From Aquipuribacter sp. SD81 (GTDB lineage Bacteria; Actinomycetota; Actinomycetes; Actinomycetales; JBBAYJ01), in the NCBI RefSeq assembly GCF_037153975.1, contig NZ_JBBAYJ010000002.1, forward strand, positions 124,001 to 188,000: 64,000 nt of DNA, in the 5' to 3' direction. The position numbers and the translations under genes were made by a program. Positions 1 to 64,000 of this stretch are shown in pieces. Every line of letters begins with the position of its first letter. Within the stretch, counting starts at the first letter, position 1. Under the pieces are notes generated by a model. The model was not told the DNA's origin, searched no databases, and saw only the letters and a list, made by a program, of their open reading frames with translations.

Positions 1-323
1 TGACCGAGCGCGCGGACGGCTGGTTCGTCAAGGACGCAGCCCGGGCCGCGGTCACTTCCGCCACCAACCAGCTGTGGCGCACGCTCATGCTCGCGCAGAC
101 GACGGAGCTGCAGACCGACGCCGGGTCGGGGACGGTCCTGGTGCTCTGCCTCGACGACGACCCGCACGCCACGCAAGCCGTCGACGGCATGCACGAGCTG
201 CTGCGCGAACCCGACCGGCGCCTGCGCCGGGTCACGTTCGAGCGGATGGTCGAGGCCGCGTCGGAGGAGGAGGACCTGCGGGCCTGGGCGGCGCTGTTCA
301 CGGCGCGCTACCTGACGCTGTAG
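1..323 (+). CDS. C-terminal part of an uncharacterised protein (5' truncated by window edge)
   Basis: The frame starting at base 3 is open from the window edge to a TAG at 321-323 and encodes the last 106 residues of a longer protein. The first in-frame ATG (87) is internal because well-biased codons continue upstream of it. The fragment is soluble and acidic, with a hydrophobic strand (VLVLCLDDD) followed by a charged helical tail ending FTARYLTL. Hydrophobic strand plus acidic pair resembles the end of some nuclease-like folds, but no catalytic signature can be read. I do not recognise the family and assign no function. Confidence 0.6.
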   Translation, partial: TERADGWFVKDAARAAVTSATNQLWRTLMLAQTTELQTDAGSGTVLVLCLDDDPHATQAVDGMHELLREPDRRLRRVTFERMVEAASEEEDLRAWAALFTARYLTL

Positions 324-365
324 CGGGCGGCCCCGCCGCACCGCCACCTCCATGACGTACCCGGC

Positions 366-410
366 TGCAGGTTGCATCTCTGCAAGTTGCACTCATGCAG
401 GTAACATTAG
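366..410 (+). promoter_or_regulatory. Three 15-bp direct repeats overlapping a leaderless promoter
   Basis: Three copies start at 366, 381 and 396: TGCAGGTTGCATCTC, TGCAAGTTGCACTCA and TGCAGGTAACATTAG. The first two carry a palindromic TGCAnnTTGCA core. A -10-like TAACAT (402-407) lies inside the third copy and ends 6 nt before the ATG at 414. No Shine-Dalgarno is visible, so the mRNA is probably leaderless. A repressor bound to these repeats would cover the promoter. The binding protein is unknown; autoregulation by the downstream ATPase or another factor is inference. Confidence 0.6.
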
Positions 411-413
411 CGC

Positions 414-1805
414 ATGCAATTCGTCGGACGACGTGCGGAACTGGACCGGCTGACGTCCGAGCTCGGCCGGAGCGGCGACGCCGGGCGCATCCTGGTCGTC
501 CGCGGCCGCCGACAGGTCGGCAAGTCCACGTTGCTCGAGCAGTTCCGCCGACAGGTCGACGTCCCGTCGGTGTTCTTCGCCGCGGCCGCCGGGGCGACAC
601 CAGGCGAGGAGTTGAGGGCCTTCGTCGACGAGGTCGCCGGCTCGACGCTGGAGGCTGCGGCCGTCATGGGCGACGCGCGTCCTGCCAGCTGGGAGGCGGC
701 CCTTCGCCTCCTGGCCGCGAGCACGACCACACCCTCCGTGGTCGTCATCGACGAGCTGCCGTACCTGCTGCGCGGCGACCCGGGACTCGAAGGGGTCCTG
801 CAGCGGGTCTGGGACCGCCACCTCAGCCGCGCCCCCGTCCTGCTCGTCCTCATCGGCAGCGAGACGACTGTCATGGAACTTCTGACCAGCCACGGGCACC
901 CGCTATTCGGCCGCGCCGGGGAGCTGCGCGTGGACCCGTTGGCGCCGCGCGACGTCGCGGCGCTCCTCGACCTCCCGGCTGGAGACGCCATCGAGGCGAC
1001 CGTCGTCACCGGCGGCCTGCCTCGTCTCGCGCAGGAGTGGCGGGCCGGCGGCGCCCAGCGGGTCGAGGACTTCGTGGCGCAGCAGCTGCAGGACGCCACG
1101 TCCCCGCTCGTCGTGCTGGGCGAGCGCTATCTGCGCGCCGAGTTCCCGACCACCGTGCAGGCCGAGCGCGTGCTCCGTGCCGTCGGCTCGGGCGCCACCA
1201 CCTTCCAGCGGCTGTCCGAGCGCACCGGACTGAACCAGGGCTCGCTGCACCGATCGCTGCAGCAGCTGCTGGAGTCGCGGCTCCTGGCGGTCGATCGACC
1301 CCTGTCCACCGCCACCACGCGCCTCGCGCTCTACCGCGTGCACGACAACTACCTGCGCTTCTGGCTGCGATACGTCCCCCGGGCCCTGGACCGCGTCGAG
1401 CGCGGCCGTGGCGACGAGGCGGCGGCCAGCGTTCTGCGGGACTGGGCGTCGTGGCGCGGTGCAGCCGTCGAACCGTTGGTCGCGCGGTGCCTCGCCGGCG
1501 GTCCGCCCGTGCAGGGTCTGCCGGACGCCAGGTCCGTTGGCCGCTTCTGGACCCGTGACCACAGCGTCGAGGTCGACCTGGTCCTCGCTGATGCCCCCTC
1601 TCCGCCTACGCAGCCGCTCGCCCTCGGCACCATCAAGTGGCGCGAGCGGGCACCTGTCGGTCACCGGGACGTGGCCTCCCTCGCCCAGGCGCGAGCCGTC
1701 GTCCCGGGAGCCGCTGAAGCCGTCCTCTTCGCGGTCGGGCGGACCCCCGGTCCGGTCCCGGACGGGCTGGCTCGCCTGGTCACGGCCGACGACCTGTTGC
1801 GGTGA
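414..1805 (+). CDS. AAA ATPase with C-terminal DUF234-like domain
   Basis: A 463-aa P-loop ATPase of the archaeal-type AAA family (ATPase_2 plus DUF234). The N-terminus begins with FVGRRAELDRL, the usual opening of these proteins. The Walker A motif RRQVGKST sits near residue 33 and the Walker B VVVIDELPYLL near 110. A winged-helix-like region follows (about 260-320), then a C-terminal segment with EVDLVLAD (about 385-392) that resembles the restriction-endonuclease-fold end of DUF234 proteins. Members are widespread orphan ATPases of unknown role, sometimes suspected of involvement with mobile DNA. The ATG at 414 fits the -10 hexamer 6 nt upstream. Confidence 0.85.
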   Translation: MQFVGRRAELDRLTSELGRSGDAGRILVVRGRRQVGKSTLLEQFRRQVDVPSVFFAAAAGATPGEELRAFVDEVAGSTLEAAAVMGDARPASWEAALRLLAASTTTPSVVVIDELPYLLRGDPGLEGVLQRVWDRHLSRAPVLLVLIGSETTVMELLTSHGHPLFGRAGELRVDPLAPRDVAALLDLPAGDAIEATVVTGGLPRLAQEWRAGGAQRVEDFVAQQLQDATSPLVVLGERYLRAEFPTTVQAERVLRAVGSGATTFQRLSERTGLNQGSLHRSLQQLLESRLLAVDRPLSTATTRLALYRVHDNYLRFWLRYVPRALDRVERGRGDEAAASVLRDWASWRGAAVEPLVARCLAGGPPVQGLPDARSVGRFWTRDHSVEVDLVLADAPSPPTQPLALGTIKWRERAPVGHRDVASLAQARAVVPGAAEAVLFAVGRTPGPVPDGLARLVTADDLLR

Positions 1806-1891
1806 CCGCGCCGGCGGTCCGTCAGCGTTGATACACCCGAAGGACTGCAGCCGACCCTCGACGCGGCCGATGCTGTCCCCGGGGTGATGAC

Positions 1892-4036
1892 ATGACCAGC
1901 ACCGCCGACGCCGTCGGGACCGCGGGCGGCTCGCTGCGCGCGGAGGCCGCTGCGTGCCGCGACCGGGCCGAGCAGTGCGCGCAGCAGCGCAAGCAGTGGC
2001 TCGAGCGCGCCGCCCGGTTCGAGGCGGCCGAGCGCGGTGAGGTGTCCGTCGCCGCCACCCTGCACGCCCTCGAGGGCTACGGGTGGCGCGTGCTGGCCGA
2101 CCGGCAGTGGCCTCGTTCGGCCGCGAACATCGACCTGCTGCTCGTCGGTCCTGGCGGCGTGGTGGTCGTCGACGTCAAGCGGTGGGCCGAGCCGCGTGTC
2201 GAGGCCGGGCGGCTGTACCGCGGTGACGCCGACGAGACACCGATGCTCACCGCGCTGCTCGACACCGCAGCGGGCGTCGTCGCCGACGCGCTCGGCGACC
2301 TCGGGTACGCACCCGCGGCCGTCGCCGTCGCCGCGGTCCTCGCCGGCCACCGGCTTCCCGCGACCGAGGTGTCCGGCGCCGTCGTCGTCGGAGAGGCCGA
2401 GGTCGCGCCCTGGCTGCTGCGCCGCGGCCGCCGCTTGGCCACCCGCGACGTCGACCGGGTCGTCGGACACCTCGAGACGGCATTCCCACCGCACCGCACC
2501 AGCGGGCGCCGCGCGTCCCGCACGACCGTCGCCCCGCCGCGACCCCGACCGAAGCCTCAGCCGGACACCGCCGACCTCTTCGACGTGACCGCGCTCGCCG
2601 ACGCCGACCGGGCCGCGGCCGCCTCCTCCCCCATCGAGCGGTGGATGACGTGGCTGCACCCCGACCAGGCACCGCTCGTCACCCGGGCCTTTCACGGGCC
2701 GGCCCGGCTCAGCGGGCCCGCAGGCACGGGCAAGACCGTCGTCGCCCTGCACCGCGCGGCTCTCGCCGCCCGGCAACCGGGTGCGCGTGTGCTCCTCGCG
2801 TCGTTCGTCCGCACGCTGCCCGTCGTGCTCGGGACGCTGGTCGGGCGCCTCACCGACGGAGCGGACGAGAGCGTCGAGGCGAGCAGCGTGCACGGCTGGG
2901 CCCGGGCGTTCCTGCGCGAGCGGCGCGTCCACCACCGGCTCGACGCCGACCGCGCCGACACGGCCTTCGCACAGGCGTGGCTCGCCGTAGGCAAGAGGAC
3001 TGCCCTCGCCTCGCTGCCCGTGCTGCCCCCGTACTGGCAGGAGGAGATCGAGTACGTCATCAAGGGCCGCGGCATCGACCGCTTCGAGGACTACGCCGCC
3101 CTCGACCGGGTCGGGCGCCGCACCCCGCTGCGGCTGGAGCACCGCCAAGCGGTCTGGGACGTGTACTGCGCCTACCAGGAGACGATGGCCGCCGCCGGAC
3201 GGCACGACTTCGCGGACGTCCTGCGCCTGGCCCGCGACGAGCTCCGCGCGCACCCGCTGGAGCAGCCGTACACCGCCGTCGTCGTCGACGAGGTGCAGGA
3301 CCTCACCCTCGTCGGCGTGCAGCTGCTGCACGCGCTGGTCGGTGACCGCACCGACGGCCTGCTGCTCGTCGGCGACTCGACGCAGGCGCTGTACCCGGGC
3401 GGCTTCCGGCTCAAGGAGGCCGGGGTCGACGTGGTCGGCCGTTCCGTGCGGCTCGGCCGCAACTACCGCAACGGCGCCGCCATCCTCGCCCACGTCGCGA
3501 CCGTGGCCGCGACCCCCGTCGACCTCGACGAGACGACATCGGGCGAGGCCACCGACACGGCCGGGGCCGTCGCGACCCGCGACGGCGGTGCCGTGCACAC
3601 CGTCACGGCCGCCTCCGCACCCACGCTCGACCAGGCGCTCCTGCGCCGGCTCGTCGACACGATCGTCGGCGGCGCCCGTTGCGGCGACTGCGCCGTGCTC
3701 GTGCCCGGCAACCGCGACGTCGGGCGGTGGCTCGGTCTGCTCCGCGGCGCCGGTCAGCCCGCGGTCCCGCTCACCTCCTACGACGGCACGCCCGTCGACG
3801 CCGTCAAGGTCGGGACCGTCCACCGGGCCAAGGGTCTGGAGTTCGCGCACGTCGTCGTCCTCGACACCCACCCGTTGCCGCCGCGGAAGTCCGCCGAGAG
3901 CGACGAGGCGTACGCGGAGCGGGCCGAGGAGTGGCAGCGGCGCCTGCACGTCGCCCTCACCCGGGCCCGGGACACCTTGTGGTGCGGGCGGATCGCGGGC
4001 ACGTCGTCGGCTCGTCCTGCCACCCTCTCCCCGTGA
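1892..4036 (+). CDS. NERD-domain UvrD/Rep-type DNA helicase
   Basis: A 714-aa protein combining a NERD nuclease-related domain (about residues 48-140, with NIDLLLVGPGG and VVVVDVKRW) and a superfamily 1 helicase. Walker A GPAGTGKT lies near 275-282, Walker B VVVDEVQD near 464-471, the motif III-like LLLVGDSTQALY near 490, the late helicase motif VHRAKGLEF near 643 and HVALTRARD near 686. The NERD core carries the D...VDVK pattern of a PD-(D/E)XK-like fold, so nuclease activity is possible. Such proteins are predicted to process DNA, in repair or defence. The stop codon overlaps the GTG start of the next gene, so the two are probably translated together. Confidence 0.9.
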   Translation: MTSTADAVGTAGGSLRAEAAACRDRAEQCAQQRKQWLERAARFEAAERGEVSVAATLHALEGYGWRVLADRQWPRSAANIDLLLVGPGGVVVVDVKRWAEPRVEAGRLYRGDADETPMLTALLDTAAGVVADALGDLGYAPAAVAVAAVLAGHRLPATEVSGAVVVGEAEVAPWLLRRGRRLATRDVDRVVGHLETAFPPHRTSGRRASRTTVAPPRPRPKPQPDTADLFDVTALADADRAAAASSPIERWMTWLHPDQAPLVTRAFHGPARLSGPAGTGKTVVALHRAALAARQPGARVLLASFVRTLPVVLGTLVGRLTDGADESVEASSVHGWARAFLRERRVHHRLDADRADTAFAQAWLAVGKRTALASLPVLPPYWQEEIEYVIKGRGIDRFEDYAALDRVGRRTPLRLEHRQAVWDVYCAYQETMAAAGRHDFADVLRLARDELRAHPLEQPYTAVVVDEVQDLTLVGVQLLHALVGDRTDGLLLVGDSTQALYPGGFRLKEAGVDVVGRSVRLGRNYRNGAAILAHVATVAATPVDLDETTSGEATDTAGAVATRDGGAVHTVTAASAPTLDQALLRRLVDTIVGGARCGDCAVLVPGNRDVGRWLGLLRGAGQPAVPLTSYDGTPVDAVKVGTVHRAKGLEFAHVVVLDTHPLPPRKSAESDEAYAERAEEWQRRLHVALTRARDTLWCGRIAGTSSARPATLSP

Positions 4037-4476
4037 CGTCGCTCGTGGACGACCTCAGCACCCTCGACGGGGCGCTCCCCACCGTCCTGGCCGTCGCGGC
4101 CCTCCTCCTGCTCGTGTGGTTCGACCGGCTGCGGCGCGCGTCCCGCCGCACGCGGCGCCCGGCCCGTCGCACCCGCACCACCCCGACGGTCGGCGACATC
4201 TGGTGGGCCGACGTGCCGTTCGAGGACGGCACCGGCAGCAAGGACCGCCCCTGCCTCGTGGTCGAGACCCACGGGCTGCGGGTGGTCGTGCTGTACCTGA
4301 CGAGCACCGACAAGTCCGGTCGTCCGGGCTGGGTCGCGGTCCCCCGCGACGGCTGGGCGCGCTCGCGCGGCACGAGCTGGCTGCGCAGCGACCGACGCAT
4401 CGTCCTCGACCCGCACCGGCTGCGTCGCTACGCCGGCCCGTGCCCGGCGTCGGCGCGCAAGGCCGTCGGCGTGTGA
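4033..4476 (+). CDS. Membrane-anchored PemK/MazF-like toxin-family protein
   Basis: A 147-aa protein starting at a GTG that overlaps the helicase stop by 4 bp (GTGA). One hydrophobic helix (about residues 14-27, VLAVAALLLLVWF) and an Arg-rich linker precede a PemK/MazF fold opening with GDIWWADVPFEDG and DRPCLVVE (about 54-78). MazF/PemK proteins are usually sequence-specific endoribonucleases paired with a small antitoxin. Here there is no antitoxin gene and the partner is a NERD helicase, so the role may differ from a classic toxin-antitoxin pair. An N-terminal anchor is unusual for MazF. Activity is not demonstrated by sequence. Confidence 0.8.
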   Translation: MTSLVDDLSTLDGALPTVLAVAALLLLVWFDRLRRASRRTRRPARRTRTTPTVGDIWWADVPFEDGTGSKDRPCLVVETHGLRVVVLYLTSTDKSGRPGWVAVPRDGWARSRGTSWLRSDRRIVLDPHRLRRYAGPCPASARKAVGV

Positions 4477-4524
4477 GGAGGCGCCTATGGCCCGGGGCTC
4501 GCCACTGCCACAACCGAGGCCGCC

Positions 4525-4884
4525 TCACGGCCGCACGGTCTGCTGGTACAGCGCCAGCCGCCACCGGCCGTCCCGACGAACGTACGTCGACGACATGACC
4601 GCGATGAAGGTCGTGTCGCCGCGCCGGCCGGTGCCGGTGTAGACGAGCGTCGCGACGTCGCCGGTGGGCCGCACGGTGCGCACGTCGGCGATGTCGTAGT
4701 CGTCCCAGGGCGGCGCGTCGGCGAGGCTGGCGACCACCGCCTCGCGGTCCAGCACCGTGCCGTCGGCGAGCACCATGAGGGCGTCGTCGGTCATGAGCCC
4801 GCCGTAGAAGGCGTCCCCCGTCCCCCGGCACAGCGAGTCCCAACCCTGCCGCTCGAGCCCGAGCAGCTCCTCGGCGACGCCCAT
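4525..4884 (-). CDS. SnoaL/NTF2-like fold protein (DUF4440 type)
   Basis: A 119-aa protein with the usual length and pattern of NTF2-like/DUF4440 proteins: an N-terminal helix (VAEELLGLERQGWDSL), an aspartate-rich turn (MTDDALMVLADG), and C-terminal beta strands ending with WRLALYQQTVRP. Such proteins are small cone-shaped domains that bind or isomerise small molecules or act as association domains; the ligand cannot be inferred. It stands alone, converging on the PemK-like gene, and its start lies about 170 bp from the divergent signalling gene. Confidence 0.8.
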   Translation of the reverse strand: MGVAEELLGLERQGWDSLCRGTGDAFYGGLMTDDALMVLADGTVLDREAVVASLADAPPWDDYDIADVRTVRPTGDVATLVYTGTGRRGDTTFIAVMSSTYVRRDGRWRLALYQQTVRP

Positions 4885-5053
4885 GCCGTCCGCAGTACCC
4901 GTCGACCGCCCGGGATAACTCTGGTGCCGCGACTGCGCCGAACGGGTGGTGCCGTCGCCCCGCGCACAGCCGGCAGCGCGGTCGGCCGACCACTCGTCAG
5001 GACACGTCCGGCTCGCGGCGTCGCTCCCAGTACCGATGGCGCGGAGGAACCAC

Positions 5054-7369
5054 GTGACGACAGCGTCAGCACCAGTCCCGGCAGCAGGCACCGCGACGGA
5101 GGTCGAGGCGGCCGTCGCGGACGGCATCCGCAGCGTGTTCCAGCCGATCGTCGACCTCGACACCGGGGCGGTCGTCGCGTACGAGGCGCTCGCGCGCGGC
5201 CCTCGCGGCAGCGCGCTGGAGCGCCCCGACCAGCTGTTCGCCGCGGCCCGCGAGGCCGGCGTCCTCGCCGAGCTCGACGCCGCCTGCCGCACCGCGGCCT
5301 TCCGCGGCGCGATCGAGCAGGGGCTGCTGGCGCCGCTCACGCTCTTCGTCAACGTCGAGCCCGAGGTGCTCGACAGCGCACCGCTCGACGACCTGCTCGC
5401 CATCGCCGGCGGGGCCCCGGGTTCCCTCCGCGTCGTCGTGGAGATCACGGAGCGCGCGCTCGCCGCCCGGCCCGCGGAGCTGCTCCGCACCGTCGACCGG
5501 GTCCGCGAGATCGGCTGGGGCGTGGCGGTCGACGACGTCGGCGCCGACGCCGTGTCGCTGGCCTTCATGCCCTTGCTGCGTCCCGACGTCGTCAAGCTCG
5601 ACCTGCGCCTCGTGCAGGAACGTCCCGGTCCGGCGGTCGCGCAGGTGATGAACGCCGTCAACGCTTACGCCGAGAGCACGGGCGCGCTCGTGCTCGCTGA
5701 GGGCATCGAGGACGAGCGCCACCTGCGGGTCGCCCGCGGGCTGGGCGCTCGGCTCGGGCAGGGCTGGCTGTTCGGCCGTCCCGGTCCCACCCCCGCCACG
5801 GGCCTGGCGGTCGGCGAGCTCCGGCTGCCCACCCCACCGGTCGCCGATCCAGCGGGCACCTCGCCCTTCGCGCTGCTCTCACCGCACCACGAGGTGCGAC
5901 GCGCTCCCAAGCAGCTGCTCATCGAGCTGAGCAAGCAGCTGGAGCGCGAGGCGCTGCGGCTCGGCGAGACCGCCGTCGTCGCGGCCACCTTCCAGGAGGC
6001 GCGGCACTTCACCCCCGCGACCGCCGGGCGCTACCGGGACCTCGTGGAGCGCACCGCGTTCGTCTGCGCGCTGGGCGAGGACCTGCCCGCCGAGCCCCTG
6101 CCCGGGCTGCGCGGCACGACGCTCGCGACCGACGACCCCGTCCGCGGCGAGTGGGACGTCGTCGTCCTCGGCCCGCACTTCGGGGCGGCCCTGCTCGCCC
6201 GGGACCTCGGTGACACCGGCCCGGACGCGCAGCGCACGTTCGAGTACGCCCTCACCTACGAGCGCGCCACCGTCGTCGACGCCGCCCGGTGCCTGCTGGC
6301 CCGCGTCGCGCCGCGCACCCAGCTGCCGCCGGCGACCGTCACCCCGGTTGAGCCGGTCGAGCGCGAGGCGTCCGCCGTCGCGCACCCACCGGCCCCGTCG
6401 ACGGACCGGGGCAGCCGGCCCGGCGGGGAGGAGTCCGTCCTGCACCGCGCGCTCGCGGCGACCTCGAGCGGCGTCGCGATCGCCGACATGCGCCGCCCCG
6501 ACCAGCCGCTGGTCTACGTCAACCGCGCGTTCGAGCAGCTGACCGGGTACCGCGCCGAGGACGTCCTCGGTCGCAACTGCCGCTTCATGCAGGGACCCGA
6601 CACGGACCCGGGGGCGGTCGACGGCATCCGCGCCGCGATCCGCGAGGGCCGCGAGCACCGCGTGACGCTCCTCAACTTCCGCGGGCCCGACCGGACGCCC
6701 TGGTGGAACGAGATCTACCTCGCGCCAGTCCGCGGCGAGGACGGCCGGCTGCTGCAGTACATCGGCGTGCAGAACGACGTGACGGCCCGGGTGGAGACGC
6801 TGCGCCAGCTGGAGCAGGAGCGCGACCGCGCCCGCACGTACCTCGCCCGCATCGAGCACCTCGCCTACACCGACCCCCTCACCGGGCTCACGAACCGGCG
6901 CGGCCTCGAGGAGCGCGTCGACGCAGCGTTGTGGGAGGCGCGACTCGGCGGCCACGGTCTCGCCCTGCTCTTCTGCGACCTCGACGGCTTCAAGGGCGTC
7001 AACGACGCCCACGGCCACGCGGCCGGCGACGAGCTGCTCGTGGCCCTCGCCCAGCGCCTGCGCGCCCGCGTGCGCCGCACCGACCTGCTCGCCCGCCTGG
7101 GCGGCGACGAGTTCCTCGTCGCCCTGCCCGGGCTCGACCCGGCCCAGGCCGCCGAGGACGCCCGCAGGGTGGCCGACGGCATCGTCGAGGAGCTGTCGCG
7201 CCCCGTCGAGCTCGGCACGGGCCGCGTCGAGGTCGGCGCGAGCGTCGGCATCGGCCTGTGCCCGGAGGACGGCACGACGTTCCGTGAGCTGCTGCACCGT
7301 GCCGACCAGCGCATGTACGAGGTCAAGGCCGAGCGTCGTGCGGGGAACGTCCGCCGGCTGGGCGTCTAG
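5054..7369 (+). CDS. EAL-DICT-LOV-GGDEF light-sensing cyclic-di-GMP signalling protein
   Basis: A 771-aa cytosolic protein with four recognisable domains. The EAL phosphodiesterase domain (about 23-245) keeps the E of EAL, the N of LFVNV, the E of VEITE, the DDVG/VKLD aspartates and lysine, and AEGIEDE, so it looks active. A DICT sensory domain (about 275-412) follows. A PAS domain of LOV type (about 470-580) contains the flavin-adduct signature GRNCRFMQG. A GGDEF cyclase domain (about 605-766) has an intact GGDEF motif and an RRTD inhibitory site five residues before it. The GTG at 5054 was chosen because GGAGG (5043-5047) sits 6 nt upstream; an in-frame ATG at 5036 lacks this. Blue light probably tunes cyclic-di-GMP turnover. 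Confidence 0.9.
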   Translation: MTTASAPVPAAGTATEVEAAVADGIRSVFQPIVDLDTGAVVAYEALARGPRGSALERPDQLFAAAREAGVLAELDAACRTAAFRGAIEQGLLAPLTLFVNVEPEVLDSAPLDDLLAIAGGAPGSLRVVVEITERALAARPAELLRTVDRVREIGWGVAVDDVGADAVSLAFMPLLRPDVVKLDLRLVQERPGPAVAQVMNAVNAYAESTGALVLAEGIEDERHLRVARGLGARLGQGWLFGRPGPTPATGLAVGELRLPTPPVADPAGTSPFALLSPHHEVRRAPKQLLIELSKQLEREALRLGETAVVAATFQEARHFTPATAGRYRDLVERTAFVCALGEDLPAEPLPGLRGTTLATDDPVRGEWDVVVLGPHFGAALLARDLGDTGPDAQRTFEYALTYERATVVDAARCLLARVAPRTQLPPATVTPVEPVEREASAVAHPPAPSTDRGSRPGGEESVLHRALAATSSGVAIADMRRPDQPLVYVNRAFEQLTGYRAEDVLGRNCRFMQGPDTDPGAVDGIRAAIREGREHRVTLLNFRGPDRTPWWNEIYLAPVRGEDGRLLQYIGVQNDVTARVETLRQLEQERDRARTYLARIEHLAYTDPLTGLTNRRGLEERVDAALWEARLGGHGLALLFCDLDGFKGVNDAHGHAAGDELLVALAQRLRARVRRTDLLARLGGDEFLVALPGLDPAQAAEDARRVADGIVEELSRPVELGTGRVEVGASVGIGLCPEDGTTFRELLHRADQRMYEVKAERRAGNVRRLGV

Positions 7370-7394
7370 GACCGCCGATGTCCCCGCCGACCGC

Positions 7395-8108
7395 TCAGGG
7401 GCTGGAGCAGATGTCGGTGTGGAACACGTACGGCGGGGCGCCGACGCGGAAGCGCGCGACCCGGTCGTCGGCGTCCATCTCGAACATCATGTGCCGGCCC
7501 GTCGCGCCGTAGTCGGCGCCGACCCCAGGGCTGCTGATCTCGATGGGGACGTAGCGGCCGCCGAACGACGTCGTCTCCCCGCTCAGCCCCGCGACCCACA
7601 GCGGGTACGCCGCCACGATGTCGTCGTACGTGCTGCCGATGCCGACGCCCTCGACGGTCGTGATGGGGCCGCCCGTCACGAGGTAGGTCTGGATGGCGCC
7701 GTCGTTGTCGACCGTCGCGATCTGCAGCGACTCCAGGTACCGCACGACGCAGTCCCCCTCCACCCGCTCGACCGTCATCTCCGCGCCCGCGGCCGCCTCC
7801 AGCGCCGACACCGGCGCCCCGACCGTCAGCTCGCCGAGGCCGAACTGGGTGGCGAGGGCCATGTCCGACGGGTCGGGCTCGGGCTCGGGTTCCGGCTCCG
7901 GCGGCACCGGCTCCGCGGTCGACGGGTCCGGCGGCTCGGGCTCGGGTGGTGACGGGTCCGTCGGGACCGGTTCCGGCGGCACGGGCTGCGTCGAGGGCAC
8001 TGTCGTGACGGGCACCGGCCCGGGGTCCGGCGGGTCGTCGTCCACGCACCCGGCGCCCGCAGAGGCCGCGAGGAGGACCGTCAGGAGCAGGCGGAAGGTC
8101 GACGTCAT
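7395..8108 (-). CDS. Lipoprotein with proline/glutamate-rich linker
   Basis: A 237-aa predicted lipoprotein with a signal peptide ending in the lipobox AGAGC (Cys21). A long stretch (about 23-80) of alternating Pro, Glu and Asp, such as PEPEPEPEPDP, acts as a cell-wall-spanning linker. The globular C-terminal part (about 85-237) contains LGELTVGAPVSALE and GVGIGSTYDDIVAAYP, two repeats of a motif also seen in small secreted beta-rich domains of actinobacteria. It follows the upstream membrane protein with an ATGA overlap, so the two are co-translated. The function is unknown. Confidence 0.8.
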   Translation of the reverse strand: MTSTFRLLLTVLLAASAGAGCVDDDPPDPGPVPVTTVPSTQPVPPEPVPTDPSPPEPEPPDPSTAEPVPPEPEPEPEPDPSDMALATQFGLGELTVGAPVSALEAAAGAEMTVERVEGDCVVRYLESLQIATVDNDGAIQTYLVTGGPITTVEGVGIGSTYDDIVAAYPLWVAGLSGETTSFGGRYVPIEISSPGVGADYGATGRHMMFEMDADDRVARFRVGAPPYVFHTDICSSP

Positions 8109-8857
8109 GGTTGTGCCGGCCCAGCCGTGGTTGCGGGCGCGGTCAGCGCTCCGACGAGAAGTTTCTCGATCCCGGAGGTGTCTCGCAGCGGTACGGCCTC
8201 CCTGCCCTTCTTCACCTCGGTGCCCGTGCCGCCCGAGGTCACGACCAGGACGGTGTCGTTCGGCGCGCCGACGTCATCGACCCACCGCCGGACGCGCTGC
8301 TGATCCGGCTCGTCCGCGCTCCACCGCGCGTCGACCAGCACGGACCGGGCGCCGGAGGTGACGACGAAGTCGTGGGTGCGCCGGGCGCCGAGGACCGTCT
8401 CGACCGTCCACCCGTGAGAACCGGCGACCTTCTCCAGCGCCTTCCCGACATCCCGCTGGTGCCGGACCGCGCGGTCGCGCCGTTCCCGCCAGAGCATCGC
8501 GACGCCTGCCTTGACGTCGTCGGGCACCCGGGCGTCGTCCTCGATGGCCGCGACGAGCTTCTGCGGGTCGGCCCCGGCCTCGACCGCCTTCTCGAACACG
8601 ACCTCCACGCCAAGGGCCTTGAGGCTGCCGAGGCGTTGGCCGCTGAGCGACACGTACGCCACCACGGTGCCGAGCGCGACGAGACCGAGTGCGTTCGTCT
8701 CGGTCCAGCCGCCCAGGTTGAGGAGCCCGAACACGACGAAGACCCCACCGGCGACCGCGAGAACCCAGGCGACCCACGCAGCCTGCTCCCGCCGTAGCCA
8801 CCGCCGGGCACGCGTGCGGCCGGGCACGGCCGCGGTCGTCGCGCTCGGTGTGCTCAC
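8105..8857 (-). CDS. Two-TM membrane protein with possible endonuclease-like C-terminal domain
   Basis: A 250-aa protein. Two membrane helices occupy about residues 27-70 (AWVAWVLAVAGGVFVVFG and ALGLVALGTVVAYVSL). The rest is cytoplasmic and charged. Around 165-215 the pattern THDFVVTSG, SVLVDARW and TVLVVTSGG resembles a beta-alpha-beta core of restriction-endonuclease-like folds (D...DAR), but this is a weak reading. The start codon is the first GTG after an apparent promoter region shared with the divergent LuxR gene. The stop overlaps the lipoprotein start by 4 bp. Function unknown. Confidence 0.7.
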   Translation of the reverse strand: MSTPSATTAAVPGRTRARRWLRREQAAWVAWVLAVAGGVFVVFGLLNLGGWTETNALGLVALGTVVAYVSLSGQRLGSLKALGVEVVFEKAVEAGADPQKLVAAIEDDARVPDDVKAGVAMLWRERRDRAVRHQRDVGKALEKVAGSHGWTVETVLGARRTHDFVVTSGARSVLVDARWSADEPDQQRVRRWVDDVGAPNDTVLVVTSGGTGTEVKKGREAVPLRDTSGIEKLLVGALTAPATTAGPAQP

Positions 8858-8967
8858 GACGCGAAGGATGCGCGGCCCGGCCGCGACTGTCTGTGCGTAG
8901 AACTACGTACGCCTGTCGCCGAGGTCACCGACCGCCTACGCTCCGTCGCAGCAGGATCGGGGGGCAG

Positions 8968-9849
8968 ATGTCCGTCGTGGCCACACGGGACCTCAGCGCG
9001 GCGCTGGACTTCGCCGCGCACGCCGCCACGGTGCGCGACTACGACGACGTGCGGACGATCCTGCTGCCGCACCTGTGTCGGTTCGTCGACGCCCCGGCCG
9101 CTGTGCTGCACGAGGTCGACCTCGCCCGCGGCGAGGAGAGCAACCTCTTTTTCCCCGACGCGATGGTCGACCTCGACGCGATCGCCGCGTACGCCGACGT
9201 GCAGCACGCGCACCCCTTCTTCGTCGTGGCCGCCGGCGGCGGCGTCGTGCTGGGTCTCCGGCTCTCCGACCTCATGACGCGGCGGACCTGGCGCTCCTCC
9301 GCCGTGTACTCGCAGGCGCTGAGCCGGCTGCGGACGGAGGACCAGATGACGACGACGCTGCGCCGCCGCGGCCCGCTCACCGAGGGCGTCAGCCTCGTGA
9401 CCGACGGTCGTTCCTTCACCGCGCGGCAGCGTGCGCTGCTGCTGCTCGTCCGGCCGCACCTGACCGCCGCGCTCGCCCGGCTTCACTGCCCCGGCGCCGT
9501 CCACCGGGTCCTGACGGTCGGCCCGACCCCGGCGTGGCGGACGGTCGCCTGCGCCGCAGGCCGGACCGCGAGCGTCACCGGCACGGGCGGGCTCACCGTC
9601 GCGGAGCGGCGGGTCCTCGCCGAGGTCGCGGCCGGTCTCACCAACGCGCAGATCGCGTCCCGGTCCGGGGTCGCGCGCCGGACCGTCGACAAGCACCTCG
9701 AGCACGCCTACGCCAAGCTCGGGGTGACGAACCGGATGGCGGCGGTGAGCGCGTCCGGGCTGGTGCCGCTGCCCCGACCGTCCGCGCCCTCCGGCGTCAT
9801 CTCGTCCGACGAGGCGCCCCTCCCCGGCTGTCTGCTGTCCTGCGCCTGA
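8968..9849 (+). CDS. LuxR-family transcriptional regulator
   Basis: A 293-aa cytoplasmic regulator. The C-terminal LuxR/NarL helix-turn-helix is clear at about residues 208-260: LTVAERRVLAEVAAGLTN, then QIASRSGVARRTVDKHLE and AYAKLGVTNR. The N-terminal 190 residues form a GAF-like sensor region without readable ligand motifs. The ATG at 8968 has a G-rich ribosome site just upstream (8959-8964). It faces the secreted protein at 9946-10518 and could act at the 60-bp element found upstream of that gene (10609-10668), because the other copy of that element also lies next to a LuxR-type gene. Confidence 0.85.
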   Translation: MSVVATRDLSAALDFAAHAATVRDYDDVRTILLPHLCRFVDAPAAVLHEVDLARGEESNLFFPDAMVDLDAIAAYADVQHAHPFFVVAAGGGVVLGLRLSDLMTRRTWRSSAVYSQALSRLRTEDQMTTTLRRRGPLTEGVSLVTDGRSFTARQRALLLLVRPHLTAALARLHCPGAVHRVLTVGPTPAWRTVACAAGRTASVTGTGGLTVAERRVLAEVAAGLTNAQIASRSGVARRTVDKHLEHAYAKLGVTNRMAAVSASGLVPLPRPSAPSGVISSDEAPLPGCLLSCA

Positions 9850-9900
9850 TCGGTCGCAGGGGTCGCCGGGCGACCCAGGGCACGCCCAGGTCGAACGCGT

Positions 9901-9933
9901 GAGGGGCCCGCGAGCGACGCTCGCGGACCCCTC
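9901..9933. terminator. Bidirectional terminator hairpin
   Basis: A strong inverted repeat in the 96-bp space between convergent genes. Arms GAGGGG-C-CCGCGAGC and GCTCGCGG-A-CCCCTC pair with one C-A mismatch around a 3-nt loop. It lacks a long T-run, as is usual in GC-rich actinobacteria. Confidence 0.7.
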
Positions 9934-9945
9934 CGGCGGACGCCG

Positions 9946-10518
9946 TCAGCCCTGGCAGTCGACCCGGGGGTTCCACGGCGCGAACACGCCGGCCGGGTTG
10001 GTCTCGTACAGCCAGACGTGCAGGTCGTAGTGGACGGGCATGCCGGGGCCGTGGCCGAGCATCGGGCCGTCGAAGGGCCGGCCGAGCAGCGACGGACGGT
10101 CCTCGTCGGTCGAGGTGTCCTGGTCGGCGTCGGGCACGAACCACTCCGCGCCGAGCAGGCGGGCGCCGCCGTCGGCGGTGGGCTCGTACAGCAGGACACC
10201 GGGCGCGGCCGGGTCCGTGCTGCCGACGAGGGCGGGGTTGAGGTAGTGCACGCCCATGCCGCCCGCGTCGGAGACCTCGCACGGGCTCACCGGCACGTAG
10301 CCGTCGGCGAGGGCGACCTCGACGTCGGTGTAGCGGGCGAGGTCCCGGCGCATGCGGGCGAGCTCGGCGCCCGCGCCGGAGCGGCTGTGGGTGGCGCTCG
10401 CGCCGTGGGCGGCGGGCTCGTCGTGGGCGCCGTCGTGGGCGAGCGCGGGCGCGCTGAGCGCCAGGGCGAGGCCGGCCGCGGCGGTGACGACGGTGACGGC
10501 GGTGGGCAGGTGACGCAT
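9946..10518 (-). CDS. Secreted protein of unknown function, paralogue of 24419-25111
   Basis: A 190-aa protein with a signal peptide (about residues 1-27, ending SAPALA). A His-rich mature N-terminus (HDGAHDEPAAHG) precedes a conserved domain with SDAGGMGVHY, LYEPTADGGARLLG, GHGPGMPVHYDLHVW and FAPWNPRVDC. The invariant Cys pair and the His residues in MGVHY and VHYDLH suggest a disulphide and perhaps a metal site, but this is inference. The gene at 24419 encodes a close paralogue. A 60-bp element 91 bp upstream of the start is shared with the flavin oxidase gene at 28541. ATG start with GAGGAGAG on the coding strand 6-13 nt upstream. Confidence 0.85.
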   Translation of the reverse strand: MRHLPTAVTVVTAAAGLALALSAPALAHDGAHDEPAAHGASATHSRSGAGAELARMRRDLARYTDVEVALADGYVPVSPCEVSDAGGMGVHYLNPALVGSTDPAAPGVLLYEPTADGGARLLGAEWFVPDADQDTSTDEDRPSLLGRPFDGPMLGHGPGMPVHYDLHVWLYETNPAGVFAPWNPRVDCQG

Positions 10519-10608
10519 GGGTCTCTCCTCGGTGGTGGGCGCCGGTGTCGGCGCGGGGTGTGTCCGAAGGAGAGGCTCGTGTTCCCGACCACCTGGGCGG
10601 TATCCCGC

Positions 10609-10668
10609 GGGCGAGGGGACCTTCCGCCGCCACCGGGTGGGACAGGCCGGTCCCCCACCGATCTGGGA
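10609..10668 (-). promoter_or_regulatory. Conserved 60-bp upstream element, copy A
   Basis: This stretch aligns without gaps to 30101-30160, with roughly three quarters of positions identical, including GGGCGAGGGGACCT at one end and CTGGG at the other. Each copy lies exactly 91 bp from the start codon of the minus-strand gene next to it (10518 here, 30010 there). An imperfect palindrome, GTGGGAC then GTCCCCCAC, sits inside. Both loci have a LuxR-family gene nearby, so a LuxR-type binding site is the best guess. Confidence 0.6.
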
Positions 10669-10775
10669 CGTCGACGGTGTGGACAGGGTGACGGCCGCCG
10701 GGGGCCGCGACGCCGTTCCGCCGGCGGGACTCGCGACCGCAGGTTGTGTCCCGGGGTCGACCTAGCGTCGAGCGC

Positions 10776-11276
10776 ATGGAGTGGGTGGTGGGCGTCGCCG
10801 CGCTGGTGCTCGTGCTGTGGTGGCTGGGGCGGGAGCCCCGCGGTGACAGAGCGCAGGCGCCGCCGGCAGCACAGCGGCGCGTGGGCTCGCGGCCCGGAGC
10901 GGGTGCCGCCGCGGGAACGGCCGCGGGGGGCGCGGCGGCCTCCGGCTCGCTCGCGGCGTACGTGGCCGACCGGGTGACCGACGCCGACGACCCCGACGGC
11001 GCCTTCATGGACGGGTACGTGTCCGGGCGGTACACGGAGCGGCTCGAGCAGTCCAAGGCTCGTGCCGTCGAGCGGGACCGTCGCGACGTCGACCCCGACC
11101 GCACGCGGCCGGGCAGCGACGACCTCTCCGAGGACCATGACCACGACGACGACTGGGAGGCCGACGTGTCCGCCTACGGCCACCCGACCCACCCTTCGCA
11201 CGGGCGCGGTGGTCACGACGACCCGACGCACGGCTGGCACCCCGCCGACTTCTCCGACGAGTCGGACGACTGGTGA
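10776..11276 (+). CDS. Single-pass membrane protein with acidic His/Asp-rich tail
   Basis: A 166-aa protein of unknown function. One N-terminal helix (MEWVVGVAALVLVLWWLG) anchors it. An Ala/Gly linker (about 37-55) leads to a conserved-looking helix (DGAFMDGYVSGRYTERLEQS, about 75-95), and the C-terminus is rich in Asp and His (DHDHDDDWEAD, HPTHPSHGRGGHDD), which could bind metal. A TAGCGT -10 box (10763-10768) ends 7 nt before the ATG and there is no ribosome site, so the transcript is probably leaderless. Confidence 0.75.
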   Translation: MEWVVGVAALVLVLWWLGREPRGDRAQAPPAAQRRVGSRPGAGAAAGTAAGGAAASGSLAAYVADRVTDADDPDGAFMDGYVSGRYTERLEQSKARAVERDRRDVDPDRTRPGSDDLSEDHDHDDDWEADVSAYGHPTHPSHGRGGHDDPTHGWHPADFSDESDDW

Positions 11277-11336
11277 GGCGCTCCCGGAGCGGCGCGACCC
11301 GCCTCCGTCGGCCGATGTGACGACTCGATCAGCGAC

Positions 11337-11365
11337 TTGCCCGACAGGAAAGCGTTGAGTAGTTT
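11337..11365 (+). promoter_or_regulatory. Promoter of the membrane protein/wHTH operon
   Basis: TTGCCC (11337-11342), a 17-bp spacer and TAGTTT (11360-11365) make a good sigma-70-type promoter. CAGGAAAG occurs twice around it (11345-11352 and 11371-11378), a possible operator for the winged-helix regulator encoded second in the operon. The ribosome site AAGGAGGAG (about 11388-11396) is unusually strong for this genome. Confidence 0.6.
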
Positions 11366-11398
11366 CTCCTCAGGAAAGTGACGGACGAAGGAGGAGAC

Positions 11399-11848
11399 AT
11401 GACACAGGACCACACCGCCGACCTGACCCCCGAGCAGGCCGCGGCGGCCCTGGCGGAGCACCGCCGCCGCGAGCAGCAGACCGTCGCCGCCGGCACGTCG
11501 CCGTGGTCGGCCCAGCACGTCGTGCCGGTCGCCCTCGCGCTGCCGGTGCTCGGCTACCTCATCGACATCGACCTCGTGTGGCTCTTCGCCGCCCTCGTCG
11601 GCGTGCTCGCCGTCACGCTCGTGCGCCGACAGGTGCAGCTGCGCACCGATCGCCGCTCGTGGCGCCGCGACCTCACGCTGCTCGCCGCCGGCGTGGTGGC
11701 GCTCGGCGCCGACATCGCCGTCCAGGCCGTCGTGCGCTCCGCGGACCTGCCGCTGCCCAACACGTGGGGTGCCGCCGCCTTCGGGGTCGTCGTGCTCGTG
11801 CTCGTGTGGCCGCTGCAGCGTCGCGGCACCGTCACGGTGCGCCCGTGA
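11399..11848 (+). CDS. Four-TM membrane protein of unknown function
   Basis: A 149-aa protein. After a hydrophilic, Ala/Glu-rich N-terminus (about 1-38) there are four hydrophobic segments: VVPVALALPVLGYLI, LVWLFAALVGVLAVTLV, LTLLAAGVVALGADIAV and GAAAFGVVVLVLVWPL. I chose the ATG at 11399 because AAGGAGGAG lies just upstream; an in-frame GTG at 11378 precedes this ribosome site. It overlaps the following wHTH gene by a GTGA. Such membrane protein/wHTH pairs are common in actinobacteria and the membrane protein may be the regulator's target or signal. No function is known. Confidence 0.8.
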   Translation: MTQDHTADLTPEQAAAALAEHRRREQQTVAAGTSPWSAQHVVPVALALPVLGYLIDIDLVWLFAALVGVLAVTLVRRQVQLRTDRRSWRRDLTLLAAGVVALGADIAVQAVVRSADLPLPNTWGAAAFGVVVLVLVWPLQRRGTVTVRP

Positions 11849-12195
11849 CACCCGCTGGCCGGCCGGCCCCGGCCGCACCTCCCCGGCCCGGCGCGATCGA
11901 CGAGTTCCTCCACACGCCCGCGCGGCTGAGCGTCATGTCGCTGCTCGCGCCGGCGGACTGGGTGACCTTCGCGTACCTGCGCGACAGCATCGGCACCAGC
12001 GACTCCGCGCTGTCCAAGCAGCTGAGCGCACTCGAGGCCGCGGGCTACCTCGAGCTCCGCAAGGAGCGGGGCCGCGGCGGCAGCACGAGGGTGCGCCTCA
12101 CCGCCGACGGCCGGACGTCGTTCGACCGCTACCTCGTCACCCTCGAGGCTCTCGTCGCCCGCTCGCGGGGCAGCGCCGAGCGCCCTTCGTCGTGA
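11845..12195 (+). CDS. Winged-helix transcriptional regulator (MarR/ArsR-like)
   Basis: A 116-aa protein consisting of one winged helix: IDEFLHTPARLSVMSLL, then WVTFAYLRDSIGTSDSALSKQL (recognition helix), then AAGYLELRKERGRGGSTRV as the wing. The GTG start overlaps the TGA of the membrane protein gene. This family of short transcriptional repressors typically controls its own operon; the CAGGAAAG repeats flanking the promoter at 11345 and 11371 are candidate sites. No ligand-binding residues, such as metal-binding Cys, are visible. Confidence 0.85.
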   Translation: MTPAGRPAPAAPPRPGAIDEFLHTPARLSVMSLLAPADWVTFAYLRDSIGTSDSALSKQLSALEAAGYLELRKERGRGGSTRVRLTADGRTSFDRYLVTLEALVARSRGSAERPSS

Positions 12196-12319
12196 GCCGT
12201 CGCGGGCCCGACACGACGCTCCCCACCCACCGGACCGGAGAAGTCCCCCGCGTCGATCCGATCGGGCGCATTGCCCGGACCGCCCCGTGCCGCTCGGGCG
12301 CACCAGGCATGCTTCGCGG

Positions 12320-13183
12320 GTGACGTGGGACGACCTGCCGCGCTCGCCGTCCGGGCGGGTCCCCCAGTGGGTGCTCGACGAGGCGGCGCGCAGGTCGACC
12401 GTCGGCTCGCCCACGCCGCAGTGGGAGCCGCAGCGGCCGCCGCCCGAGCCCCGGCGCCGGGTGCGTTGGCGCGCGTTCGCGCCCTGGCTCGTGGTCGTCG
12501 CCATCCTCGGGGCCGCCTGGCCGCTGTCGCAGCGTGCCGAGGACGGACCCCGCGCCACCGCGGCCGACAGCGACGGTGGACGGCCGGCACAGTTCGCCTA
12601 CCTCGACGAGGGCACGGACCTGAGCGGTCGCCCGTACGTGGTCGCGTGGTCCCCGTGCGCGCCGATCCGGTACGTCGTCAACCCCGAAGGCGCACCCGAC
12701 GACTTCGAGTCCGCCGTGCGGGAGGTGCTGGACGAGGTCACGGCCGCGAGCGGGCTCACCTTCTCCTACGAGGGCACGACGACGGAGACCGCAGCGGAGC
12801 GGGGGCTCAACGCGGATCGCGCGTCGTTCCTCGCGGGGGTCGACCCGGTGCTCTTCGCCGTGGCCGACGCGGACAGCGTCCCCGACCTCGCCGACGACGT
12901 CGCCGGGCTGGCCTCCACCGTCATGTCGCCGGGACGCGACGGGCGGTACCGCTACAGCAGCGGTCGCGTGGTCCTCGACCGCGACGTCGTCGACGTCCCG
13001 CACCTGCCCTGGCAGGAACCGGTGTACGTGTCCGTCCTGCGGCACGAGGCCGGGCACCTCGTGGGCCTCGACCACGTCGACGACCACTCCCAGGTCATGT
13101 ACCGGGAGACCAACGACGCCCGGCAGTTCCAGGCGGGCGACCTCGCAGGACTCGCCGAGCTGGGCCGTGGGACCTGCGCCTGA
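12320..13183 (+). CDS. Membrane-anchored matrixin-like zinc metalloprotease
   Basis: A 287-aa protein. A Pro/Arg-rich cytoplasmic N-terminus leads to one membrane helix (about 54-68, WLVVVAILGAAWPL). The outside domain carries RYVVNPEG, typical of the first strand of matrixins, and the zinc site HEAGHLVGLDH (about 242-252), followed by the Met-turn SQVMYR. The HExxHxxGxxH spacing and Met-turn are complete, so catalysis is likely. The GTG start is 6 nt after CATGCT (12308-12313), a leaderless layout. The substrate is unknown. Confidence 0.88.
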   Translation: MTWDDLPRSPSGRVPQWVLDEAARRSTVGSPTPQWEPQRPPPEPRRRVRWRAFAPWLVVVAILGAAWPLSQRAEDGPRATAADSDGGRPAQFAYLDEGTDLSGRPYVVAWSPCAPIRYVVNPEGAPDDFESAVREVLDEVTAASGLTFSYEGTTTETAAERGLNADRASFLAGVDPVLFAVADADSVPDLADDVAGLASTVMSPGRDGRYRYSSGRVVLDRDVVDVPHLPWQEPVYVSVLRHEAGHLVGLDHVDDHSQVMYRETNDARQFQAGDLAGLAELGRGTCA

Positions 13184-13286
13184 CGCAGGGCCTCGGCAAC
13201 GGGTTGTCGGGGCCTGTGGACAACCGGCCGAGCCGCTGCTGACGATGAGGCATCATGCGCCGAGAGAGGCGAGGGGAGAGCCGACG

Positions 13287-13964
13287 GTGGGGCGAGCAGC
13301 TCGAGGCGGTCTGTGCGTGTGGCTGGCGGCAGCGGTCGCCCTGGCGGGCTGCACACAGGCGAACCCGGACACGGAGGGCACGACCGTGAGCGCGGCTCCG
13401 CCGGCGACCACGAGCGACGCCCCGAGCCCTGCTCCCGCTCCGAGCAGCGCACCCCCGAGCGAGGCGCCGTCGCTGTCACCGGCCGAGGCGGCGGCCGCAG
13501 ACGCCGAGGCCGCCTACCGGGCGTGGTTGGACTGGCAGAACCAGTCGCTGCAGGCGCCGCTCCCCTTCACCGAGGAGTCGAGCGACGAGGAGTTCGAGGC
13601 ATTCACCGAAGCGACCCGCCAGTACGGCTTCGACGAGGCCGAAGGGCGGCTCGTCTCTGCGGTCATTGAGTACGACAACCGCGACTGGTCTCAGGTAGGG
13701 ACGATCGACGTCATCTCCCTAAGCCCGACAGAGACGGTCCTGGACCCCGAAGAAGGTCGACCATTCGTCACCCTCGAAGTCTGCTGGACCCAGAGCGCTG
13801 ACTTCAGCATCGTCCTCAGTGATGGCTCGGTCGCTGAGCAGTTCGCGCAAGATCAGTCTGACGAAAACTTCGGCGGCAGCGTGCGAGTGGAAAAGCTCGA
13901 CGAAGACCCCTTCGACGGTTGGTACGTCCAGTCCGTCGCGGACGACCCGGAAGTCCAGTGCTGA
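13287..13964 (+). CDS. Lipoprotein of unknown function with atypical composition
   Basis: A 225-aa predicted lipoprotein (lipobox LAGC, Cys22). A Ser/Pro/Ala linker (about 30-70) leads to a domain with AAYRAWLDWQNQSLQ, which resembles the start of actinobacterial domains that sit outside the membrane. From about base 13620 onwards the codons change: CTA, GAA, GTA and GAT appear, unlike neighbours, suggesting recent acquisition or exchange of the C-terminal half. GTG at 13287 was chosen for the GAGGGGAGAG upstream; an ATG at 13245 is possible. It overlaps the next gene by 7 bp. Confidence 0.75.
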   Translation: MGRAARGGLCVWLAAAVALAGCTQANPDTEGTTVSAAPPATTSDAPSPAPAPSSAPPSEAPSLSPAEAAAADAEAAYRAWLDWQNQSLQAPLPFTEESSDEEFEAFTEATRQYGFDEAEGRLVSAVIEYDNRDWSQVGTIDVISLSPTETVLDPEEGRPFVTLEVCWTQSADFSIVLSDGSVAEQFAQDQSDENFGGSVRVEKLDEDPFDGWYVQSVADDPEVQC

Positions 13965-14923
13965 CGAGGTTCACCGCCACGTGGGCGGTGTCGCTGGCGG
14001 CCGCGTGCACAGTTGTCGCGGCGCCTGCCTGGGCGTCGCCAGCGGCTGTCTCATCCCCCGGATCCGACGACAAGTGCGTCAGCGGTCTCGGCTTCGGCTG
14101 CGGGGGCGGATTGGCAAGGGACGAAGATGGGACGAGGAACACTCAACCCAGAGGCGGATCCGAAGCCGACACGCGTCCCGTCAATGGACCGGCCCAAGGC
14201 GACAGCGGTCGCCCTGCTCAACCCGACCGCTGGAACGACAACGACTACTGCCAGCGCCGCGAGCCAGTCACTCCGCAGCCCGGTCCGGACGACCCCATCT
14301 GGGCGGGGCGCGATCCCGCGACCAGCGAGGTGCGGCGCTGCTACTTCCCCAACGGCAACGGCCCGGACGGCCTGCCGTACGTCGACTACGTCGTCGGCGA
14401 CGGCGAGACGGACGCAGGGCCGGCCATCGACCCGGGCGTGCTCGCGCTCTACGCCTACGAGCAGATCGACATCGCCCCCGTGAGCATGGGCCTCGCGCCC
14501 GAGCCCGGCCCCGACACGCTCGGGCTCGTCGGCCTCCCGGTCTGGATGTGGGTGGAGGACCCCGACGCCACGACGTTCGGCCCCGCGTCGATCGACCTGT
14601 CCGTCGGACCGGTGAGCGTGTCGCTCACCGCGCGGGTCGAGCGCATCGAGTGGGACATGGGCGACGGCACCGTCGTCACGTGCACCGGTCCCGGGACGCC
14701 GTACACGCCGGCCCGCGGCGCCACCGCGAGCCCCGACTGCGGACACCGGTACGAGCAGACCAGCGCGGGCCGGTCCGGCGACTCGTTCGACGTGACCGCG
14801 ACCGCGTACTGGGTCGCGCAGTGGTCGTCCAACTCGGGTGCAGGCGGCACGCTCACCAACACCACCCAGGCGACGGAGCAGGTCCGCATCGGGGAGTCGC
14901 AGGTGATCGTCACCCGCGACTGA
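13958..14923 (+). CDS. Secreted PKD-like protein
   Basis: A 321-aa secreted protein with a signal peptide (about 1-26, ending APAWA). The N-terminal 110 residues are low in complexity and rich in Gly, Asp and Pro and use atypical codons, like the end of the preceding lipoprotein. The C-terminal part is ordinary for the genome and contains VERIEWDMGDGTVVTCTGPG and CGHRYEQTS, the pattern of a PKD domain (W-x-F/M-GDG...H-x-Y). Lipoprotein/PKD-protein pairs of this size are frequent in actinobacteria and poorly understood. The GTG start lies inside the end of the preceding gene. Confidence 0.78.
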   Translation: MLTRFTATWAVSLAAACTVVAAPAWASPAAVSSPGSDDKCVSGLGFGCGGGLARDEDGTRNTQPRGGSEADTRPVNGPAQGDSGRPAQPDRWNDNDYCQRREPVTPQPGPDDPIWAGRDPATSEVRRCYFPNGNGPDGLPYVDYVVGDGETDAGPAIDPGVLALYAYEQIDIAPVSMGLAPEPGPDTLGLVGLPVWMWVEDPDATTFGPASIDLSVGPVSVSLTARVERIEWDMGDGTVVTCTGPGTPYTPARGATASPDCGHRYEQTSAGRSGDSFDVTATAYWVAQWSSNSGAGGTLTNTTQATEQVRIGESQVIVTRD

Positions 14924-14986
14924 CGACCACCGACGCATTCGTAGCCCCGGTGAGCGAGTGCCGCGACGCCACCCGAGCACCGTTTC

Positions 14987-15019
14987 ATGCCGTGGCATCA
15001 CACGTGCTGACCCTACGAT
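14987..15019 (+). promoter_or_regulatory. Surviving promoter and operator of a decayed vapBC locus
   Basis: ATGCCGTGGCAT (14987-14998) is a palindrome with 5-bp arms. A -10-like TACGAT (15014-15019) ends 5 nt before the GTG of the vapB fragment. Palindromic operators over the promoter are typical for VapB autoregulation. Confidence 0.45.
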
Positions 15020-15024
15020 TCACC

Positions 15025-15196
15025 GTGCGCACGACCGTCAGCCTCGACGACCGGCGCCTCCGCGAACCTCGTCGACGACGCGCAGCTCGCGGCACTCGCC
15101 CGGGAGCACCGGGCGACGGTCGTGTCCTTCGACGACGACCTCAATCGCTTCCCAGGCGTGCGCCAGGAGCGCCAGGAGCGCCCGACGTCCCCATGA
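15025..15196 (+). pseudogene. vapBC': Remnant vapBC: VapB N-terminus joined to VapC C-terminus
   Basis: The frame from 15025 reads VRTTVSLDDRRLRE, the standard opening of a VapB-type ribbon-helix-helix antitoxin. From about 15062, in a different frame, the sequence reads ANLVDDAQLAALAREHRATV then VSFDDDLNRFPGV, the standard end of a VapC PIN-domain toxin, stopping at TGA 15194-15196. The middle of both genes is missing, so an internal deletion of several hundred bases has fused the two ends. Neither product can be functional. The 14924-15224 interval otherwise holds no gene. Confidence 0.75.
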
Positions 15197-15224
15197 GCAG
15201 ACGCCGCACGCCGGACCAGCCGTC

Positions 15225-15917
15225 GTGACCGACGTCCTGGGCGAGGTCTGGGCCGCGGCGACGACACCCGGTGCCCGCCCCGGACTCGTGCCCGTCCTGC
15301 TGCTCGGCGCCGTCGCGCTCCTGCTCGCGCAGGTGCCGCTCGTCCGGCAGGCGGTGACGGTCGTGCACGAGGCCGGCCACGCCGTCGTGGCGGTCCTCGT
15401 CGGGCGTCGGGTGAGCGGCATCCGCCTGCACGCCGACGCCTCCGGCGTCACGCTGTCCCGTGGACGCCCCGCCGGTCCCGGCATGGTCGCGACGCTGCTC
15501 GCCGGCTACCCGGCCCCGACCGTGGTCGGCGTGCTCGGGGCGGCGGCCGTCGCGGCCGGGTACGCCGCCGGCCTGCTGTGGGGGTTCGTGCTCGCCGCGG
15601 CCGTCCTCGTGCTCGCGGTCCGCAACCTGTACGGGCTGCTCGTCCTGGTCGTGCTCGGTGGGGCGCTCGCGCTCGCGAGCTGGTACCTGCCGGCGGTGGC
15701 GCTGGGCTGGGTCGCAACCCTCCTCGTGTGGGCGCTCCTGCTGACGGCGCCGCGGACCGTCCTGGAGCTGTTCGGCCGCCGCGCCCGGCGGGACCCCCGC
15801 TCGGACCCCGCACAGCTCGCCCGCGTCACCGGTGTGCCGCAGCTGCTGTGGCTGCTGCTCCTGCTCGCGCTCACGGTCGGCGGGGCGCTGCTGGGCGCCT
15901 GGCTGCTCCTCCCCTGA
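15225..15917 (+). CDS. M50B-type membrane metallopeptidase-like protein
   Basis: A 230-aa polytopic membrane protein. A first helix (PVLLLGAVALLLAQVPL) is followed by VVHEAGHAVVAVLVGRRVSG, with HEAGH at about 48-52, the zinc site of M50B peptidases. There are about five further hydrophobic segments. The second M50 motif (NPDG-type) is not evident, so catalytic activity is uncertain. The GTG start lies 29 bp after the vapC remnant. Confidence 0.85.
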   Translation: MTDVLGEVWAAATTPGARPGLVPVLLLGAVALLLAQVPLVRQAVTVVHEAGHAVVAVLVGRRVSGIRLHADASGVTLSRGRPAGPGMVATLLAGYPAPTVVGVLGAAAVAAGYAAGLLWGFVLAAAVLVLAVRNLYGLLVLVVLGGALALASWYLPAVALGWVATLLVWALLLTAPRTVLELFGRRARRDPRSDPAQLARVTGVPQLLWLLLLLALTVGGALLGAWLLLP

Positions 15918-15983
15918 CCCGGGCTGCGCGGCGCGATCGCGGCGCGCGGTGGTGCCGCGGACCAGGACGGGTAGTCACAGGGC

Positions 15984-17528
15984 ATGACGGACGCACCGGT
16001 GGTCGTGGTCGGCGGCGGGCACAACGGGCTCGTGGCGGCGTGCTACCTCGCCCGCGCCGGCCGGCGCGTGCTCGTGCTCGAGGCGTCCGACGCCGTCGGC
16101 GGCGGGTCACGTACCGAGGAGACCGTGAACGGTTACCGCTTCGACACCCACTCGGCCGCCCACAACATCATCAACATGACGGCCATCCCCGACGAGCTCG
16201 ACCTCGCCGGGGCGGGGCTGGAGTACCTGCCGATGGAGCCGTTCGCCACCGGCGCGTTCGCCGACGGGCGGGTGGTCCGGTTCCACCGCTCGATCGAGCA
16301 GACCGTCGCCTCGATCGCCGAGCACGACCCCGACGACGCCGCCGCCTACCGCGACTTCATGCACCGGGCCGTCCCGCTCGTCCGGGCCGTCGCGGCGGGC
16401 CTGGACCACGCGAGCTCGCCCACGAGCCAGGCCCGCACCGCCGTCACCCGCGCCGGCAGCCTGCTCAGTGCCGTACGTCGCTCCGGCGCCACCGGCCTGG
16501 TCCGCGACGTGCTGTCGCCGTACGGGGCGCTGCTCGAACGGGCGCTGCGCAGCGACCTCACCCGCGCGCCCGTCGCGTCCTTCGCGAGCCATGCGAGCGC
16601 CGGACCGCACCAGCCCGGCAGCGCGTTCTTCGTCCTGTGGCAGGCGGTCTACCACCTGTACGGGCAGTGGCACGCCCGCGGCGGGTCGCAGGCGCTCACC
16701 GACGCCCTCGTGCACCGCCTCACTGAGTGGGGCGGCACCGTCCGCACCGGCGCGCCGGTCCGACGCATCGACGCACCCGGCGGGCGGGTGCGCGCCGTCG
16801 AGCTCGAGGACGGCGAGCGCGTCGGGACGGACACCGTCGTCAGCGCCGTCGACGTGCGCACCGCCCTGCTCGACCTGCTCGACCCGCCGCTGGCCGGTCG
16901 GGACGGCGCGGAGCTGCGGGCCGCGCACCGCGGCAACGCCGTGCAGATGGTCGTCCACCTCGCCACCGACCGGCTGCCGCCGTACCGCGGGGCGCGCGAC
17001 GGGGACTGGAACGGCCTGCAGTCGCTCGTCGACACCCTCCCTCAGCTCACCGACGGCTTCCTCGCCGCGGCCGCCGGCCGCCTGCCCGAGCGACCGCCCG
17101 TGTACTGCTTCACCCCGAGCGCCTACGACGACTCCCTCGCCCCCGCCGCGCACCACACCGTCTACCTCGCGTGCCCGAGCGCACCTTTCGACGTCGAGGG
17201 CGGCTGGGACGCGCACGGCGAGGCGTTCGCCGACGCGATGGTCGAGCAGGTCGAGGAGCATGCGCCCGGCTTCCGCGGCAGTGTTCTCGGCCGTGACGTG
17301 TGGACGCCCGCGCGCATGGCGGAGCAGCTGCGCTGGCCCGGCGCGCACCCGATGTACCTCGACATCAGCCTCGACCAGCTGTCCGTCCTGCGGCCCACGC
17401 GGCGCCTGTCCCGCAGCACCGTGCCGGGTGTGGGGGGGCTGTACACGTGTGGGGCGTCGGTCGCGCCCGTGGGCGGCGTCGCGGGGATCAGCGGCAAGGC
17501 CGCCGCCCGGGCCGTCCTCCGCGGCTGA
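15984..17528 (+). CDS. CrtI-like FAD-dependent oxidoreductase (phytoene desaturase family)
   Basis: A 514-aa flavoprotein. The dinucleotide-binding motif VVVVGGGHNGLVAA (about 6-19) and the acidic VLVLEASDAVGGGS identify the FAD-binding amine oxidase/phytoene desaturase fold. The C-terminus has GLYTCGASVAPVGGVAGISG, the second FAD contact region of this family. Length and motifs match the 'phytoene desaturase family protein' group that is often not involved in carotenoid synthesis. No phytoene synthase or other carotenoid gene is nearby, so the substrate is unknown. Confidence 0.88.
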   Translation: MTDAPVVVVGGGHNGLVAACYLARAGRRVLVLEASDAVGGGSRTEETVNGYRFDTHSAAHNIINMTAIPDELDLAGAGLEYLPMEPFATGAFADGRVVRFHRSIEQTVASIAEHDPDDAAAYRDFMHRAVPLVRAVAAGLDHASSPTSQARTAVTRAGSLLSAVRRSGATGLVRDVLSPYGALLERALRSDLTRAPVASFASHASAGPHQPGSAFFVLWQAVYHLYGQWHARGGSQALTDALVHRLTEWGGTVRTGAPVRRIDAPGGRVRAVELEDGERVGTDTVVSAVDVRTALLDLLDPPLAGRDGAELRAAHRGNAVQMVVHLATDRLPPYRGARDGDWNGLQSLVDTLPQLTDGFLAAAAGRLPERPPVYCFTPSAYDDSLAPAAHHTVYLACPSAPFDVEGGWDAHGEAFADAMVEQVEEHAPGFRGSVLGRDVWTPARMAEQLRWPGAHPMYLDISLDQLSVLRPTRRLSRSTVPGVGGLYTCGASVAPVGGVAGISGKAAARAVLRG

Positions 17529-17564
17529 CGGTCGGTCCTGGTCGGCCGCTGCCCGGACCGCCGC

Positions 17565-18215
17565 TCAGCCGCCGGCGGCGGCGCGGACCTCGTCGGCGGC
17601 GTCGTCGTCGAGGGTGACCCGGACGCACGCCGCGGCGAGGCGCGGCCGGTCCCGCCGCGACACGAGGTCGGCGAGCGCGTCGGCGTCGCTGGGCAGGCCG
17701 ACCGCCCGCGCGCCCTCGACCACGCGGTCGTCGGTGAACGGCGCGACGGCCGGCCACACGGCCTGCACCTCGCGGCAGAAGATCGCCGACCCGGTCGGGC
17801 CGATGCCGGGCACCTCCTCGAGCCGGGCGCGCACGCCGTCGGTGTCGTCGGCGGCGTCCCGCAGACGCCGCAGGTCGCCCCGCCAGCGCTCGAGCAGCAG
17901 GTCCGCCCCCTCCCCCAGCATGGTCGCGGTCCGCTCGTCGTAGCGGCGGTAGCCGCCCTCCCCGAGCGCGTCGACGCGCTGCTGCCACGTCGCGTCGCGC
18001 ATCCGCTCCGCGGTGCGCATGCCGGCCTTCGACAGCGCCCGGGCGGCGCCGACGGCGAGGCGGGCGTCGATGCGCGCCGACAGCAGGTTCGCGAGCACGA
18101 GCAGCCGGAACAGCGGTGACGGGGTGTCCTTCAACGTGATGCCCGCCTCGGCGGCGTACGTGGTGCCGTGGCGCTCGAGGAGGACACGGACGAGGTCGGC
18201 GTTCGACGCGGCCAT
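17565..18215 (-). CDS. HhH-GPD (endonuclease III-like) DNA glycosylase homologue
   Basis: A 216-aa protein with a helix-hairpin-helix motif LEEVPGIGPTGSAIFCREVQ (about 143-162) followed by FTDDRV, where the Asp matches the catalytic aspartate of EndoIII-type enzymes. The Lys needed for lyase activity (GRKTA in Nth) is replaced by Thr-Gly-Ser, so a monofunctional glycosylase or non-catalytic relative is more likely. There is no Fe-S cysteine cluster at the C-terminus. A GAAGGT hexamer lies 6 nt before the ATG, a leaderless layout. Role in base excision repair is inferred. Confidence 0.8.
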   Translation of the reverse strand: MAASNADLVRVLLERHGTTYAAEAGITLKDTPSPLFRLLVLANLLSARIDARLAVGAARALSKAGMRTAERMRDATWQQRVDALGEGGYRRYDERTATMLGEGADLLLERWRGDLRRLRDAADDTDGVRARLEEVPGIGPTGSAIFCREVQAVWPAVAPFTDDRVVEGARAVGLPSDADALADLVSRRDRPRLAAACVRVTLDDDAADEVRAAAGG

Positions 18216-18273
18216 ACGACAACCTTCGCGCCGGGCCGCCGTCGACGCGACCGCTCGAGGAGTCCGCCGGGTG

Positions 18274-18313
18274 CACGTGCTCGAAAAGGGCCACGTGGCC
18301 GCCCGCCCACGTG
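18274..18313. promoter_or_regulatory. Three CACGTG palindromes in a divergent promoter region
   Basis: CACGTG occurs at 18274-18279, 18292-18297 and 18308-18313, just before a -10-like CATGCT (18314-18319) that would serve the secreted protein at 18363. Three copies in 40 bp are not expected by chance. The factor is unknown. Confidence 0.4.
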
Positions 18314-18362
18314 CATGCTGACCGAGCCCGATGCGGGCCCTGGCGTTCCCGGGAGGACACCG

Positions 18363-21300
18363 ATGTCGACGTCCGGACCCGCCGGCCGCGTCGCGCACGT
18401 CCGCCGCGTCGTCGCGGCGGCGCTCGCCGCCCTGCTCGCCGTCGTGGTGCTCACGGCGGACGCGACGCTGCCGCACGCCCGGGCGGCGGAGGCGGCTCCC
18501 CCCTGGCGGGCCGTGCACTACGCCGGTGGCGGTGTCGGCGACGGCGGGCCGGGCACGGACGCGCTCGCGCGGCCGGGCTGGCGCACCGTCGTGACGCTGC
18601 CGCGCGGCGAGCTCGCCTGGTACGACCACGCGTCGGAGCAGATCCGGGTGCTCGACAGCAGCGGCCGGGTCACCGACCTGTACGGCAGCGGCCGGCGCGG
18701 TGACGCCGAGACCGTCACCACCCTGCACGGCGCCTACGCCCGGGACGTCGCCCTGCCGGCGCCGACGGACATGTGGTCGACGGCCGACGGCGCGCTGTGG
18801 CTCGCCTACAGCCTGCACGTGCTGCGGATCGACCCGCTCACCCACCGGGTCTCCGTGCGCGTCGTCCCGCAGGGCAGCGGCGGGTCCTGGCCGCTGCTGG
18901 TCCGCTACGACGGTTCGCTCGTCCTCGCCGAGCGGCACGACGGTGGCATCCGTACGGCGACCCTTCCCGCCGGCTGGACGGCCACGACACCCCTCAGGAC
19001 GCTGCTGGACCGCGAGCCGGGCGTGTTCGCGGAGACGCCGGGCGGCACGCTGTACGAGGCGTACGGCGCCGGCGTGTACCGCCACGGCAAAGGTCTTCCG
19101 GTGCTCGTGGCCGGCACGACGGCGCGCTGGGCGGACACCCTCGAGCGCCCGGACGGCGTGCCCGCCGTGGGCGCAGCCATGCAGCCGGTGCGTCTGGGGG
19201 TGGACAGCACGGGTCGCATCGCGGTCCTGGACCGCCTCGACCGTAACCAGTACGTGCTGCGTGTCGTCGCCGGTGCCGCCGCCACGGTGCGCACCGTGTC
19301 CGAGCCGTGGTCGACCGGTCGGAACGACGGCTGCGGGACCGAACCGCGCCCGCTGCTGCAGGCCACGACGGTGCTCCTCGCGTGCGCGTGGTCCCTGCGC
19401 TCCTACCGGGTGGACGGCGCGGACGCCGGCGGCCCCGGGACCCCCCTGGCCGGGCGCGGGGAGGACGTCACGACGACCGTCGCCTCCCCGCCGGGCACGG
19501 CACCCCGCCAGGCGTACCTGTCGTCCACGTCCTACGACCTGCAACGCAGTCCTTCCGGCGGCGTGGCCGTGGTGAGCACGACGGACGTCCGCTACATGGG
19601 TGAGGACCTCAGGCGGCAGGACGTCGTCAGCGTCCTCGCGACCGCCGCCGAGGCGGCCGAGGGGCTCGGGTGGACCGGGCCGGTCACGTGGCGTGCCGCC
19701 GTCGTCGGTGTCGGGACAGTCGTCGCGGTCGTCTGCCGCGACGTCGACACGTGCGTCCTCCGCCGCCGCGAGCCGTTCGCCACCGAGTGGTCGACGGTCC
19801 CGTGGCCCGACGCCGACGTCCGTCCGGCCGCCCGTCTCGTCGTGCCCGACGCCAAGCTGCGACGGGTCTACCTCGCCACCGGGTACGACGGCCCGCTGGA
19901 GTACCTCGACCTCACCACCGGGACGGTCGCCCGTGCCGACGGCATCGGGGCACCGCCGCACCGGGTCGCCGTCATGCCCGACGGCCAGGTCCTGCTCGCG
20001 GTCGAGGGCTCCGAGACCGCTCGGGTGTGGGACCCCGCCTCGGGCACGGAGTCGTCGACCGGCGTCCCGGTGGGCATCGGGTGGTCCCCGTCGCTCGCGC
20101 CGCGGCTCGTGGGCTGGGTGTACGTGAGCACCGGCGCCACGCTGCGGCCGTACCGGCTCGACGGGACGGTCGGCGCCGCCCTCGACCCGGCTCTCGGGCA
20201 CGCCGCCCGACGGGTGGACGGACCGTCGCTCGACCCGTTCCCGCCGGTGCTGCACGCCGGGGTCTCCGAGGACCTCTTCCTGCTGGGGGACCAGCCGCTC
20301 GACACCACCGTCTCCCGCATCACGCTCCGGCCCGCACCGCCGGCCGCGCCCCCCGACGTGCGCGTGGTGCGCGGCGACGGGCAGGTGACGGTCTCCTGGG
20401 GTGCGGTCGACACGCGCGGCGCCACCCTCTACGGCTACCGCGTGTACGAGGACGGGGAGCCGTACTCCTCCACGGAGATCCCCGCGACCCAGCGGTCGGT
20501 GGTGCTGTCCGCGCCCAACGGCGTCCCCGTCCGCTACACCGTCGTCGCGGCGAGCAGCCCCGGCCCCGGCGAGTCGTCGCTGCTCACCCCCTGGGTCGTG
20601 CCCTTCGACGACGTGCCACCCGGACGGGTGGGTGTCGGTGCCACGTCCTTCGCGACCGACTCGGTGACCCTGCGCTGGACGCGACCGGAGGACCCCGACA
20701 CGGCCGACGTCATCGTCGCGCGCCGTCAGGGCCCCGACGCGGCGGGGTGCCTGTCGTCGCCCGGGACCGACGTCGTGTACCGCGGTACCGGCACGTGGGT
20801 GTCCGTGCGCGTCACGCCCGGCACGACGTACTCCTTCTCCCTGTGCGCACGCGACCGCGCCGGGAACCTGGGTCCGACGAGCGTCGTGCGCGCGGTCGGC
20901 ACCCGCGCCACCATCAGCACGGTCCTCGACGGTCGGCCCGCCTCCGCGGTCACGTACGGCACGACGCAGGACGTCGCCCACACCGTCTCCCTCGTCGAGG
21001 ACGACGGCGTCCCCGTCCACGGCGTCCGGGTCTCGCTCCAGGGGCGCCGCGCGGGTTCCGGCGCGGCGTGGTCGACGCTCGCCCGCGCGACGACGTACCT
21101 GGGCACTGCTCAGCTGCGGCACCGGCCGCTCATCGGCACGGAGTACCGCTACGTCTTCGCCGGCGGTGACGGGCGGACGGGGGCCGTGTCACCGGTGCGC
21201 CCCCTCGCCGTGCGCACGGCGGTCACGACGGCCCTCAGCACGTCGACGGCGCGACGGGGCACGACCGCGACCCTCAGCGGCGGCGTCGCACCGAACCACG

Positions 21301-21509
21301 CCGGCCTGCCCGTGCGCCTCCAGGTCAAGGGCTCCAGCGGCTGGACCACCGTCGCGCAGCAGACCCTCTCGAGCAGCAGCACCTACCGCTTCACCGTGTC
21401 GCGGTCGCGCTCGTCCTCGGCCGCCACGCTCGCCTACCGCGTCGTCCCGGTCCCGAGGGCGGGCTACGTGGCCGGGGCCGGCCCGAGCCGCTCGATCCGG
21501 TGGACGTGA
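18363..21509 (+). CDS. Large secreted protein with fibronectin type III domain
   Basis: A 1048-aa exported protein. The signal peptide covers about residues 1-41 (RRVVAAALAALLAVVVLTA, then ARA-A). Residues 45-650 hold repeated short beta-strand units such as GSGRRGDAETVTT and LDSTGRIAVLDRLD that look like a beta-propeller (NHL/YVTN type). A fibronectin III domain lies at about 657-740 (PPDVRVVRGDGQVTVSWGAV). A second Fn3-like domain and Ig-like repeats (TTALSTSTARRGTTATLSG) follow to the end. No catalytic or sortase signal is visible. A GGGAGGAC ribosome site precedes the ATG. It may be an adhesin or scaffold. Confidence 0.82.
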   Translation: MSTSGPAGRVAHVRRVVAAALAALLAVVVLTADATLPHARAAEAAPPWRAVHYAGGGVGDGGPGTDALARPGWRTVVTLPRGELAWYDHASEQIRVLDSSGRVTDLYGSGRRGDAETVTTLHGAYARDVALPAPTDMWSTADGALWLAYSLHVLRIDPLTHRVSVRVVPQGSGGSWPLLVRYDGSLVLAERHDGGIRTATLPAGWTATTPLRTLLDREPGVFAETPGGTLYEAYGAGVYRHGKGLPVLVAGTTARWADTLERPDGVPAVGAAMQPVRLGVDSTGRIAVLDRLDRNQYVLRVVAGAAATVRTVSEPWSTGRNDGCGTEPRPLLQATTVLLACAWSLRSYRVDGADAGGPGTPLAGRGEDVTTTVASPPGTAPRQAYLSSTSYDLQRSPSGGVAVVSTTDVRYMGEDLRRQDVVSVLATAAEAAEGLGWTGPVTWRAAVVGVGTVVAVVCRDVDTCVLRRREPFATEWSTVPWPDADVRPAARLVVPDAKLRRVYLATGYDGPLEYLDLTTGTVARADGIGAPPHRVAVMPDGQVLLAVEGSETARVWDPASGTESSTGVPVGIGWSPSLAPRLVGWVYVSTGATLRPYRLDGTVGAALDPALGHAARRVDGPSLDPFPPVLHAGVSEDLFLLGDQPLDTTVSRITLRPAPPAAPPDVRVVRGDGQVTVSWGAVDTRGATLYGYRVYEDGEPYSSTEIPATQRSVVLSAPNGVPVRYTVVAASSPGPGESSLLTPWVVPFDDVPPGRVGVGATSFATDSVTLRWTRPEDPDTADVIVARRQGPDAAGCLSSPGTDVVYRGTGTWVSVRVTPGTTYSFSLCARDRAGNLGPTSVVRAVGTRATISTVLDGRPASAVTYGTTQDVAHTVSLVEDDGVPVHGVRVSLQGRRAGSGAAWSTLARATTYLGTAQLRHRPLIGTEYRYVFAGGDGRTGAVSPVRPLAVRTAVTTALSTSTARRGTTATLSGGVAPNHAGLPVRLQVKGSSGWTTVAQQTLSSSSTYRFTVSRSRSSSAATLAYRVVPVPRAGYVAGAGPSRSIRWT

Positions 21510-21555
21510 GGGGGCGGCGCCCTCCGCGACCCTGACCCGCTGGCACCATCGCCGC

Positions 21556-22770
21556 GTGCACGAGGACACCTACGACGTCGCGGCGCTGCGCGCGCACTTC
21601 CCGCAGCTCGCCGACGGGACCGCCTACTTCGACGGCCCGGGCGGCACCCAGACCCCCGACGTCGTCGCCGACGCCGTGCGCGACGCGCTGCTCGCGCCGC
21701 TGAGCAACCGCGGCGCCCTCACGCAGGCCGCCCGCAACGCCGACGCGCTCACCGTCGCGGCGCGCGAGGCGATGGGCGACCTGCTCGGCGTCGGGCCCGA
21801 CCAGGTCGCCTTCGGCCGGAGCGCGACCGAGCTCACGTTCCAGCTCGCGCGCACCCTGTCGCAAAGCTGGGCGCCGGGCGACGAGGTCGTCGTCACCCGC
21901 CTCGACCACGACGCGAACATCCGGCCGTGGGTGCTCGCCGCGGAGGCCGTCGGCGCGGTCGTCCGCTGGGTGCCGTTCGACCCCGCGACCGGCGAGCTCG
22001 ACCCGGCCGACGTCGCCGCCGCGCTCGGCCCCCGCACCCGGCTCGTGGCCGTCACGGGCGCGTCCAACCTCATCGGCACGATGCCGGACCTGCCGGCCGT
22101 CGCCGCGGCCGCGCACACGGCCGGCGCGCTCGTGCACGTCGACGCCGTCCACCTCGCCGCGCACTCCCCCGTCGACCTCGCCGCGACCGGCGCCGACAGC
22201 CTCGTGTGCTCGCCGTACAAGTTCCTCGGCCCGCACTGCGGCGTGCTCACCGCGACGCCCGACCTGCTCGAGAGCCTGCGCCCGGACAAGCTGCTGCCGA
22301 GCAGCGACGCCGTGCCGGAGCGGTTCGAACTCGGGACCCTGCCGTACGAGCTGCTCGCCGGGACGACCGCGGCCGTCGACCTGCTCGCCTCGCTCGCGCC
22401 GGCGGGCCCGGGCGGCGCCGACCGCCGCGAGCGGCTCCGGACCGCGATGCACCTCGTCGAGCAGCACGAGGACCGGCTCCGCGCCCGCATCGAGCAGGGC
22501 CTGCTCGACCTCGGCCTCACCGTCCGGTCCCGCGCCGCTCGCCGGACGCCCACGCTGCTCGCCACCTCGGACCAGCGTCCCGCCGCCGACCTCGCGGTGG
22601 CGCTGGCCGACGCCGGCGTCAACGCGCCGGCCGGGCACTTCTACGCCCTCGAGGCGAGCCGATGGCTCGGGCTCGGCGACGACGGCGGACTACGGGTGGG
22701 TGTCGCTCCCTACACCGACGACGGCGACGTCGACCGGCTGCTCGACGCGCTCGCCGACGCGCTGCGCTGA
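21556..22770 (+). CDS. Cysteine desulfurase-like aminotransferase class V
   Basis: A 404-aa PLP enzyme. The N-terminus AYFDGPGGTQTPDVV is that of the CsdA-like subgroup. The PLP lysine lies in SPYKFLGPH (about 218-226) and the cofactor aspartate in VHVDAVH. No cysteine is seen in the loop that carries the catalytic Cys of true desulfurases. No iron-sulphur assembly genes are near, so it is better called a desulfurase-like protein of unknown substrate. CACCAT ends 6 nt before the GTG (leaderless layout). Its last 61 bp overlap the convergent DoxX-like gene. Confidence 0.87.
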   Translation: MHEDTYDVAALRAHFPQLADGTAYFDGPGGTQTPDVVADAVRDALLAPLSNRGALTQAARNADALTVAAREAMGDLLGVGPDQVAFGRSATELTFQLARTLSQSWAPGDEVVVTRLDHDANIRPWVLAAEAVGAVVRWVPFDPATGELDPADVAAALGPRTRLVAVTGASNLIGTMPDLPAVAAAAHTAGALVHVDAVHLAAHSPVDLAATGADSLVCSPYKFLGPHCGVLTATPDLLESLRPDKLLPSSDAVPERFELGTLPYELLAGTTAAVDLLASLAPAGPGGADRRERLRTAMHLVEQHEDRLRARIEQGLLDLGLTVRSRAARRTPTLLATSDQRPAADLAVALADAGVNAPAGHFYALEASRWLGLGDDGGLRVGVAPYTDDGDVDRLLDALADALR

Positions 22771-23171
22771 GGCGCCCGCGGCCGCGCGAGCGCCGCGCGG
22801 ACGACCTCACCGACCCGTCCGTCCCGCAGCCACAGCCCGCCCCACAGCGCCGCCGCCACCCACACCGGGAACAGCACGTGCGTGAGCAGCGGCATGTCCG
22901 CCCGCAGGTTGCTCGCGACCGCTCCCCCGAGGTAAGCCGTCAGCAGGAAGGCGCCGACGACGGCCGTGCGCGGCACGACGTGGACGACGAGGCACGCGAG
23001 GGCGACGACCCCGACGACGACCATCTGGTCGGCCCGCCAGCCGATCGCGGCGGACGCCTCGACGACCGGCGCCGGACCGAGCACGTGCCCGACCGCGTCG
23101 AGCAGCAGGAACGCGACGACGAGCCCGCTCAGCAGCACCCCCGCGAGCCACCGGCCCCGCTGCCGCGTCAC
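22710..23171 (-). CDS. DoxX-like four-TM membrane protein
   Basis: A 153-aa protein with four hydrophobic segments: LAGVLLSGLVVAFLLLDAV, QMVVVGVVALACLVVHVV, TAVVGAFLLTAYLGGAVAS and LTHVLFPVWVAAALWGGLWL, in the order and spacing of DoxX_2 proteins (GHVLGPAPVVEASAAIGW motif). The GTG start overlaps the VOC gene stop (GTGA), making it the third gene of the AraC-VOC-DoxX operon. The reading frame continues past the expected end into the 3' end of the convergent aminotransferase gene, giving a Ser-rich tail that may have arisen by loss of an earlier stop. Confidence 0.8.
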   Translation of the reverse strand: MTRQRGRWLAGVLLSGLVVAFLLLDAVGHVLGPAPVVEASAAIGWRADQMVVVGVVALACLVVHVVPRTAVVGAFLLTAYLGGAVASNLRADMPLLTHVLFPVWVAAALWGGLWLRDGRVGEVVRAALARPRAPQRSASASASSSRSTSPSSV

Positions 23172-23590
23172 GAGGCGGCCGGCCCGTGCAGCTGGCCGAT
23201 CCGGATGGCGTTGCCGAACGGGTCGCGCAGCCCGAAGTCGGTGCCGTACGGCTGCTCGGTCGGCTCCGAGGTCATGTCGACGCCCTTCGCGCGCAGCCGC
23301 TCGTACGTCGCCCGCGCGTCGTCGGTGGTGAACATGAGCCAGCCGCCGCCTGCCCCCTTGGCGACGTTCTCCCGCACCGACGCCGCCGTCGCCTCGTCGA
23401 CCGCGGGCGGCGCGGGCCGCTCCAGCAGGATCTGGTGGTCGGGGTCGTCGGGCACGCACACGGTGAGCCACCGCATGAAGCCGAGGTCGGCGTCGGTGTG
23501 GACGCGCAGGCCGAGGACGCCGACGTAGAAGTCGAGCGCCTCGTCCTGGTCGAGGACGTAGAGCTGCGAGGAGACGATGCGGTTCAGCAC
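23168..23590 (-). CDS. VOC/glyoxalase-fold protein
   Basis: A 140-aa single-domain vicinal-oxygen-chelate protein. It opens IVSSQLYVLDQDEALDFYVG, has RWLTVCVPDDPDHQILLE in the first half and FGLRDPFGNAIRIGQL at the end, the two beta-alpha-beta-beta-beta modules. His and Glu positions (HQILLE and others) could bind metal, but the reaction is not known. The GTG start is 10 bp after the AraC stop. AraC-VOC pairs of this type are common in actinobacteria. Confidence 0.87.
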   Translation of the reverse strand: MLNRIVSSQLYVLDQDEALDFYVGVLGLRVHTDADLGFMRWLTVCVPDDPDHQILLERPAPPAVDEATAASVRENVAKGAGGGWLMFTTDDARATYERLRAKGVDMTSEPTEQPYGTDFGLRDPFGNAIRIGQLHGPAAS

Positions 23591-23600
23591 GTCGCCGACG

Positions 23601-24209
23601 CTAGGGAGACTGGTCGCCCTCGCGCTTCTCCGAAACCGACGGGTCCGGCAGGCCCGGCGGGTCCAGCGGGTCCAGCGGGTCCAGCGGGTCCAGCGGGTCC
23701 GGCGGGTCCGGCGGGTCCGGCGGGTCCGGCGGGTCGGACGGGTCCGACGGGTCCGGCGAGGCGACGGCGACGACCGCGGCCGTGCTCGGGCGCGTCCACG
23801 CCATGCCGAAGCACGACGGGACCGCCGGCACCCGCCCGCGCGAGCGGTACGCCGTCGGGGACTCCCCCACGACAGAGCGGAACGTGCGGCTGAAGGTGCC
23901 GAGGCTCGTGAACCCGACGTGCAGGCAGACCTCGGTGACGGGCGTCGTCGTCGTGCGCAGCAGGTGCATCGCCCGCTCGACCCGGCGCCGCTGCAGGTAG
24001 CGGTGCGGGGTCTCCCCGAAGACGGTGCGGAAGGAGCGGATGAGGTGGTCCGGCGACACGTGCGCGAGCGCGGCCAGGGCCGTGACGTCGAGCTCCTCGG
24101 CGTAGCGGCGGTCGATCGCGTCGCGCACCCGCAGCATGCTGCGGTTGAGGGCCTCGCGCCGCGAGACGTCCGGGTGACCGGGCGGCGTCGACCGCCTCGC
24201 GAGGCCCAC
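23601..24209 (-). CDS. AraC-family regulator with Asp-Pro repeat tail
   Basis: A 202-aa regulator with the AraC DNA-binding domain at the N-terminus: AALAHVSPDHLIRSFRTVFG then TEVCLHVGFTSLGTFSRTFR. No separate ligand domain is present. The C-terminal about 50 residues are an Asp-Pro-rich tail (DPS, DPP and DPL units) encoded by a 9-bp tandem array, which is not part of the family. The GTG at 24209 is 6 nt after TACGGT (24216-24221 on the minus strand). The promoter lies between this gene and the SARP-type site for 24419. It probably controls the VOC and DoxX genes in its operon. Confidence 0.82.
   Translation of the reverse strand: MGLARRSTPPGHPDVSRREALNRSMLRVRDAIDRRYAEELDVTALAALAHVSPDHLIRSFRTVFGETPHRYLQRRRVERAMHLLRTTTTPVTEVCLHVGFTSLGTFSRTFRSVVGESPTAYRSRGRVPAVPSCFGMAWTRPSTAAVVAVASPDPSDPSDPPDPPDPPDPPDPLDPLDPLDPLDPPGLPDPSVSEKREGDQSP
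23659..23757. repeat. 9-bp tandem array inside the AraC gene (11 copies)
   Basis: Eleven head-to-tail 9-bp units on the plus strand: four GGGTCCAGC, four GGGTCCGGC, then GGGTCGGAC, GGGTCCGAC and GGGTCCGGC. The frame keeps three residues per unit, giving Asp-Pro-Leu and Asp-Pro-Pro repeats. Runs of identical units imply recent slippage, so length is likely to vary between strains. Confidence 0.9.
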
Positions 24210-24297
24210 GGGTGCACCGTAGACGTCGGGCTCGGTCCGCGACGGGGTCGTGTGGTCGGGTCCCCCGTACGGATCCTGTCGGCCGCGGCCGCACCAC

Positions 24298-24351
24298 CCA
24301 AGCGTCCGGCAAGCGGCATGCAAGCCGTGCTCAAGCCGGGCCCCGGAGGCT
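24298..24351 (+). promoter_or_regulatory. SARP/BTAD-type operator: four CAAG repeats at 11-bp steps
   Basis: CAAG starts at 24299, 24310, 24321 and 24332, exactly 11 bp apart. The last heptamer TCAAGCC (24331-24337) is 8 bp before GAGGCT (24346-24351), the probable -10. This is the layout described for Streptomyces antibiotic regulatory proteins. The downstream gene is the secreted protein at 24419. The same layout occurs at 31323 and 36308. Confidence 0.8.
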
Positions 24352-24418
24352 CCTCGGCAGACGGGCGACCGCCCGTACCGACCGCGCCGCGACCGGCGCC
24401 GCACCCGAGGAGAGCCAC

Positions 24419-25111
24419 GTGCTCCGCACCCGTTCCCACCGCACCACCGCCCGCACCACCCGTCGCACCGCCCGCCGCACGACGTCCGCCCACGCCGTCG
24501 CCCTGCCGCTCCTCGCCACCGCGCTGCTCGCAGCCGGCACGGTCGCGCTCGCCGGTCCGGCCTCCGGGCAGGGCAGCACCGAGGCGGCGAGCGCCACCGC
24601 GGCCGTCTTCGGCCGGAACGCGACCGGCGAGCACGCCGGGCACGAGGGCCACCGGGCCGACGGCACGCACAGCCGCGCCGGGAACGGCGCGGACCTCGCC
24701 GCGGCGCGCAAGCGCTTCGCGCGCTTCGCCGACGTCGAGGTCGCGCTCGCCGAGGGCTACGTGCCGGCGTCGCCGTGCGAGACGTCGGACGCCGGCGGCA
24801 TGGGCGTGCACTACACGAACCTGGACCTGGTCGGCAGCACGGACCCCTCGGCACCGACGGTCGTGCTCTACGAGCCCACGGCGGACGGCGGCGCCCGGCT
24901 GCTGGGCGTCGAGTGGCTGTCGGTCGACGCCGACCAGGACCTCGACACCGACGAGGACCGGCCGTCGCTGTTCGGCCGCGGGTTCGACGGCCCGATGCTC
25001 GGCCACGCGCCCGGCATGCCGATCCACTACGACATGCACGTGTGGCTGTACGAGACCAACCCCGACGGCGTCTTCGCGCCGTGGAACCCGCGGGTCGACT
25101 GCGCCGGCTGA
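24419..25111 (+). CDS. Secreted protein of unknown function, paralogue of 9946-10518
   Basis: A 230-aa protein. After an Arg/Thr-rich N-terminus (about 1-28) a hydrophobic signal segment follows (AVALPLLATALLAAGTVALA). The mature N-terminus is His-rich (HAGHEGHRADGTHS). The domain from about 85 to the end repeats the paralogue's motifs: SDAGGMGVHY, LYEPTADGGARLLG, HAPGMPIHYDMHVW and FAPWNPRVDC. The GTG is preceded by CGAGGAGAG (about 24406-24414). The promoter is the SARP-type site at 24298-24351, so the two paralogues appear to be under different regulators. Activity unknown. Confidence 0.85.
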   Translation: MLRTRSHRTTARTTRRTARRTTSAHAVALPLLATALLAAGTVALAGPASGQGSTEAASATAAVFGRNATGEHAGHEGHRADGTHSRAGNGADLAAARKRFARFADVEVALAEGYVPASPCETSDAGGMGVHYTNLDLVGSTDPSAPTVVLYEPTADGGARLLGVEWLSVDADQDLDTDEDRPSLFGRGFDGPMLGHAPGMPIHYDMHVWLYETNPDGVFAPWNPRVDCAG

Positions 25112-25183
25112 CCGGCCGCCCGCACCGCACCGGCCCGACCGGCCCGTCGGACCACCGTCCCCGTCCCCGCGTACGGTCGACGG

Positions 25184-26095
25184 GTGCCCTCCACCGTCAT
25201 CGTCTTCACCCAGCGCGGCCTCGAGGAGCTGAGCGGGCTCGACGACCTCGAGCCCGTGCTCGTCGACACCGCCGACCGCAGCACGTGGCCCGAGCGGGCC
25301 CGCGCCGTCGTGACGGCCGGGGAGTCCACCGACGGCGTGCTCGACGTGGTGCAGGCCGTCGACGGCGTCGAGGTCGTGCAGACGCTCTCGGCCGGCGTCG
25401 AGGCGTGGCTCGGGCGGCTGCCCGACGGCGTCGCGCTCGTCAACGGGCGCGGCGCGCACGGCGGGTCGACCGCGGAGTGGGCGGTCACCGTCCTGCTCGC
25501 GGTGCGCCGCGCCGTCCCCGGCTTCGTCCGGCAGCAGGACCGCCGCGAGTGGCGCGAGGTGGGCAGCCCCGGCCTGCAGGGCGCGCACGTGGTCGTCGTC
25601 GGCGCGGGCGACCTCGGCGAGCAGACGCGGGCCCGCCTCGACGGGTTCGGCTGCACCGTCACCCTCGTCGCCCGCACCGCCCGCGACGGCGTCCGCGGGG
25701 TCGACGACCTGCCGGACCTGCTGCCCGGCGCCGACGCCGTCGTGCTCGTCGTGCCGCTCACCGACGCCACGCGCGGGCTGGTCGACGCCGCGTTCCTCGC
25801 CCGCATGAAGGACGGCGCGGTGCTCGTCAACGGCGCCCGCGGCCCGGTCGTCGACACCGACGCGCTCCTCGCCGAGCTGCGCGCCGGACGCCTGCTCGCC
25901 GCGCTCGACGTCACCGACCCCGAGCCGCTGCCGGCGGAGCACCCGCTGTGGGACGCGCCCGGCCTGCTGCTCACCCCGCACGTCGGTGGGCATACCGCCG
26001 GCTCCGACGAGCGCGCGTGGGCGGTCGCCCGCGAGCAGCTGCTGCAGCTCGCGCGCGGGGAGCGGCCGAGCAACACCGTGGGCGAGACGTACTGA
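25184..26095 (+). CDS. D-2-hydroxyacid dehydrogenase
   Basis: A 303-aa NAD(P)-dependent dehydrogenase. The nucleotide-binding motif VVVVGAGDLGEQTR lies near 143-156. The catalytic Arg is in VLVNGARGPVVDTDAL, the Glu in DPEPLPAEHP and the His in TPHVGGHT, the three family signatures in order. The substrate (glyoxylate, hydroxypyruvate, phosphoglycerate or other) cannot be told from these motifs; the protein is short and lacks an ACT domain, so it is not SerA. TACGGT ends 6 nt before the GTG (leaderless layout). Confidence 0.9.
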   Translation: MPSTVIVFTQRGLEELSGLDDLEPVLVDTADRSTWPERARAVVTAGESTDGVLDVVQAVDGVEVVQTLSAGVEAWLGRLPDGVALVNGRGAHGGSTAEWAVTVLLAVRRAVPGFVRQQDRREWREVGSPGLQGAHVVVVGAGDLGEQTRARLDGFGCTVTLVARTARDGVRGVDDLPDLLPGADAVVLVVPLTDATRGLVDAAFLARMKDGAVLVNGARGPVVDTDALLAELRAGRLLAALDVTDPEPLPAEHPLWDAPGLLLTPHVGGHTAGSDERAWAVAREQLLQLARGERPSNTVGETY

Positions 26096-26101
26096 GGGTC
26101 G

Positions 26102-26446
26102 TCACCGCGCTCCGCGGCGGGCGCTCACGATCGCCCCGAGGCCGATTCCACCGAGCGCCGCGAGGAACCAGGTGGCGGCCAGGTCGGTGTCACCACTCAC
26201 GAGCCGCACGGCGACACCGCCCGCAAGGAAGCAGACGCCCACACCCACGGCCCGGGGCGTGGGTCGACGCAGCGTCGTGACGGCGGCGGTCACCACGGCC
26301 GCCGTCAGCAGCACGACGACCGCAGCCGGGGTCGAGTCCGCCCGAGACGCCGGGAGCAACGCGGCCAGAAGCATCACGGCCGCGAGGGCCAGGGCTGGTC
26401 GTGCCACTCGACCGCGGTCTCGAGGGGCGGCCGACCTACTTCTCAT
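26102..26446 (-). CDS. Small three-to-four-TM membrane protein
   Basis: A 114-aa protein. Hydrophobic segments are ALALAAVMLLAALLPA, AAVVVLLTAAVVTAAVT, AVGVGVCFLAGGVAVRLV and LAATWFLAALGGIGLGAIV. The ATG overlaps the end of the 40-codon reading frame upstream by 11 bp, which suggests translational coupling. No family is recognised. Confidence 0.65.
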   Translation of the reverse strand: MRSRSAAPRDRGRVARPALALAAVMLLAALLPASRADSTPAAVVVLLTAAVVTAAVTTLRRPTPRAVGVGVCFLAGGVAVRLVSGDTDLAATWFLAALGGIGLGAIVSARRGAR

Positions 26447-26558
26447 TGCGCCGGACGAGACGGTCGTAGGAGCCGGGAACCTCCCTGGTGAAGAAGTCCA
26501 GCCCCGCCCCCACGCCACCACCCGTGAACGCGCTCCGGTACACCTGGTTGATCGTCAC
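26436..26558 (-). CDS. 40-aa open reading frame at the hepT break
   Basis: GTG at 26558 overlaps the TGA that ends the truncated hepT frame, and its own TAG lies 8 bp inside the following membrane protein gene. The product includes TINQVYRSAFTGGGVG and LDFFTREVPGSYDRLV. Codon use is only partly typical. It may be a real coupled small gene, or the end of another gene joined to hepT by a deletion. I do not recognise it. Confidence 0.4.
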   Translation of the reverse strand: MTINQVYRSAFTGGGVGAGLDFFTREVPGSYDRLVRRNEK

Positions 26559-26677
26559 CTTGCCGCCCGTGGGTCGTGCAGCAACGCCGCCCGGTCCTGC
26601 GAGGCTCGTGCGCGCAGGTGGGCCGTCTGCTCACCGAGGCGCTGCAGCAGCCGCGCCAGGCGGCCCTCGTCGACCAT
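26555..26677 (-). pseudogene. hepT': Truncated HepT (HEPN toxin) N-terminus
   Basis: Forty codons starting at an ATG that shares its A with the TGA of the MNT gene (TGATG). MVDEGRLARLLQRLGEQ and ASQDRAALLHDP match the opening of HepT/DUF86 proteins, which are normally about 130-145 aa. The rest, including the RNase motif R-x(4-6)-H, is absent; a stop follows directly. The toxin is therefore inactive unless the missing part is elsewhere. Confidence 0.75.
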
Positions 26678-27066
26678 CAGCGTCGGCGCCCGAAGACCGT
26701 GTCCGCGATCTCCCGGCGCCGGTGGGCCTCGTCGAGGTACCGCTTGGCGCGGTCGGCCTGCCACGCCACGCGCGTGGGCGGGTCGTCGTCGAGGAGCAGC
26801 GCTCCGTACTGCGCGACGCGGCCGGCCAGCTCGAGCCCTGCGTCGTCGAGGACGAGGAGGTCGACGCCCGTGGGCAACGGCACGTCCCAGCCCGGGACCG
26901 ACCGACCGAACCAGGCGGCGACGTCGACGTCGGAGTCCGGGCGCGCGGTCCCGGCGACCCTGCTGCCGTGCAGGAAGGCGACGACCGCACCCGCGGCGCG
27001 GAGGTGCGCCCGCAGGTCGTCTGCCGACAACCCCGCCGGGAGCGGTACCGCCTCGGCACGTCTCAC
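26677..27066 (-). CDS. mntA: MNT-domain nucleotidyltransferase (MntA-like antitoxin)
   Basis: A 129-aa minimal nucleotidyltransferase. The active-site signature GSRVAGTARPDSDVDVAAWF (about 42-61) has the GS and the two metal-binding Asp residues. MntA modifies HepT (AMPylation) to silence it in intact pairs. Here HepT is broken, so MntA is an orphan that may be decaying or have another target. GTG at 27066 was chosen because a TACTCT hexamer precedes it by 7 nt. Members are generally 95-140 aa, which fits. Confidence 0.82.
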   Translation of the reverse strand: MRRAEAVPLPAGLSADDLRAHLRAAGAVVAFLHGSRVAGTARPDSDVDVAAWFGRSVPGWDVPLPTGVDLLVLDDAGLELAGRVAQYGALLLDDDPPTRVAWQADRAKRYLDEAHRRREIADTVFGRRR

Positions 27067-27119
27067 GACGACGAGAGTAGCCACGTGCCCGCAGACGCCG
27101 GCCGCGCCGGACGGTGCGC

Positions 27120-27716
27120 TCAGTGCGGCGTCTCGCCCCGCGCGAGCATGGCGACCAGCGTCTCGATCCGCCGCGCCCGCGTCTCCGGCTTCGCTGCGGT
27201 CGTGACGCGGAACAGGACGGCGTAGCGGTTCTGGCCACTGAGCCCGTCGAAGGCGGCCCGCGCGGCGGGTTCCGCGTCGAGCGCGGCCGTCAGCTCGGGC
27301 GGCACCTCGATCGTCGCCGGCCCGGCGTAGGCGGCGTCCCAGCGGCCGTCGGCCTTGGCCCGCTCGACCTCGGCGAGACCGTTGGGCTGCATGCGACCGG
27401 CCGCGGTGAGCTCGGCGACGTATCCGACGTTGCGCTTGGACCACAGGCTCCGCGCGCGCCGGCGGGTGAAGCGCTGCCGGTAGACGCGCTCGTCGACGCT
27501 CTTCGTCTGACCGTCGATCCACCCCTGGCACAGCGCCTCCTGCAGCGCCTGCGCGTACGTGAGGCTCGTCGGGCTCGTCGTGCCCTTCTTCGCCAGCGTG
27601 AGCCACACGCCGACCTCGTCGTCGACGTTGGCCGCGAGCCAGGCCCGCCACGCCTCGACGTCGGGGACGGTCAGCTCCTGCTCCTGCGGCCTGCCGGCCG
27701 CGACCTTGTCCGCCAC
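27120..27716 (-). CDS. YdeI/OmpD-associated family protein
   Basis: A 198-aa protein of the YdeI/OmpD-associated family (bacteriocin-protection-like). Signatures are KKGTTSPTSLTYAQALQEAL, CQGWIDGQTKSVDE, RQRFTRRRARSLWSKRN and NRYAVLFRVTTAAKPETRAR. It is soluble. The biochemical role of the family is unclear. CACGGT ends 6 nt before the GTG, a leaderless layout, and the promoter is shared with the divergent GNAT gene. Confidence 0.87.
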   Translation of the reverse strand: MADKVAAGRPQEQELTVPDVEAWRAWLAANVDDEVGVWLTLAKKGTTSPTSLTYAQALQEALCQGWIDGQTKSVDERVYRQRFTRRRARSLWSKRNVGYVAELTAAGRMQPNGLAEVERAKADGRWDAAYAGPATIEVPPELTAALDAEPAARAAFDGLSGQNRYAVLFRVTTAAKPETRARRIETLVAMLARGETPH

Positions 27717-27783
27717 GCCCCTACCGTGCCACGCGGCACCGACAGCGCAGCGGCTGTCGGCGCCCCGCAGCATGCTGGCCGGC

Positions 27784-28359
27784 ATGACGTGGGAGACCCA
27801 CCCGGTGACGCCGGACCGCTTCGAGGACCTCGCCGACGTCATCAACCCCAACCGACGTGCGACGCACTGCTGGTGCCTGTCGCACCGCCTGCCGCAGCGC
27901 GACATCGCGCAGCTCGGCGGCGGCAGCCGCGAGCAGGCGATGCGCCGACTGTGCGAGCGCGAGCACCCGCCCGGCGTCGTCACCTACCGCGACGGCGTGC
28001 CCGTCGGCTGGGCGAGCATCTCACCGCGCACGGAGATCCCGCGGCTGGTGAGCAGCCGCCTCATCCGCCCGGTCGACGACGTGCCGGTGTGGTCGGTCAT
28101 CTGCGTGGTCGTGCGCGGCGGCCACCGACGGCAGGGCGTCACGACGCCGTTGCTCGAGGGCGCCGTCGCGTACGCCGCCGACCACGGTGCCCCCGCCGTC
28201 GAGGCGTACCCCGTCGACCCGCCGGGCCGGATGGACACGACGATGGCGTTCGTCGGCACGCGCGCGATGTTCGCCGCCGCCGGGTTCGAGGTGGTCGGGC
28301 AGACCGACGCGGTCGCGTCGAAGCTGCCGCGCCTCGTCATGCGGCGCGACCTCCGGTGA
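27784..28359 (+). CDS. GNAT-family N-acetyltransferase
   Basis: A 191-aa acetyltransferase. The acetyl-CoA region is VPVWSVICVVVRGGHRRQGV then TTPLLEGAVAYAADHGAPAV (about 103-142), the usual R/Q-x-x-G-x-G/A pattern. The ATG at 27784 was preferred; ATG 27772 is also in frame and is only 12 bp upstream. The N-terminal RRATHCWCLSHRLPQR contains Cys and His residues, similar to a subgroup of actinobacterial GNATs. Substrate unknown. Repeat locus 1 follows its stop. Confidence 0.85.
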   Translation: MTWETHPVTPDRFEDLADVINPNRRATHCWCLSHRLPQRDIAQLGGGSREQAMRRLCEREHPPGVVTYRDGVPVGWASISPRTEIPRLVSSRLIRPVDDVPVWSVICVVVRGGHRRQGVTTPLLEGAVAYAADHGAPAVEAYPVDPPGRMDTTMAFVGTRAMFAAAGFEVVGQTDAVASKLPRLVMRRDLR

Positions 28360-28382
28360 CGGTTCCGAACCGCCGCCCGGAC

Positions 28383-28510
28383 CGTCGTGCACGACCGTCC
28401 GGAGGACGGGTGCAGCGGAGACGCCTCACGCACGACCGTGTCGTGTGCGACACGGTCGTGCGTGAGCGGCACCATGACCCCGTCCCGCCGAGGAAGGTCG
28501 CGCACGACCG
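28383..28510. repeat. CGCACGAC-family intergenic repeats, locus 1
   Basis: Lies between convergent genes. A perfect hairpin at 28425-28466 has 19-bp arms (CTCACGCACGACCGTGTCG and its complement) and a TGTG loop. A TCGTGCACGACC unit stands at its left (28385-28396) and GGTCGCGCACGACC at its right (28497-28510). It probably ends transcription from both sides. Confidence 0.85.
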
Positions 28511-28540
28511 GTCCACCGCTCGAGCGGGGCCGACCGGGCC

Positions 28541-30010
28541 TCAGCGCGCGACGTGGTTCGGCTGCAGCAGACCGGTCGGGTCGACCGCGGCCCGCACCGC
28601 CTGCAGCCGCTGCCACGCCGCCGGCGCGTAGCCCTTCGACGTGTCGCCCGCGTCCTCGACGAAGTTGAGCAGCACGCGGTCGGCGTCCCACGGGGCCAGC
28701 GCGTCGCGCGCGGCGGCGACGTCGGCGCGCCCGGCGGTGACCGCCTCCGGGAACGGCGTGACGGCCGCGAAGAACGCGACGTAGCCGAACGGCAGGTGGT
28801 CGAGCACCCCGCCGCCCGCCGCGGGACGGGCCAGGGCGCCACCGAGGTGGCGCAGCTCCGCGACGAGCAGGGACGTCGGCGCACCCGGCCCCACGGCCGC
28901 GAGGAACGCCTCGACCGTGTCCGCCTCCAGGGCGCGGAGCGGGCGCGAGCCGCCGACGGAGGGCGTCGGACCCTCCGGGTCCATGTGGATCCTGGTGACC
29001 GCGGTCGCGGGCGTCCGCGCGAAGGTGTCGATCTCCGGGGCCAGGGCGCGCAGCGCAGCGAGGCGTTCCGTGCCGGTGGCGTCGTCGGCCAGCACGGCAC
29101 CGTCGACGACGACGACGGTGCGCCCGGACAGGAACGGCGGCAGCTCCGGCAGCGGCGGCAGGCGCAGGACGCGGCACGACGTCGTCGTGTCCTCCGGCAG
29201 GTCGGCGGTCCAGCGCGCCCACGCGCGCACGACGTCGGGAGCCCGCTCGCCGTCCCACAGGAGCATGCCGGCGTACGCGTCGGCGACGGGCAGCAGCCCG
29301 ATCTCGAGCGCCGTCACGACCGCGAGACCACCGCCCCCGCCGCGCAGCGCCCAGAAGAGGTCGGGCTCCGTGTCGGCGTCGCAGCGCACGAGGTCGCCGC
29401 CGGCCGTCACGACCTCCAGTGCCCGGACGGCGTTGGTCGCGAGGCCGTGGGCGCGCGCGTACCAGCCGATGCCGCCGCCCAGGCAGAACCCGGCGACGCC
29501 GACGTCGGGCGAGGACCCGTGCAGCGCCGCGAGGGCGTGCTCGGCCGCGAGCGGCACGACGTCGTCCCACACCGCTCCGGCGCCGACGCGCGCCGTGCGC
29601 GCGACCGGGTCGACCGTCACGTCCCGCAGGGCGGTGGTGCGCAGCAGGACGGTGCGGCTCAGGTCCTGCTCCCCGAGGGGACCGGCGCCGTGGCCGGTGC
29701 CCTGCGGGGCGACGCGCAGGCCGTGCCGGGCGGCCGCGCGGACCACGCGGACGACGTCCTCGGCGGTCTGCGGCAGCGCGACGGCGGCCGGGTGCTGGGC
29801 GACGGCGACGTTCCACGGCGTGCGGGCGGCGTCGAAGTCGTCGTCGCTCGGCAGCCGCACGAGCTCGCCGAGCTCGTGGCGCAGCGCCAGCACCGACGCG
29901 ACGGCGACGGCCTCGGCGGTCTCGGCGGTCTCGGCGGTCTCGCTGGTCTCGACGGACTCGGCGGCCGGCGGCTCGGCGGGGACGGGGACGGACGGGGTGC
30001 TGACGGACAC
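28541..30010 (-). CDS. FAD-linked oxidase (berberine-bridge-enzyme type)
   Basis: A 489-aa flavoprotein of the VAO/PCMH family. The FAD domain begins near residue 60 and carries APQGTGHGAGPLG, where the His is the usual site of covalent FAD linkage. GFCLGGGIGWYARAHGLATN follows. The C-terminal LLQPNHVAR matches the BBE domain end. A low-complexity Glu/Thr/Ala stretch (ETAETAETAEA) precedes the catalytic part. The start GTG at 30010 has AGGAGG on the coding strand at 30018-30023. It shares the upstream 60-bp element with 9946-10518 and is divergent from a GAF-LuxR regulator. Substrate unknown; carbohydrates and alkaloids are known for the family. Confidence 0.9.
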   Translation of the reverse strand: MSVSTPSVPVPAEPPAAESVETSETAETAETAEAVAVASVLALRHELGELVRLPSDDDFDAARTPWNVAVAQHPAAVALPQTAEDVVRVVRAAARHGLRVAPQGTGHGAGPLGEQDLSRTVLLRTTALRDVTVDPVARTARVGAGAVWDDVVPLAAEHALAALHGSSPDVGVAGFCLGGGIGWYARAHGLATNAVRALEVVTAGGDLVRCDADTEPDLFWALRGGGGGLAVVTALEIGLLPVADAYAGMLLWDGERAPDVVRAWARWTADLPEDTTTSCRVLRLPPLPELPPFLSGRTVVVVDGAVLADDATGTERLAALRALAPEIDTFARTPATAVTRIHMDPEGPTPSVGGSRPLRALEADTVEAFLAAVGPGAPTSLLVAELRHLGGALARPAAGGGVLDHLPFGYVAFFAAVTPFPEAVTAGRADVAAARDALAPWDADRVLLNFVEDAGDTSKGYAPAAWQRLQAVRAAVDPTGLLQPNHVAR

Positions 30011-30100
30011 GGTGCTTCCTCCTGCTGTCTGGTGCCCGCCGGTGGGCGGGCCGTCTCGAGGAGGAGCGTGGGCCGGTTCACGTACATGCGTCAGTCCCCC

Positions 30101-30160
30101 GGGCGAGGGGACCTCCCTCCGGGCTCCCGTGGGAACGGGCGACCCCCCAGCGAACTGGGG
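30101..30160 (-). promoter_or_regulatory. Conserved 60-bp upstream element, copy B
   Basis: Second copy of the element described at 10609-10668, without gaps and again 91 bp from the start codon of the adjacent minus-strand gene. Contains GGGCGAGGGGACCT and GTGGGAAC...CCCCCCAG...CTGGGG. It also lies 38 bp before the GTG of the divergent LuxR gene, so it could control both. Confidence 0.65.
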
Positions 30161-30197
30161 ATGGTGCTCGCGCGCCCGCGAGGTCCACACTCCCTCC

Positions 30198-31313
30198 GTG
30201 GCACGTGGCCTGACCACCCAGCGGGTCCTGCGCGACGTCGACGTGCTCGCGCGCGCCGGGCTCGACCTGGAGACCTTCCTCGGCGAGGCGCTCGACTCCT
30301 TCTCGCGCGCCGTGCCCTTCGTCGCGGCGTGCGTCGCGTCCGTCGACCCGGCGACCCTGCTGCTCACCGGCACGTGGAAGTTCGGCGACCTGCGGGGCAG
30401 GGACGACCACGACCACGAGTGGGGCCTGCGCGAGTACGGCACCGAGGACGCGACGTCGTTCCGCGACCTCGCCCGGCGCCCGGACCCTGCGGTCGCCGTC
30501 GGCCTCGTGCGCCGCGACGAGCAGGCGGCGACCCGGCGGGTCGAGGACTTCATGCGGCCCCACTACGGCTACACCGACGAGCTGCGGGTCGTCGCCAAGG
30601 ACCGTGGCCAGGCGTGGGGCGGCATCGCCCTGTTCCGCGACCCGGAGAGCGGGCGCTTCGACGAGGACGACGTCGCGACGATGGACGCGCTGTCGTCGTC
30701 GCTGTGCCTCGGCATCCGCACGGGGCTGCTGCTGTCCGCCGGTGAGGAGACCACGTCGGTCGCGAGCGGGCCGGCGGTCATCATCGTGGGACCCGATGGG
30801 CAGGTGAAGCAGTTCAGCGCCGGCGCCGCCGAGCGGGTCTCGCAGCTCCTCGGCGTCATCTCGACGCCCGAGGCCGACGGCATGATCACGTCGCTGGTCG
30901 GCGCGGCCCGCCGCTACGCCCGCGGCGAGGTGGACCTGCCACCGCGCGCCCGGGTCCGCTCGCGCACCGGCATGTGGCACGTGCTCCACGCCTCGCCCAT
31001 GTACGGCTCCGGCGGCCTCGTCGGCGACGTCGTCGTGACCATCGACGACGCGCGTCCGCCCGACGTCGTCCCGCTCGTCGTGGCGGCGTACGACCTGACC
31101 CCGCGCGAGCGCGACGTCACCCAGCTCGTGCTGCAGGGCCTCGACACCAAGGAGATCGCCACGAGCCTGCACCTGTCGGCGTGGACGGTGCAGGACCACC
31201 TCAAGTCGGTCTTCGACAAGGCGGGCGTCCGCAGCCGGCGCGAGCTCATCGCCCGCGTGTACTTCGACCGGTACGTGCCGAAGGTGCGCGAGCCCGCGGA
31301 CGCCTGGGGCTGA
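30198..31313 (+). CDS. GAF-domain LuxR-type regulator
   Basis: A 371-aa regulator. A GAF-like domain (about 20-185) contains RVEDFMRPHYGYTDELRVV and GGIALFRDPESGRFDEDDVA. A PAS-like segment follows (AVIIVGPDGQVKQFSAGAAE). The C-terminal LuxR helix-turn-helix is at about 300-355: DLTPRERDVTQLVLQGL, then SAWTVQDHLKSVFDKAGVRS. CACACT ends 6 nt before the GTG, a leaderless layout. It is divergent from the flavin oxidase and probably acts at the 60-bp element between them. The signal sensed is unknown. Confidence 0.88.
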   Translation: MARGLTTQRVLRDVDVLARAGLDLETFLGEALDSFSRAVPFVAACVASVDPATLLLTGTWKFGDLRGRDDHDHEWGLREYGTEDATSFRDLARRPDPAVAVGLVRRDEQAATRRVEDFMRPHYGYTDELRVVAKDRGQAWGGIALFRDPESGRFDEDDVATMDALSSSLCLGIRTGLLLSAGEETTSVASGPAVIIVGPDGQVKQFSAGAAERVSQLLGVISTPEADGMITSLVGAARRYARGEVDLPPRARVRSRTGMWHVLHASPMYGSGGLVGDVVVTIDDARPPDVVPLVVAAYDLTPRERDVTQLVLQGLDTKEIATSLHLSAWTVQDHLKSVFDKAGVRSRRELIARVYFDRYVPKVREPADAWG

Positions 31314-31322
31314 CGGCCGGGC

Positions 31323-31365
31323 CCAAGCACCAGCCAAGGCCGGCGCAAGGGGGCGGGGCGAGGCT
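31323..31365 (+). promoter_or_regulatory. SARP/BTAD-type operator: three CAAG repeats at 11-bp steps
   Basis: CAAG starts at 31324, 31335 and 31346. The last heptamer GCAAGGG (31345-31351) is 8 bp before GAGGCT (31360-31365). Transcription would start near 31372, giving a leader of about 40 nt for the NmrA-like gene at 31413. Confidence 0.78.
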
Positions 31366-31412
31366 CGGTGCAGCGCCGGGACGAGCCCGGCCCCCGAACG
31401 AGAGGCACTCCC

Positions 31413-32420
31413 GTGGCACCGTCCCGCCCCACCGTCCCCGTCCTGCAGGGCCCGCTGCCCGCGGGCGCGCCTGTCCTCGTCATCGGCGCGACCGGCCAGG
31501 TCGGCCGGCACGTCGTCGCCTCACTGCTCGCCCGCGGGGCGCGCGTCCGCGCCCTCCTGCGCGACCCCGACCGCGCCGACGTGCCCGCCGGCGTCGAGCG
31601 GGTCCGCGGCGACCTGCGCGACGTCGCCTCGCTGCGCGCGGCCCTGCGCGGCGCCGGCGCCGCCTTCTACGTGACCCCGCACGAGACGGACGAGCGGGAG
31701 CTCGCGCGGACCGTCCTCGCGGCGTGCGAGGCGGAGCGCGTACGGCTCGTCTTCACCGGCGTCCACGTCCACGCCCGGAACCCGGTGACGGAGGCCGTGA
31801 TGCGCGTCGTCATGGGCCGGGTGCTCCCCCACTACCGGGGCAAGATCGCCCTCGCGCGCGAGGTCGCCCGGCACCCGCTGCGCCCGGTCCTCGTCGTGCC
31901 CGGCAACTTCATGCAGAACGACGAGGTCTTCGCCGACGAGATCCGCGCCGGCCGCTACGTGACGCCGCTCAGCGCGAAGGGCGTCAACCGGGTCGACCTG
32001 CGAGACGTGGGCGACGTGGTGGCGCGCGCGCTCGTCGACGGCGACCTCGCGCCCGGCGCGTACGACGTGTCGGGCCCAGCGTCGATCGGCGGCGCCGAGT
32101 CCGCGGCCGTGTGGGCGGCGGAGCTCGGGCACCCGGTCGCCTACCTCGGCGACGACGACGAGCTCATGGCTCGGACCTTCGCGCGGTACCTGTCCGGGCA
32201 CCGCCTCGCGGACTGGACGGCGTCCTTCCGTGTCCTCCGTCGCATCTCGATGCCGACGAAGCCGCGCGACGTCGCCGCCACCCGGGAGCTGCTCGGCCGC
32301 GAGCCGCGCGACTTCGCCACCTACGTGCGCGACACCGTGACCGCCTGGCGGGCCGAGGAGCAGGACGAGCGTGCCGACGCCGGAGCCGTGCCGGCCGGCG
32401 CAGGAGCCGGCACCGCCTGA
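31413..32420 (+). CDS. NmrA-like NAD(P)-binding protein
   Basis: A 335-aa Rossmann protein of the atypical short-chain dehydrogenase/NmrA group. The binding motif VLVIGATGQVGRHV lies near 22-35 and the Arg of RALLRDPDRAD favours NADP. The usual active-site Tyr-x-x-x-Lys is not clear (PHYRGKIALAREVA instead), so a redox-sensing or oxidoreductase role is open. The GTG at 31413 has GAGAGG upstream. Its promoter is the SARP-type site at 31323-31365. A C-terminal Glu/Ala-rich tail is unusual. Confidence 0.85.
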   Translation: MAPSRPTVPVLQGPLPAGAPVLVIGATGQVGRHVVASLLARGARVRALLRDPDRADVPAGVERVRGDLRDVASLRAALRGAGAAFYVTPHETDERELARTVLAACEAERVRLVFTGVHVHARNPVTEAVMRVVMGRVLPHYRGKIALAREVARHPLRPVLVVPGNFMQNDEVFADEIRAGRYVTPLSAKGVNRVDLRDVGDVVARALVDGDLAPGAYDVSGPASIGGAESAAVWAAELGHPVAYLGDDDELMARTFARYLSGHRLADWTASFRVLRRISMPTKPRDVAATRELLGREPRDFATYVRDTVTAWRAEEQDERADAGAVPAGAGAGTA

Positions 32421-32540
32421 GCGGGCTCGTCCGTCGGGCGAGCCGGACGGACGTGCCCGACCACGACGGGTGAGCCCGCGGCCCCGGACGGTCACGCGTG
32501 CGCGATGTGACGGGTCGGACCCAGCGGACGGCGACTCACA

Positions 32541-32716
32541 ACAGTCGTGCACGACCACCTGAGAGCGGGTCCTTCCGAGCACCGTCGACGCACGACTGTG
32601 TCGCGCACGACTGTGTGGTGCGCGACACAGTCGTGCGCGACACAGTCGTGCGCGACACAGTCGTGCGTGAGCGGAGCGGGACACACCACTCCCTCCGCAG
32701 GTCGTGCACGACCGAC
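32541..32716. repeat. CGCACGAC-family intergenic repeats, locus 2
   Basis: In the 370-bp space between convergent genes. Two CACGACTGTGTCGCG-type units are followed, after GGTG, by three inverted copies of CGCGACACAGTCGTG (15 bp each), so a long stem can form. TCGTGCACGACC flanks both sides (32545-32556 and 32702-32713). Further right, a 10-bp GACCGGCTTC tandem (about 32730-32757) is unrelated. No gene is visible in 32421-32790. Confidence 0.85.
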
Positions 32717-32790
32717 CATGACCGGCCTCGACCGGCTTCGACCGGCTTCGACCGGCCGGCGGACGGGCCGCCCTCGAAGCCGATCCGGCT

Positions 32791-35700
32791 TCAGAAGCCG
32801 AGGTCGGCGCGACGCTCGCGCAGCCAGTCCAGGTAGCGGTCCAGCCCCCAGTCCCGCGCGAGGCGCTCCGCCACGTCACCGTGCCGCCGTGCCTCGTCCC
32901 GCTCCCCCGCCGTCGCGGCGGCGAGCGCGAGGTACCCGTCGACCGGCCCCTGCGCGATGGCGATGCCGGCGACGCACATGCGTCCGGCGAGCGGCCGCAG
33001 CAGCGGCAGCACGCGCGCCGCCCGTGCGGCGTCGCCGGCGGCGGCCGCCGCCTCGGCCTCCCAGCAGTGCGTCCACGTGCTCGACCACAGCCCGGCGAGG
33101 TCCGGCAGCGGGTGGTGCGCCAGCGCCACGCGCAGCTGGTCGGGCCGGTCGGACCGGGCGAGAGCGGCGTGCAGGATCGGCCACAGCATGGGGTGCAGGT
33201 CGGCCGCCGCGTCGATGACGGCGCTGTGCTCGGCGAGGGACTCGTCCCACATGTGGAGCAGCAGCGCGTCCATGTTCGCCTCACGCTGCGGCCCCGGGAC
33301 GGCGACGTCGCGCAGCGCGTCGTAGTACAGCGTCACCGACTCCTGCAGGGCCGCGGCGTCGCCGCGCAGCGTCGCGAGGTTCGACTCGACGAGGTGGCGC
33401 GCCATGCGCACGTAGGGCAGCCGGTGGCGGCGGGCGAGGGCGTCGGCGCGCTCGGCGAGCTCCGCCCACCCGTCGGGCCCCTCGCGCTCCAGCCGGTTGC
33501 CGGCGAGAGCGAGTGCCGCCACCGACTCCGCGGCGGGGTCGCCCGCCCGCTCCGCCGCGCGCAGGGCCTCCTCGGCGTACCCGAGCTGCTCGTCGAGGCG
33601 CGCCGGGAACCACGTCGCGTGCCAGGCGGCCCGGTACGCCCACCACAGCAGCCAGGGGTCGTCGAGGCGACGGGCGGTCGCGAGACCCGCCTCGACGAGG
33701 GCGGCGCGCTCCGCCGCGGCCCCTCGGTCGTAGTACAGCTGCACCGCGAGGGAGAGCAGGAGGCGGCACCGCGCGGGGCTGTCGCCGCTCGGCAGCGCCT
33801 CGAGCGCCCAGCGCAGGTCCTCGAGCAGGTCGGCCCGTCGACGACGTCCCACTCCTGCGGTGTCCACAGCGCGTACCGGTTGAGGCCCGCCGCGGCCGTG
33901 GCGGCGAGCTCGGGGTCGCCGACCCCCCGCGCGATCGCGACTGCCTCCGTGCACGCCTCCACGACCGGCGGCCACACCGCGGCGAGGGCGGCGTCCTGGG
34001 CGAGGTCGAGCAGGAGCCGGTAGCGGTCGATCGGGTCCGAGCGCGAGCTGCGGCGCTGCGCGGCCACGGCCGCCTCCCGCCACTTGAACGCCTCCAGGTG
34101 CGCCGACAGGGCTCGGGCCTGGTCGGCCGCCGCGCGCGCCGCGGGCCACGCCCGGTCGGCGTGCGACGGGCCGGCCGCGGTCCAGTGCCGCGCGAGCTCC
34201 GTGGTGCGCTCGTCGGGCTCCACGTAGCGGGCGTCCGCCTCCTCGAGCAGCCGCGCGAGCCGGGCGTGGCGACGTGCCTGCTGCGACGCTCCGAGCGTGC
34301 GGAGCACCGCGTCCCGTGTCAGCGCGTGCGCGAAGGCCCACGTGCCGGTGCCGGTCTCCGCGACGAGCCCCTGCGCGACGGCGACGGCGAGCGCGTCCTC
34401 GGCCGCGTCCTCCTCGGCGTCGCTCGCGGCGGCCACGAGGGCGGAGCCGAAGGAGCGTCCGACGACCGCGGCCGTGCGAAGCAGCTCCTGCGTGACCTCG
34501 GGCAGGTCCCCGAGCCGGCGTCGTACGACGTCGAGGACGCCTCCGGGCACGGCGTCCGCGCTGCCGCCGGTGGCGGTGACCCGGGCGAGCTCGGCGAGGT
34601 AGAACGGGTTGCCGCCGCAGCGCTGGTGCCAGGCGGCGACCTCGCCGTCGGGCACGTCGGCGTGCGCGAGCGGGCGCACGAGCTCGGCCGCGGCGGCGAC
34701 GCCGAGGCCGCGCAGGTCGAGGCGCACGCTCTGGCGCCGCGCGAGGGCGTCGGCGGCGAGCGCGAGCGTGCCCGACGGCTCGGGGTGCGCGCGGCGGGAC
34801 ACGACGAGGGCGAGGCGGGCGTCGTCGGGGGCGCTGCCGAGCAGGTGCGCGAGCGCCCGGTGCGTCGCCTCGTCGGCCCAGTGCAGGTCGTCGAGCACGA
34901 GCAGGACGGGGCGCTCGGCCGCCGCGTCGAGCACCCCGCGGGCGACGCGCTCCCACGTGCCGAAGGCGGGTGCGTCGCCGGTGGGGACGAGCTCGAGCGG
35001 TGAGGCGGCGCCGGCGCCGAGGTCGCGCAGCACCTGCAGGAACGGCCAGAGCGGGGGCGCGCCGTCGTCCTGCGAGCAGCGCCCGGTCGCGACCGTCACG
35101 CCCCGGGCCCGGGCCGCGGCGGCGAGGTCGCCGAGCAGCGCGCTCTTGCCGATGCCTGGCTCCCCCACGACCACGCCGACGGCGGTACGGCCTGCGAGCG
35201 CCGCGTCGAGCAGGCCTGAGAGCGCGGCCTGCTCCTCGGCCCGTCCGACGAGAGCCGGTGGTCCCGGCACGGACGCCGGCTCGCTCGACGGCTCGCTCGA
35301 GGGCCCGCTCGGCAGGTCGCCCGGCGCCTCGCCCGACGGCTCACCCGGTACCTCGCTCGACGGCGCGCTCGCCGGCTCACTCTGCCGGGCCGGCGGGGCC
35401 GGCGGGGCCGGCGCGGCGACGGGCGGCGGGGGCAGCAGAGGGACGAGGAGGGCGGCCTCCTGCCGGAGCACGCGCCGCTCGAGGTCCTGCACGCGCGGGG
35501 TGGGGTCGAGGCCGAGCTGGTCGGCGAGCGCCTCGCGCAGGGTCCGTAGCGCGTCGAGCGCCTCGACCTGGCGTCCCGAGCGGTAGAGGGCGAGCGCGTG
35601 CAGGGCCCACACCTGCTCCGACAGCGGCTGCTCGGCCGTCGCGTCCGCCGTCCACGCGAGGGCGCCGGACGCGTCGCCGGTGGCGAGCAGCGCCGTCGCC

Positions 35701-36263
35701 CGGGCGAGCCGGCCCTCGGCGCGGCGGCGCTCCAGCCCCGCGCGCTCCTGCTCGACGTCGAGGTGGGCGGGCAGGTCGGCGTAGGGCGTCCCGCCCCACC
35801 ACGCGTCGACGGCCTCGAGCCGCTCGACCGTCCCCAGCACCACGTCGCGACCGGGCAGCGGCGGGCCGGCACCGCCCGGCAGCCGGGCCGGCAGCGGGTC
35901 GAGCACGCGCAGGCAGTCGTCGACCTCGCGCGCGAAGGCGTGTGCGTCGACCTCGTCGGGCGCCACGTCGAGGACGTAGCCGTGGTCGGTGGTGACGATG
36001 GCGGCGCCGCCGTCGGCCGCGGACCCGCGCAGCACCGTCCGCAGGCCCGACACGTACGCGTGGACGGCGGAGCGGACCGCGCGCGGCGGCGCACCGTCCC
36101 AGACGAGGTCGGCGAGCGCGTCGAGGGACACGGGACGCCCCGGCGTCATCGCCAGGGCCGCCAGCAGCGCCCGAGGCTTGCGCGCGCCGACCGGTGCGGC
36201 CGCCGCTCCCCCGTCGCCCGAGGGGCCGGGGACCCGCGTGGACCCGAGCACGAGGAGGCGCAC
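32791..36263 (-). pseudogene. BTAD/SARP regulator with AAA ATPase and TPR-like domains, disrupted by a 1-bp frameshift
   Basis: The gene encodes an about 1158-aa AfsR-like regulator when the frame is repaired. An OmpR-type winged helix (about 1-95: RKPRALLAALAMTPGRPVSL) is followed by a BTAD domain (about 100-245: EVDAHAFAREVDDCLRVLDP), a Pro/Ser linker, an AAA domain with Walker A VVVGEPGIGKSALLG and Walker B VLLVLDDLHWADE, and helical repeats. The frame breaks near 33836-33841: one frame ends its sense at TPQEWDVVDG, the other resumes at RADLLEDLRW. One missing C restores it. The GTG at 36263 is 6 nt after TACCGT (36270-36275). The DNA-binding and ATPase parts remain intact upstream of the break, so a truncated product could still bind DNA. 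A sequencing error is possible. Confidence 0.85.
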
Positions 36264-36307
36264 GCGCACACGGTAGGCGGCGACCCGGCCGTCGTACCCG
36301 GCAACGT

Positions 36308-36350
36308 GCAAGCCCGGCCCAAGCCCGACCCAAGGGGCGCCGGTCAGGCT
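36308..36350 (+). promoter_or_regulatory. SARP/BTAD-type operator: three CAAG repeats at 11-bp steps
   Basis: CAAG starts at 36309, 36320 and 36331. The last heptamer CCAAGGG (36330-36336) is 8 bp before CAGGCT (36345-36350), giving a start site near 36357 for the hemerythrin-like gene. The repeats also lie about 35 bp upstream of the regulator's own -10 on the other strand, so autoregulation is possible. Confidence 0.8.
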
Positions 36351-36428
36351 CGTCCCGACGCCCGGCGGACGGCCGGGACGCCCCACCAGGCCGCCGGACA
36401 CCGGGCGGCCCCCACGAGGAGAGCAGCC

Positions 36429-37148
36429 ATGACCACCACCTCCGGCACGACTCAGGTCGACCTGCCCGGCCAGGCCCACGTCGCCGACGGCCCGCACGAC
36501 CAGACCGGCATGTACCTCATGCACCACGCCTTCCGCCGCGACCTCGGCCGCTTCGAGGCTGCCGCCCGGGCGACCCCCGTCGAGGCGGCCGCGACGTGGC
36601 GGGCGCTGGAGCAGCGCTGGCACCGCTTCGGCGAGGTGCTGCACCACCACCACACCGTCGAGGACGACACGGCGTGGCCGCTCATGAAGACGCGGGCGAC
36701 CGAGGCCGGCGAGCCGGCGGCGGTGGAGGTGCTCGACGCCATGGAGGCCGAGCACGACCAGATCGACCCCGCGCTGCACGCGTGCGGGTCGGCGCTGCGG
36801 GACATGGTCGAGCACCCGTGCTCCGACCACCGCAACGCCCTCGCCGTGACCATCGCCTCGGCCCGCGCCGCCCTGCTCGCCCACCTCGCGCACGAGGAGA
36901 CGGACGCGCTGCCGCTGTGGCAGCGGCTGTTCACCGCCGCGGACCACGAGACGACGGAGCGCGCCGCGCGGTCCGGCTACCCGGCGTCGCTCATGTTCGG
37001 CTTCATGCTGCCGTGGATGGCCGACGAGCTGCCGGAGCCCGTCCTGCGTCGCGTCCTGGCAGACGCCCCGCCCGGGTACGGCCTCGCCCTCCGCCTCGCG
37101 CGCATCGGCTACGAGCGCAAGGAGCGGCGCGCGTTCGGCTACGCGTGA
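36429..37148 (+). CDS. Hemerythrin-like HHE-domain protein
   Basis: A 239-aa protein with the four-helix HHE pattern: MYLMHHAFRRDLGRF, EVLHHHHTVEDDTAWPLM, EVLDAMEAEHDQID and HEETDALPLW, giving the His/Glu/Asp ligands for a di-iron site. A C-terminal extension (SLMFGFMLPWMADELPEPVL) is shared by actinobacterial relatives. The protein may bind oxygen or nitric oxide or sense iron or redox state. A GGAGAGCAGCC site precedes the ATG. Transcription should start from the SARP-type site at 36308, so it is the regulator's immediate neighbour and likely target. Confidence 0.88.
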   Translation: MTTTSGTTQVDLPGQAHVADGPHDQTGMYLMHHAFRRDLGRFEAAARATPVEAAATWRALEQRWHRFGEVLHHHHTVEDDTAWPLMKTRATEAGEPAAVEVLDAMEAEHDQIDPALHACGSALRDMVEHPCSDHRNALAVTIASARAALLAHLAHEETDALPLWQRLFTAADHETTERAARSGYPASLMFGFMLPWMADELPEPVLRRVLADAPPGYGLALRLARIGYERKERRAFGYA

Positions 37149-37225
37149 GGCGTCGCCGCGGGTGACCGGGGGCCGCGCCGCGCACCATGGCGCGGCCCCG
37201 GCCGGGCACGACAGGATGGCGAGTC

Positions 37226-38641
37226 GTGAGCGCCCCGTCCCACACCGTGCACGCCGACGCCCCCGCGCAGCCGTACCTCACGCTGCGGGACCGGCCGACG
37301 CCGCGGGCCGAGCGCCACGCCATGGGCAAGGCGCTGCGGAAGCGGGTGCGGCGCCGGAGCCTCGGCGAGTGGGGCGTCGCCGACGACCGGGCCGACCCCG
37401 TCGACCTCGTCGAGCGCTCGCACGAGGGCCGCGAGGAGTGGCTCGTGCCGGCGCGGGTGGGGCGCATGGTCGCCTCGCCGTACGGCTTCCTGCGGGGCAG
37501 CGCGATCGTCATGGCCGCGGACTGCGCGGGCCTGCCCTCGACGGGCATCACGCCCGTCATCTGCGGCGACTCCCACGTCGGCAACTTCGGCTTCTACGGC
37601 TCGCCGGAGCGCGAGCTCGTCCTCGACCTCAACGACTTCGACGAGGCGCACCCCGGCCCGTGGGAGTGGGACCTGCGGCGGCTGTGCGCGAGCACGTGGG
37701 TCGCGGGGCGCCAGAACGGGCACTCGGAGGACGACTGCGCCGCCGCGGTCACGTCGTGCTCGGCGGCCTACCGGGCGCAGGTCCGGCGCCTGGCGGAGGA
37801 GCCGCTGCTGTCGCGGTCCTTCGAGCGCCTCGACCTCGAGCACCTGCTCGCCGCGACGAACGACGACGAGCTCGCCCGCGCCATCGAGCACGCCGCCGGC
37901 AAGGCGCGCAGCCGCACGAGCGACCGCGCGCTGCCGCGGTTCACGCAGGAGGACGAGGCCGGCGAGCGGCGGATAGTCGAGGAGCCGCCGCTCATCACGC
38001 GGCTCGACGCGCTGCACGCCGAGGCGCTCGCCGTCGGCCTCGACGACTACCTGGAGACGCTGCCGTCGCACTGGCGGCGCCTGCTCGGCGGCTACACAGT
38101 GCTCGACATGGCGCACAAGGTCGTGGGCGTCGGCAGCGTCGGGCTGCGCGCGTACGTCGCGCTGTGCGAGGGCAGCAGCCCCGACGACGTGCTGTTCCTG
38201 CAGCTCAAGCAGGCGCGGCGCTCGGTGGTCGCGCCGTACGTCCACGGCGACTCCGCCTGGCACGACCACCAGGGCCAGCGTGTCGTGGAGTACCAGCAGG
38301 CGCTGCAGACGGTCAGTGACCCGCTGCTGGGCTGGACGACGGTCGAGGGCCGGCAGTTCTACGTCCGGCAGTTCCGCAACATGAAGGGCACGCTCGCCCT
38401 GGACCGGATCGGCGCTGCCGCCTTCGCGGACTACGTCGGCATCTGCGGGCGCCTGCTCGCCAAGGGCCACGCCCGGACCAGCGGCGCCTCGATGATCGCC
38501 GGCTACGTGGGCAAGGGCGAGGTCCTCGACGAGGCGATGTGCCGCTTCTCCCGCGCCTACGCCGACCAGACCGAGGCCGACCACGCCGCCCTCGCCGCCG
38601 CGGTCCGCTCGGGTCGGGTGGCCGCTGAGCACGGCGTCTGA
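37226..38641 (+). CDS. DUF2252 family protein
   Basis: A 471-aa protein of the DUF2252 family, which has a phosphotransferase-like fold. Signatures are ICGDSHVGNFGFYGS and LDLNDFDEAHPGPWEWDL (Asp residues as in kinase-like metal sites), VLDMAHKVVGVGSVG and FLQLKQARRS. Its biochemical function is unknown. The GTG at 37226 was chosen from an AGGATGG site upstream; an ATG at 37187 is in frame. Repeat locus 3 follows its stop. Confidence 0.88.
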   Translation: MSAPSHTVHADAPAQPYLTLRDRPTPRAERHAMGKALRKRVRRRSLGEWGVADDRADPVDLVERSHEGREEWLVPARVGRMVASPYGFLRGSAIVMAADCAGLPSTGITPVICGDSHVGNFGFYGSPERELVLDLNDFDEAHPGPWEWDLRRLCASTWVAGRQNGHSEDDCAAAVTSCSAAYRAQVRRLAEEPLLSRSFERLDLEHLLAATNDDELARAIEHAAGKARSRTSDRALPRFTQEDEAGERRIVEEPPLITRLDALHAEALAVGLDDYLETLPSHWRRLLGGYTVLDMAHKVVGVGSVGLRAYVALCEGSSPDDVLFLQLKQARRSVVAPYVHGDSAWHDHQGQRVVEYQQALQTVSDPLLGWTTVEGRQFYVRQFRNMKGTLALDRIGAAAFADYVGICGRLLAKGHARTSGASMIAGYVGKGEVLDEAMCRFSRAYADQTEADHAALAAAVRSGRVAAEHGV

Positions 38642-38689
38642 CGAGCCCGTCGCTCGCTCCGACCACGGCGGTCCTGACGCGGCCGGATA

Positions 38690-39008
38690 GGTCGTGCACG
38701 ACCACCTCAGGAGGGTCCTGTCCTCGTGACGGTTACGCACGACCGTGTCGCGCACGACCGTGTCACGCACGACTCAGTCGCGGCCGACACAGTCGTGTGC
38801 GATGCAGTCGTGCGCGATGCAGTCGTGCGCGATGCAGTCCTGCGCGATGCAGTCCTGCGCGATGCAGTCGTGCGTGAGGAGACGACGGACGACCCCACCC
38901 CAGGACGGTCGCGCACGACACGGTCGTGCGTGAAGAGACGACGGACGACCCCACCTCAGGACGGTCGCGCACGACACAGTCGTGCGCGGGGAGACGACGG
39001 ACGACCCC
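38690..39008. repeat. CGCACGAC-family intergenic repeats, locus 3, with a 56-bp tandem
   Basis: Fills the 375-bp space between convergent genes. GGTCGTGCACGACC (38690-38703) begins it. CGCACGACCGTGTCG-type units follow, then five 15-bp copies of CGCGATGCAGTCGTG (38798-38872). From 38880 a 56-bp unit is repeated 2.3 times (copies begin at 38880, 38936 and 38992), each containing AGACGACGGACGACCCC and CGCGCACGACACGGTCGTGC. No gene is present in this interval. Confidence 0.88.
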
Positions 39009-39016
39009 GTCAGGCA

Positions 39017-40015
39017 TCAGCGTCGCAGCAGCCGCCGCAACCACGCGTAGCGCGCCTCGAAGGCGTCCGAGGCGAGCAGCGAGCCCGGCACGAGCCCGTC
39101 GAAGCCGTGGCAGCCGCCGGGCCACACGTGCAGCTCGGCGTCGCCGCCCGCGGCCCAGATGGCCGAGGCGTAGGCCACGTCCTCGTCGCGGAAGGTGTCG
39201 GCGGACCCGACGTCGACGTACGCCGGCGGCAGACCCGACAGGTCGCGCGCACGGGCGGGCGCCGCGTACGCGGGCACGTCCGGTCCGCCCGCGGCCTCGC
39301 CGAGCATGGCCCCCCAGCCGGTGGCGTTGGCCGTCCGGTCCCACACCCCCACGCCTGCCATCTGGAACGAGGACGGCGTCGAGTTCCGGTCGTCGAGCAT
39401 GGGGTAGACGAGCAGCTGCCCGCGCAGCGCCGGGGCGCCCCGGTCGCGCGCACGGAGCGCGAGCGCCGCCGCGAGGCCCCCGCCGGCGCTCGCGCCCATG
39501 ACCACCACCTGCGCGGGGTCGATGCCGAGCGCGGGCGCCTCGGCAACGAGCCACGTGAGCCCGCGCAAGCAGTCGTCGAGCGGACCGGGGTAGCGCGTCT
39601 CCGGGGCGAGCCGGTACTCCACCGACACCACCGCGAGCCGCAGCGCCTCGGCGAGCGCGAGGACCGGCATGAGGTCGCGTCGTGCGTTGCCGGCGACGAG
39701 GCCGCCGCCGTGCACGAAGTACAGGACCGGCACGGGGCCGGGCAGGTCGGCGTCGGTCGGCAGGCAGACGACGAGCGGGACGTCCGGCTGGTCCCCTTCC
39801 CCCGGCACGACCACGTCGCGCACCGCGAAGCGGCCGCCGCGCGACAGCGCCTCGTCGTCGGGGTCCGGGTCGGCGGGCGGGCGCTCGCGGACCGCGACGA
39901 CCTCCTCCGGCAGCATCGCGGTCACGAGCTCGTCGGCGTGCAGCTCGAGCGCCCGGGCGACGTCCGGGTCGAAAGGCGGGCGCACGACGTCGGTGCGCGG
40001 GGCGGGCAGGCTCAT
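39017..40015 (-). CDS. Alpha/beta hydrolase of the hormone-sensitive lipase type
   Basis: A 332-aa esterase. The oxyanion motif is VHGGG, the nucleophile lies in VVMGASAGGGLAAA (GxSxG), the acid in VDVGSADTFRDEDV and the His in PGGCHGFDGLV. It is cytoplasmic, with no signal peptide. The ATG overlaps the stop of the permease gene (ATGA), making it the fourth gene of an SBP-permease-permease-esterase operon. In this context it may remove acyl groups from imported oligosaccharides, which is inference. Confidence 0.88.
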   Translation of the reverse strand: MSLPAPRTDVVRPPFDPDVARALELHADELVTAMLPEEVVAVRERPPADPDPDDEALSRGGRFAVRDVVVPGEGDQPDVPLVVCLPTDADLPGPVPVLYFVHGGGLVAGNARRDLMPVLALAEALRLAVVSVEYRLAPETRYPGPLDDCLRGLTWLVAEAPALGIDPAQVVVMGASAGGGLAAALALRARDRGAPALRGQLLVYPMLDDRNSTPSSFQMAGVGVWDRTANATGWGAMLGEAAGGPDVPAYAAPARARDLSGLPPAYVDVGSADTFRDEDVAYASAIWAAGGDAELHVWPGGCHGFDGLVPGSLLASDAFEARYAWLRRLLRR

Positions 40016-40836
40016 CCCTTCACCGACCCCTGCAGCAGCGCGGACACGAACTGGCGCTGGAAGACGAGGAACACCAGCAGCGTGGGCGTGAGGATGAGCA
40101 GCGACCCCGCGCACAGCAGCGGGATGTCGGTGCCCCACTGCCCCTGGAACGCACCGAGCGCGCCGGCCATCGTCCGCTTGCCGGGGTCGTCGACGAGCAC
40201 GATGGCGAGGAGGAACTGGTTCCACGTCCACAGGAACAGCAGGATCGCCAGCGACGACAGCGCCGGCGCCGCGAGCGGCACGTGGATCCGCCACAGCTGC
40301 TGCCACGTGCTCGCGCCGTCGATCTGGGCCGCCTCCACGAGCTCCTTCGGCATGGTGACGAAGTGGGCGCGCATCCACAGCACCGCGAACGGCATGAACA
40401 GCCCGATGAGCGGCAGCACGATGGCCCACCTCGTGTTGAGCAGCCCGAGGTCGCGCATCTGGTAGTACAGCGGGATGACGATGCCCTCGAAGGGCAGCGT
40501 GAGCCCGAGCACGAACAGCAGGAACACGACACCGCTGCCCCGCATGCGCAGCTGGCCGAAGGCGTAGCCGGCGAGCGTGCCGAGCACGAGGGCGAGCGGC
40601 ACGACCCCCACCACGATGAGACAGCTCGACCACAGCAGGCGGCCCATGTCCGCGGACGTGAACGCCCGGGCGAAGTTCTGCCACTGCGGGTCCGCCGGCC
40701 ACGACAGGCCCTGCGGGTAGGTGCCGGACGGGTGCAGCGCCGTGGCGAGCAGGCTGACGAACGGCAGCACCGTCACGGCCATGAGCAGCACGAGGACGAG
40801 CCGGCCGAGCAGCGCCTCGCCGCGACCGACGATCAC
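40012..40836 (-). CDS. CUT1 sugar ABC transporter permease (MalG type)
   Basis: A 274-aa permease with six TM segments (for example LVLVLLMAVTVLPFVSLLAT and GVVFLLFVLGLTLPFEGIV). The EAA motif reads LVEAAQIDGASTWQQLW (about 185), which binds the ATPase. GTG at 40836 overlaps the upstream permease stop. No ATPase is encoded in the operon; in actinobacteria a shared ATPase (MsiK) usually serves such transporters. Confidence 0.9.
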   Translation of the reverse strand: MIVGRGEALLGRLVLVLLMAVTVLPFVSLLATALHPSGTYPQGLSWPADPQWQNFARAFTSADMGRLLWSSCLIVVGVVPLALVLGTLAGYAFGQLRMRGSGVVFLLFVLGLTLPFEGIVIPLYYQMRDLGLLNTRWAIVLPLIGLFMPFAVLWMRAHFVTMPKELVEAAQIDGASTWQQLWRIHVPLAAPALSSLAILLFLWTWNQFLLAIVLVDDPGKRTMAGALGAFQGQWGTDIPLLCAGSLLILTPTLLVFLVFQRQFVSALLQGSVKG

Positions 40837-41807
40837 GAGTCCCCCTTCCGGACGAGGTACTGCACCGGCAGGACGCACAGCAGCACGAGCGCCACGAGGA
40901 CGACCGCGAGCGCGGAGGCGAGCCCGATCTCGCGCGAGGCGAAGGCGAGGTAGTAGATCTGCAGCCCTGGTACGAGCGTCTGCCCGCCCGGACCGCCCTG
41001 GGTCGAGATGTAGACGATGTCGAAGCTCGCGAGGGCCGCGATGACCGTCACGGTCACGCAGACGGCGATCTCCTGACGCACGCCGGGCACCGTGACGGCG
41101 AGGAACTCCCGCACCGGCCCGGCCCCGTCGATCCGCGCCGCCTCGTACAGCGACGTGTCGATCTTCGTCATGCCGGACAGCAGCAGCAGGGTGCACAGGC
41201 CGAGCAGCACCCACGCGCCGATGACGCCGACCGCCGGCAGGGCCCAGTCGAAGTCACCGAGCCACGCCCGGGCCACCGAGCCGAGGCCCACCGCCCGCAG
41301 GAGCTGGTTGACGGCGCCGGTCGACGACAGAAGCCAGCTCCACGTGATGCCGGCCGCGACGAGCGGGATGACCTGCGGGAGGAACACGACGGTCCGGGCG
41401 ACCGTCGCGAGCCGGCTCGTGGCGATGCGCCGGATGGTCGCGGCGGTCACGAGCCCGAGCAGCACCGGCACGCCGCTGAAGAACAGGATGAGGGTGACGG
41501 CGTTGAGCAGGGAGCCGTACAGCGTCGGGTCGGTGACCACGCGCACGTAGTTGTCGAGCCCGACGGGCGTCGAGGGACCGACGCCGTTCCACTCGTACAG
41601 CGAGTACTGCGCCGTGATGGCGAGCGGCCGGAGCACGAAGACGCCGTAGAAGGCCGCGGCGGGCAGGACGAGGAGCCAGCCGACGAGGTCGTCGCGGCGC
41701 CGACGGGCGGCGCGACGCCTCGTGCGGTCCGACCCGTCCACCGGGGGACGGTCGGTCGCGGCCGCGGCCGTTCGCCGCGCCGCCGGTGGACGGGTCTCCG
41801 CGATCAC
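40833..41807 (-). CDS. CUT1 sugar ABC transporter permease (MalF type)
   Basis: A 324-aa permease with an Arg-rich N-terminus (about 1-40), six TM segments and the EAA motif SLYEAARIDGAGPVREFL near 227. It starts at a GTG that overlaps the stop of the binding-protein gene and ends overlapping the second permease, all by GTGA. Together the three proteins form one importer. Confidence 0.9.
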   Translation of the reverse strand: MIAETRPPAARRTAAAATDRPPVDGSDRTRRRAARRRRDDLVGWLLVLPAAAFYGVFVLRPLAITAQYSLYEWNGVGPSTPVGLDNYVRVVTDPTLYGSLLNAVTLILFFSGVPVLLGLVTAATIRRIATSRLATVARTVVFLPQVIPLVAAGITWSWLLSSTGAVNQLLRAVGLGSVARAWLGDFDWALPAVGVIGAWVLLGLCTLLLLSGMTKIDTSLYEAARIDGAGPVREFLAVTVPGVRQEIAVCVTVTVIAALASFDIVYISTQGGPGGQTLVPGLQIYYLAFASREIGLASALAVVLVALVLLCVLPVQYLVRKGDS

Positions 41808-43210
41808 CGGCCGGCGACCTGGCTCTCGTAGTCCGCCTGCACCGTCGCGAGCAGGTCGGCGGGCTCGACCTGCCCCGCGACCAGCTGCTGCAGCTGCGGC
41901 GTCCAGCTCTGCGCGTAGATGGACCCGGTCGCGTTGGCGATGAAGTCCATCGCACCGTCGTCCTCGGCGATGGTCGCGCCCGCCTCGAGCGTCTCGGCGG
42001 TCACGCTGCCCTCGTCGACCGGCGGCATGTAGGCGTCGGCGGGACCCATGGGCCGCGAGCCGCCGACCTCGACGAGGATGTCGCGGGCCGTCTCCGACGT
42101 CGCGGTCCAGTCGAGGAAGAACGCCGCGCAGTCGGGGTTCGCCGCGTTCGCGCTGACACCGAACGTGAGCGGCGCGGACATGGCGGCCTGTGGGCCGCCC
42201 TCCTCCAGCGGCGGCATGAGGAAGAAGCCGACGTTGCCCGGCATCTGCTCGTCGAGGTTCCCCGACTCCCAGTCGCCGTTGAAGATGAAGAGGCTGTCGC
42301 CCTCGATGAAGCGGGCCATCATCATCGAGTAGTCGAGGGAGTTGACGTCGTCGGCGAAGTAGCCCGCGTCGATCCAGCCCTGCAGGTGCTCGACCGCCTC
42401 GAGGTTCTCCGGGGTGTCGATGGTGGCGTCCGGCTGCTGGTAGATCCACGAGTTGATCGCCCCCGGGTCGCCGTAGGCGGCCATGAGGTTCTGCAACGGG
42501 AAGGCGAGGCCGCCCGTCGCGCCGCCGTTGAACTGCACGAGCGGCGTGATGCCCGCGTCGACCGCGGCCTGCATGACCTCGTCGAGCTCGGCGAGCGTGG
42601 CGGGCGGCTCCGTCATGCCGACCTGCTCCGCGAGCTCGCGGTTGTAGAAGATGCCGGTCATCGAGGAGTTGATGCCCATGGCGTAGAGCGGCCCGTCGCC
42701 GCGGCGCCCCTCGTCGTCGACGCGCATCTGCTCCAGCTGGGACTCCGGCCACTCGTCCCAGCCGAACGCCTCCGCGTAGGGGTCCATGTTGAGCAGCAGC
42801 CCGTCGGCGGCGAGCTCGGACACCTGCGGCAGGCGCATGAGGTCCGGCGGGTCGTCGGCGAGCACGCGGGGGGCGTTCTGCGTGAGGACGGCGAACTGGT
42901 CCTCGCGCACCTCCCACGTCACGTTGGGGTACTCCTCCATGAAGGCGTCGGTGAGCGCGGTCGCGACGGGGAAGCCCGTCTCGAAGTACGCCTCCATGGT
43001 GATCGGGTCGTCGCCGCAGTCGACGTCGGAGGCCACGGCGGCCCCGCTGGGGTCCGCGGAGCCCTCCGCGGCGGGGGCGCTCGCGTCGTCCGGCGCGGCC
43101 GCGTCGGTCGTGGACCCGCCCGGCGCGGAGCACGCCGCGAGGGGCAGCAGGCCGGCGAGGACGGCGGCGGGGATGAGTACGGGGTGGCGGTGCGTCCTCA
43201 GAGGGCGCAT
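41804..43210 (-). CDS. Sugar ABC transporter substrate-binding lipoprotein
   Basis: A 468-aa family 1 extracellular binding protein. The lipobox PLAAC (Cys27) is followed by a Ser/Ala/Asp linker and the mature domain from about residue 65 (ITMEAYFETGFPVATALTD, EYPNVTWEVRED). FIFNGDWESGNL and NAANPDCAAFFLDWTA are typical. The sugar is not identifiable. ATG start with GAGAGGAAGG upstream; promoter in the region shared with the divergent LacI gene. Confidence 0.9.
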   Translation of the reverse strand: MRPLRTHRHPVLIPAAVLAGLLPLAACSAPGGSTTDAAAPDDASAPAAEGSADPSGAAVASDVDCGDDPITMEAYFETGFPVATALTDAFMEEYPNVTWEVREDQFAVLTQNAPRVLADDPPDLMRLPQVSELAADGLLLNMDPYAEAFGWDEWPESQLEQMRVDDEGRRGDGPLYAMGINSSMTGIFYNRELAEQVGMTEPPATLAELDEVMQAAVDAGITPLVQFNGGATGGLAFPLQNLMAAYGDPGAINSWIYQQPDATIDTPENLEAVEHLQGWIDAGYFADDVNSLDYSMMMARFIEGDSLFIFNGDWESGNLDEQMPGNVGFFLMPPLEEGGPQAAMSAPLTFGVSANAANPDCAAFFLDWTATSETARDILVEVGGSRPMGPADAYMPPVDEGSVTAETLEAGATIAEDDGAMDFIANATGSIYAQSWTPQLQQLVAGQVEPADLLATVQADYESQVAGR

Positions 43211-43258
43211 GTGGGCCTTCCTCTCGTCGTCGAGTCTTGGGCCGACGGCCGACCGTCG

Positions 43259-43278
43259 GTGCTAAATCGCGTTAGCAC
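43259..43278. promoter_or_regulatory. LacI-type operator between binding-protein and regulator genes
   Basis: GTGCTAAATCGCGTTAGCAC has perfect 7-bp arms (GTGCTAA and TTAGCAC) around six bases. It lies in the divergent promoter region, 70 bp from the LacI start and 49 bp from the binding-protein start, where the LacI protein would repress both. Confidence 0.8.
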
Positions 43279-43348
43279 GGCGATGCTGACACCCGGGTTG
43301 TACTACCGTCAACCGCTGGGCGAGGCGGTCGCCCCCGAGGAGGTGGGC

Positions 43349-44434
43349 ATGCCGAGGACGCGGGCGACCCTCGCGGACGTGGCCCGGGCCGCCGGGGTGT
43401 CGTCCACCGCGGCCTCGCTCGTGCTGTCCGGGCGCGCGCGGGAGATGCGCATCTCCCGCGACGTGGAGGAGCGGGTCGTGCGCGCGGCGGGCGAGCTGTC
43501 GTACCGCCGCAACTTCGTGTCGGTGGGGCTGCGGACGGGCCGCACGGGCACGCTCGGCTTCGTCTCCGACACCGTCGCCACGTCGCAGCTCGCGGGCAAC
43601 ATGATCAAGGGGGCGCTCGAGCGGGCGCGCGAGCGCGACCTCATGCTGCTCATCGCGGAGTCCGGCGGCGACCCCGACGACGAGCGCCGCCTCCTGGCCG
43701 CGATGGGCGACCGGCAGGTCGACGGCCTGGTCCTCGCGAGCATGTACACGCGCGAGCGTGACGACCCGACCCCGGGCGTCCACGTCCCGGTGGTGCTCCT
43801 CAACGCGGCGGCGCCGGCCGGGTCCGGCGTGCCGACGGTCGTGCCCGACGAGCTCGGGGCCGGACGAGCCGCCGCGCGGACCCTGCTGGCGGCCGGTCAC
43901 CGCGACGGCATCCACCTCGTCGGGGTCGGCGTGACCGCCGAGGAGGTGCCGCCCGGGACCGTCGCCGGCCTCGAGCGCCTGCGCGGGATCACCGAGGCGC
44001 TCGCGGAGGTCGGCGAGCGGCCCGCCGGCGGCATGCTGTGCACGGCGTGGCAGCCGCCGGACGGCTACGAGGCGACGCGCGCGCTGCTCGCCCACGACCG
44101 GCCGACGGCGCTGCTGTGCTTCAACGACCACCTCGCGCTCGGGGCGTACCAGGCGCTCGCGGAGGCCGGGCTCCGCGTGCCCGACGACGTGTCGGTCGTC
44201 GCCTTCGACGACGTCCCGCTCGCCGGCTGGCTCCGCCCGGCGCTCACGACCGTCGCCCTGCCGCACCACGCGCTCGGTCGCGCCGCCATCGACGTGCTCG
44301 TCGACCTGGTCGGCGGTGGCAGCGGTGACGGCGGTGCCCACGACGGACACGGTGACGGCCCCGCGCACGTGCGCCTGCCCATGCCCCTGCGCGTCCGGGA
44401 GTCCGTGGCCCCGCCGCGCGAGCACCCGGTCTGA
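43349..44434 (+). CDS. LacI-family transcriptional regulator
   Basis: A 361-aa regulator. The LacI helix-turn-helix is RATLADVARAAGVSSTAASL then VLSGRAREMRISRDVEERV (about 5-45). The periplasmic-binding-like sensor follows, with LGFVSDTVATSQLAGNMIKG and VSVVAFDDVPLAGWLRPALT. A Gly/Asp/His-rich insert (about 325-340) precedes the end. ATG at 43349 is supported by GAGGAGG (43337-43343). It probably controls the importer operon at 43210-39017 through the operator at 43259. Confidence 0.9.
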   Translation: MPRTRATLADVARAAGVSSTAASLVLSGRAREMRISRDVEERVVRAAGELSYRRNFVSVGLRTGRTGTLGFVSDTVATSQLAGNMIKGALERARERDLMLLIAESGGDPDDERRLLAAMGDRQVDGLVLASMYTRERDDPTPGVHVPVVLLNAAAPAGSGVPTVVPDELGAGRAAARTLLAAGHRDGIHLVGVGVTAEEVPPGTVAGLERLRGITEALAEVGERPAGGMLCTAWQPPDGYEATRALLAHDRPTALLCFNDHLALGAYQALAEAGLRVPDDVSVVAFDDVPLAGWLRPALTTVALPHHALGRAAIDVLVDLVGGGSGDGGAHDGHGDGPAHVRLPMPLRVRESVAPPREHPV

Positions 44435-44452
44435 CGACCCGGCCCGCGGGTC

Positions 44453-44650
44453 GGTCGTGCACGACCACCTGGGGGGACACCCCGGGCTGCATCGGTCATG
44501 CACGACTGAGTCACGCGCGACAGAGTCGTGCGCGACGCAGTCGTGCGCGAGAGGTCGTGCACGACACGGTCGTGCACGACACGGTCGCGCGTCAGCGACA
44601 GCACACGCACCTCCCTCAGGACGGTCGCGCACGACACGGTCGTGCGTGCG
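44453..44650. repeat. CGCACGAC-family intergenic repeats, locus 4
   Basis: Between two genes on the same strand (44435-44707). GGTCGTGCACGACCACCT starts it, as in loci 2 and 3. CGCGACAGAGTCGTG and CGCGACGCAGTCGTG units follow, then GGTCGTGCACGACACGGTC copies, and a right end CCTCAGGACGGTCGCGCACG identical to part of the 56-bp unit of locus 3. A role as terminator for the LacI gene is likely. Confidence 0.85.
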
Positions 44651-44707
44651 GACCGGGCGTCACCTCACCGCTACCGGAGCCCCGGGCCGGTGCCCGACAC
44701 TGTCGTC

Positions 44708-46057
44708 GTGATCGACGTCGTGGTCGTCGGGGCCGGGCTCGCGGGACTCGCCGCGGCCGAGGCCCTCGTGCGGGACGGCGCGGAGGTCGCCGTCCTCGAG
44801 GCACGCGACCGGGTCGGTGGCCGCGTCCACGACGCCGCACTGCCGGACGGCGGCTGGGTCGAGCTGGGCGCGCAGTGGGTCGGCACGGAGCACGCCCGGG
44901 TCCTCGGGCTCGCCCGTGAGCTGGGGGTGGCGACCGTCGCGGGCCACCACCGGGACGGCTGGGCCGTCGAGCAGCGCGGTGGCGGGCTCTTCCGCGGGCG
45001 CCGGCCGTTCGACGGCGCGCGGGGCGAGGCGCTGCAGGCGGCCGCGCGGCTGCTCGCGGACTCCGCGGAGGCGGCGACCCGCGACCCCGTCGCGGCGGCG
45101 GCGTTGCGCGACGCGACCGTCGCCTCGTGGACGACCGCGCACGTCGAGGACCCGCTCGTGCGGGGGTTCCTGCACCAGGCGCTGGCGAACGAGGCGAGCG
45201 CGGACCCCGGCGAGGTGAGCGCGGCGCTGCTCGTCGACGTCCTCGACGGCTACCTCGACGGCGACGGCCCCCTCGCCGACGTCGAGGCCTTCCGGCTGCG
45301 CGGCGGGCCGCAGCAGCTCGCCACGGGTCTGGCCGGCCGGCTGCCCCCCGGCACGCTCCACCTGGGTCAGCCGGTACGGGCCGTGCGGCTGCGCGACGGC
45401 GCCGTCGAGGTCGTGAGCGGCGACCCCGCCCGCCCCGACGTCACCACGGCGGGCGCGGTCGTGCTCGCCGTCCCGCTGTCCCTCGTGGTCCGCCTGCACC
45501 TCGACCCGCCGTTGCCGGGACCCGTCGACGCCGCGCTGCAGCGGCTGCCCATGGCCTCCGTCGTGAAGGCGGCGCTGGTGTGGGAGCGCCCGGTCTGGCG
45601 CGAGCACGACCGCTCGGGCCTCGTCGTCGGGGACGGCGAGCCGTGGTGCACCTTCGTCGACTCCTCCCCCGCCACGGACCGGCCCGGCGCCGGCGTGCTC
45701 ACCGGCTTCGCGGTCGGCGCGCAGGCACGCCGGCTCTCTGGAGCAGGCCCGGACGCCCGCCGCGCCGCGCTCCTCGCCGGCGTCCGGCGGGCCCTCGGCG
45801 ATGCGGTCGCCGACGCCCTCGGAGAGCCCGTCGGGTACGTGGAGGGCGACTGGGTGGGCGAGGAGTGGACGCGCGGCGGCTACGGCCCGCTCGTGCTGCC
45901 CGGCACGGACCCCGTCGCGCTCGCCACGCTGCTGCGCGAGCCGTGGCACGACGGCCGCGTCGTGCTCGCCTCCGCCGACCTCGACGAGGAGTGGCCGTCG
46001 TACATGGAGGGCGCGCTCCGGCAGGGCTCCGCCGTGGTCACGAGGCTCGCCCGCTGA
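44708..46057 (+). CDS. Flavin monoamine oxidase-like oxidoreductase
   Basis: A 449-aa FAD protein. The binding motif VVVVGAGLAGLAAAEAL and the acidic VLEARDRVGGRV lie at the N-terminus, WVELGAQWVG near 55 and RLPMASVVKAALVWERPVW near 283. The end GRVVLASADLDEEWPSYMEG corresponds to the second FAD contact (usually AGTE...G), slightly divergent. The substrate amine is unknown. GACACT ends 6 nt before the GTG (leaderless layout). Confidence 0.87.
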   Translation: MIDVVVVGAGLAGLAAAEALVRDGAEVAVLEARDRVGGRVHDAALPDGGWVELGAQWVGTEHARVLGLARELGVATVAGHHRDGWAVEQRGGGLFRGRRPFDGARGEALQAAARLLADSAEAATRDPVAAAALRDATVASWTTAHVEDPLVRGFLHQALANEASADPGEVSAALLVDVLDGYLDGDGPLADVEAFRLRGGPQQLATGLAGRLPPGTLHLGQPVRAVRLRDGAVEVVSGDPARPDVTTAGAVVLAVPLSLVVRLHLDPPLPGPVDAALQRLPMASVVKAALVWERPVWREHDRSGLVVGDGEPWCTFVDSSPATDRPGAGVLTGFAVGAQARRLSGAGPDARRAALLAGVRRALGDAVADALGEPVGYVEGDWVGEEWTRGGYGPLVLPGTDPVALATLLREPWHDGRVVLASADLDEEWPSYMEGALRQGSAVVTRLAR

Positions 46058-46060
46058 CCG

Positions 46061-47569
46061 TCAGCCGACGACCTCCCGCAGCGCGGCGTCGGCGCCGGTG
46101 GAGCGCAGCGTCCGCAGCGAGCGCAGGTACGGCTCGGTGAAGGCCGGCTCGTCGACGAGGCCGCCGAACAGGTCCGGGTCGCGGAGGAAGGCGAGCTCGT
46201 CCTCCTCGTGGCGCGCCGCGGCGGCCATGACCCGCCCCCGCAGCCGGTCGACCACCTCGATGGGCCGCCCCTGCTCGTCGACGCCCTCCGCGTAGCGCGC
46301 CCACGCCGCGACGACGAGGGCCGCGTGGTCGACCGACCCGCCCGCGGCGAGCCGCTCGCGCACGACCGGCAGCAGCCACTTCGGGATCCGGTCGGAGCTG
46401 AAGGCGCACAGCCGCGCGAGGGTGTCGGCGATCTGCGGGTTGGCGAACCGCTCGAGCAGCGTCGCCTTGTACTCCTCGAGGTCCATGCCCGGCACCTCGT
46501 GAAGCGTCGGGGTCGCCTCCAGGTCCATGTAGCCGCGCAGCAGGCGCCGGAAGTCGTCGCGGTCGAGCACCTCGTGGGCGTAGGTGTGCCCCGCGAGGTG
46601 CCCGAGGTAGGCGATCGCCTGGTGGCTCGCGTTGAGCAAGCGCAGCTTGATGAGCTCGTACGGCTCGACGCTGTCGGCCATCTGGACGCCGACCTCCTCC
46701 CACGCGGGCCGGCCGAGCGGGAACCGCTCCTCCACGACCCACTGGGTGAACGGCTCGCACACGACGGGCCAGCGGTCCGCCAGGCCGGCGGTAGCGGCCA
46801 GCGCCTCGCGGTCGCCGTCGCGGGTGACGGGCGTGATGCGGTCGACCATGCAGTTGGGGAAGGCGACCTCGGAGGCCACCCACTCCCCCAGCGCGGGGTC
46901 GGCGAGCCGGGCGTACGCGGCGACCATGCGCCGGGCGATGTCGCCGTTGCCCTGCAGGTTGTCGCACGAGAGCACCGTGAAGGGCGGCACCCCGCGCTCG
47001 CGGCGCAGGCGCAGCGCCGCGAGCAGCAGCCCGAACGTCGTCGTCGGGGCGGCCCCGGGCACGAGGTCGGCCTGCAGGGCCGGGTCGGACGCGTCGAGCT
47101 CACCGGTCACCTGGTGCACGTGGTAGCCGCCCTCGGTCACGGTCAGCGACACGATGCGGACGGCCGGGTCGGCCATCCGCTCGACGACGGCGTGCGGGTC
47201 GTCCGGCAGCAGCAGGTACTCCACGAGCGAGCCGACGACGCGCGGCTCGAGCCGGTCGTCGGCGTGCTTCACCACGACGGTGTAGAGGCAGTCCTGGGCG
47301 CGCAGCGCGTCGCGCATGGCGGCGTCGGCGGGGAGGATCCCCACGCCGCACACGCCCCAGCCGAGGGCGTCGCCGCCGCGGGCGAGCAGGTCGTCGAGGT
47401 ACACGGCCTGGTGCGCGCGGTGGAAGCCGCCCACCCCCAGGTGCACGATCCCCGCCGTCACCCGGGACCGGTCGTACGGCGGTGCGGGCACGCCGGGCGG
47501 CACGTCCGGCAGCCGCGTCACGGCGGCCCCGTCCGGCGTCCCGACCTCGGCCTCGGTCGTCCCCGTCAT
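46061..47569 (-). CDS. Mannitol dehydrogenase family protein (polyol 2-dehydrogenase)
   Basis: A 502-aa long-chain polyol dehydrogenase. The N-terminal NAD domain has GIVHLGVGGFHRAHQAVYLD, and the catalytic Lys lies in IKLRLLNASHQAIAYLG, the K...N-x-x-H pattern of the family. It oxidises mannitol, arabinitol or sorbitol to the 2-ketose. It is divergent from a polyol-type ABC importer and DeoR regulator (48016-52293), so the locus probably takes up and oxidises a sugar alcohol. GGAAGG precedes the ATG. Confidence 0.9.
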   Translation of the reverse strand: MTGTTEAEVGTPDGAAVTRLPDVPPGVPAPPYDRSRVTAGIVHLGVGGFHRAHQAVYLDDLLARGGDALGWGVCGVGILPADAAMRDALRAQDCLYTVVVKHADDRLEPRVVGSLVEYLLLPDDPHAVVERMADPAVRIVSLTVTEGGYHVHQVTGELDASDPALQADLVPGAAPTTTFGLLLAALRLRRERGVPPFTVLSCDNLQGNGDIARRMVAAYARLADPALGEWVASEVAFPNCMVDRITPVTRDGDREALAATAGLADRWPVVCEPFTQWVVEERFPLGRPAWEEVGVQMADSVEPYELIKLRLLNASHQAIAYLGHLAGHTYAHEVLDRDDFRRLLRGYMDLEATPTLHEVPGMDLEEYKATLLERFANPQIADTLARLCAFSSDRIPKWLLPVVRERLAAGGSVDHAALVVAAWARYAEGVDEQGRPIEVVDRLRGRVMAAAARHEEDELAFLRDPDLFGGLVDEPAFTEPYLRSLRTLRSTGADAALREVVG

Positions 47570-47744
47570 GCCCGTTTCCTTCCGTACGTCGCTGCACGCC
47601 CGTGGGAGCCCAACACGCGGGAGGTGCCCGGCGTCGCTGCTCACAGGCTGTCTGGTCGGCCACCGCACGGCGGCGCGGGTCACTGTAGCCACAGACTCGG
47701 GCGGTCCGGAAGGTCACGGTCCTGCGAAAGTGTGGGAACAGGGG

Positions 47745-47773
47745 TTGGCATCCCACCGACTCGGGTCTAGCGT
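47745..47773 (+). promoter_or_regulatory. Promoter of the polyol importer operon
   Basis: TTGGCA (47745-47750), a 17-bp spacer and TAGCGT (47768-47773) form a good promoter. The transcript would have a leader of about 236 nt before 48016. The rest of the 47570-48015 gap holds no convincing gene. GTGGGAACAGG and CCCACCGA around the -35 weakly resemble parts of the 60-bp elements at 10609 and 30101. Confidence 0.55.
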
Positions 47774-48015
47774 GCACCCGTGCCGGGGTTCCGGCGGTGG
47801 CGTCGGGCCGAAGGTGGCCGGGCGGCGGCGCAGGAGCCTCGCGGACGAGGCGACGGGGCCGGGCGCGGTCGCGGACGACCGCCGGCCCGTCCCGAGCCCC
47901 TGGCACGCGGCACCGACGCGGGCTCGGCCTCCGGGCCCGGGACCGAGCACCGGAACCGAGCACCCCCTACCGACCGGGACCCACCGGCTCCCGGCGCGAG
48001 ACACCGAGGAGACAC

Positions 48016-49413
48016 ATGACCGTCCACAGGAAGCGGCACGTCGGTGCCGTGGCGCTCACCGCACCCGTCGTCCTGGCGCTCGGCCTCGCGGCCTGCGGCT
48101 CCGACGACGCCGGCGGGACCGACGGCGCCACCGGCGCGGCCGGCGACGGCGGTGGCGACCGCTCGATCAGCGTCGCCGTCGTCGGCAACCCGCAGATGGA
48201 GGACATCGCGAGCCTCACCCCCGAGTACTTCACGGCGGAGACGGGCATCGACGTCGAGTTCACGATCCTCGAGGAGCAGCAGCTCCGCGAGATCACGACG
48301 CGCGACGTCGGCGCGGGCGGCGGGCAGTTCGACGTCGTCATGACCGGCCTGTACGAGGCCCCGCAGTTCGGCGAGAACGGCTGGCTGCTCGACCTCACGG
48401 AGTACGCCGAGAACGACGAGGCGTACGACGTCGACGACATCATCCCGGCCGTCCGCACCGGCCTGTCGACCGAGAACGGCTACTGGGCCTCACCGTTCTA
48501 CGCCGAGTCCTCGTTCCTCATGTACCGGCAGGACGTCCTCGACGAGGCCGGCATCACGATGCCGGACCAGCCGACGTGGGACGAGGTCGCCGAGATCGCC
48601 CGCACCGTCGACAGCGACGAGATGGCCGGCATCTGCCTGCGCGGCAAGCCCGGCTGGGGTGACCTCGGCGCGTCGCTGACGACCGTCGTCAACACCTTCG
48701 GCGGCACGTGGTGGGCGGCCAACGAGGACGGCTCCATCGGCGAGGCGAAGATCACGGACCCCGGCTTCACGGAGGCCCTGAACTTCTACGTCGACCTCAT
48801 CCAGGACGCCGGCCAGGACGACGCCGCCAACTCCAGCTTCAACGAGTGCCTCAACCAGTACCAGCAGGGCAGCGTGGCGATGTGGTACGACGCCACAGTC
48901 GCGGCGGGCCTGCTCGAGGCCGACGACAGCCCGGTCAAGGGCCAGAACGGCTACGCGGTCGCCCCGGTCAAGGAGACCGACGCGTCGGGCTGGCTGTGGG
49001 CGTGGTCGCTCGCGATCCCCGCCACCTCCAGCGACCCCGACACGGCGTGGGAGTTCATCAGCTGGGCGACGAGCGCGGAGTACATCGAGACGGCCGGGGA
49101 GAACCTGCCCGGCGGCTGGGCGGCCGTGCCGCCCGGCACCCGCACCTCGACGTACGAGAACCCGTCGTACCAGGAGGCGGCCGCCGCCTTCGCCGACAAG
49201 ACGCTCGAGGCGATGGAGGCCGCGCCGATCGACGACCCGGGCACCGAGCCGCGGCCCGGCCTGCCGGGCGTGCAGTTCGTCGGCGTGCCGGAGTTCCAGG
49301 ACGTCGGCACCCGCTGCACGCAGGAGTTCTCCGCCGCCATCTCCGGCGGCCAGAGCGTCGACGCGGCGCTGGAGTCCTGCCAGCAGATCGCGAGCTCGGT
49401 CAGCACCCGCTGA
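48016..49413 (+). CDS. Polyol/sugar ABC transporter substrate-binding lipoprotein
   Basis: A 465-aa family 1 binding protein with lipobox GLAAC (Cys27). Mature signatures include TPEYFTAETGIDVEFTILEE, ENGYWASPFYAESSFLMYR and CLRGKPGWGDLGASLTTVV, similar to sorbitol/mannitol-binding proteins (SmoE type). The context with mannitol dehydrogenase supports a polyol ligand. CGAGGAGACAC precedes the ATG. Confidence 0.9.
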   Translation: MTVHRKRHVGAVALTAPVVLALGLAACGSDDAGGTDGATGAAGDGGGDRSISVAVVGNPQMEDIASLTPEYFTAETGIDVEFTILEEQQLREITTRDVGAGGGQFDVVMTGLYEAPQFGENGWLLDLTEYAENDEAYDVDDIIPAVRTGLSTENGYWASPFYAESSFLMYRQDVLDEAGITMPDQPTWDEVAEIARTVDSDEMAGICLRGKPGWGDLGASLTTVVNTFGGTWWAANEDGSIGEAKITDPGFTEALNFYVDLIQDAGQDDAANSSFNECLNQYQQGSVAMWYDATVAAGLLEADDSPVKGQNGYAVAPVKETDASGWLWAWSLAIPATSSDPDTAWEFISWATSAEYIETAGENLPGGWAAVPPGTRTSTYENPSYQEAAAAFADKTLEAMEAAPIDDPGTEPRPGLPGVQFVGVPEFQDVGTRCTQEFSAAISGGQSVDAALESCQQIASSVSTR

Positions 49414-49508
49414 CCCTCGCCCCACGTCGCCGGGCGCGGTGCGGCACGCGCCGCGCCCGGTGGCACCACCCGGAGCCACCCCGGAGCCCTAGGAGACAGG
49501 AGCAGCCC

Positions 49509-50456
49509 GTGACCGCGCAGGCGCCCCCCGCACCGCCCGACACCCCGACCGCGACGCCCCGTCCGGCACCTGCCGGGCGACGCCCCGAGAGCGCCTGGCT
49601 GCGCCGCGCGCCGCTCCTGCCGGCACTGGTCTTCACCATCGTCGTCACCCAGGTGCCGTTCCTGTTCAGCATCTACTACAGCCTCACCGAGTGGCGGGTC
49701 GTGCCGCCCACGCCACGGACCTTCGTCGGCTTCGAGAACTACGTGCGCGGCTGGGGCGACCCGTTCTTCCTGCGGGCGGCGTGGACCTCGGTGTGGATGA
49801 CCGTCGCGGCGGTGCTGCTGTCGCTCGTCATCGGCACGGCGCTCGCGCTGCTGCTGGACCGGAAGTTCCCGGGCCGCGGCGTCGCGCGCACCCTCATGAT
49901 CACGCCGTTCCTCGTCATGCCCGTCGTCGCGGGCCTGGTGTGGAGCAACCAGATGTTCTCCAGCCAGTTCGGGGTCCTCAACTGGGTCATCACCTCGCTC
50001 GGCTTCGACGCGGTGTCGTTCGTGCAGGTGGCGCCCGGCTGGAGCATCGTCACGGTGCTCGTGTGGCAGTGGTCGCCGTTCATGATGCTCATCGTGCTGG
50101 CGGGGCTCCAGGGCCAGCCCGGTGAGGTGCTCGAGGCCGCGAGGGTCGACGGCGCCGGACCGTTCGGGATCTTCCGCTGGATCACGCTGCCGCTGCTGCG
50201 GCCCTACCTCGAGCTCGGGATCCTGCTCGGGTCCATCTACCTCGTGCAGGTCTTCGACCACATCGTCGTCATCACCGGCGGCGGACCGGGCTCGACGAAC
50301 ATCCCGTACTTCGTCTACCAGCGCTCGATCGGCGGCGGCTGGGACTTCGGCCTCGCGTCGTCCTTCAGCATCCTCGTCGTCATCGCGTCGATCATCATCG
50401 CGACGCTCGCGCTGCGGCTGCTGTCGAACCTCATCTCGAAGGACCCGAACGCATGA
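49509..50456 (+). CDS. Polyol/sugar ABC transporter permease 1
   Basis: A 315-aa CUT1 permease. After a Pro-rich N-terminus (about 1-35) there are six TM segments beginning APLLPALVFTIVVTQVPFL. The EAA motif is VLEAARVDGAGPFGIFRW near 211. The GTG follows CTAGGAGACAGGAGC. The stop overlaps the next permease by ATGA. Confidence 0.92.
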   Translation: MTAQAPPAPPDTPTATPRPAPAGRRPESAWLRRAPLLPALVFTIVVTQVPFLFSIYYSLTEWRVVPPTPRTFVGFENYVRGWGDPFFLRAAWTSVWMTVAAVLLSLVIGTALALLLDRKFPGRGVARTLMITPFLVMPVVAGLVWSNQMFSSQFGVLNWVITSLGFDAVSFVQVAPGWSIVTVLVWQWSPFMMLIVLAGLQGQPGEVLEAARVDGAGPFGIFRWITLPLLRPYLELGILLGSIYLVQVFDHIVVITGGGPGSTNIPYFVYQRSIGGGWDFGLASSFSILVVIASIIIATLALRLLSNLISKDPNA

Positions 50457-51370
50457 GCACCGCGACCGCGCCCGTCCCGTCCGCCCCCTCCGAGCGCCGC
50501 GAGCCGGCGCGCAGCCCGCGACCGGCCCCGCGGAGGCCCGTCCGCCGCGCCTCGGTGGGCGGCACCGTGCTCGCCGGCGTCGCGTGGCTCGCGGCCGCGC
50601 TGTTCTTCTTCCCCGTCTTCTGGATGTTCGTCAACGGGTTCAAGGAGGAGGCGGTCGCCAACAGCCGGCCCACGCTGATCTTCACCCCGACGCTCGAGCG
50701 CTACCGCGAGGTCACGGCCGACGCGATCGGCCTGCTGACGGCCGGGGAGGCGTTCCTCAACTCCGCCGTCGTCGTCGGCGTCTCCGTCGCGCTCACGATG
50801 GTGCTCGCCGTGCCGGCAGCCTACGCCCTCGCGATCCGACCCATCCCCAAGTGGCGCGACGTGCTGTTCTTCTTCATCTCGACGAAGTTCCTGCCCATCG
50901 TCGGCGCCATCCTGCCGCTGTGGATCATCGGGCAGACGCTCGGCATCCTCAACACCTGGACGATCCTCATCATCCTCTACACGGCGATGAACCTGCCGCT
51001 GGCGGTGTGGATGCTCCGGTCGTTCTTCAGCGAGGTGCCGGTGGAGCTGCTCGAGGCCGCGCAGCTGGACGGTGCGGGCCTGCTGCGCCAGATCCGCTCC
51101 GTGCTGCTGCCGATCGTCACCCCCGGCCTCACGGCGACCGCGCTGCTCTGCCTCATCTTCGCGTGGAACGAGTTCTTCCTCGCCGTGCAGCTCAACCCGG
51201 CCGACGCCTCGACCGTCCCGGTGTGGGTCACGGGCAACGTGAGCACCCGCGGCAACTTCCTCGCGAAGCTGTCCGCCGCCTCGACGCTCGCCACGCTGCC
51301 CGTCATCATCGCGGGCTGGGTGGCCCAGAAGCGCATGATCCGCGGCCTCGCCATGGGTGCCATCAAGTGA
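50453..51370 (+). CDS. Polyol/sugar ABC transporter permease 2
   Basis: A 305-aa CUT1 permease with six TM segments. The EAA motif reads LLEAAQLDGAGLLRQIR near 200. A C-terminal RMIRGLAMGAIK is typical for the MalG-like partner. As in the other importer, no ATPase gene follows; the next gene is the DeoR regulator. Confidence 0.92.
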   Translation: MSTATAPVPSAPSERREPARSPRPAPRRPVRRASVGGTVLAGVAWLAAALFFFPVFWMFVNGFKEEAVANSRPTLIFTPTLERYREVTADAIGLLTAGEAFLNSAVVVGVSVALTMVLAVPAAYALAIRPIPKWRDVLFFFISTKFLPIVGAILPLWIIGQTLGILNTWTILIILYTAMNLPLAVWMLRSFFSEVPVELLEAAQLDGAGLLRQIRSVLLPIVTPGLTATALLCLIFAWNEFFLAVQLNPADASTVPVWVTGNVSTRGNFLAKLSAASTLATLPVIIAGWVAQKRMIRGLAMGAIK

Positions 51371-51459
51371 GCCCGGGCGCGACCGGACCGCACGCCGGGC
51401 CCGGTCGCGCGGTGCTCGCGGGCACCCGCCGCGACGGGGTCCCGCCCTACGCTGTCGGG

Positions 51460-52293
51460 ATGGGACCCGTCGCCGAGCCGCGCGAGGCCGAGCCGGCCGC
51501 CGCGACGGCCACGGCCTCGGGTGCCCTCGTGCTGTCCCGCCTGGAGCGGCAGCACTCGATCGCCGAGCTCGCGATGGCCGACGGCCGGGTCGACGTCGGC
51601 GACCTCGCCGACCGGTTCCAGGTGACGACGGAGACGATCCGGCGCGACCTCGCGCACCTGCAGGAGCAGCGCCTCGTGCGCCGCACGCACGGCGGCGCGG
51701 TGCCGTGGGAGCGCTGGCGGTACGAGCCGAGCGTCGCGGTGCGCGACACCGAGCACCCGCAGGAGAAGCAGCGGATCGCGCAGCGCGCGGTGGCGGAGCT
51801 GCAGGGCGAGGCCACGCTGCTCATCGACTCCGGCACCACCACCGCGCAGGTCGCGCGCATGCTGCCGCACGACCGCCCGCTCACGGTGGTGACGAACTCG
51901 ATCCCCGTCATGCAGGCCCTCGTGCACAACGAGGCCGTCGAGGTGGTGCTCCTCGGCGGGCGCGTCAAGAAGAGCACGCTCGCGATCGTCGACCCGACCG
52001 GCGCCGACGAGCTGTCGCGCATCGTCGTCGACCTCGCGTTCGTCGGCTCCGACGGCGTGTCCCCCGAGCACGGCTTCACCACGCCCCACCGCGAGGAGGT
52101 CGAGATCAAGCGGGCCATGCTGCGCGCCGCGCGCCGCGCGGTCGTGCTCGTCGACCACTCGAAGTTCGGCAACGACCACCTGCACCGCATCGCGCGGGTG
52201 GAGGAGGTCGACGGCGTCATCACCGGCACGGAGCTGCCGGAGGCCGAGGCCCGCGCGGTCAGCGCGCTCGGGCCGATGGTGACGCGGGCCTGA
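51460..52293 (+). CDS. DeoR-family transcriptional regulator
   Basis: A 277-aa regulator. The DeoR helix-turn-helix is at about 28-80: SIAELAMADGRVDVGDLADR then TTETIRRDLAHLQEQRLVRR, followed by the family signature THGGAV. The sugar-phosphate sensor domain has LLIDSGTTTAQVARML and VVDLAFVGSDGVS. TACGCT ends 6 nt before the ATG, so it may have its own leaderless transcript besides operon read-through. It probably controls the polyol genes on both sides. Confidence 0.9.
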   Translation: MGPVAEPREAEPAAATATASGALVLSRLERQHSIAELAMADGRVDVGDLADRFQVTTETIRRDLAHLQEQRLVRRTHGGAVPWERWRYEPSVAVRDTEHPQEKQRIAQRAVAELQGEATLLIDSGTTTAQVARMLPHDRPLTVVTNSIPVMQALVHNEAVEVVLLGGRVKKSTLAIVDPTGADELSRIVVDLAFVGSDGVSPEHGFTTPHREEVEIKRAMLRAARRAVVLVDHSKFGNDHLHRIARVEEVDGVITGTELPEAEARAVSALGPMVTRA

Positions 52294-53119
52294 CGCCGGG
52301 CGTCCCCCGCTCCGTCGCCCTCCCCTGCGTCGCGCCGGGCTCGCGGCGCAGGGCCGCGTGCACCGCCGCCCGCAGCGCCTCGTGGGCCGCCGCGCCGACG
52401 GGCTCGGCCACCCGGGCCGCCCGCACGACCGGTTCCCAGCCGGGGTCGGCGGCCACGTCGGGCTCCAGCGCGCCGAGGTAGCCCGTGAGGAGCGCCGCGA
52501 GGACGGGGGCTGGGGCGCTCGCGAGGTGGCCGTCGCCGAAGCCGGCGTGCAGCAGCGTCGCGGTGCGGACGACGTCGGCGTGCGGGTCGCCGGCCGCGGC
52601 GTCGAACCAGTCGATGAGGACGGGCCCGCCGGGCCCGAGCAGCACGTTGCCCGGGTGCAGGTCGAAGTGGCACACCGCGGTGCCCGAAGGCAGTGAGGCC
52701 AGCCGGGCCTGCACCGCCGTCCTGACCGGGCCCGCGAGCTCGGCCCGCGCGAGGTTCGCCGCGAGGCGGTCGCGCAGCCGGGGCAGGGCGGCCGGTGCGG
52801 TGCGCGCCGCGACGAGCCGCTGCAGCGCGGCGAGCTGCTGACCGAGCCCGAGCGCCTGCTCGGGACGGCGGACGGCCTCCTCGAGCATCGACGGACCGTC
52901 GACCCGCTCGAAGACGATGCCCGGGCGGCCGTCGACGTCGACGAGCCCGAGGACGGTCGGGGCGGGCAGCCCGATCGCGCGGACGAGCTCGGTTGTGAGG
53001 GCCTCGCGCTCGGCCCAGTGCGCCGGGATGTCGGCGCGGAGCACCTTGGCCACGGCCCCCGTGCCCCACTCGTGCAGGTGCGACGTGTTGCCGTGCTGCA
53101 GGAGCCGGCCCGGACGCAC
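52259..53119 (-). CDS. Aminoglycoside phosphotransferase-family kinase
   Basis: A 286-aa kinase-like protein. The catalytic loop VCHFDLHPGNVLLGPGG (about 149-165) and the metal-binding VLIDWFDAA follow the APH pattern. The N-terminal HLHEWGTGAVAKVL carries the nucleotide-binding Lys. Substrate is unknown; such proteins phosphorylate antibiotics, choline or sugars. CACACT ends 6 nt before the GTG. The last 35 bp overlap the convergent DeoR gene. Confidence 0.85.
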   Translation of the reverse strand: MRPGRLLQHGNTSHLHEWGTGAVAKVLRADIPAHWAEREALTTELVRAIGLPAPTVLGLVDVDGRPGIVFERVDGPSMLEEAVRRPEQALGLGQQLAALQRLVAARTAPAALPRLRDRLAANLARAELAGPVRTAVQARLASLPSGTAVCHFDLHPGNVLLGPGGPVLIDWFDAAAGDPHADVVRTATLLHAGFGDGHLASAPAPVLAALLTGYLGALEPDVAADPGWEPVVRAARVAEPVGAAAHEALRAAVHAALRREPGATQGRATERGTPGVRPASPSARAR

Positions 53120-53187
53120 GCGGGCAGTGTGCCACCCGGCCCCCGGCCCGCCCCGGCAGGCACGGGGTCGGGCCCGTCCGGGGGCCG

Positions 53188-53622
53188 TCAGCGGCCGGGT
53201 TCCTCCCGCTCGTGGCTGATGCTGCGGATGATGTCGAGCGCGGTGTCGAGGTCTGCGCCCGGACCGACGTGCACGCTGGCGCTGACGGGTTCGGGCAGCA
53301 GGGCCGCCACGACCGTCCCGCCGTCGGCGGCGTCGAAGGCCACGACCTCGTCGCCCGCGGCCGTGCCGGGCACGGGCCGCCGGCCCGGTCGGGGACGGGC
53401 CGCGAGGAAGCGGTCGCGGAACGGGCTCGCGTCGAGGGTGAGGCGCAGGCCGTCACCGGCGAGGACGAGGACCTCACCGTCGACTGCGCGCTCGTCGGGG
53501 GTCGTCAGGCCGGGGGGCACGAGGACCGCGAGACCGCCGAACGACACCCGGCGCCACGCCGGGCGACCGGACACCTCTCGGATGATCCGCCTCGCGCCGC
53601 GTGGCGGGAAGCGTGCTGGCAC
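53188..53622 (-). CDS. Small protein of unknown function
   Basis: A 144-aa soluble protein. VSFGGLAVLVPPGLTTP, GEVLVLAGDGLRLTLDASPF and VVAFDAADGGTVVAALLPE look like beta strands of one small domain, and DTALDIIRSISHERE is a C-terminal helix. No known family recognised. The start GTG lies just before the 31-bp tandem array. Confidence 0.55.
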   Translation of the reverse strand: MPARFPPRGARRIIREVSGRPAWRRVSFGGLAVLVPPGLTTPDERAVDGEVLVLAGDGLRLTLDASPFRDRFLAARPRPGRRPVPGTAAGDEVVAFDAADGGTVVAALLPEPVSASVHVGPGADLDTALDIIRSISHEREEPGR

Positions 53623-53657
53623 GTACGAGGTGACACGCGGGTGACCGCCCGCCGCAC

Positions 53658-53964
53658 GTCGACACGAACGCAGACGTACGCGCCGTCCGTCGACACGAAC
53701 GCAGACCTACGCGCCGCACGTCGACACGAACGCAGACGTACGCGCCGTCCGTCGACACGAACGCAGACCTACGCGCCGCACGTCGACACGAACGCAGACG
53801 TACGCGCCGTCCGTCGACACGAACGCAGACCTACGCGCCGCACGTCGACACGAACGCAGACGTACGCGCCGTCCGTCGACACGAACGCAGACCTACGCGC
53901 CGTCCGTCGACAGGAACGCAGACCTACGCGCCGCACGTCGACACGAACGCAGACGTACGCGCCG
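53658..53964. repeat. Ten-copy 31-bp tandem array with alternating variants
   Basis: Ten units starting at 53658 and every 31 bp to 53937. Each begins GTCGACACGAACGCAGAC. The next base alternates G and C, and the last three alternate TCC and CAC, so the basic period for copies 1-7 is 62 bp. Copies 8 and 9 break the pattern and copy 9 has CAGG instead of CACG. There are no spacers, so it is not CRISPR. The period is not a multiple of 3 and no gene is convincing across it. The rest of 53623-54039 holds nothing else visible. Confidence 0.92.
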
Positions 53965-54039
53965 GGCTGCACGCGTGGACGCCGGACGGGCCGGGCGCCG
54001 AAGCGCCCGGCCCGTCCGGGGGTGGTGCTGCTCAGGCGG

Positions 54040-57000
54040 TCAACCGCGGCCGGGCTTGCCCTTGGCGTTGCCACCGCCCTTGCCGTTGCCGCCCTTGTCC
54101 GCCGACGGCCCGACGGTCCGGATGGTCGCGGTGCCCTCGAGGAGGTCACCGTCCACGGTGCTGCCCCGCAGGAGCAGCTCGGTGGAGCCGGGCTCGACGC
54201 CCGTCGCCCGGACCTGCACCTTGCACAGCAGGTCGACGACGCCGTCGCCGTTCCAGTCCTCGCCCGCCTCGCACGACACGACCGAGTCCTCCTCGCCGGT
54301 CACGCCGACGCGGAGCGAGTCGACGTCGGTGTCGGCCACCGGGTCGAACCCGTCCTGCGAGAGGACGACGAACGGCAGGTGGCCGCGGCTGCGCGGGTTG
54401 ACGACCGCCTGGCCGCCGCCGGGCCGCGCCTGCACCTCGACCGTGAGGGTCGCGGGCGGGGTCGGCTCGACGAAGACCGCCGTCGTGCGGGCCGGCACGG
54501 TGAACGTGCCGCCGTCGAACGACGCCTCCTTCACCACCGGGTCCGCACCCGCGGCCTGGATGGGGTGCAGGACGAGACCGGCCTCGGCGAGGGCGTCGAC
54601 GGAGTACGTCTGCGCCTCGTCGGTGGCGTTGAACGCCACGACCACCCGCTCGTGCGCGGCGTCCACGTCCTCACCGACGGTGTCGTCGAGGTGCATGAGG
54701 ATGAGGCCGGGCACCTCGCTGCCGTCGAGGTAGGACAGCTTCTCCTGCACCTGGTCCTCGGTGGTCAGCGAGAACAGCGGCGAGGAGTCCGCCACCGCGA
54801 GGAGGTCGCGGAAGCGGGCGACCGAGGCCTCGATGTCGGCCTGGCTCGGCTGCAGCGCCGGGTCGGCGAGCAGCGGCGCCATGAACGGCCACTTGTCCTC
54901 GTTGTCCGGCGCCGGCGGGAGGCCGACCCCGAAGTTGTTCGTCGCGTACGAGAAGTCGAGGACGTTGAAGTGGTCGCCGGAGTTGTAGCTGTTCCGGTCG
55001 AGCGACTTCGAGCGGAGCATGTCCGTGCCGGCGTGGAAGAACGACACGCCCTGGCTGAGCGCGACGGTCGACAGCGCGAGCTGCTGCATGCGCACCCGGT
55101 CGGCCATCGAGGTGCCCTGCGGCAGCTTGAAGGCGTGGGAGTCGTACAGCGTCTCGTTGTCGTGCGCCGAGACGTAGACGATGTTCTCCTGCGGGTCCTG
55201 CGTGTACCCGGTCGGGCTGCCGTTGTAGTCGACCTCCGCCCCGGTCACGGTGTCGCCGTTGCGGTCGACGAACGTGAAGTCCGCCAGGTTGCCCGCCATG
55301 CCGACCTTTATCTGGTCCATGTCGAGCAGCAGCGCCTCGCGCTGGGCCGCCTCGTCGCCGTTGACCGCGTCCCCGTTGGGGTCGGTGAGCAGGCCCGAGC
55401 CGAAGCCCTGCACGCGCGGGTTCTCGTCGAACGGGCCGCCGCCGCGGACGGCGTCGCGGAGCCGGTCGTTGAAGGTGCCGATGCCCGTGCCGCCCATGTT
55501 GAGCTGGGTGGCCTGGACGAAGCGGGCGTCGTCGGCGACCTCGCCGAAGTTCCAGCCCTCGCCGTAGACGTAGATGCTCTTCCCGTCGACGCCGTCGGCC
55601 TCCAGGGTGAGGGAGTCCAGCGCCTCGCGGACGGCGAGCATGTTCGCCTTCGAGTGGTGGCCCATGAGGTCGAAGCGGAACCCGTCGACCTTGTACTCCT
55701 TCGCCCACAGGACGACGGAGTCGACCATGAGCTTCTCCATCATCGCGTGCTCGGTCGCCGTGTTCGCGCAGCACGTGCTCGTCGCGATCGTGCCGTCCGC
55801 CAGCAGGCGGTGGTAGTAGCCGGGCACGACCTTGTCGAGCACCGACTTCTCCGCCTGGCCGGACGCGGCGGTGTGGTTGTAGACGACGTCGAGCACGACA
55901 CCGAGGTCGGTGGCGTTGAGCGCCTGCACCATCTCGCGGAACTCGACGATGCGCGTCGTGCCCTCGGGGTCGGTGGAGTACGAGCCCTCCGGCGCGTTGT
56001 AGTGGAAGGGGTCGTAGCCCCAGTTGAAGCCGTCGGAGTCCGCGACCTCCAGCACCGCCTCCTGCTGCTCGGGAGAGGCCGAGCCCGCGTCCGGGACGTC
56101 AGGCTCGACCCGCTCCGAGGCGTCCTCCTCGATCGTGGCGATGTCGAAGGTCGGGAGCAGGTGCACCGTCGTGAGGCCCGCCTCGGCGAGCTCCCGCAGG
56201 TGCGTCATGCCGTCGGAGCCGGCCTGGGTGAACGCCTTGTACGTGCCCCGCTGCTCCTCCGGCACCGTCTCGTCGGAGATGGAGAAGTCCCGCACGTGCA
56301 GCTCGTAGAGGTCGATCTGCTCCGGGGTCGGCGGCGCCTGGGTGGCGACGTCGGCCCAGCCCTCCGGCGCCAGGTCGGCGTCGTCGAGGGAGACGATCTG
56401 GCTCTTGACCGAGTTGGTCGCGAGGCTGACGGAGTACGGGTCGGTGACGACGTTGCTCTCGACCGTGTCGGTCGAGGGGACGTAGACCTCGACCTCGAAC
56501 AGGTAGTACTGGCGGTCCCAGCCGGGCTCGCCGGTCACCGACCACACGCCCGAGGCCTCGTCGAGGGTCATCTCCGTCGTCGCGCCGGGAGGCGCGGCGG
56601 ACGGGTCGTCGAACCGGTGGAGCGTGACGGAGCGGGCCGTCGGCGCCCACAGGCTGATGGTCGGCACGTCGCCGTCCCACGTGACGCCCAGGTCGGCGTC
56701 GCGTGCGGCGTCGGCGTAGAGGTCGTCGAGCACGCCCGGGACCTGGACCCCGGTCGCACCCGTCCGGGCGTCACCACGCGACGACGACACGGCGAGGGCG
56801 CCCTTCAGCGCCTCGGCGACGTCGAGGTCGTCCGGGACGCCGAGCGCGGCGTACCCGGCGAGGTGCGGGAACCGCTCGGCGAGGTCGGCCGGCAGGTCCG
56901 CCGACAGCCACTCGAGCTCGACGGACGCGGTGCCGTCGGGGCCGTCGACCCCGCCCGTCACCAGCTCGAGCCCGCCGTCCGGCGACGTGTGGAGGGAGTA

Positions 57001-60000
57001 CGTCGCCGACTCGTCGTCGACGTCCCACGCGATGACGTCCTCGGTGAGCCAGACGACCTCCTCGGTCGTCAGGTCACCCGGCTCGCCGCCTCCACCCTGC
57101 ACGGGCAGGAGGTACCCCTCGCGCCCGGCGAGGACCCACACCTCGTTCCCGACCGTGACGAGGTCGAGGACCTGGTCCTCGGGCAGGTCCTTGGTGTCGC
57201 CGCGGTGGAGGATGTAGTTGAGGCTCGTCGCACCCTCGGCGAGCGGCACCTCCCACACCTGGCCGAAGCGGTCGGAGCCGGTCGGCTTGGCCGACCCCTG
57301 CCAGGACGGCGACGGGTTCGCCGCACCGGTCCACGTGTAGAGGCTCCAGTAGTCGGCGAAGTCCGACGAGGAGTAGTCGCCGTAGTCGCCGTCGGGCCGG
57401 TGGTAGTGGATCGTGGCGAGGCCGAGCGCCGCGGAGCGGCTCTCGTGGATCGTCTCGTCACCGGACACGACGTAGGCGTCGGGCGTCTGCGAGGGGACGA
57501 TCGACTGGTCCGGACCCGGGTCCTTCTCGTCACCCTTGTGGATGATGAAGTTGAGGGCGGCGCCGACGTCGTCGACGGGCACGTTCCAGTACGCGCCGAA
57601 CTGCTCGCTGATGCCGTCCGGCTCGCGCGGTGCGGTCCACTCGGTCGCGACGCCCTCGGCGAGCGCGTCGCCCCACAGGTGCAGGCCCCAGCCGTCGTAG
57701 TTCCCGTCGGGCCGGCGGTAGTGGACGGTCGCGAACCCCTGGGCCGCCGCCTCGCTGGTGAAGACCTCCCCGGAGTCCGGGCTCAGCCACACCTCGGGCG
57801 TGAGGGACGGGTCGACGAAGCGGTCGTCCTGCGTGCCCACCTTGTTGCCGGCGGAGTCCACGACGATCAGTCCGATCTCCTGGTTCGCGCCGTCGGTCGT
57901 GTCGGCCTCGATGAAGCGGAAGACGCCGTAGTCGTCCTCGCCGTTCCACTCCAGGCCGTTCGGCCACTCGCGGCCGTTCATCTGCCCGTCGGCGATGTCG
58001 CCGAAGGCCCAGATGCTGAGGTCCTCGATGTTCTCCGTCTCCGGGAAGTGGACGATCAGGTGGTCCTGCAGGCCGCCGACCGGCTCGGCCGGCTCCTCGA
58101 CGACGACCGACGACGTGGTGGCACCGGCCTTGTGCCCGGCGAGGTCGTCGACGACGGCCGCGACCTCGACGGTCGTGCCGGCGTCGAGCTGCTCGGTGTC
58201 GACGGTGATGCGGTACGGGAAGTTGTCGTCGGTGCCGGCGTACGTCCACTCACCGCCGCCGACGCGGGTCATGAAGCTCACCTCGGCGTACAGGTCACGA
58301 TCGAGGGAGGCGGTGTAGACGAGCGCCTCGCGGGTCTGCCCGTCGAGGTCGAAGTCGATCTCGCCGGACTGCGCGACCGTGATGCCGGGGGCGCTGTCGC
58401 TGGCCGGCAGCGCGGTGTCGGCCCGGTAGACCGCCGCCCCGAAGGCCGGCAGCGAGACGGTGACGTCTCCGTCGCCGCCCGCCGTCAGGTCGCCCGCGGA
58501 GCCGTCGACCGACCACAGCGGCGAGAACGTCGCACCGGGGGTGCCGGTGGCGAACGTCGCCTCGCTCGCGGCCTCGGCGTTGTTGACCGCGACGAGGTAC
58601 TCGACGCGCTCGTCCCGGTCGACGCGGCTGAAGGCGAAGACACCCGGGCCGTCGGCGGCGAAGCGCGGCAGCTGCGCGCCGGACCGGAGCGCCTCGTGCT
58701 CCCCGGTGAGCGTCGCCAGGTCGCCGAGGGTCTCGTACAGCGGGTGCGTCGTGTCGAAGTTGTCGTCGGCCGCGGTGGCGTCCGTGCCGATCTGGTCGTC
58801 GTCGAGGTAGATGTCCGTGACGCTCGGGAACATGTCCTGGCGGGCGGCCTTGTCACCGCCGGAGCCGGTGAAGCCCTGCTCGTCGCCGGAGTACACGACC
58901 GGCATGCCGCGCGAGAAGTACATGAGTGCGTGCGCGAGCCGGTCGCGGGCGAGCATCTCCTCGTCGCTCGCGCCGGGGTTGCCCTGGGCGATGAACGTGC
59001 CGATCCGGCCCATGTCGTGGTTGCCGAGGAACGTCGGCAGCGAGTACGCGTTGCCGTCGGCGTCGATGTAGTAGTCGTCGGCGGCGAAGAAGTCGCGCAG
59101 CGTCTGCGCGCTCGCGTTGCGGGCCGCGTAGTTCGTCGCGGCGTCCTGGAAGCCGAAGTCGAGGACCGCGGGCACGTCGCCCTTGGTCGGGAACATCGAC
59201 AGGAGCTCCTCGTTGGCGGAGAACACCTCGCCGAACATGAAGAAGTCCTCGTTGCCGACGGTCTCCTTCGCGTAGGTCTCGATCGCGGGCGACCACTGCT
59301 GCCAGAACTCGACGTTGACGTGCTTCATGGTGTCGATGCGGAAGCCGTCGACCCCGCGGTCGACCCACGGCTCGAAGATCTCGATCATGCCGTCGACGAC
59401 GTCCGGGTGCTCCGTGAAGAGGTCGTCGAGGCCGAAGAAGTCGCCGTACACGCTGTTCTCGCCGGCGAAGGAGCTGTTGCCGCGGTTGTGGTAGTACCGC
59501 ACGTCGTTGAGCCAGGCCGGGACCTTGACGTCGGCCTCGTCCTCCGGCACGACGGGCGTGTACGGGAAGGAGACCTCGGGGTCGAGCGCGGGGAAGTCCT
59601 CGCTCGTGGCGTACTCGCGGTCGTCGAACGGCTCGCCGTCGGCGTCGCGGTACGGCTCGGACGCCTTCGCGATGTAGTCGTAGACGCCCTCCTGGTACTG
59701 GATGACGTCGGCGGTGTGGTTCGTGATGATGTCGAAGAAGACCTTCATGTCCCGCGAGTGCGCCTCGTCGATGAGGGCCTCGAGCTCCTCGTTCGTCCCG
59801 AAGTGCGGGTCGATCTGGGAGTAGTCGAGCGTCCAGTAGCCGTGGTAGCCGGCCGACACGTCGTTCGTGCCGATGCCCTGGACGGGCTTGTTCTTGAAGA
59901 CCGGCGCCATCCAGATGGCGGTGACGCCCATGCCCTCGAGGTAGTCCATCTTGTCGAGCAGGCCCGCGAGGTCGCCGCCGTGGAAGAAGCCCTCGTCGGT

Positions 60001-60588
60001 CGGGTCGTAGCCGTGCTCGAGCGGGTCGTCACCACCGACGTCGCCGCGGTTGTTCGTGGGGTCGGCGTCGTGGAAGCGGTCCGGCAGCACGAAGTAGAAG
60101 ACCTCGTCGGTGAGGTCCTGCCGCAGGCTCGGCTGCGTCATCTCCAGCAGCGCGGGGTCGAGCCCGCCGCCCGCGCCCGTCTCCTGCGTCGCGACGTGGC
60201 TCGCCTCGTCGTAGGAGAAGGACACCTCGCCCGCCGCGTCGGTCGTGAACGCGATGTTGTCGGGGCTGTTGGGCGTGCCGTTCGGGCCGTAGTTCTCGTC
60301 CCAGCTGCCGTCGATCGCGACCTTGTACTCCCAGCTGCCGGCGGGCAGCTCGAAGGTCGCGGTCCACGTCCCGTCGTCGTCGGGGTCGGACAGCTGGGTG
60401 GCCGCGCACTCCGGCTGCCAGTCGCCCGGGCAGCCGAGCTCGGACTGGAAGCTGCCGGCGAGCGTGACCGTCGCCGGTGGGTCGGTGTGGTCGGCGAGGG
60501 CCGGCGCGGGGACCAGCAGCCCCGCGGTCAGGGCGAGGGCCGCCGGGACGGCGACGAGCACGGGTGGACGGGGGGCGCGAGACGTCAT
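54040..60588 (-). CDS. Secreted amylopullulanase with two GH13 catalytic modules
   Basis: A 2182-aa exported glycoside hydrolase. A signal peptide (about 1-33, ending APALA) is followed by a starch-binding-like domain (LAGSFQSELGCPGDW), then a first GH13 module (about 125-690) with DIITNHT, GFRIDTMKH, MFGEVF and FLGNHDM. Starch-binding PUD-type repeats (VHYRRPDGNYDGWGLHLWG and IHYHRPDGDY) come next. The second module is pullulanase type: FNWGYDPFHYNAPEGSY, VVYNHT, GFRFDLMGHH, YGEGWN and SAHDNETL. Both catalytic triads are complete. The C-terminus has a Gly/Lys-rich tail. It would cut alpha-1,4 and alpha-1,6 bonds of starch or pullulan outside the cell. A MalR-like operator lies 106 bp upstream. 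Confidence 0.93.
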   Translation of the reverse strand: MTSRAPRPPVLVAVPAALALTAGLLVPAPALADHTDPPATVTLAGSFQSELGCPGDWQPECAATQLSDPDDDGTWTATFELPAGSWEYKVAIDGSWDENYGPNGTPNSPDNIAFTTDAAGEVSFSYDEASHVATQETGAGGGLDPALLEMTQPSLRQDLTDEVFYFVLPDRFHDADPTNNRGDVGGDDPLEHGYDPTDEGFFHGGDLAGLLDKMDYLEGMGVTAIWMAPVFKNKPVQGIGTNDVSAGYHGYWTLDYSQIDPHFGTNEELEALIDEAHSRDMKVFFDIITNHTADVIQYQEGVYDYIAKASEPYRDADGEPFDDREYATSEDFPALDPEVSFPYTPVVPEDEADVKVPAWLNDVRYYHNRGNSSFAGENSVYGDFFGLDDLFTEHPDVVDGMIEIFEPWVDRGVDGFRIDTMKHVNVEFWQQWSPAIETYAKETVGNEDFFMFGEVFSANEELLSMFPTKGDVPAVLDFGFQDAATNYAARNASAQTLRDFFAADDYYIDADGNAYSLPTFLGNHDMGRIGTFIAQGNPGASDEEMLARDRLAHALMYFSRGMPVVYSGDEQGFTGSGGDKAARQDMFPSVTDIYLDDDQIGTDATAADDNFDTTHPLYETLGDLATLTGEHEALRSGAQLPRFAADGPGVFAFSRVDRDERVEYLVAVNNAEAASEATFATGTPGATFSPLWSVDGSAGDLTAGGDGDVTVSLPAFGAAVYRADTALPASDSAPGITVAQSGEIDFDLDGQTREALVYTASLDRDLYAEVSFMTRVGGGEWTYAGTDDNFPYRITVDTEQLDAGTTVEVAAVVDDLAGHKAGATTSSVVVEEPAEPVGGLQDHLIVHFPETENIEDLSIWAFGDIADGQMNGREWPNGLEWNGEDDYGVFRFIEADTTDGANQEIGLIVVDSAGNKVGTQDDRFVDPSLTPEVWLSPDSGEVFTSEAAAQGFATVHYRRPDGNYDGWGLHLWGDALAEGVATEWTAPREPDGISEQFGAYWNVPVDDVGAALNFIIHKGDEKDPGPDQSIVPSQTPDAYVVSGDETIHESRSAALGLATIHYHRPDGDYGDYSSSDFADYWSLYTWTGAANPSPSWQGSAKPTGSDRFGQVWEVPLAEGATSLNYILHRGDTKDLPEDQVLDLVTVGNEVWVLAGREGYLLPVQGGGGEPGDLTTEEVVWLTEDVIAWDVDDESATYSLHTSPDGGLELVTGGVDGPDGTASVELEWLSADLPADLAERFPHLAGYAALGVPDDLDVAEALKGALAVSSSRGDARTGATGVQVPGVLDDLYADAARDADLGVTWDGDVPTISLWAPTARSVTLHRFDDPSAAPPGATTEMTLDEASGVWSVTGEPGWDRQYYLFEVEVYVPSTDTVESNVVTDPYSVSLATNSVKSQIVSLDDADLAPEGWADVATQAPPTPEQIDLYELHVRDFSISDETVPEEQRGTYKAFTQAGSDGMTHLRELAEAGLTTVHLLPTFDIATIEEDASERVEPDVPDAGSASPEQQEAVLEVADSDGFNWGYDPFHYNAPEGSYSTDPEGTTRIVEFREMVQALNATDLGVVLDVVYNHTAASGQAEKSVLDKVVPGYYHRLLADGTIATSTCCANTATEHAMMEKLMVDSVVLWAKEYKVDGFRFDLMGHHSKANMLAVREALDSLTLEADGVDGKSIYVYGEGWNFGEVADDARFVQATQLNMGGTGIGTFNDRLRDAVRGGGPFDENPRVQGFGSGLLTDPNGDAVNGDEAAQREALLLDMDQIKVGMAGNLADFTFVDRNGDTVTGAEVDYNGSPTGYTQDPQENIVYVSAHDNETLYDSHAFKLPQGTSMADRVRMQQLALSTVALSQGVSFFHAGTDMLRSKSLDRNSYNSGDHFNVLDFSYATNNFGVGLPPAPDNEDKWPFMAPLLADPALQPSQADIEASVARFRDLLAVADSSPLFSLTTEDQVQEKLSYLDGSEVPGLILMHLDDTVGEDVDAAHERVVVAFNATDEAQTYSVDALAEAGLVLHPIQAAGADPVVKEASFDGGTFTVPARTTAVFVEPTPPATLTVEVQARPGGGQAVVNPRSRGHLPFVVLSQDGFDPVADTDVDSLRVGVTGEEDSVVSCEAGEDWNGDGVVDLLCKVQVRATGVEPGSTELLLRGSTVDGDLLEGTATIRTVGPSADKGGNGKGGGNAKGKPGRG

Positions 60589-60693
60589 CGGTCGCTCCAG
60601 AACGGGGTGCCAGCGGGGCGGGCGAAATGGGCGTTGCGGCGTCACGGTAACCCGTATGCGCGCAAGAGCAAAGGAAAGGTGACGCCGTCTTTA

Positions 60694-60707
60694 CGCAAGG
60701 TTTTGCG
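60694..60707. promoter_or_regulatory. MalR/LacI-type operator upstream of the amylopullulanase
   Basis: CGCAAGGTTTTGCG is a perfect palindrome with 5-bp arms, embedded in further TTGCGCAA and TTACGCAA half-sites. On the minus strand TTGCTC and TACCGT, 16 bp apart, give a plausible promoter just downstream. Maltodextrin repressors of actinobacteria bind similar TTGC/GCAA sites. Confidence 0.65.
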
Positions 60708-60789
60708 CAAGATCACTGGGTCCTGACGCTCGCCCGGTGAGAGCGCGAACAACCGGGGGCGTCGGGAGGGCTACCGTCCGCCTCGGCCC

Positions 60790-62121
60790 ATGACGACTCC
60801 CGCTGCTCCCGGCACCGCGCCGCGCCCCTACCTGCCGTGGCTGGTGTGGGGCACCGGCCTGCTCGCCTACGTGGTCGCGGTCATGCACCGCACGAGCCTC
60901 GGGGTCGCCGGGGTCGAGGCCCAGGAGCGCTTCGGTGCCTCGGCGAGCGCGCTCGCCTCGCTCGCGGTCGTGCAGCTGCTGGTCTACGCCGGGCTGCAGG
61001 TGCCGGTGGGGGTGCTGCTCGACCGCTTCGGGTCGCGCCGGCTGCTGGTGACGGGTGCGCTCGTGATGTCGGCGGGGCAGCTGGTGCTGGCCCTCGCCAC
61101 CTCGACGGCCCCCGCCGTGGCGGGGCGGCTGCTGGTCGGGGTCGGCGACGCCATGACGTTCATCAGCCTGCTGCGGCTCGTGCCGGCGTGGTTCCCGGCC
61201 CGCCGGGTGCCGCTGCTCACGCAGCTGAGCGGGATCGTCGGGCAGACCGGTCAAGTGCTGAGCGCGGTGCCGCTCGTCCTGCTCCTGCACGGGCCGGGGT
61301 GGACGGCGGCGTTCGCCTCGGCGGCCGCGACGGGGGTCCTGGCCGCGGTGCTCGTGCTCGTCGCCGTGCGCGACAGCCCCGTCCCCGGCGCCGCCCCGCT
61401 CGTGCGGGGCACCCGGGACCTCGTCGCGGACCTCGCGCAGGCGTGGCGGCACCCGGGCACCCGCCTGGGGCTGTGGACGCACTTCGTCACCCAGTTCCCG
61501 GGGACGGTGTTCTCCCTGCTGTGGGGGTTCCCGTTCCTCGTGCAGGCGCAGGGTGTCGCGACGGGCACGGCGAGCGCGCTGCTCACGCTCTTCGTCGTCG
61601 CGGGCATGGCGACCGGCCCCCTGGTGGCGGTGCTCGTCCAGCGGCACCCCTTCCGCCGCTCGTGGCTCGTGCTCGGCATCGTCGGGGTCAACGCCGGCGC
61701 GTGGACCGTCGTCCTCGCGTGGCCCGGACCCGCGCCCCTGCCGCTGCTCGTGCTGCTCGTGCTCGCGATGGCGACCGGCGGCCCCGCCTCGTTGATCGGG
61801 TTCGACTTCGCGCGCACCTTCAACCCGCCGAACCGGCTCGGGACGGCGACGGGCATCGTGAACGTCGGGGGCTTCGCCGCGTCCCTGGTCACGATCCTGC
61901 TCGTCGGCCTCGTGCTCGACCTGCTGCCCGGCCCCGACGACCTCGCGAGCTTCCGCGTCGGCATGGGCGTGCAGTACCTCGTGTGGGCGGTGGGGGTCGT
62001 CGGCGTCGTGGTGACCCGGCGCCGCGTGCGCGCCCGCATGGCCGCGGCGGGGGTCGTCGTCCCGCCCGTCCGCGAGGCCCTGCGCCGGCGCCGCGGCCCG
62101 AGGCGCCGACGGACCCGCTGA
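60790..62121 (+). CDS. MFS transporter
   Basis: A 443-aa protein with twelve hydrophobic segments. The loop 2-3 motif reads GVLLDRFGSRRLLVTGA, the major facilitator signature. The N-terminal PRPYLPWLVWGTGLLAYVVA and GVAGVEAQERFGAS are typical of a nitrate/organic anion-like subgroup in actinobacteria. The substrate is unknown. TACCGT (60772-60777) gives a very short leader before the ATG. Confidence 0.88.
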   Translation: MTTPAAPGTAPRPYLPWLVWGTGLLAYVVAVMHRTSLGVAGVEAQERFGASASALASLAVVQLLVYAGLQVPVGVLLDRFGSRRLLVTGALVMSAGQLVLALATSTAPAVAGRLLVGVGDAMTFISLLRLVPAWFPARRVPLLTQLSGIVGQTGQVLSAVPLVLLLHGPGWTAAFASAAATGVLAAVLVLVAVRDSPVPGAAPLVRGTRDLVADLAQAWRHPGTRLGLWTHFVTQFPGTVFSLLWGFPFLVQAQGVATGTASALLTLFVVAGMATGPLVAVLVQRHPFRRSWLVLGIVGVNAGAWTVVLAWPGPAPLPLLVLLVLAMATGGPASLIGFDFARTFNPPNRLGTATGIVNVGGFAASLVTILLVGLVLDLLPGPDDLASFRVGMGVQYLVWAVGVVGVVVTRRRVRARMAAAGVVVPPVREALRRRRGPRRRRTR

Positions 62122-62159
62122 GCGTCCGCCGACGGGTTCCGCGGTCCGTCGGCGGACGC
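62122..62159. terminator. Bidirectional terminator hairpin
   Basis: Perfect 14-bp arms GCGTCCGCCGACGG and CCGTCGGCGGACGC around a 10-nt loop fill the 40-bp gap between the convergent MFS and membrane protein genes. Confidence 0.85.
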
Positions 62160-62161
62160 CG

Positions 62162-62716
62162 TCAGGGCCGCGGCGCCCGGCGGCGCCACACGGGGACCCA
62201 GCCGACGGCGAGGCCGAGACACAGCACCGCGTACCACGCGACCGTGACGACGGCGGAGTTCGCGAAGGGCTCGTCGAAGAGCAGGAAGAGCGACAGCGAC
62301 GACGCGGCGAGCGCCGCGGCCGGCCCTCGGACCCACCACCGTCCCCGTCCGCTCAGGGCGAGGCCCCCGAACACGGCGGCGGGCAGGAAGGGCAGCCCCT
62401 GGCCGGCGAAGACGACGAGCGCCGGGACGACGAGGACCAGCCGCCAGGGACCGCGGCCCCGGCGTCGCAGCAGCTCGACGGCACCGAGCGCGAGTCCCGC
62501 CAGCGAGGTGACGCCCAGGACGAACAGCGTCCCGGACCAGCTGAACGACGGCTGGTCCGCGACGTACCGCATCCACAGCCGTACGGCGACGCCCCACAGC
62601 AGACCCCCGGCCAGCCCGCCGCCCACCCACAGCACGGCCTCACGCCACGCCCGACCACCCGCCTCGGGGGTCGCCGCCTGCTGCGTCACCCTCGGGTGCT
62701 GCTCCACGACCGTCAT
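62162..62716 (-). CDS. Membrane protein of unknown function
   Basis: A 184-aa protein with about five hydrophobic segments, for example AVLWVGGGLAGGLLWGVAV, TLFVLGVTSLAGLALGAVEL, LVLVVPALVVFAGQGLPFL and VVTVAWYAVLCLGLAVGWV. AGGAGG precedes the ATG at 62716. Divergent from the sigma factor gene. No known motif. Confidence 0.75.
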   Translation of the reverse strand: MTVVEQHPRVTQQAATPEAGGRAWREAVLWVGGGLAGGLLWGVAVRLWMRYVADQPSFSWSGTLFVLGVTSLAGLALGAVELLRRRGRGPWRLVLVVPALVVFAGQGLPFLPAAVFGGLALSGRGRWWVRGPAAALAASSLSLFLLFDEPFANSAVVTVAWYAVLCLGLAVGWVPVWRRRAPRP

Positions 62717-62876
62717 CCGGACACCTCCTCCGCGGCACCGTGCCGCCCACCTCTCCAACGAGCGGTCGGGCCGGCCGGGTGACACGACGGGGGCGACGGT
62801 CGCCGGGAGACCCGCCCGCCGCAGAACCCTGCGCGCGGTGTCACCCCGGGAGCAGACTCGTTCGTCGTCACAGGTG

Positions 62877-63479
62877 ATGGAGGGCGCAGTGGTGCTGGGA
62901 TCCGTGGCGGGGACGGCTGCCGTCGCCACGCCGGCGGACGGACCGGAGGCCGAGACGGCCGAGACGGCCGACCGCGTCCTCGCGGACCTCTTCGGGACGG
63001 AGGCGGTCAGCCTCGTGCGCATGGCGCGCTTCTTCGTCCAGGACCGGGCCGCCGCCGAGGACCTCGTGCAGGAGGCCTTCATCCGCCTGTCCCGCCACCT
63101 GCACCGCCTCGACGGACGGGCTGCCCGCGTCGCCTACGTGCGCGCGATCGTGCTCAACCTGTGCCGCGACCACAACCGTCGCGGCCTCATGTCGTTGCGC
63201 CACCAGCCGCCCGCCGACCTCGGCCCGGACCTGCCCGAGGACGTGGTGACGGGCCGGGAGCAGTCGCGCGAGGTGGTCGCCGCGCTCGCCGCGCTCCCCC
63301 GGCGGCAGCGCGACTGCCTCGTCCTGCGGTACTACCTCGAGCTGTCGCCGCCCGACATCGCGACGACGCTCGGGCTCTCGCCGAACTCCGTCAAGACCCA
63401 CCTGAGACGCGGCCTGCGGGCCCTGGAGGACGCTCTCGCCGGTGCCCGCGGCGCGAGCGGGACGGGGAGGACGAGGTGA
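62877..63479 (+). CDS. ECF-type RNA polymerase sigma factor
   Basis: A 200-aa sigma factor. Region 2 is VRMARFFVQDRAAAEDLVQE then AFIRLSRHLHRLDGRA (about 42-78). Region 4 is ALAALPRRQRDCLVLRYYLE then LSPPDIATTLGLSPNSVKTH (about 140-180). The ATG at 62877 was kept, although the in-frame GTG at 62889 has a better GGAGGG ribosome site 4 nt before it. The stop overlaps the next gene by GTGA, a usual place for an anti-sigma factor. Confidence 0.87.
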   Translation: MEGAVVLGSVAGTAAVATPADGPEAETAETADRVLADLFGTEAVSLVRMARFFVQDRAAAEDLVQEAFIRLSRHLHRLDGRAARVAYVRAIVLNLCRDHNRRGLMSLRHQPPADLGPDLPEDVVTGREQSREVVAALAALPRRQRDCLVLRYYLELSPPDIATTLGLSPNSVKTHLRRGLRALEDALAGARGASGTGRTR

Positions 63480-64000
63480 GCGAGGAGACTGCCGTGGGCG
63501 ACGTCGAGCGCCGGCTCCGCGAGGCGCTGGGCGACCCGGTCAGCCGGCCCGACCCCTCCCCCGACCTCTTCGGACGGGTGAGGGACGTCGTGGCCGCCGA
63601 CCGCCGGCGCCGCCGCCGCCGCGCCGTGGCGGTCGTCTCGGCCGCCCTCACCACCGCCGTCCTCACCGCTGCGCTGCTGCTCAGCGGCGCCGTCGACCTG
63701 TCCGCCGTCCGACCCCTCCGAGGAGGAGCCATGAGCTGGTGGGTGCTGGAGCTCGCCGTCAACGTCCTGCTGGTCGCACTCGCGCTGTGGCTGGGGCCGT
63801 TCATCAAGCGCTTCGGCCGGGCCTACGCCGCCGACGTGTTCCACGACAACCCGCTGACGGGCAAGAGCTACCTCGTGCTCGCCGACATCGTCTACTACCT
63901 GATCTTCTGCTCCTACATCCTCTTCACGCTGCGGCTGGAGCCGACGTGGGGGCGCACGGTCGTCTCGGCCGAGCAGGTGCAGTACTCCGCGGGACGGGTC
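63476..64000 (+). CDS. Anti-sigma-like membrane protein, open to the window edge
   Basis: GTG at 63476 overlaps the sigma factor stop. The first 85 codons read VGDVERRLREALGDPVSRPD, a poly-Arg stretch and one hydrophobic helix (AVAVVSAALTTAVLTAALLL), as in zinc-less anti-sigma-like proteins. No stop separates this from ATG 63731, which has its own AGGAGG site, so either one long protein or two in-frame genes are made. The part from 63731 has several further membrane helices. Confidence 0.5.
   Translation, partial: MSEETAVGDVERRLREALGDPVSRPDPSPDLFGRVRDVVAADRRRRRRRAVAVVSAALTTAVLTAALLLSGAVDLSAVRPLRGGAMSWWVLELAVNVLLVALALWLGPFIKRFGRAYAADVFHDNPLTGKSYLVLADIVYYLIFCSYILFTLRLEPTWGRTVVSAEQVQYSAGRV
63731..64000 (+). 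CDS. Alternative: separate membrane protein starting at 63731 (3' truncated)
   Basis: ATG with a strong GAGGAGGAGCC site. The product opens MSWWVLELAVNVLLVALALW, then HDNPLTGKSYLVLADIVYYL and IFCSYILFTLRLEPTWGR, two to three membrane segments. The clean start with a strong ribosome site suggests an independent gene that has lost the stop of the preceding frame, or a true fusion. The family is not recognised and the end is outside the window. Confidence 0.5.
   Translation, partial: MSWWVLELAVNVLLVALALWLGPFIKRFGRAYAADVFHDNPLTGKSYLVLADIVYYLIFCSYILFTLRLEPTWGRTVVSAEQVQYSAGRV

Follow-up and report, generated by a model that had tools for sequence, protein, structure and literature searches.

What kind of element lies behind the palindromic repeats found at four sites of a 64,000-nucleotide stretch of the Aquipuribacter sp. 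SD81 genome (hereafter the window), and by what process could such repeats have been placed and kept there?

Architecture of the four window sites

All four sites reported in the preliminary description are present. Each repeats a 12-bp palindrome, P (GTCGYGCRCGAC), in an array whose inner copies are separated by 3-bp spacers, giving a 15-bp pitch, and which is flanked by inverted P-29-P end modules (Table 1). The inner P number from 3 (site 1) to 10 (site 3), thereby representing variable middle modules, and the left and right end modules align as inverted copies, that is, as terminal inverted repeats. The array spacers are oriented as well, being mostly YGT on the left and ACR, TCA or GCA on the right, with CTCAC/GTGAG ends.

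Palindrome matches were far above those of shuffled sequences. GTCGTGCACGAC, with at most one mismatch, occurs 21 times in the window compared with 1.36 expected, a count reached in 0 of 100 shuffles, 17 of the matches lying inside the four sites and 4 being isolated; GACACAGTCGTGCG, with at most two mismatches, occurs 22 times compared with 2.61 expected, every match lying inside the four sites. Pattern matches numbered 86/74, as against 13/11 for reversed-pattern controls. No fifth cluster was obtained with either pattern, in agreement with the claim that the 64 kb hold no further locus, and Rfam gave 0 matches in the window at gathering score.

The 15-bp and 56-bp tandems described earlier were both recovered, and the gene context was as reported, with three sites between convergent genes and one in a tail-to-head arrangement. 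The common sequences proposed for the family held only in part: the left end GACCACCT is found in sites 2-4 but site 1 has GACCGTCC, the right end GACGGTCGCGCACGAC is found in sites 3 and 4 but is replaced by AAGGTCGCGCACGAC in site 1 and CAGGTCGTGCACGAC in site 2, and the exact 15-bp unit CGCGACACAGTCGTG is present in site 2 with only variants at the other sites. The right-hand ORF of element 2 has no match in Pfam or NCBIfam.

Table 1. Palindrome arrays of the window and modules within them (window positions; elements 1-4 are given as the extents of their outer palindromes).
Feature	Position	Strand	Composition	Left-hand gene	Right-hand gene	Gene arrangement
Element 1	28384..28508	no strand	P-29-P'-3-P-3-P'-30-P	GNAT (+, end 28359)	FAD-oxidoreductase (-, end 28541)	convergent
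Element 2	32544..32712	no strand	P-29-(6 P, 15-bp pitch)-29-P	NmrA-like (+, end 32420)	ORF (-, end 32791)	convergent
Element 3	38691..38987	no strand	P-29-(10 P, 15-bp pitch)-29-P, extra 56-bp P-3-P-29 repeat, trailing partial unit	DUF2252 (+, end 38641)	Abhydrolase_3 (-, end 39017)	convergent
Element 4	44454..44646	no strand	P-29-(array, one 2-bp spacer)-28-P, trailing unit	LacI regulator (+, end 44434)	amine oxidase (+, start 44690)	tail to head
Left end module (example)	32544..32596	+	P-29-P', 53-bp unit modelled as R1
Right end module (example)	32660..32712	-	the 53-bp unit above in inverted orientation
56-bp tandem	38865..39008	+	P-3-P-29 unit, 2.6 copies, 92% matches

Copies in the genome and in relatives

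A genome-wide count, which had been proposed as a check, gave 17 sites in SD81, so the family is not confined to the window. These sites were recovered by BLAST (40 of 70 candidates scored) and again by model R1 (150 of 23,245 candidates scored), for which all 42 matches at E<=0.001 fall inside the 17 sites, R1 having been built from those sites. The total becomes 16 elements if a half-element pair around two genes is taken as one. At this locus (C2:190961-193064), the two half-elements flank a 1.9-kb gene pair with a GC content of 67% vs 76%, and the genes outside the pair are direct neighbours in a sister species.

Of the 16 elements, 15 have a gene 3' end next to them on at least one side, compared with 68% expected from intergenic length. 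On the same basis, convergent gaps hold 7 of 16 elements vs 20% expected (p 0.027) and divergent gaps 1 of 16 vs 32% expected (one-sided p 0.019), the expectations being drawn from the window and 12 element-bearing loci and the p-values being nominal over three classes. The enrichment between convergent genes and the depletion between divergent genes are modest. Genes beside elements were called by a codon-usage script, with approximate starts, and the GNAT gene of site 1 and the right-hand ORF of site 2, which the script missed, were added by hand before the orientation counts; the gene to the right of element C5 has a called 3' end that reaches about 18 bp into the element. The likeness to REP/BIME elements noted earlier for this modular family stands as regards location near gene 3' ends and hairpin potential. 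Five of the 16 elements lie inside 41 kb, a clustering reached in 4 of 20,000 uniform simulations that points to local duplication no less than to dispersal; these five are not clearly more similar to one another (linker identity 0.45 vs 0.42).

Between elements, the outer P are 0.946 identical (about 95%), whereas the variable linker core shows an identity of 0.35 compared with 0.30 after shuffling, being near-random at a nearly fixed length, and a few between-element linker pairs lie well above the mean identity, the best of them reaching 0.72 to 0.78. The 36 end modules were picked by hand with the P-to-P spacing in view, so that their length range is partly chosen. In a count made free of this picking, with two mismatches allowed in P, 102 of 119 P-to-P gaps were exactly 3, 29 or 30 bp, another 13 fit the spacing rule if one P was missed, and four gaps (2, 4, 14 and 63 bp) break it. 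Of the earlier suggestion that the family was recently amplified, the tandem units within elements bear out one part, but the dispersal does not appear recent, since the linker cores of different elements are nearly unrelated. A conserved P with near-random linkers is unlike the neutral decay of transposed copies and would need post-insertion selection on P or would reflect P-based detection.

The family appears lineage-specific on the genomes compared. The two congeners compared (G001 and G002) gave no family match, and two long element-bearing queries found element matches in their own genome (G000) and none among the G001 and G002 matches listed. Empty sites were read over 7 of 16 elements (window sites 1-4 and three others), and the element is missing from 3 of 3 testable loci in G001 and 2 of 2 in G002, with approximate insertion points. 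The isochorismatase and ligase genes adjoin without an element in G001, the pyrimidine phosphorylase and adenosine deaminase genes adjoin in both congeners, and the element-free purH-mdh gap measures 44 bp in G001 and about 385 bp in G002. Absence from the sister species could instead be due to loss.

Order-wide, a model search with stricter filters and 14 candidates scored per genome gave one weak match each in 12 of 396 other genomes (E 1.6e-4 to 9.2e-4). Tandem Repeats Finder, applied to four 20-kb stretches of G001 taken without regard to composition, gave no P-like tandem among the rows listed, and two pattern scans of viral contigs gave no matches. A scan of genome contigs for the left-end 17-mer gave at least 119 stretches; among the 119 listed, none has three or more P pairs at 15-bp pitch and one (L154) has at least two P-like sites within 400 bp, and the three stretches viewed (L154, L115 and L134) look coding.

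Mobility, transcript ends or protein sites

The preferred reading, to which a probability of roughly 0.57 is given, is that the elements form a new family of small interspersed repeats, non-autonomous and confined to one lineage, with a BOX/REPIN-like build and spread in trans via its P ends. A full element comprises two inverted 53-bp end modules (P-29 bp-P') and, between them, P units that vary in number and recur every 15 bp. Spread within this lineage would depend on recognition of the P ends by a process supplied in trans, either transposase-like or recombinational, the insertions probably persisting downstream of genes, where harm is small, and slippage may lengthen and shorten the arrays. 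A protein with sequence specificity, whether the enzyme that mobilises the elements or one of the host, would keep P and its spacing constant. Where a copy is transcribed, it would fold into a strong 3' hairpin, and termination or protection of the transcript may follow as a side effect. Counting against this reading are the copy number, which at about 16 is low for mobile elements, the conserved P beside near-random linkers and the 41-kb cluster. The dedicated RAYT-type transposase that had been envisaged was not recovered, as Y1_Tnp (PF01797) gave 0 matches at E<=0.001 in this genome (assembly 96.7% complete), in a search that gave a match in 5 of 14 control genomes. By eye, no target-site duplication was seen, divergence of the intergenic DNA from that of G001 preventing an exact placing of the junctions.

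It is also conceivable, though doubtful, that the elements terminate transcription or stabilise mRNA 3' ends. Their long hairpins, formed in whichever direction they are transcribed, would then stop or shield the transcripts of both convergent genes, and the hairpin would be what selection keeps. The frequent neighbouring gene 3' ends agree with this, as do the RNA fold z values of -7.7, -11.7, -7.4 and -6.0 for elements 1 to 4, but strong folding is expected of any P array by construction. The left and right arms of an element, moreover, pair no better than swapped arms: on the plus strand, in 13 of 16 elements (the split, C8 and C16 elements being left out), 1119 of 5000 permutations were at least as good for linkers, 2187 of 5000 for half modules and 597 of 5000 for the first array unit. 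Nor are own arms more alike than swapped ones (2196 of 5000 for whole linkers and 1758 of 5000 for the variable part, 15 elements). The arms are not co-adapted, and the long RNA hairpin is not established as the target of selection. No U-tract terminator-like site was found at any of the four window sites by a scan that is blind to U-less terminators, and one element sits between divergent genes. The purH-mdh gap of G001 carries an ordinary strong hairpin (by eye), which favours a terminating role, but in SD81 a separate 10-bp stem lies next to the purH-mdh element. Hairpins outside the elements were compared by perfect-stem length, a 44-nt minimum-energy comparison being uninformative at 75% GC. 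Stems of at least 8 bp do not separate gaps with an element from those without, being present in 2/7 vs 1/12 convergent, 0/8 vs 8/52 codirectional and 0/1 vs 1/26 divergent gaps.

Fixed geometry combined with free sequence points instead to a protein or enzyme that recognises P. One form of this, which we regard as unlikely, makes the P array the target of a putative palindrome-binding protein. At gene ends the array would then act as a roadblock or insulator in both directions, while its inverted half-modules would form the termini of a mobile gene cassette, for which C2:190961-193064 is the candidate. In a second form, held to be improbable, the arrays would be binding sites for a nucleoid-structuring, insulating or roadblock-forming host protein, kept by selection and with no role in mobility. 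The conservation of the outer P over near-random linkers, the prevalent 3-, 29- or 30-bp gaps and the 41-kb cluster speak for such sites. Conversely, the binding protein is hypothetical, with no candidate identified, the 15-bp pitch puts the P on differing faces of the DNA, the inverted organisation of spacers and ends is superfluous for a plain array of symmetric sites, P arrays were not found in the congeners and the four aberrant gaps violate the spacing rule. Finally, local slippage or chance GC-rich palindromes with no common descent or function would suit a GC content of about 75%, near-random linkers and obvious local tandem growth, but this very improbable reading is already disfavoured by the controls, as P matches far exceed shuffled and reversed patterns, the 17 sites share end-module motifs and spacing, and the rows listed for the G001 stretches include no P-like tandem.

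Comparison with known repeat families

A P-array family in an actinobacterium was not found described in literature searches judged by titles; no paper was found for the exact P string, and for P-like strings the papers among the matches listed were unrelated by title. BOX elements are far more numerous than the P family. Those of Streptococcus pneumoniae are described as having inverted end modules, variable tandem middle modules and predicted RNA stem-loops, as nearly confined to a narrow lineage and as having target-site duplications (PMC3049150). Compared by architecture, with no claim of homology, the P family shares with BOX, as described there, the modular ends and variable middle, the inverted ends, the narrow lineage and the RNA stem-loop potential. 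It differs in that a single module, present twice in inverted orientation, makes up both ends, the middle is built from a 12-bp palindrome repeated every 15 bp, and no target-site duplication was seen by eye.

REPINs, or REP doublets, are described as extragenic, with two short and strongly conserved ends in inverted orientation around a spacer of variable sequence and preserved length, with common compensatory changes in the spacer and RAYTs near by (PMC3116915). As in that description, the P family is extragenic, with an inverted conserved end pair and a length-constrained spacer; it departs from it in lacking arm co-adaptation, in that a RAYT was not found, and in P being a complete palindrome repeated many times.

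The GTAG- and CGTC-tagged REPs are described as short palindromes that follow genes and lie for the most part between ORFs in convergent or unidirectional arrangement, and RAYTs are hypothesised to be needed for their spread; the phyla named there exclude Actinobacteria, a word that occurs 0 times in that text (PMC3733652). Like the tagged REPs so described, P elements lie downstream of genes, and 15 of 29 ends carry GT[AC]G immediately beyond the outer P (by eye; the right-hand rows of sites 3, 4 and C14 were omitted, as the array continues there). Unlike in the GTAG superfamily, where a GTAG tag is expected at one end of each palindrome, this tag is degenerate (GTCG 10/29, GTAG 5/29), and no transposase association was found.

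MITEs are short, non-autonomous elements with inverted ends and lineage-specific insertion. P elements are likewise short, probably non-autonomous, with inverted ends, and are missing from all three testable G001 loci; unlike for MITEs, neither a parent transposon nor, by eye, a target-site duplication was identified.

The P family is an apparently lineage-specific repeat of a high-GC actinobacterium, with RAYT not found, spacing nearly fixed and linkers free. It separates preserved traits (palindrome and spacing) from an unpreserved one (arm complementarity), and whether such repeats are maintained by protein binding or by an RNA hairpin thereby becomes a directly testable question.

Architecture and census of the P elements

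The window (GC 74.7%; G000:C2:124001-188000) belongs to an assembly, G000, of 3.86 Mb in 69 contigs that is 96.7% complete. The four repeat sites of the preliminary description proved genuine, with counts far above chance, and their decomposition gave a common plan in which the 12-bp palindrome P (GTCGYGCRCGAC) is followed by a linker of about 29 bp, by P units with 3-bp spacers, and by another linker that leads to a final P. Both element ends are one 53-bp module in inverted copies, whose linker opens with a loose CCRYCYKGAGG motif and whose inner palindrome P' usually reads CTCACGCACGAC. For the most part, left-arm spacers are YGT and right-arm spacers ACR, TCA or GCA. The unit number varies among sites 1-4 and a 56-bp tandem is present at site 3, both as originally claimed.

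The array family was also found outside the window. BLAST with element 2 as query (best 40 of 70 candidates scored) and R1, a model of the end module built from 35 modules (best 150 of 23,245 candidates scored), returned an identical set of 17 sites in G000; this is a minimum, as assembly contigs may end at repeats of this kind. All 42 R1 rows with E<=0.001 fell inside these sites, the first row elsewhere having E 0.0066, and no additional site appeared among the best 150 of 23,245 candidates; R1 was made from the 17 sites and confirms them by construction. The C16 site is a half-element and the C8 site has an irregular left end. Two of the C2 sites, 190961 and 192941, count as one split element, which brings the number of elements to 16.

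P-array sites in the Aquipuribacter sp. SD81 genome (G000; C, contig)
Feature	Location	Description
Site 1	window 28384-28508	
Site 2	window 32544-32712	
Site 3	window 38691-38987	
Site 4	window 44454-44646	
Split element	L211:2961-5064 = G000:C2:190961-193064	left and right half-elements around a 1.9-kb lower-GC gene pair
Sites per contig	C1	2
Sites per contig	C2	6 (four in window)
Sites per contig	C4, C5, C7, C8, C12, C14, C16, C23, C40	one each

Other repeats were seen in the window. At 53650-53964, a tandem array of about ten 31-bp units with a 62-bp higher order adjoins a long region matching the congener G001 at 83% and is by eye unlike the P elements. A 488-nt inverted repeat (9945-10432 and 24625-25112; 80% complementarity) perhaps represents paralogous gene segments, and a nine-base tandem, CCGGCGGGT, occupies 23636-23758 in about 14 copies.

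Conservation of P and linker, and predicted hairpins

Identity between elements is 0.946 for the outer P, a value inflated by detection of the sites via P, and 0.356 for the variable linker part in alignment (0.350 ungapped vs 0.303 for shuffled linkers). Of 36 hand-picked modules, 27 had a 29-bp linker, 8 a 30-bp linker and 1 a 28-bp linker. Without hand-picking, 102 of 119 P-to-P gaps were exactly 3, 29 or 30 bp, 13 more (18, 43, 44 or 45 bp) fit if one P was missed and four (2, 4, 14 and 63 bp) were off the rule. P-based detection does not account for this near-constant length with free sequence.

Under selection on a long hairpin, arms of the same element should match better than arms of different elements. 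Permutation of arm similarity in 15 elements revealed no such excess (whole linker, 2196/5000; variable part, 1758/5000), and neither did arm folding in 13 elements, on the plus strand (linker, 1119/5000; linker plus P', 1235/5000; half module, 2187/5000; first array unit, 597/5000, the nearest to a signal) or on the minus strand (1453/5000, 1744/5000, 1814/5000 and 1143/5000, in the same order). The window elements fold strongly (z -6.0 to -11.7), as must be expected of any palindrome array. The split C2 element is an exception, with an arm similarity of 0.63, above 98% of between-element values, as expected if both halves were once one element.

Absence from relatives and position relative to genes

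An exact 17-mer was present in 1 of 59 genomes tested, namely G000. Among 396 genomes of the order, R1 matched G000 and, weakly and once each, 12 others, with no match in the congeners G001 and G002; two long element-bearing queries matched other G000 elements, with none in G001 or G002 among the matches listed. Seven of the 16 elements were examined for an empty locus. Three of them could be assessed, since their flanking gene pairs are neighbours in G001, namely purH-mdh (with 44 bp separating the matches), pyrimidine phosphorylase-adenosine deaminase and isochorismatase-DNA ligase, all without element there. G002 also lacks the element at the first locus, where about 385 bp of other DNA separate the two genes, and at the second. 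Both congeners lack an element downstream of the DUF2252 gene that adjoins site 3. In the syntenic G001 stretch of 80 kb that was compared, the flanks of sites 1-4 are not neighbours, so that no empty locus can be read for them. The simpler explanation is that the P elements were gained in this lineage; a less simple alternative is their loss in both sister species.

Window regions 31289-37239 and 38643-54076, which contain sites 2 and 4 and border site 3, had no blastn match among those listed for this syntenic stretch and make up a variable region.

Gene calls beside elements were our own, two being corrected by hand, and most neighbours had Pfam matches (NCBIfam for C14). Surrounding genes were convergent in 7, codirectional in 8 and divergent in 1 of 16 cases, the C5 element overlapping its neighbour's called 3' end by about 18 bp. 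Relative to intergenic length, convergent gaps were in excess (7/16 vs 20% expected, p 0.027) and divergent gaps in deficit (1/16 vs 32%, one-sided p 0.019), a modest, REP-like trend. REPs are known to favour gaps between convergent genes (PMC1525189), so this location is not surprising. Five of 16 elements lie within 41 kb on C2, a clustering reached by 4 of 20000 uniform simulations.

The split element, possible mechanism and known families

The split element has its left half at C2 190961 and two right halves at 192941, with 1.9 kb between. The two enclosed ORFs (GC 66.8% vs 76.3%), one of which by eye starts like a lipoprotein, had no Pfam match, and the first gave only an NCBIfam score far below cut-off (17.7 bits vs 100). 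Both have homologues in G001 and at window 13188-14920 (35% and 58% protein identity), near which palindrome pattern scans of the window found no P cluster; the latter pair includes a low-GC stretch at 13501-14250. The outer neighbours of the split element adjoin in G001. This single case fits two readings, the insertion of a gene pair into an element and the transport of the pair between inverted half-modules on either side of it.

Taken together, the P family is modular, occupies intergenic gaps, grows in tandem and is lineage-restricted as far as searched. Its elements may spread in trans via an enzyme recognising P ends and would survive mainly at the 3' ends of genes. A RAYT-type transposase, the search for which was proposed initially, was not supported, Y1_Tnp (PF01797) being absent from G000 while the control was detected, and there was no transposase among those neighbour genes that were searched against Pfam or NCBIfam. 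The elements may act as terminators, though not of necessity at purH-mdh, where another hairpin lies next to the element.

A clean GTAG REP identity (REP features as given in PMC3733652) was rejected, GTAG standing outside P at 5/29 ends and GTCG at 10/29 by eye. In two REPIN tests, for a RAYT and for arm compensation, the P elements gave a negative result. In their way of working they most resemble BOX elements, with which they share modular ends and a variable middle (PMC3049150), and REPINs, with which they share conserved inverted ends and a length-constrained spacer (PMC3116915).
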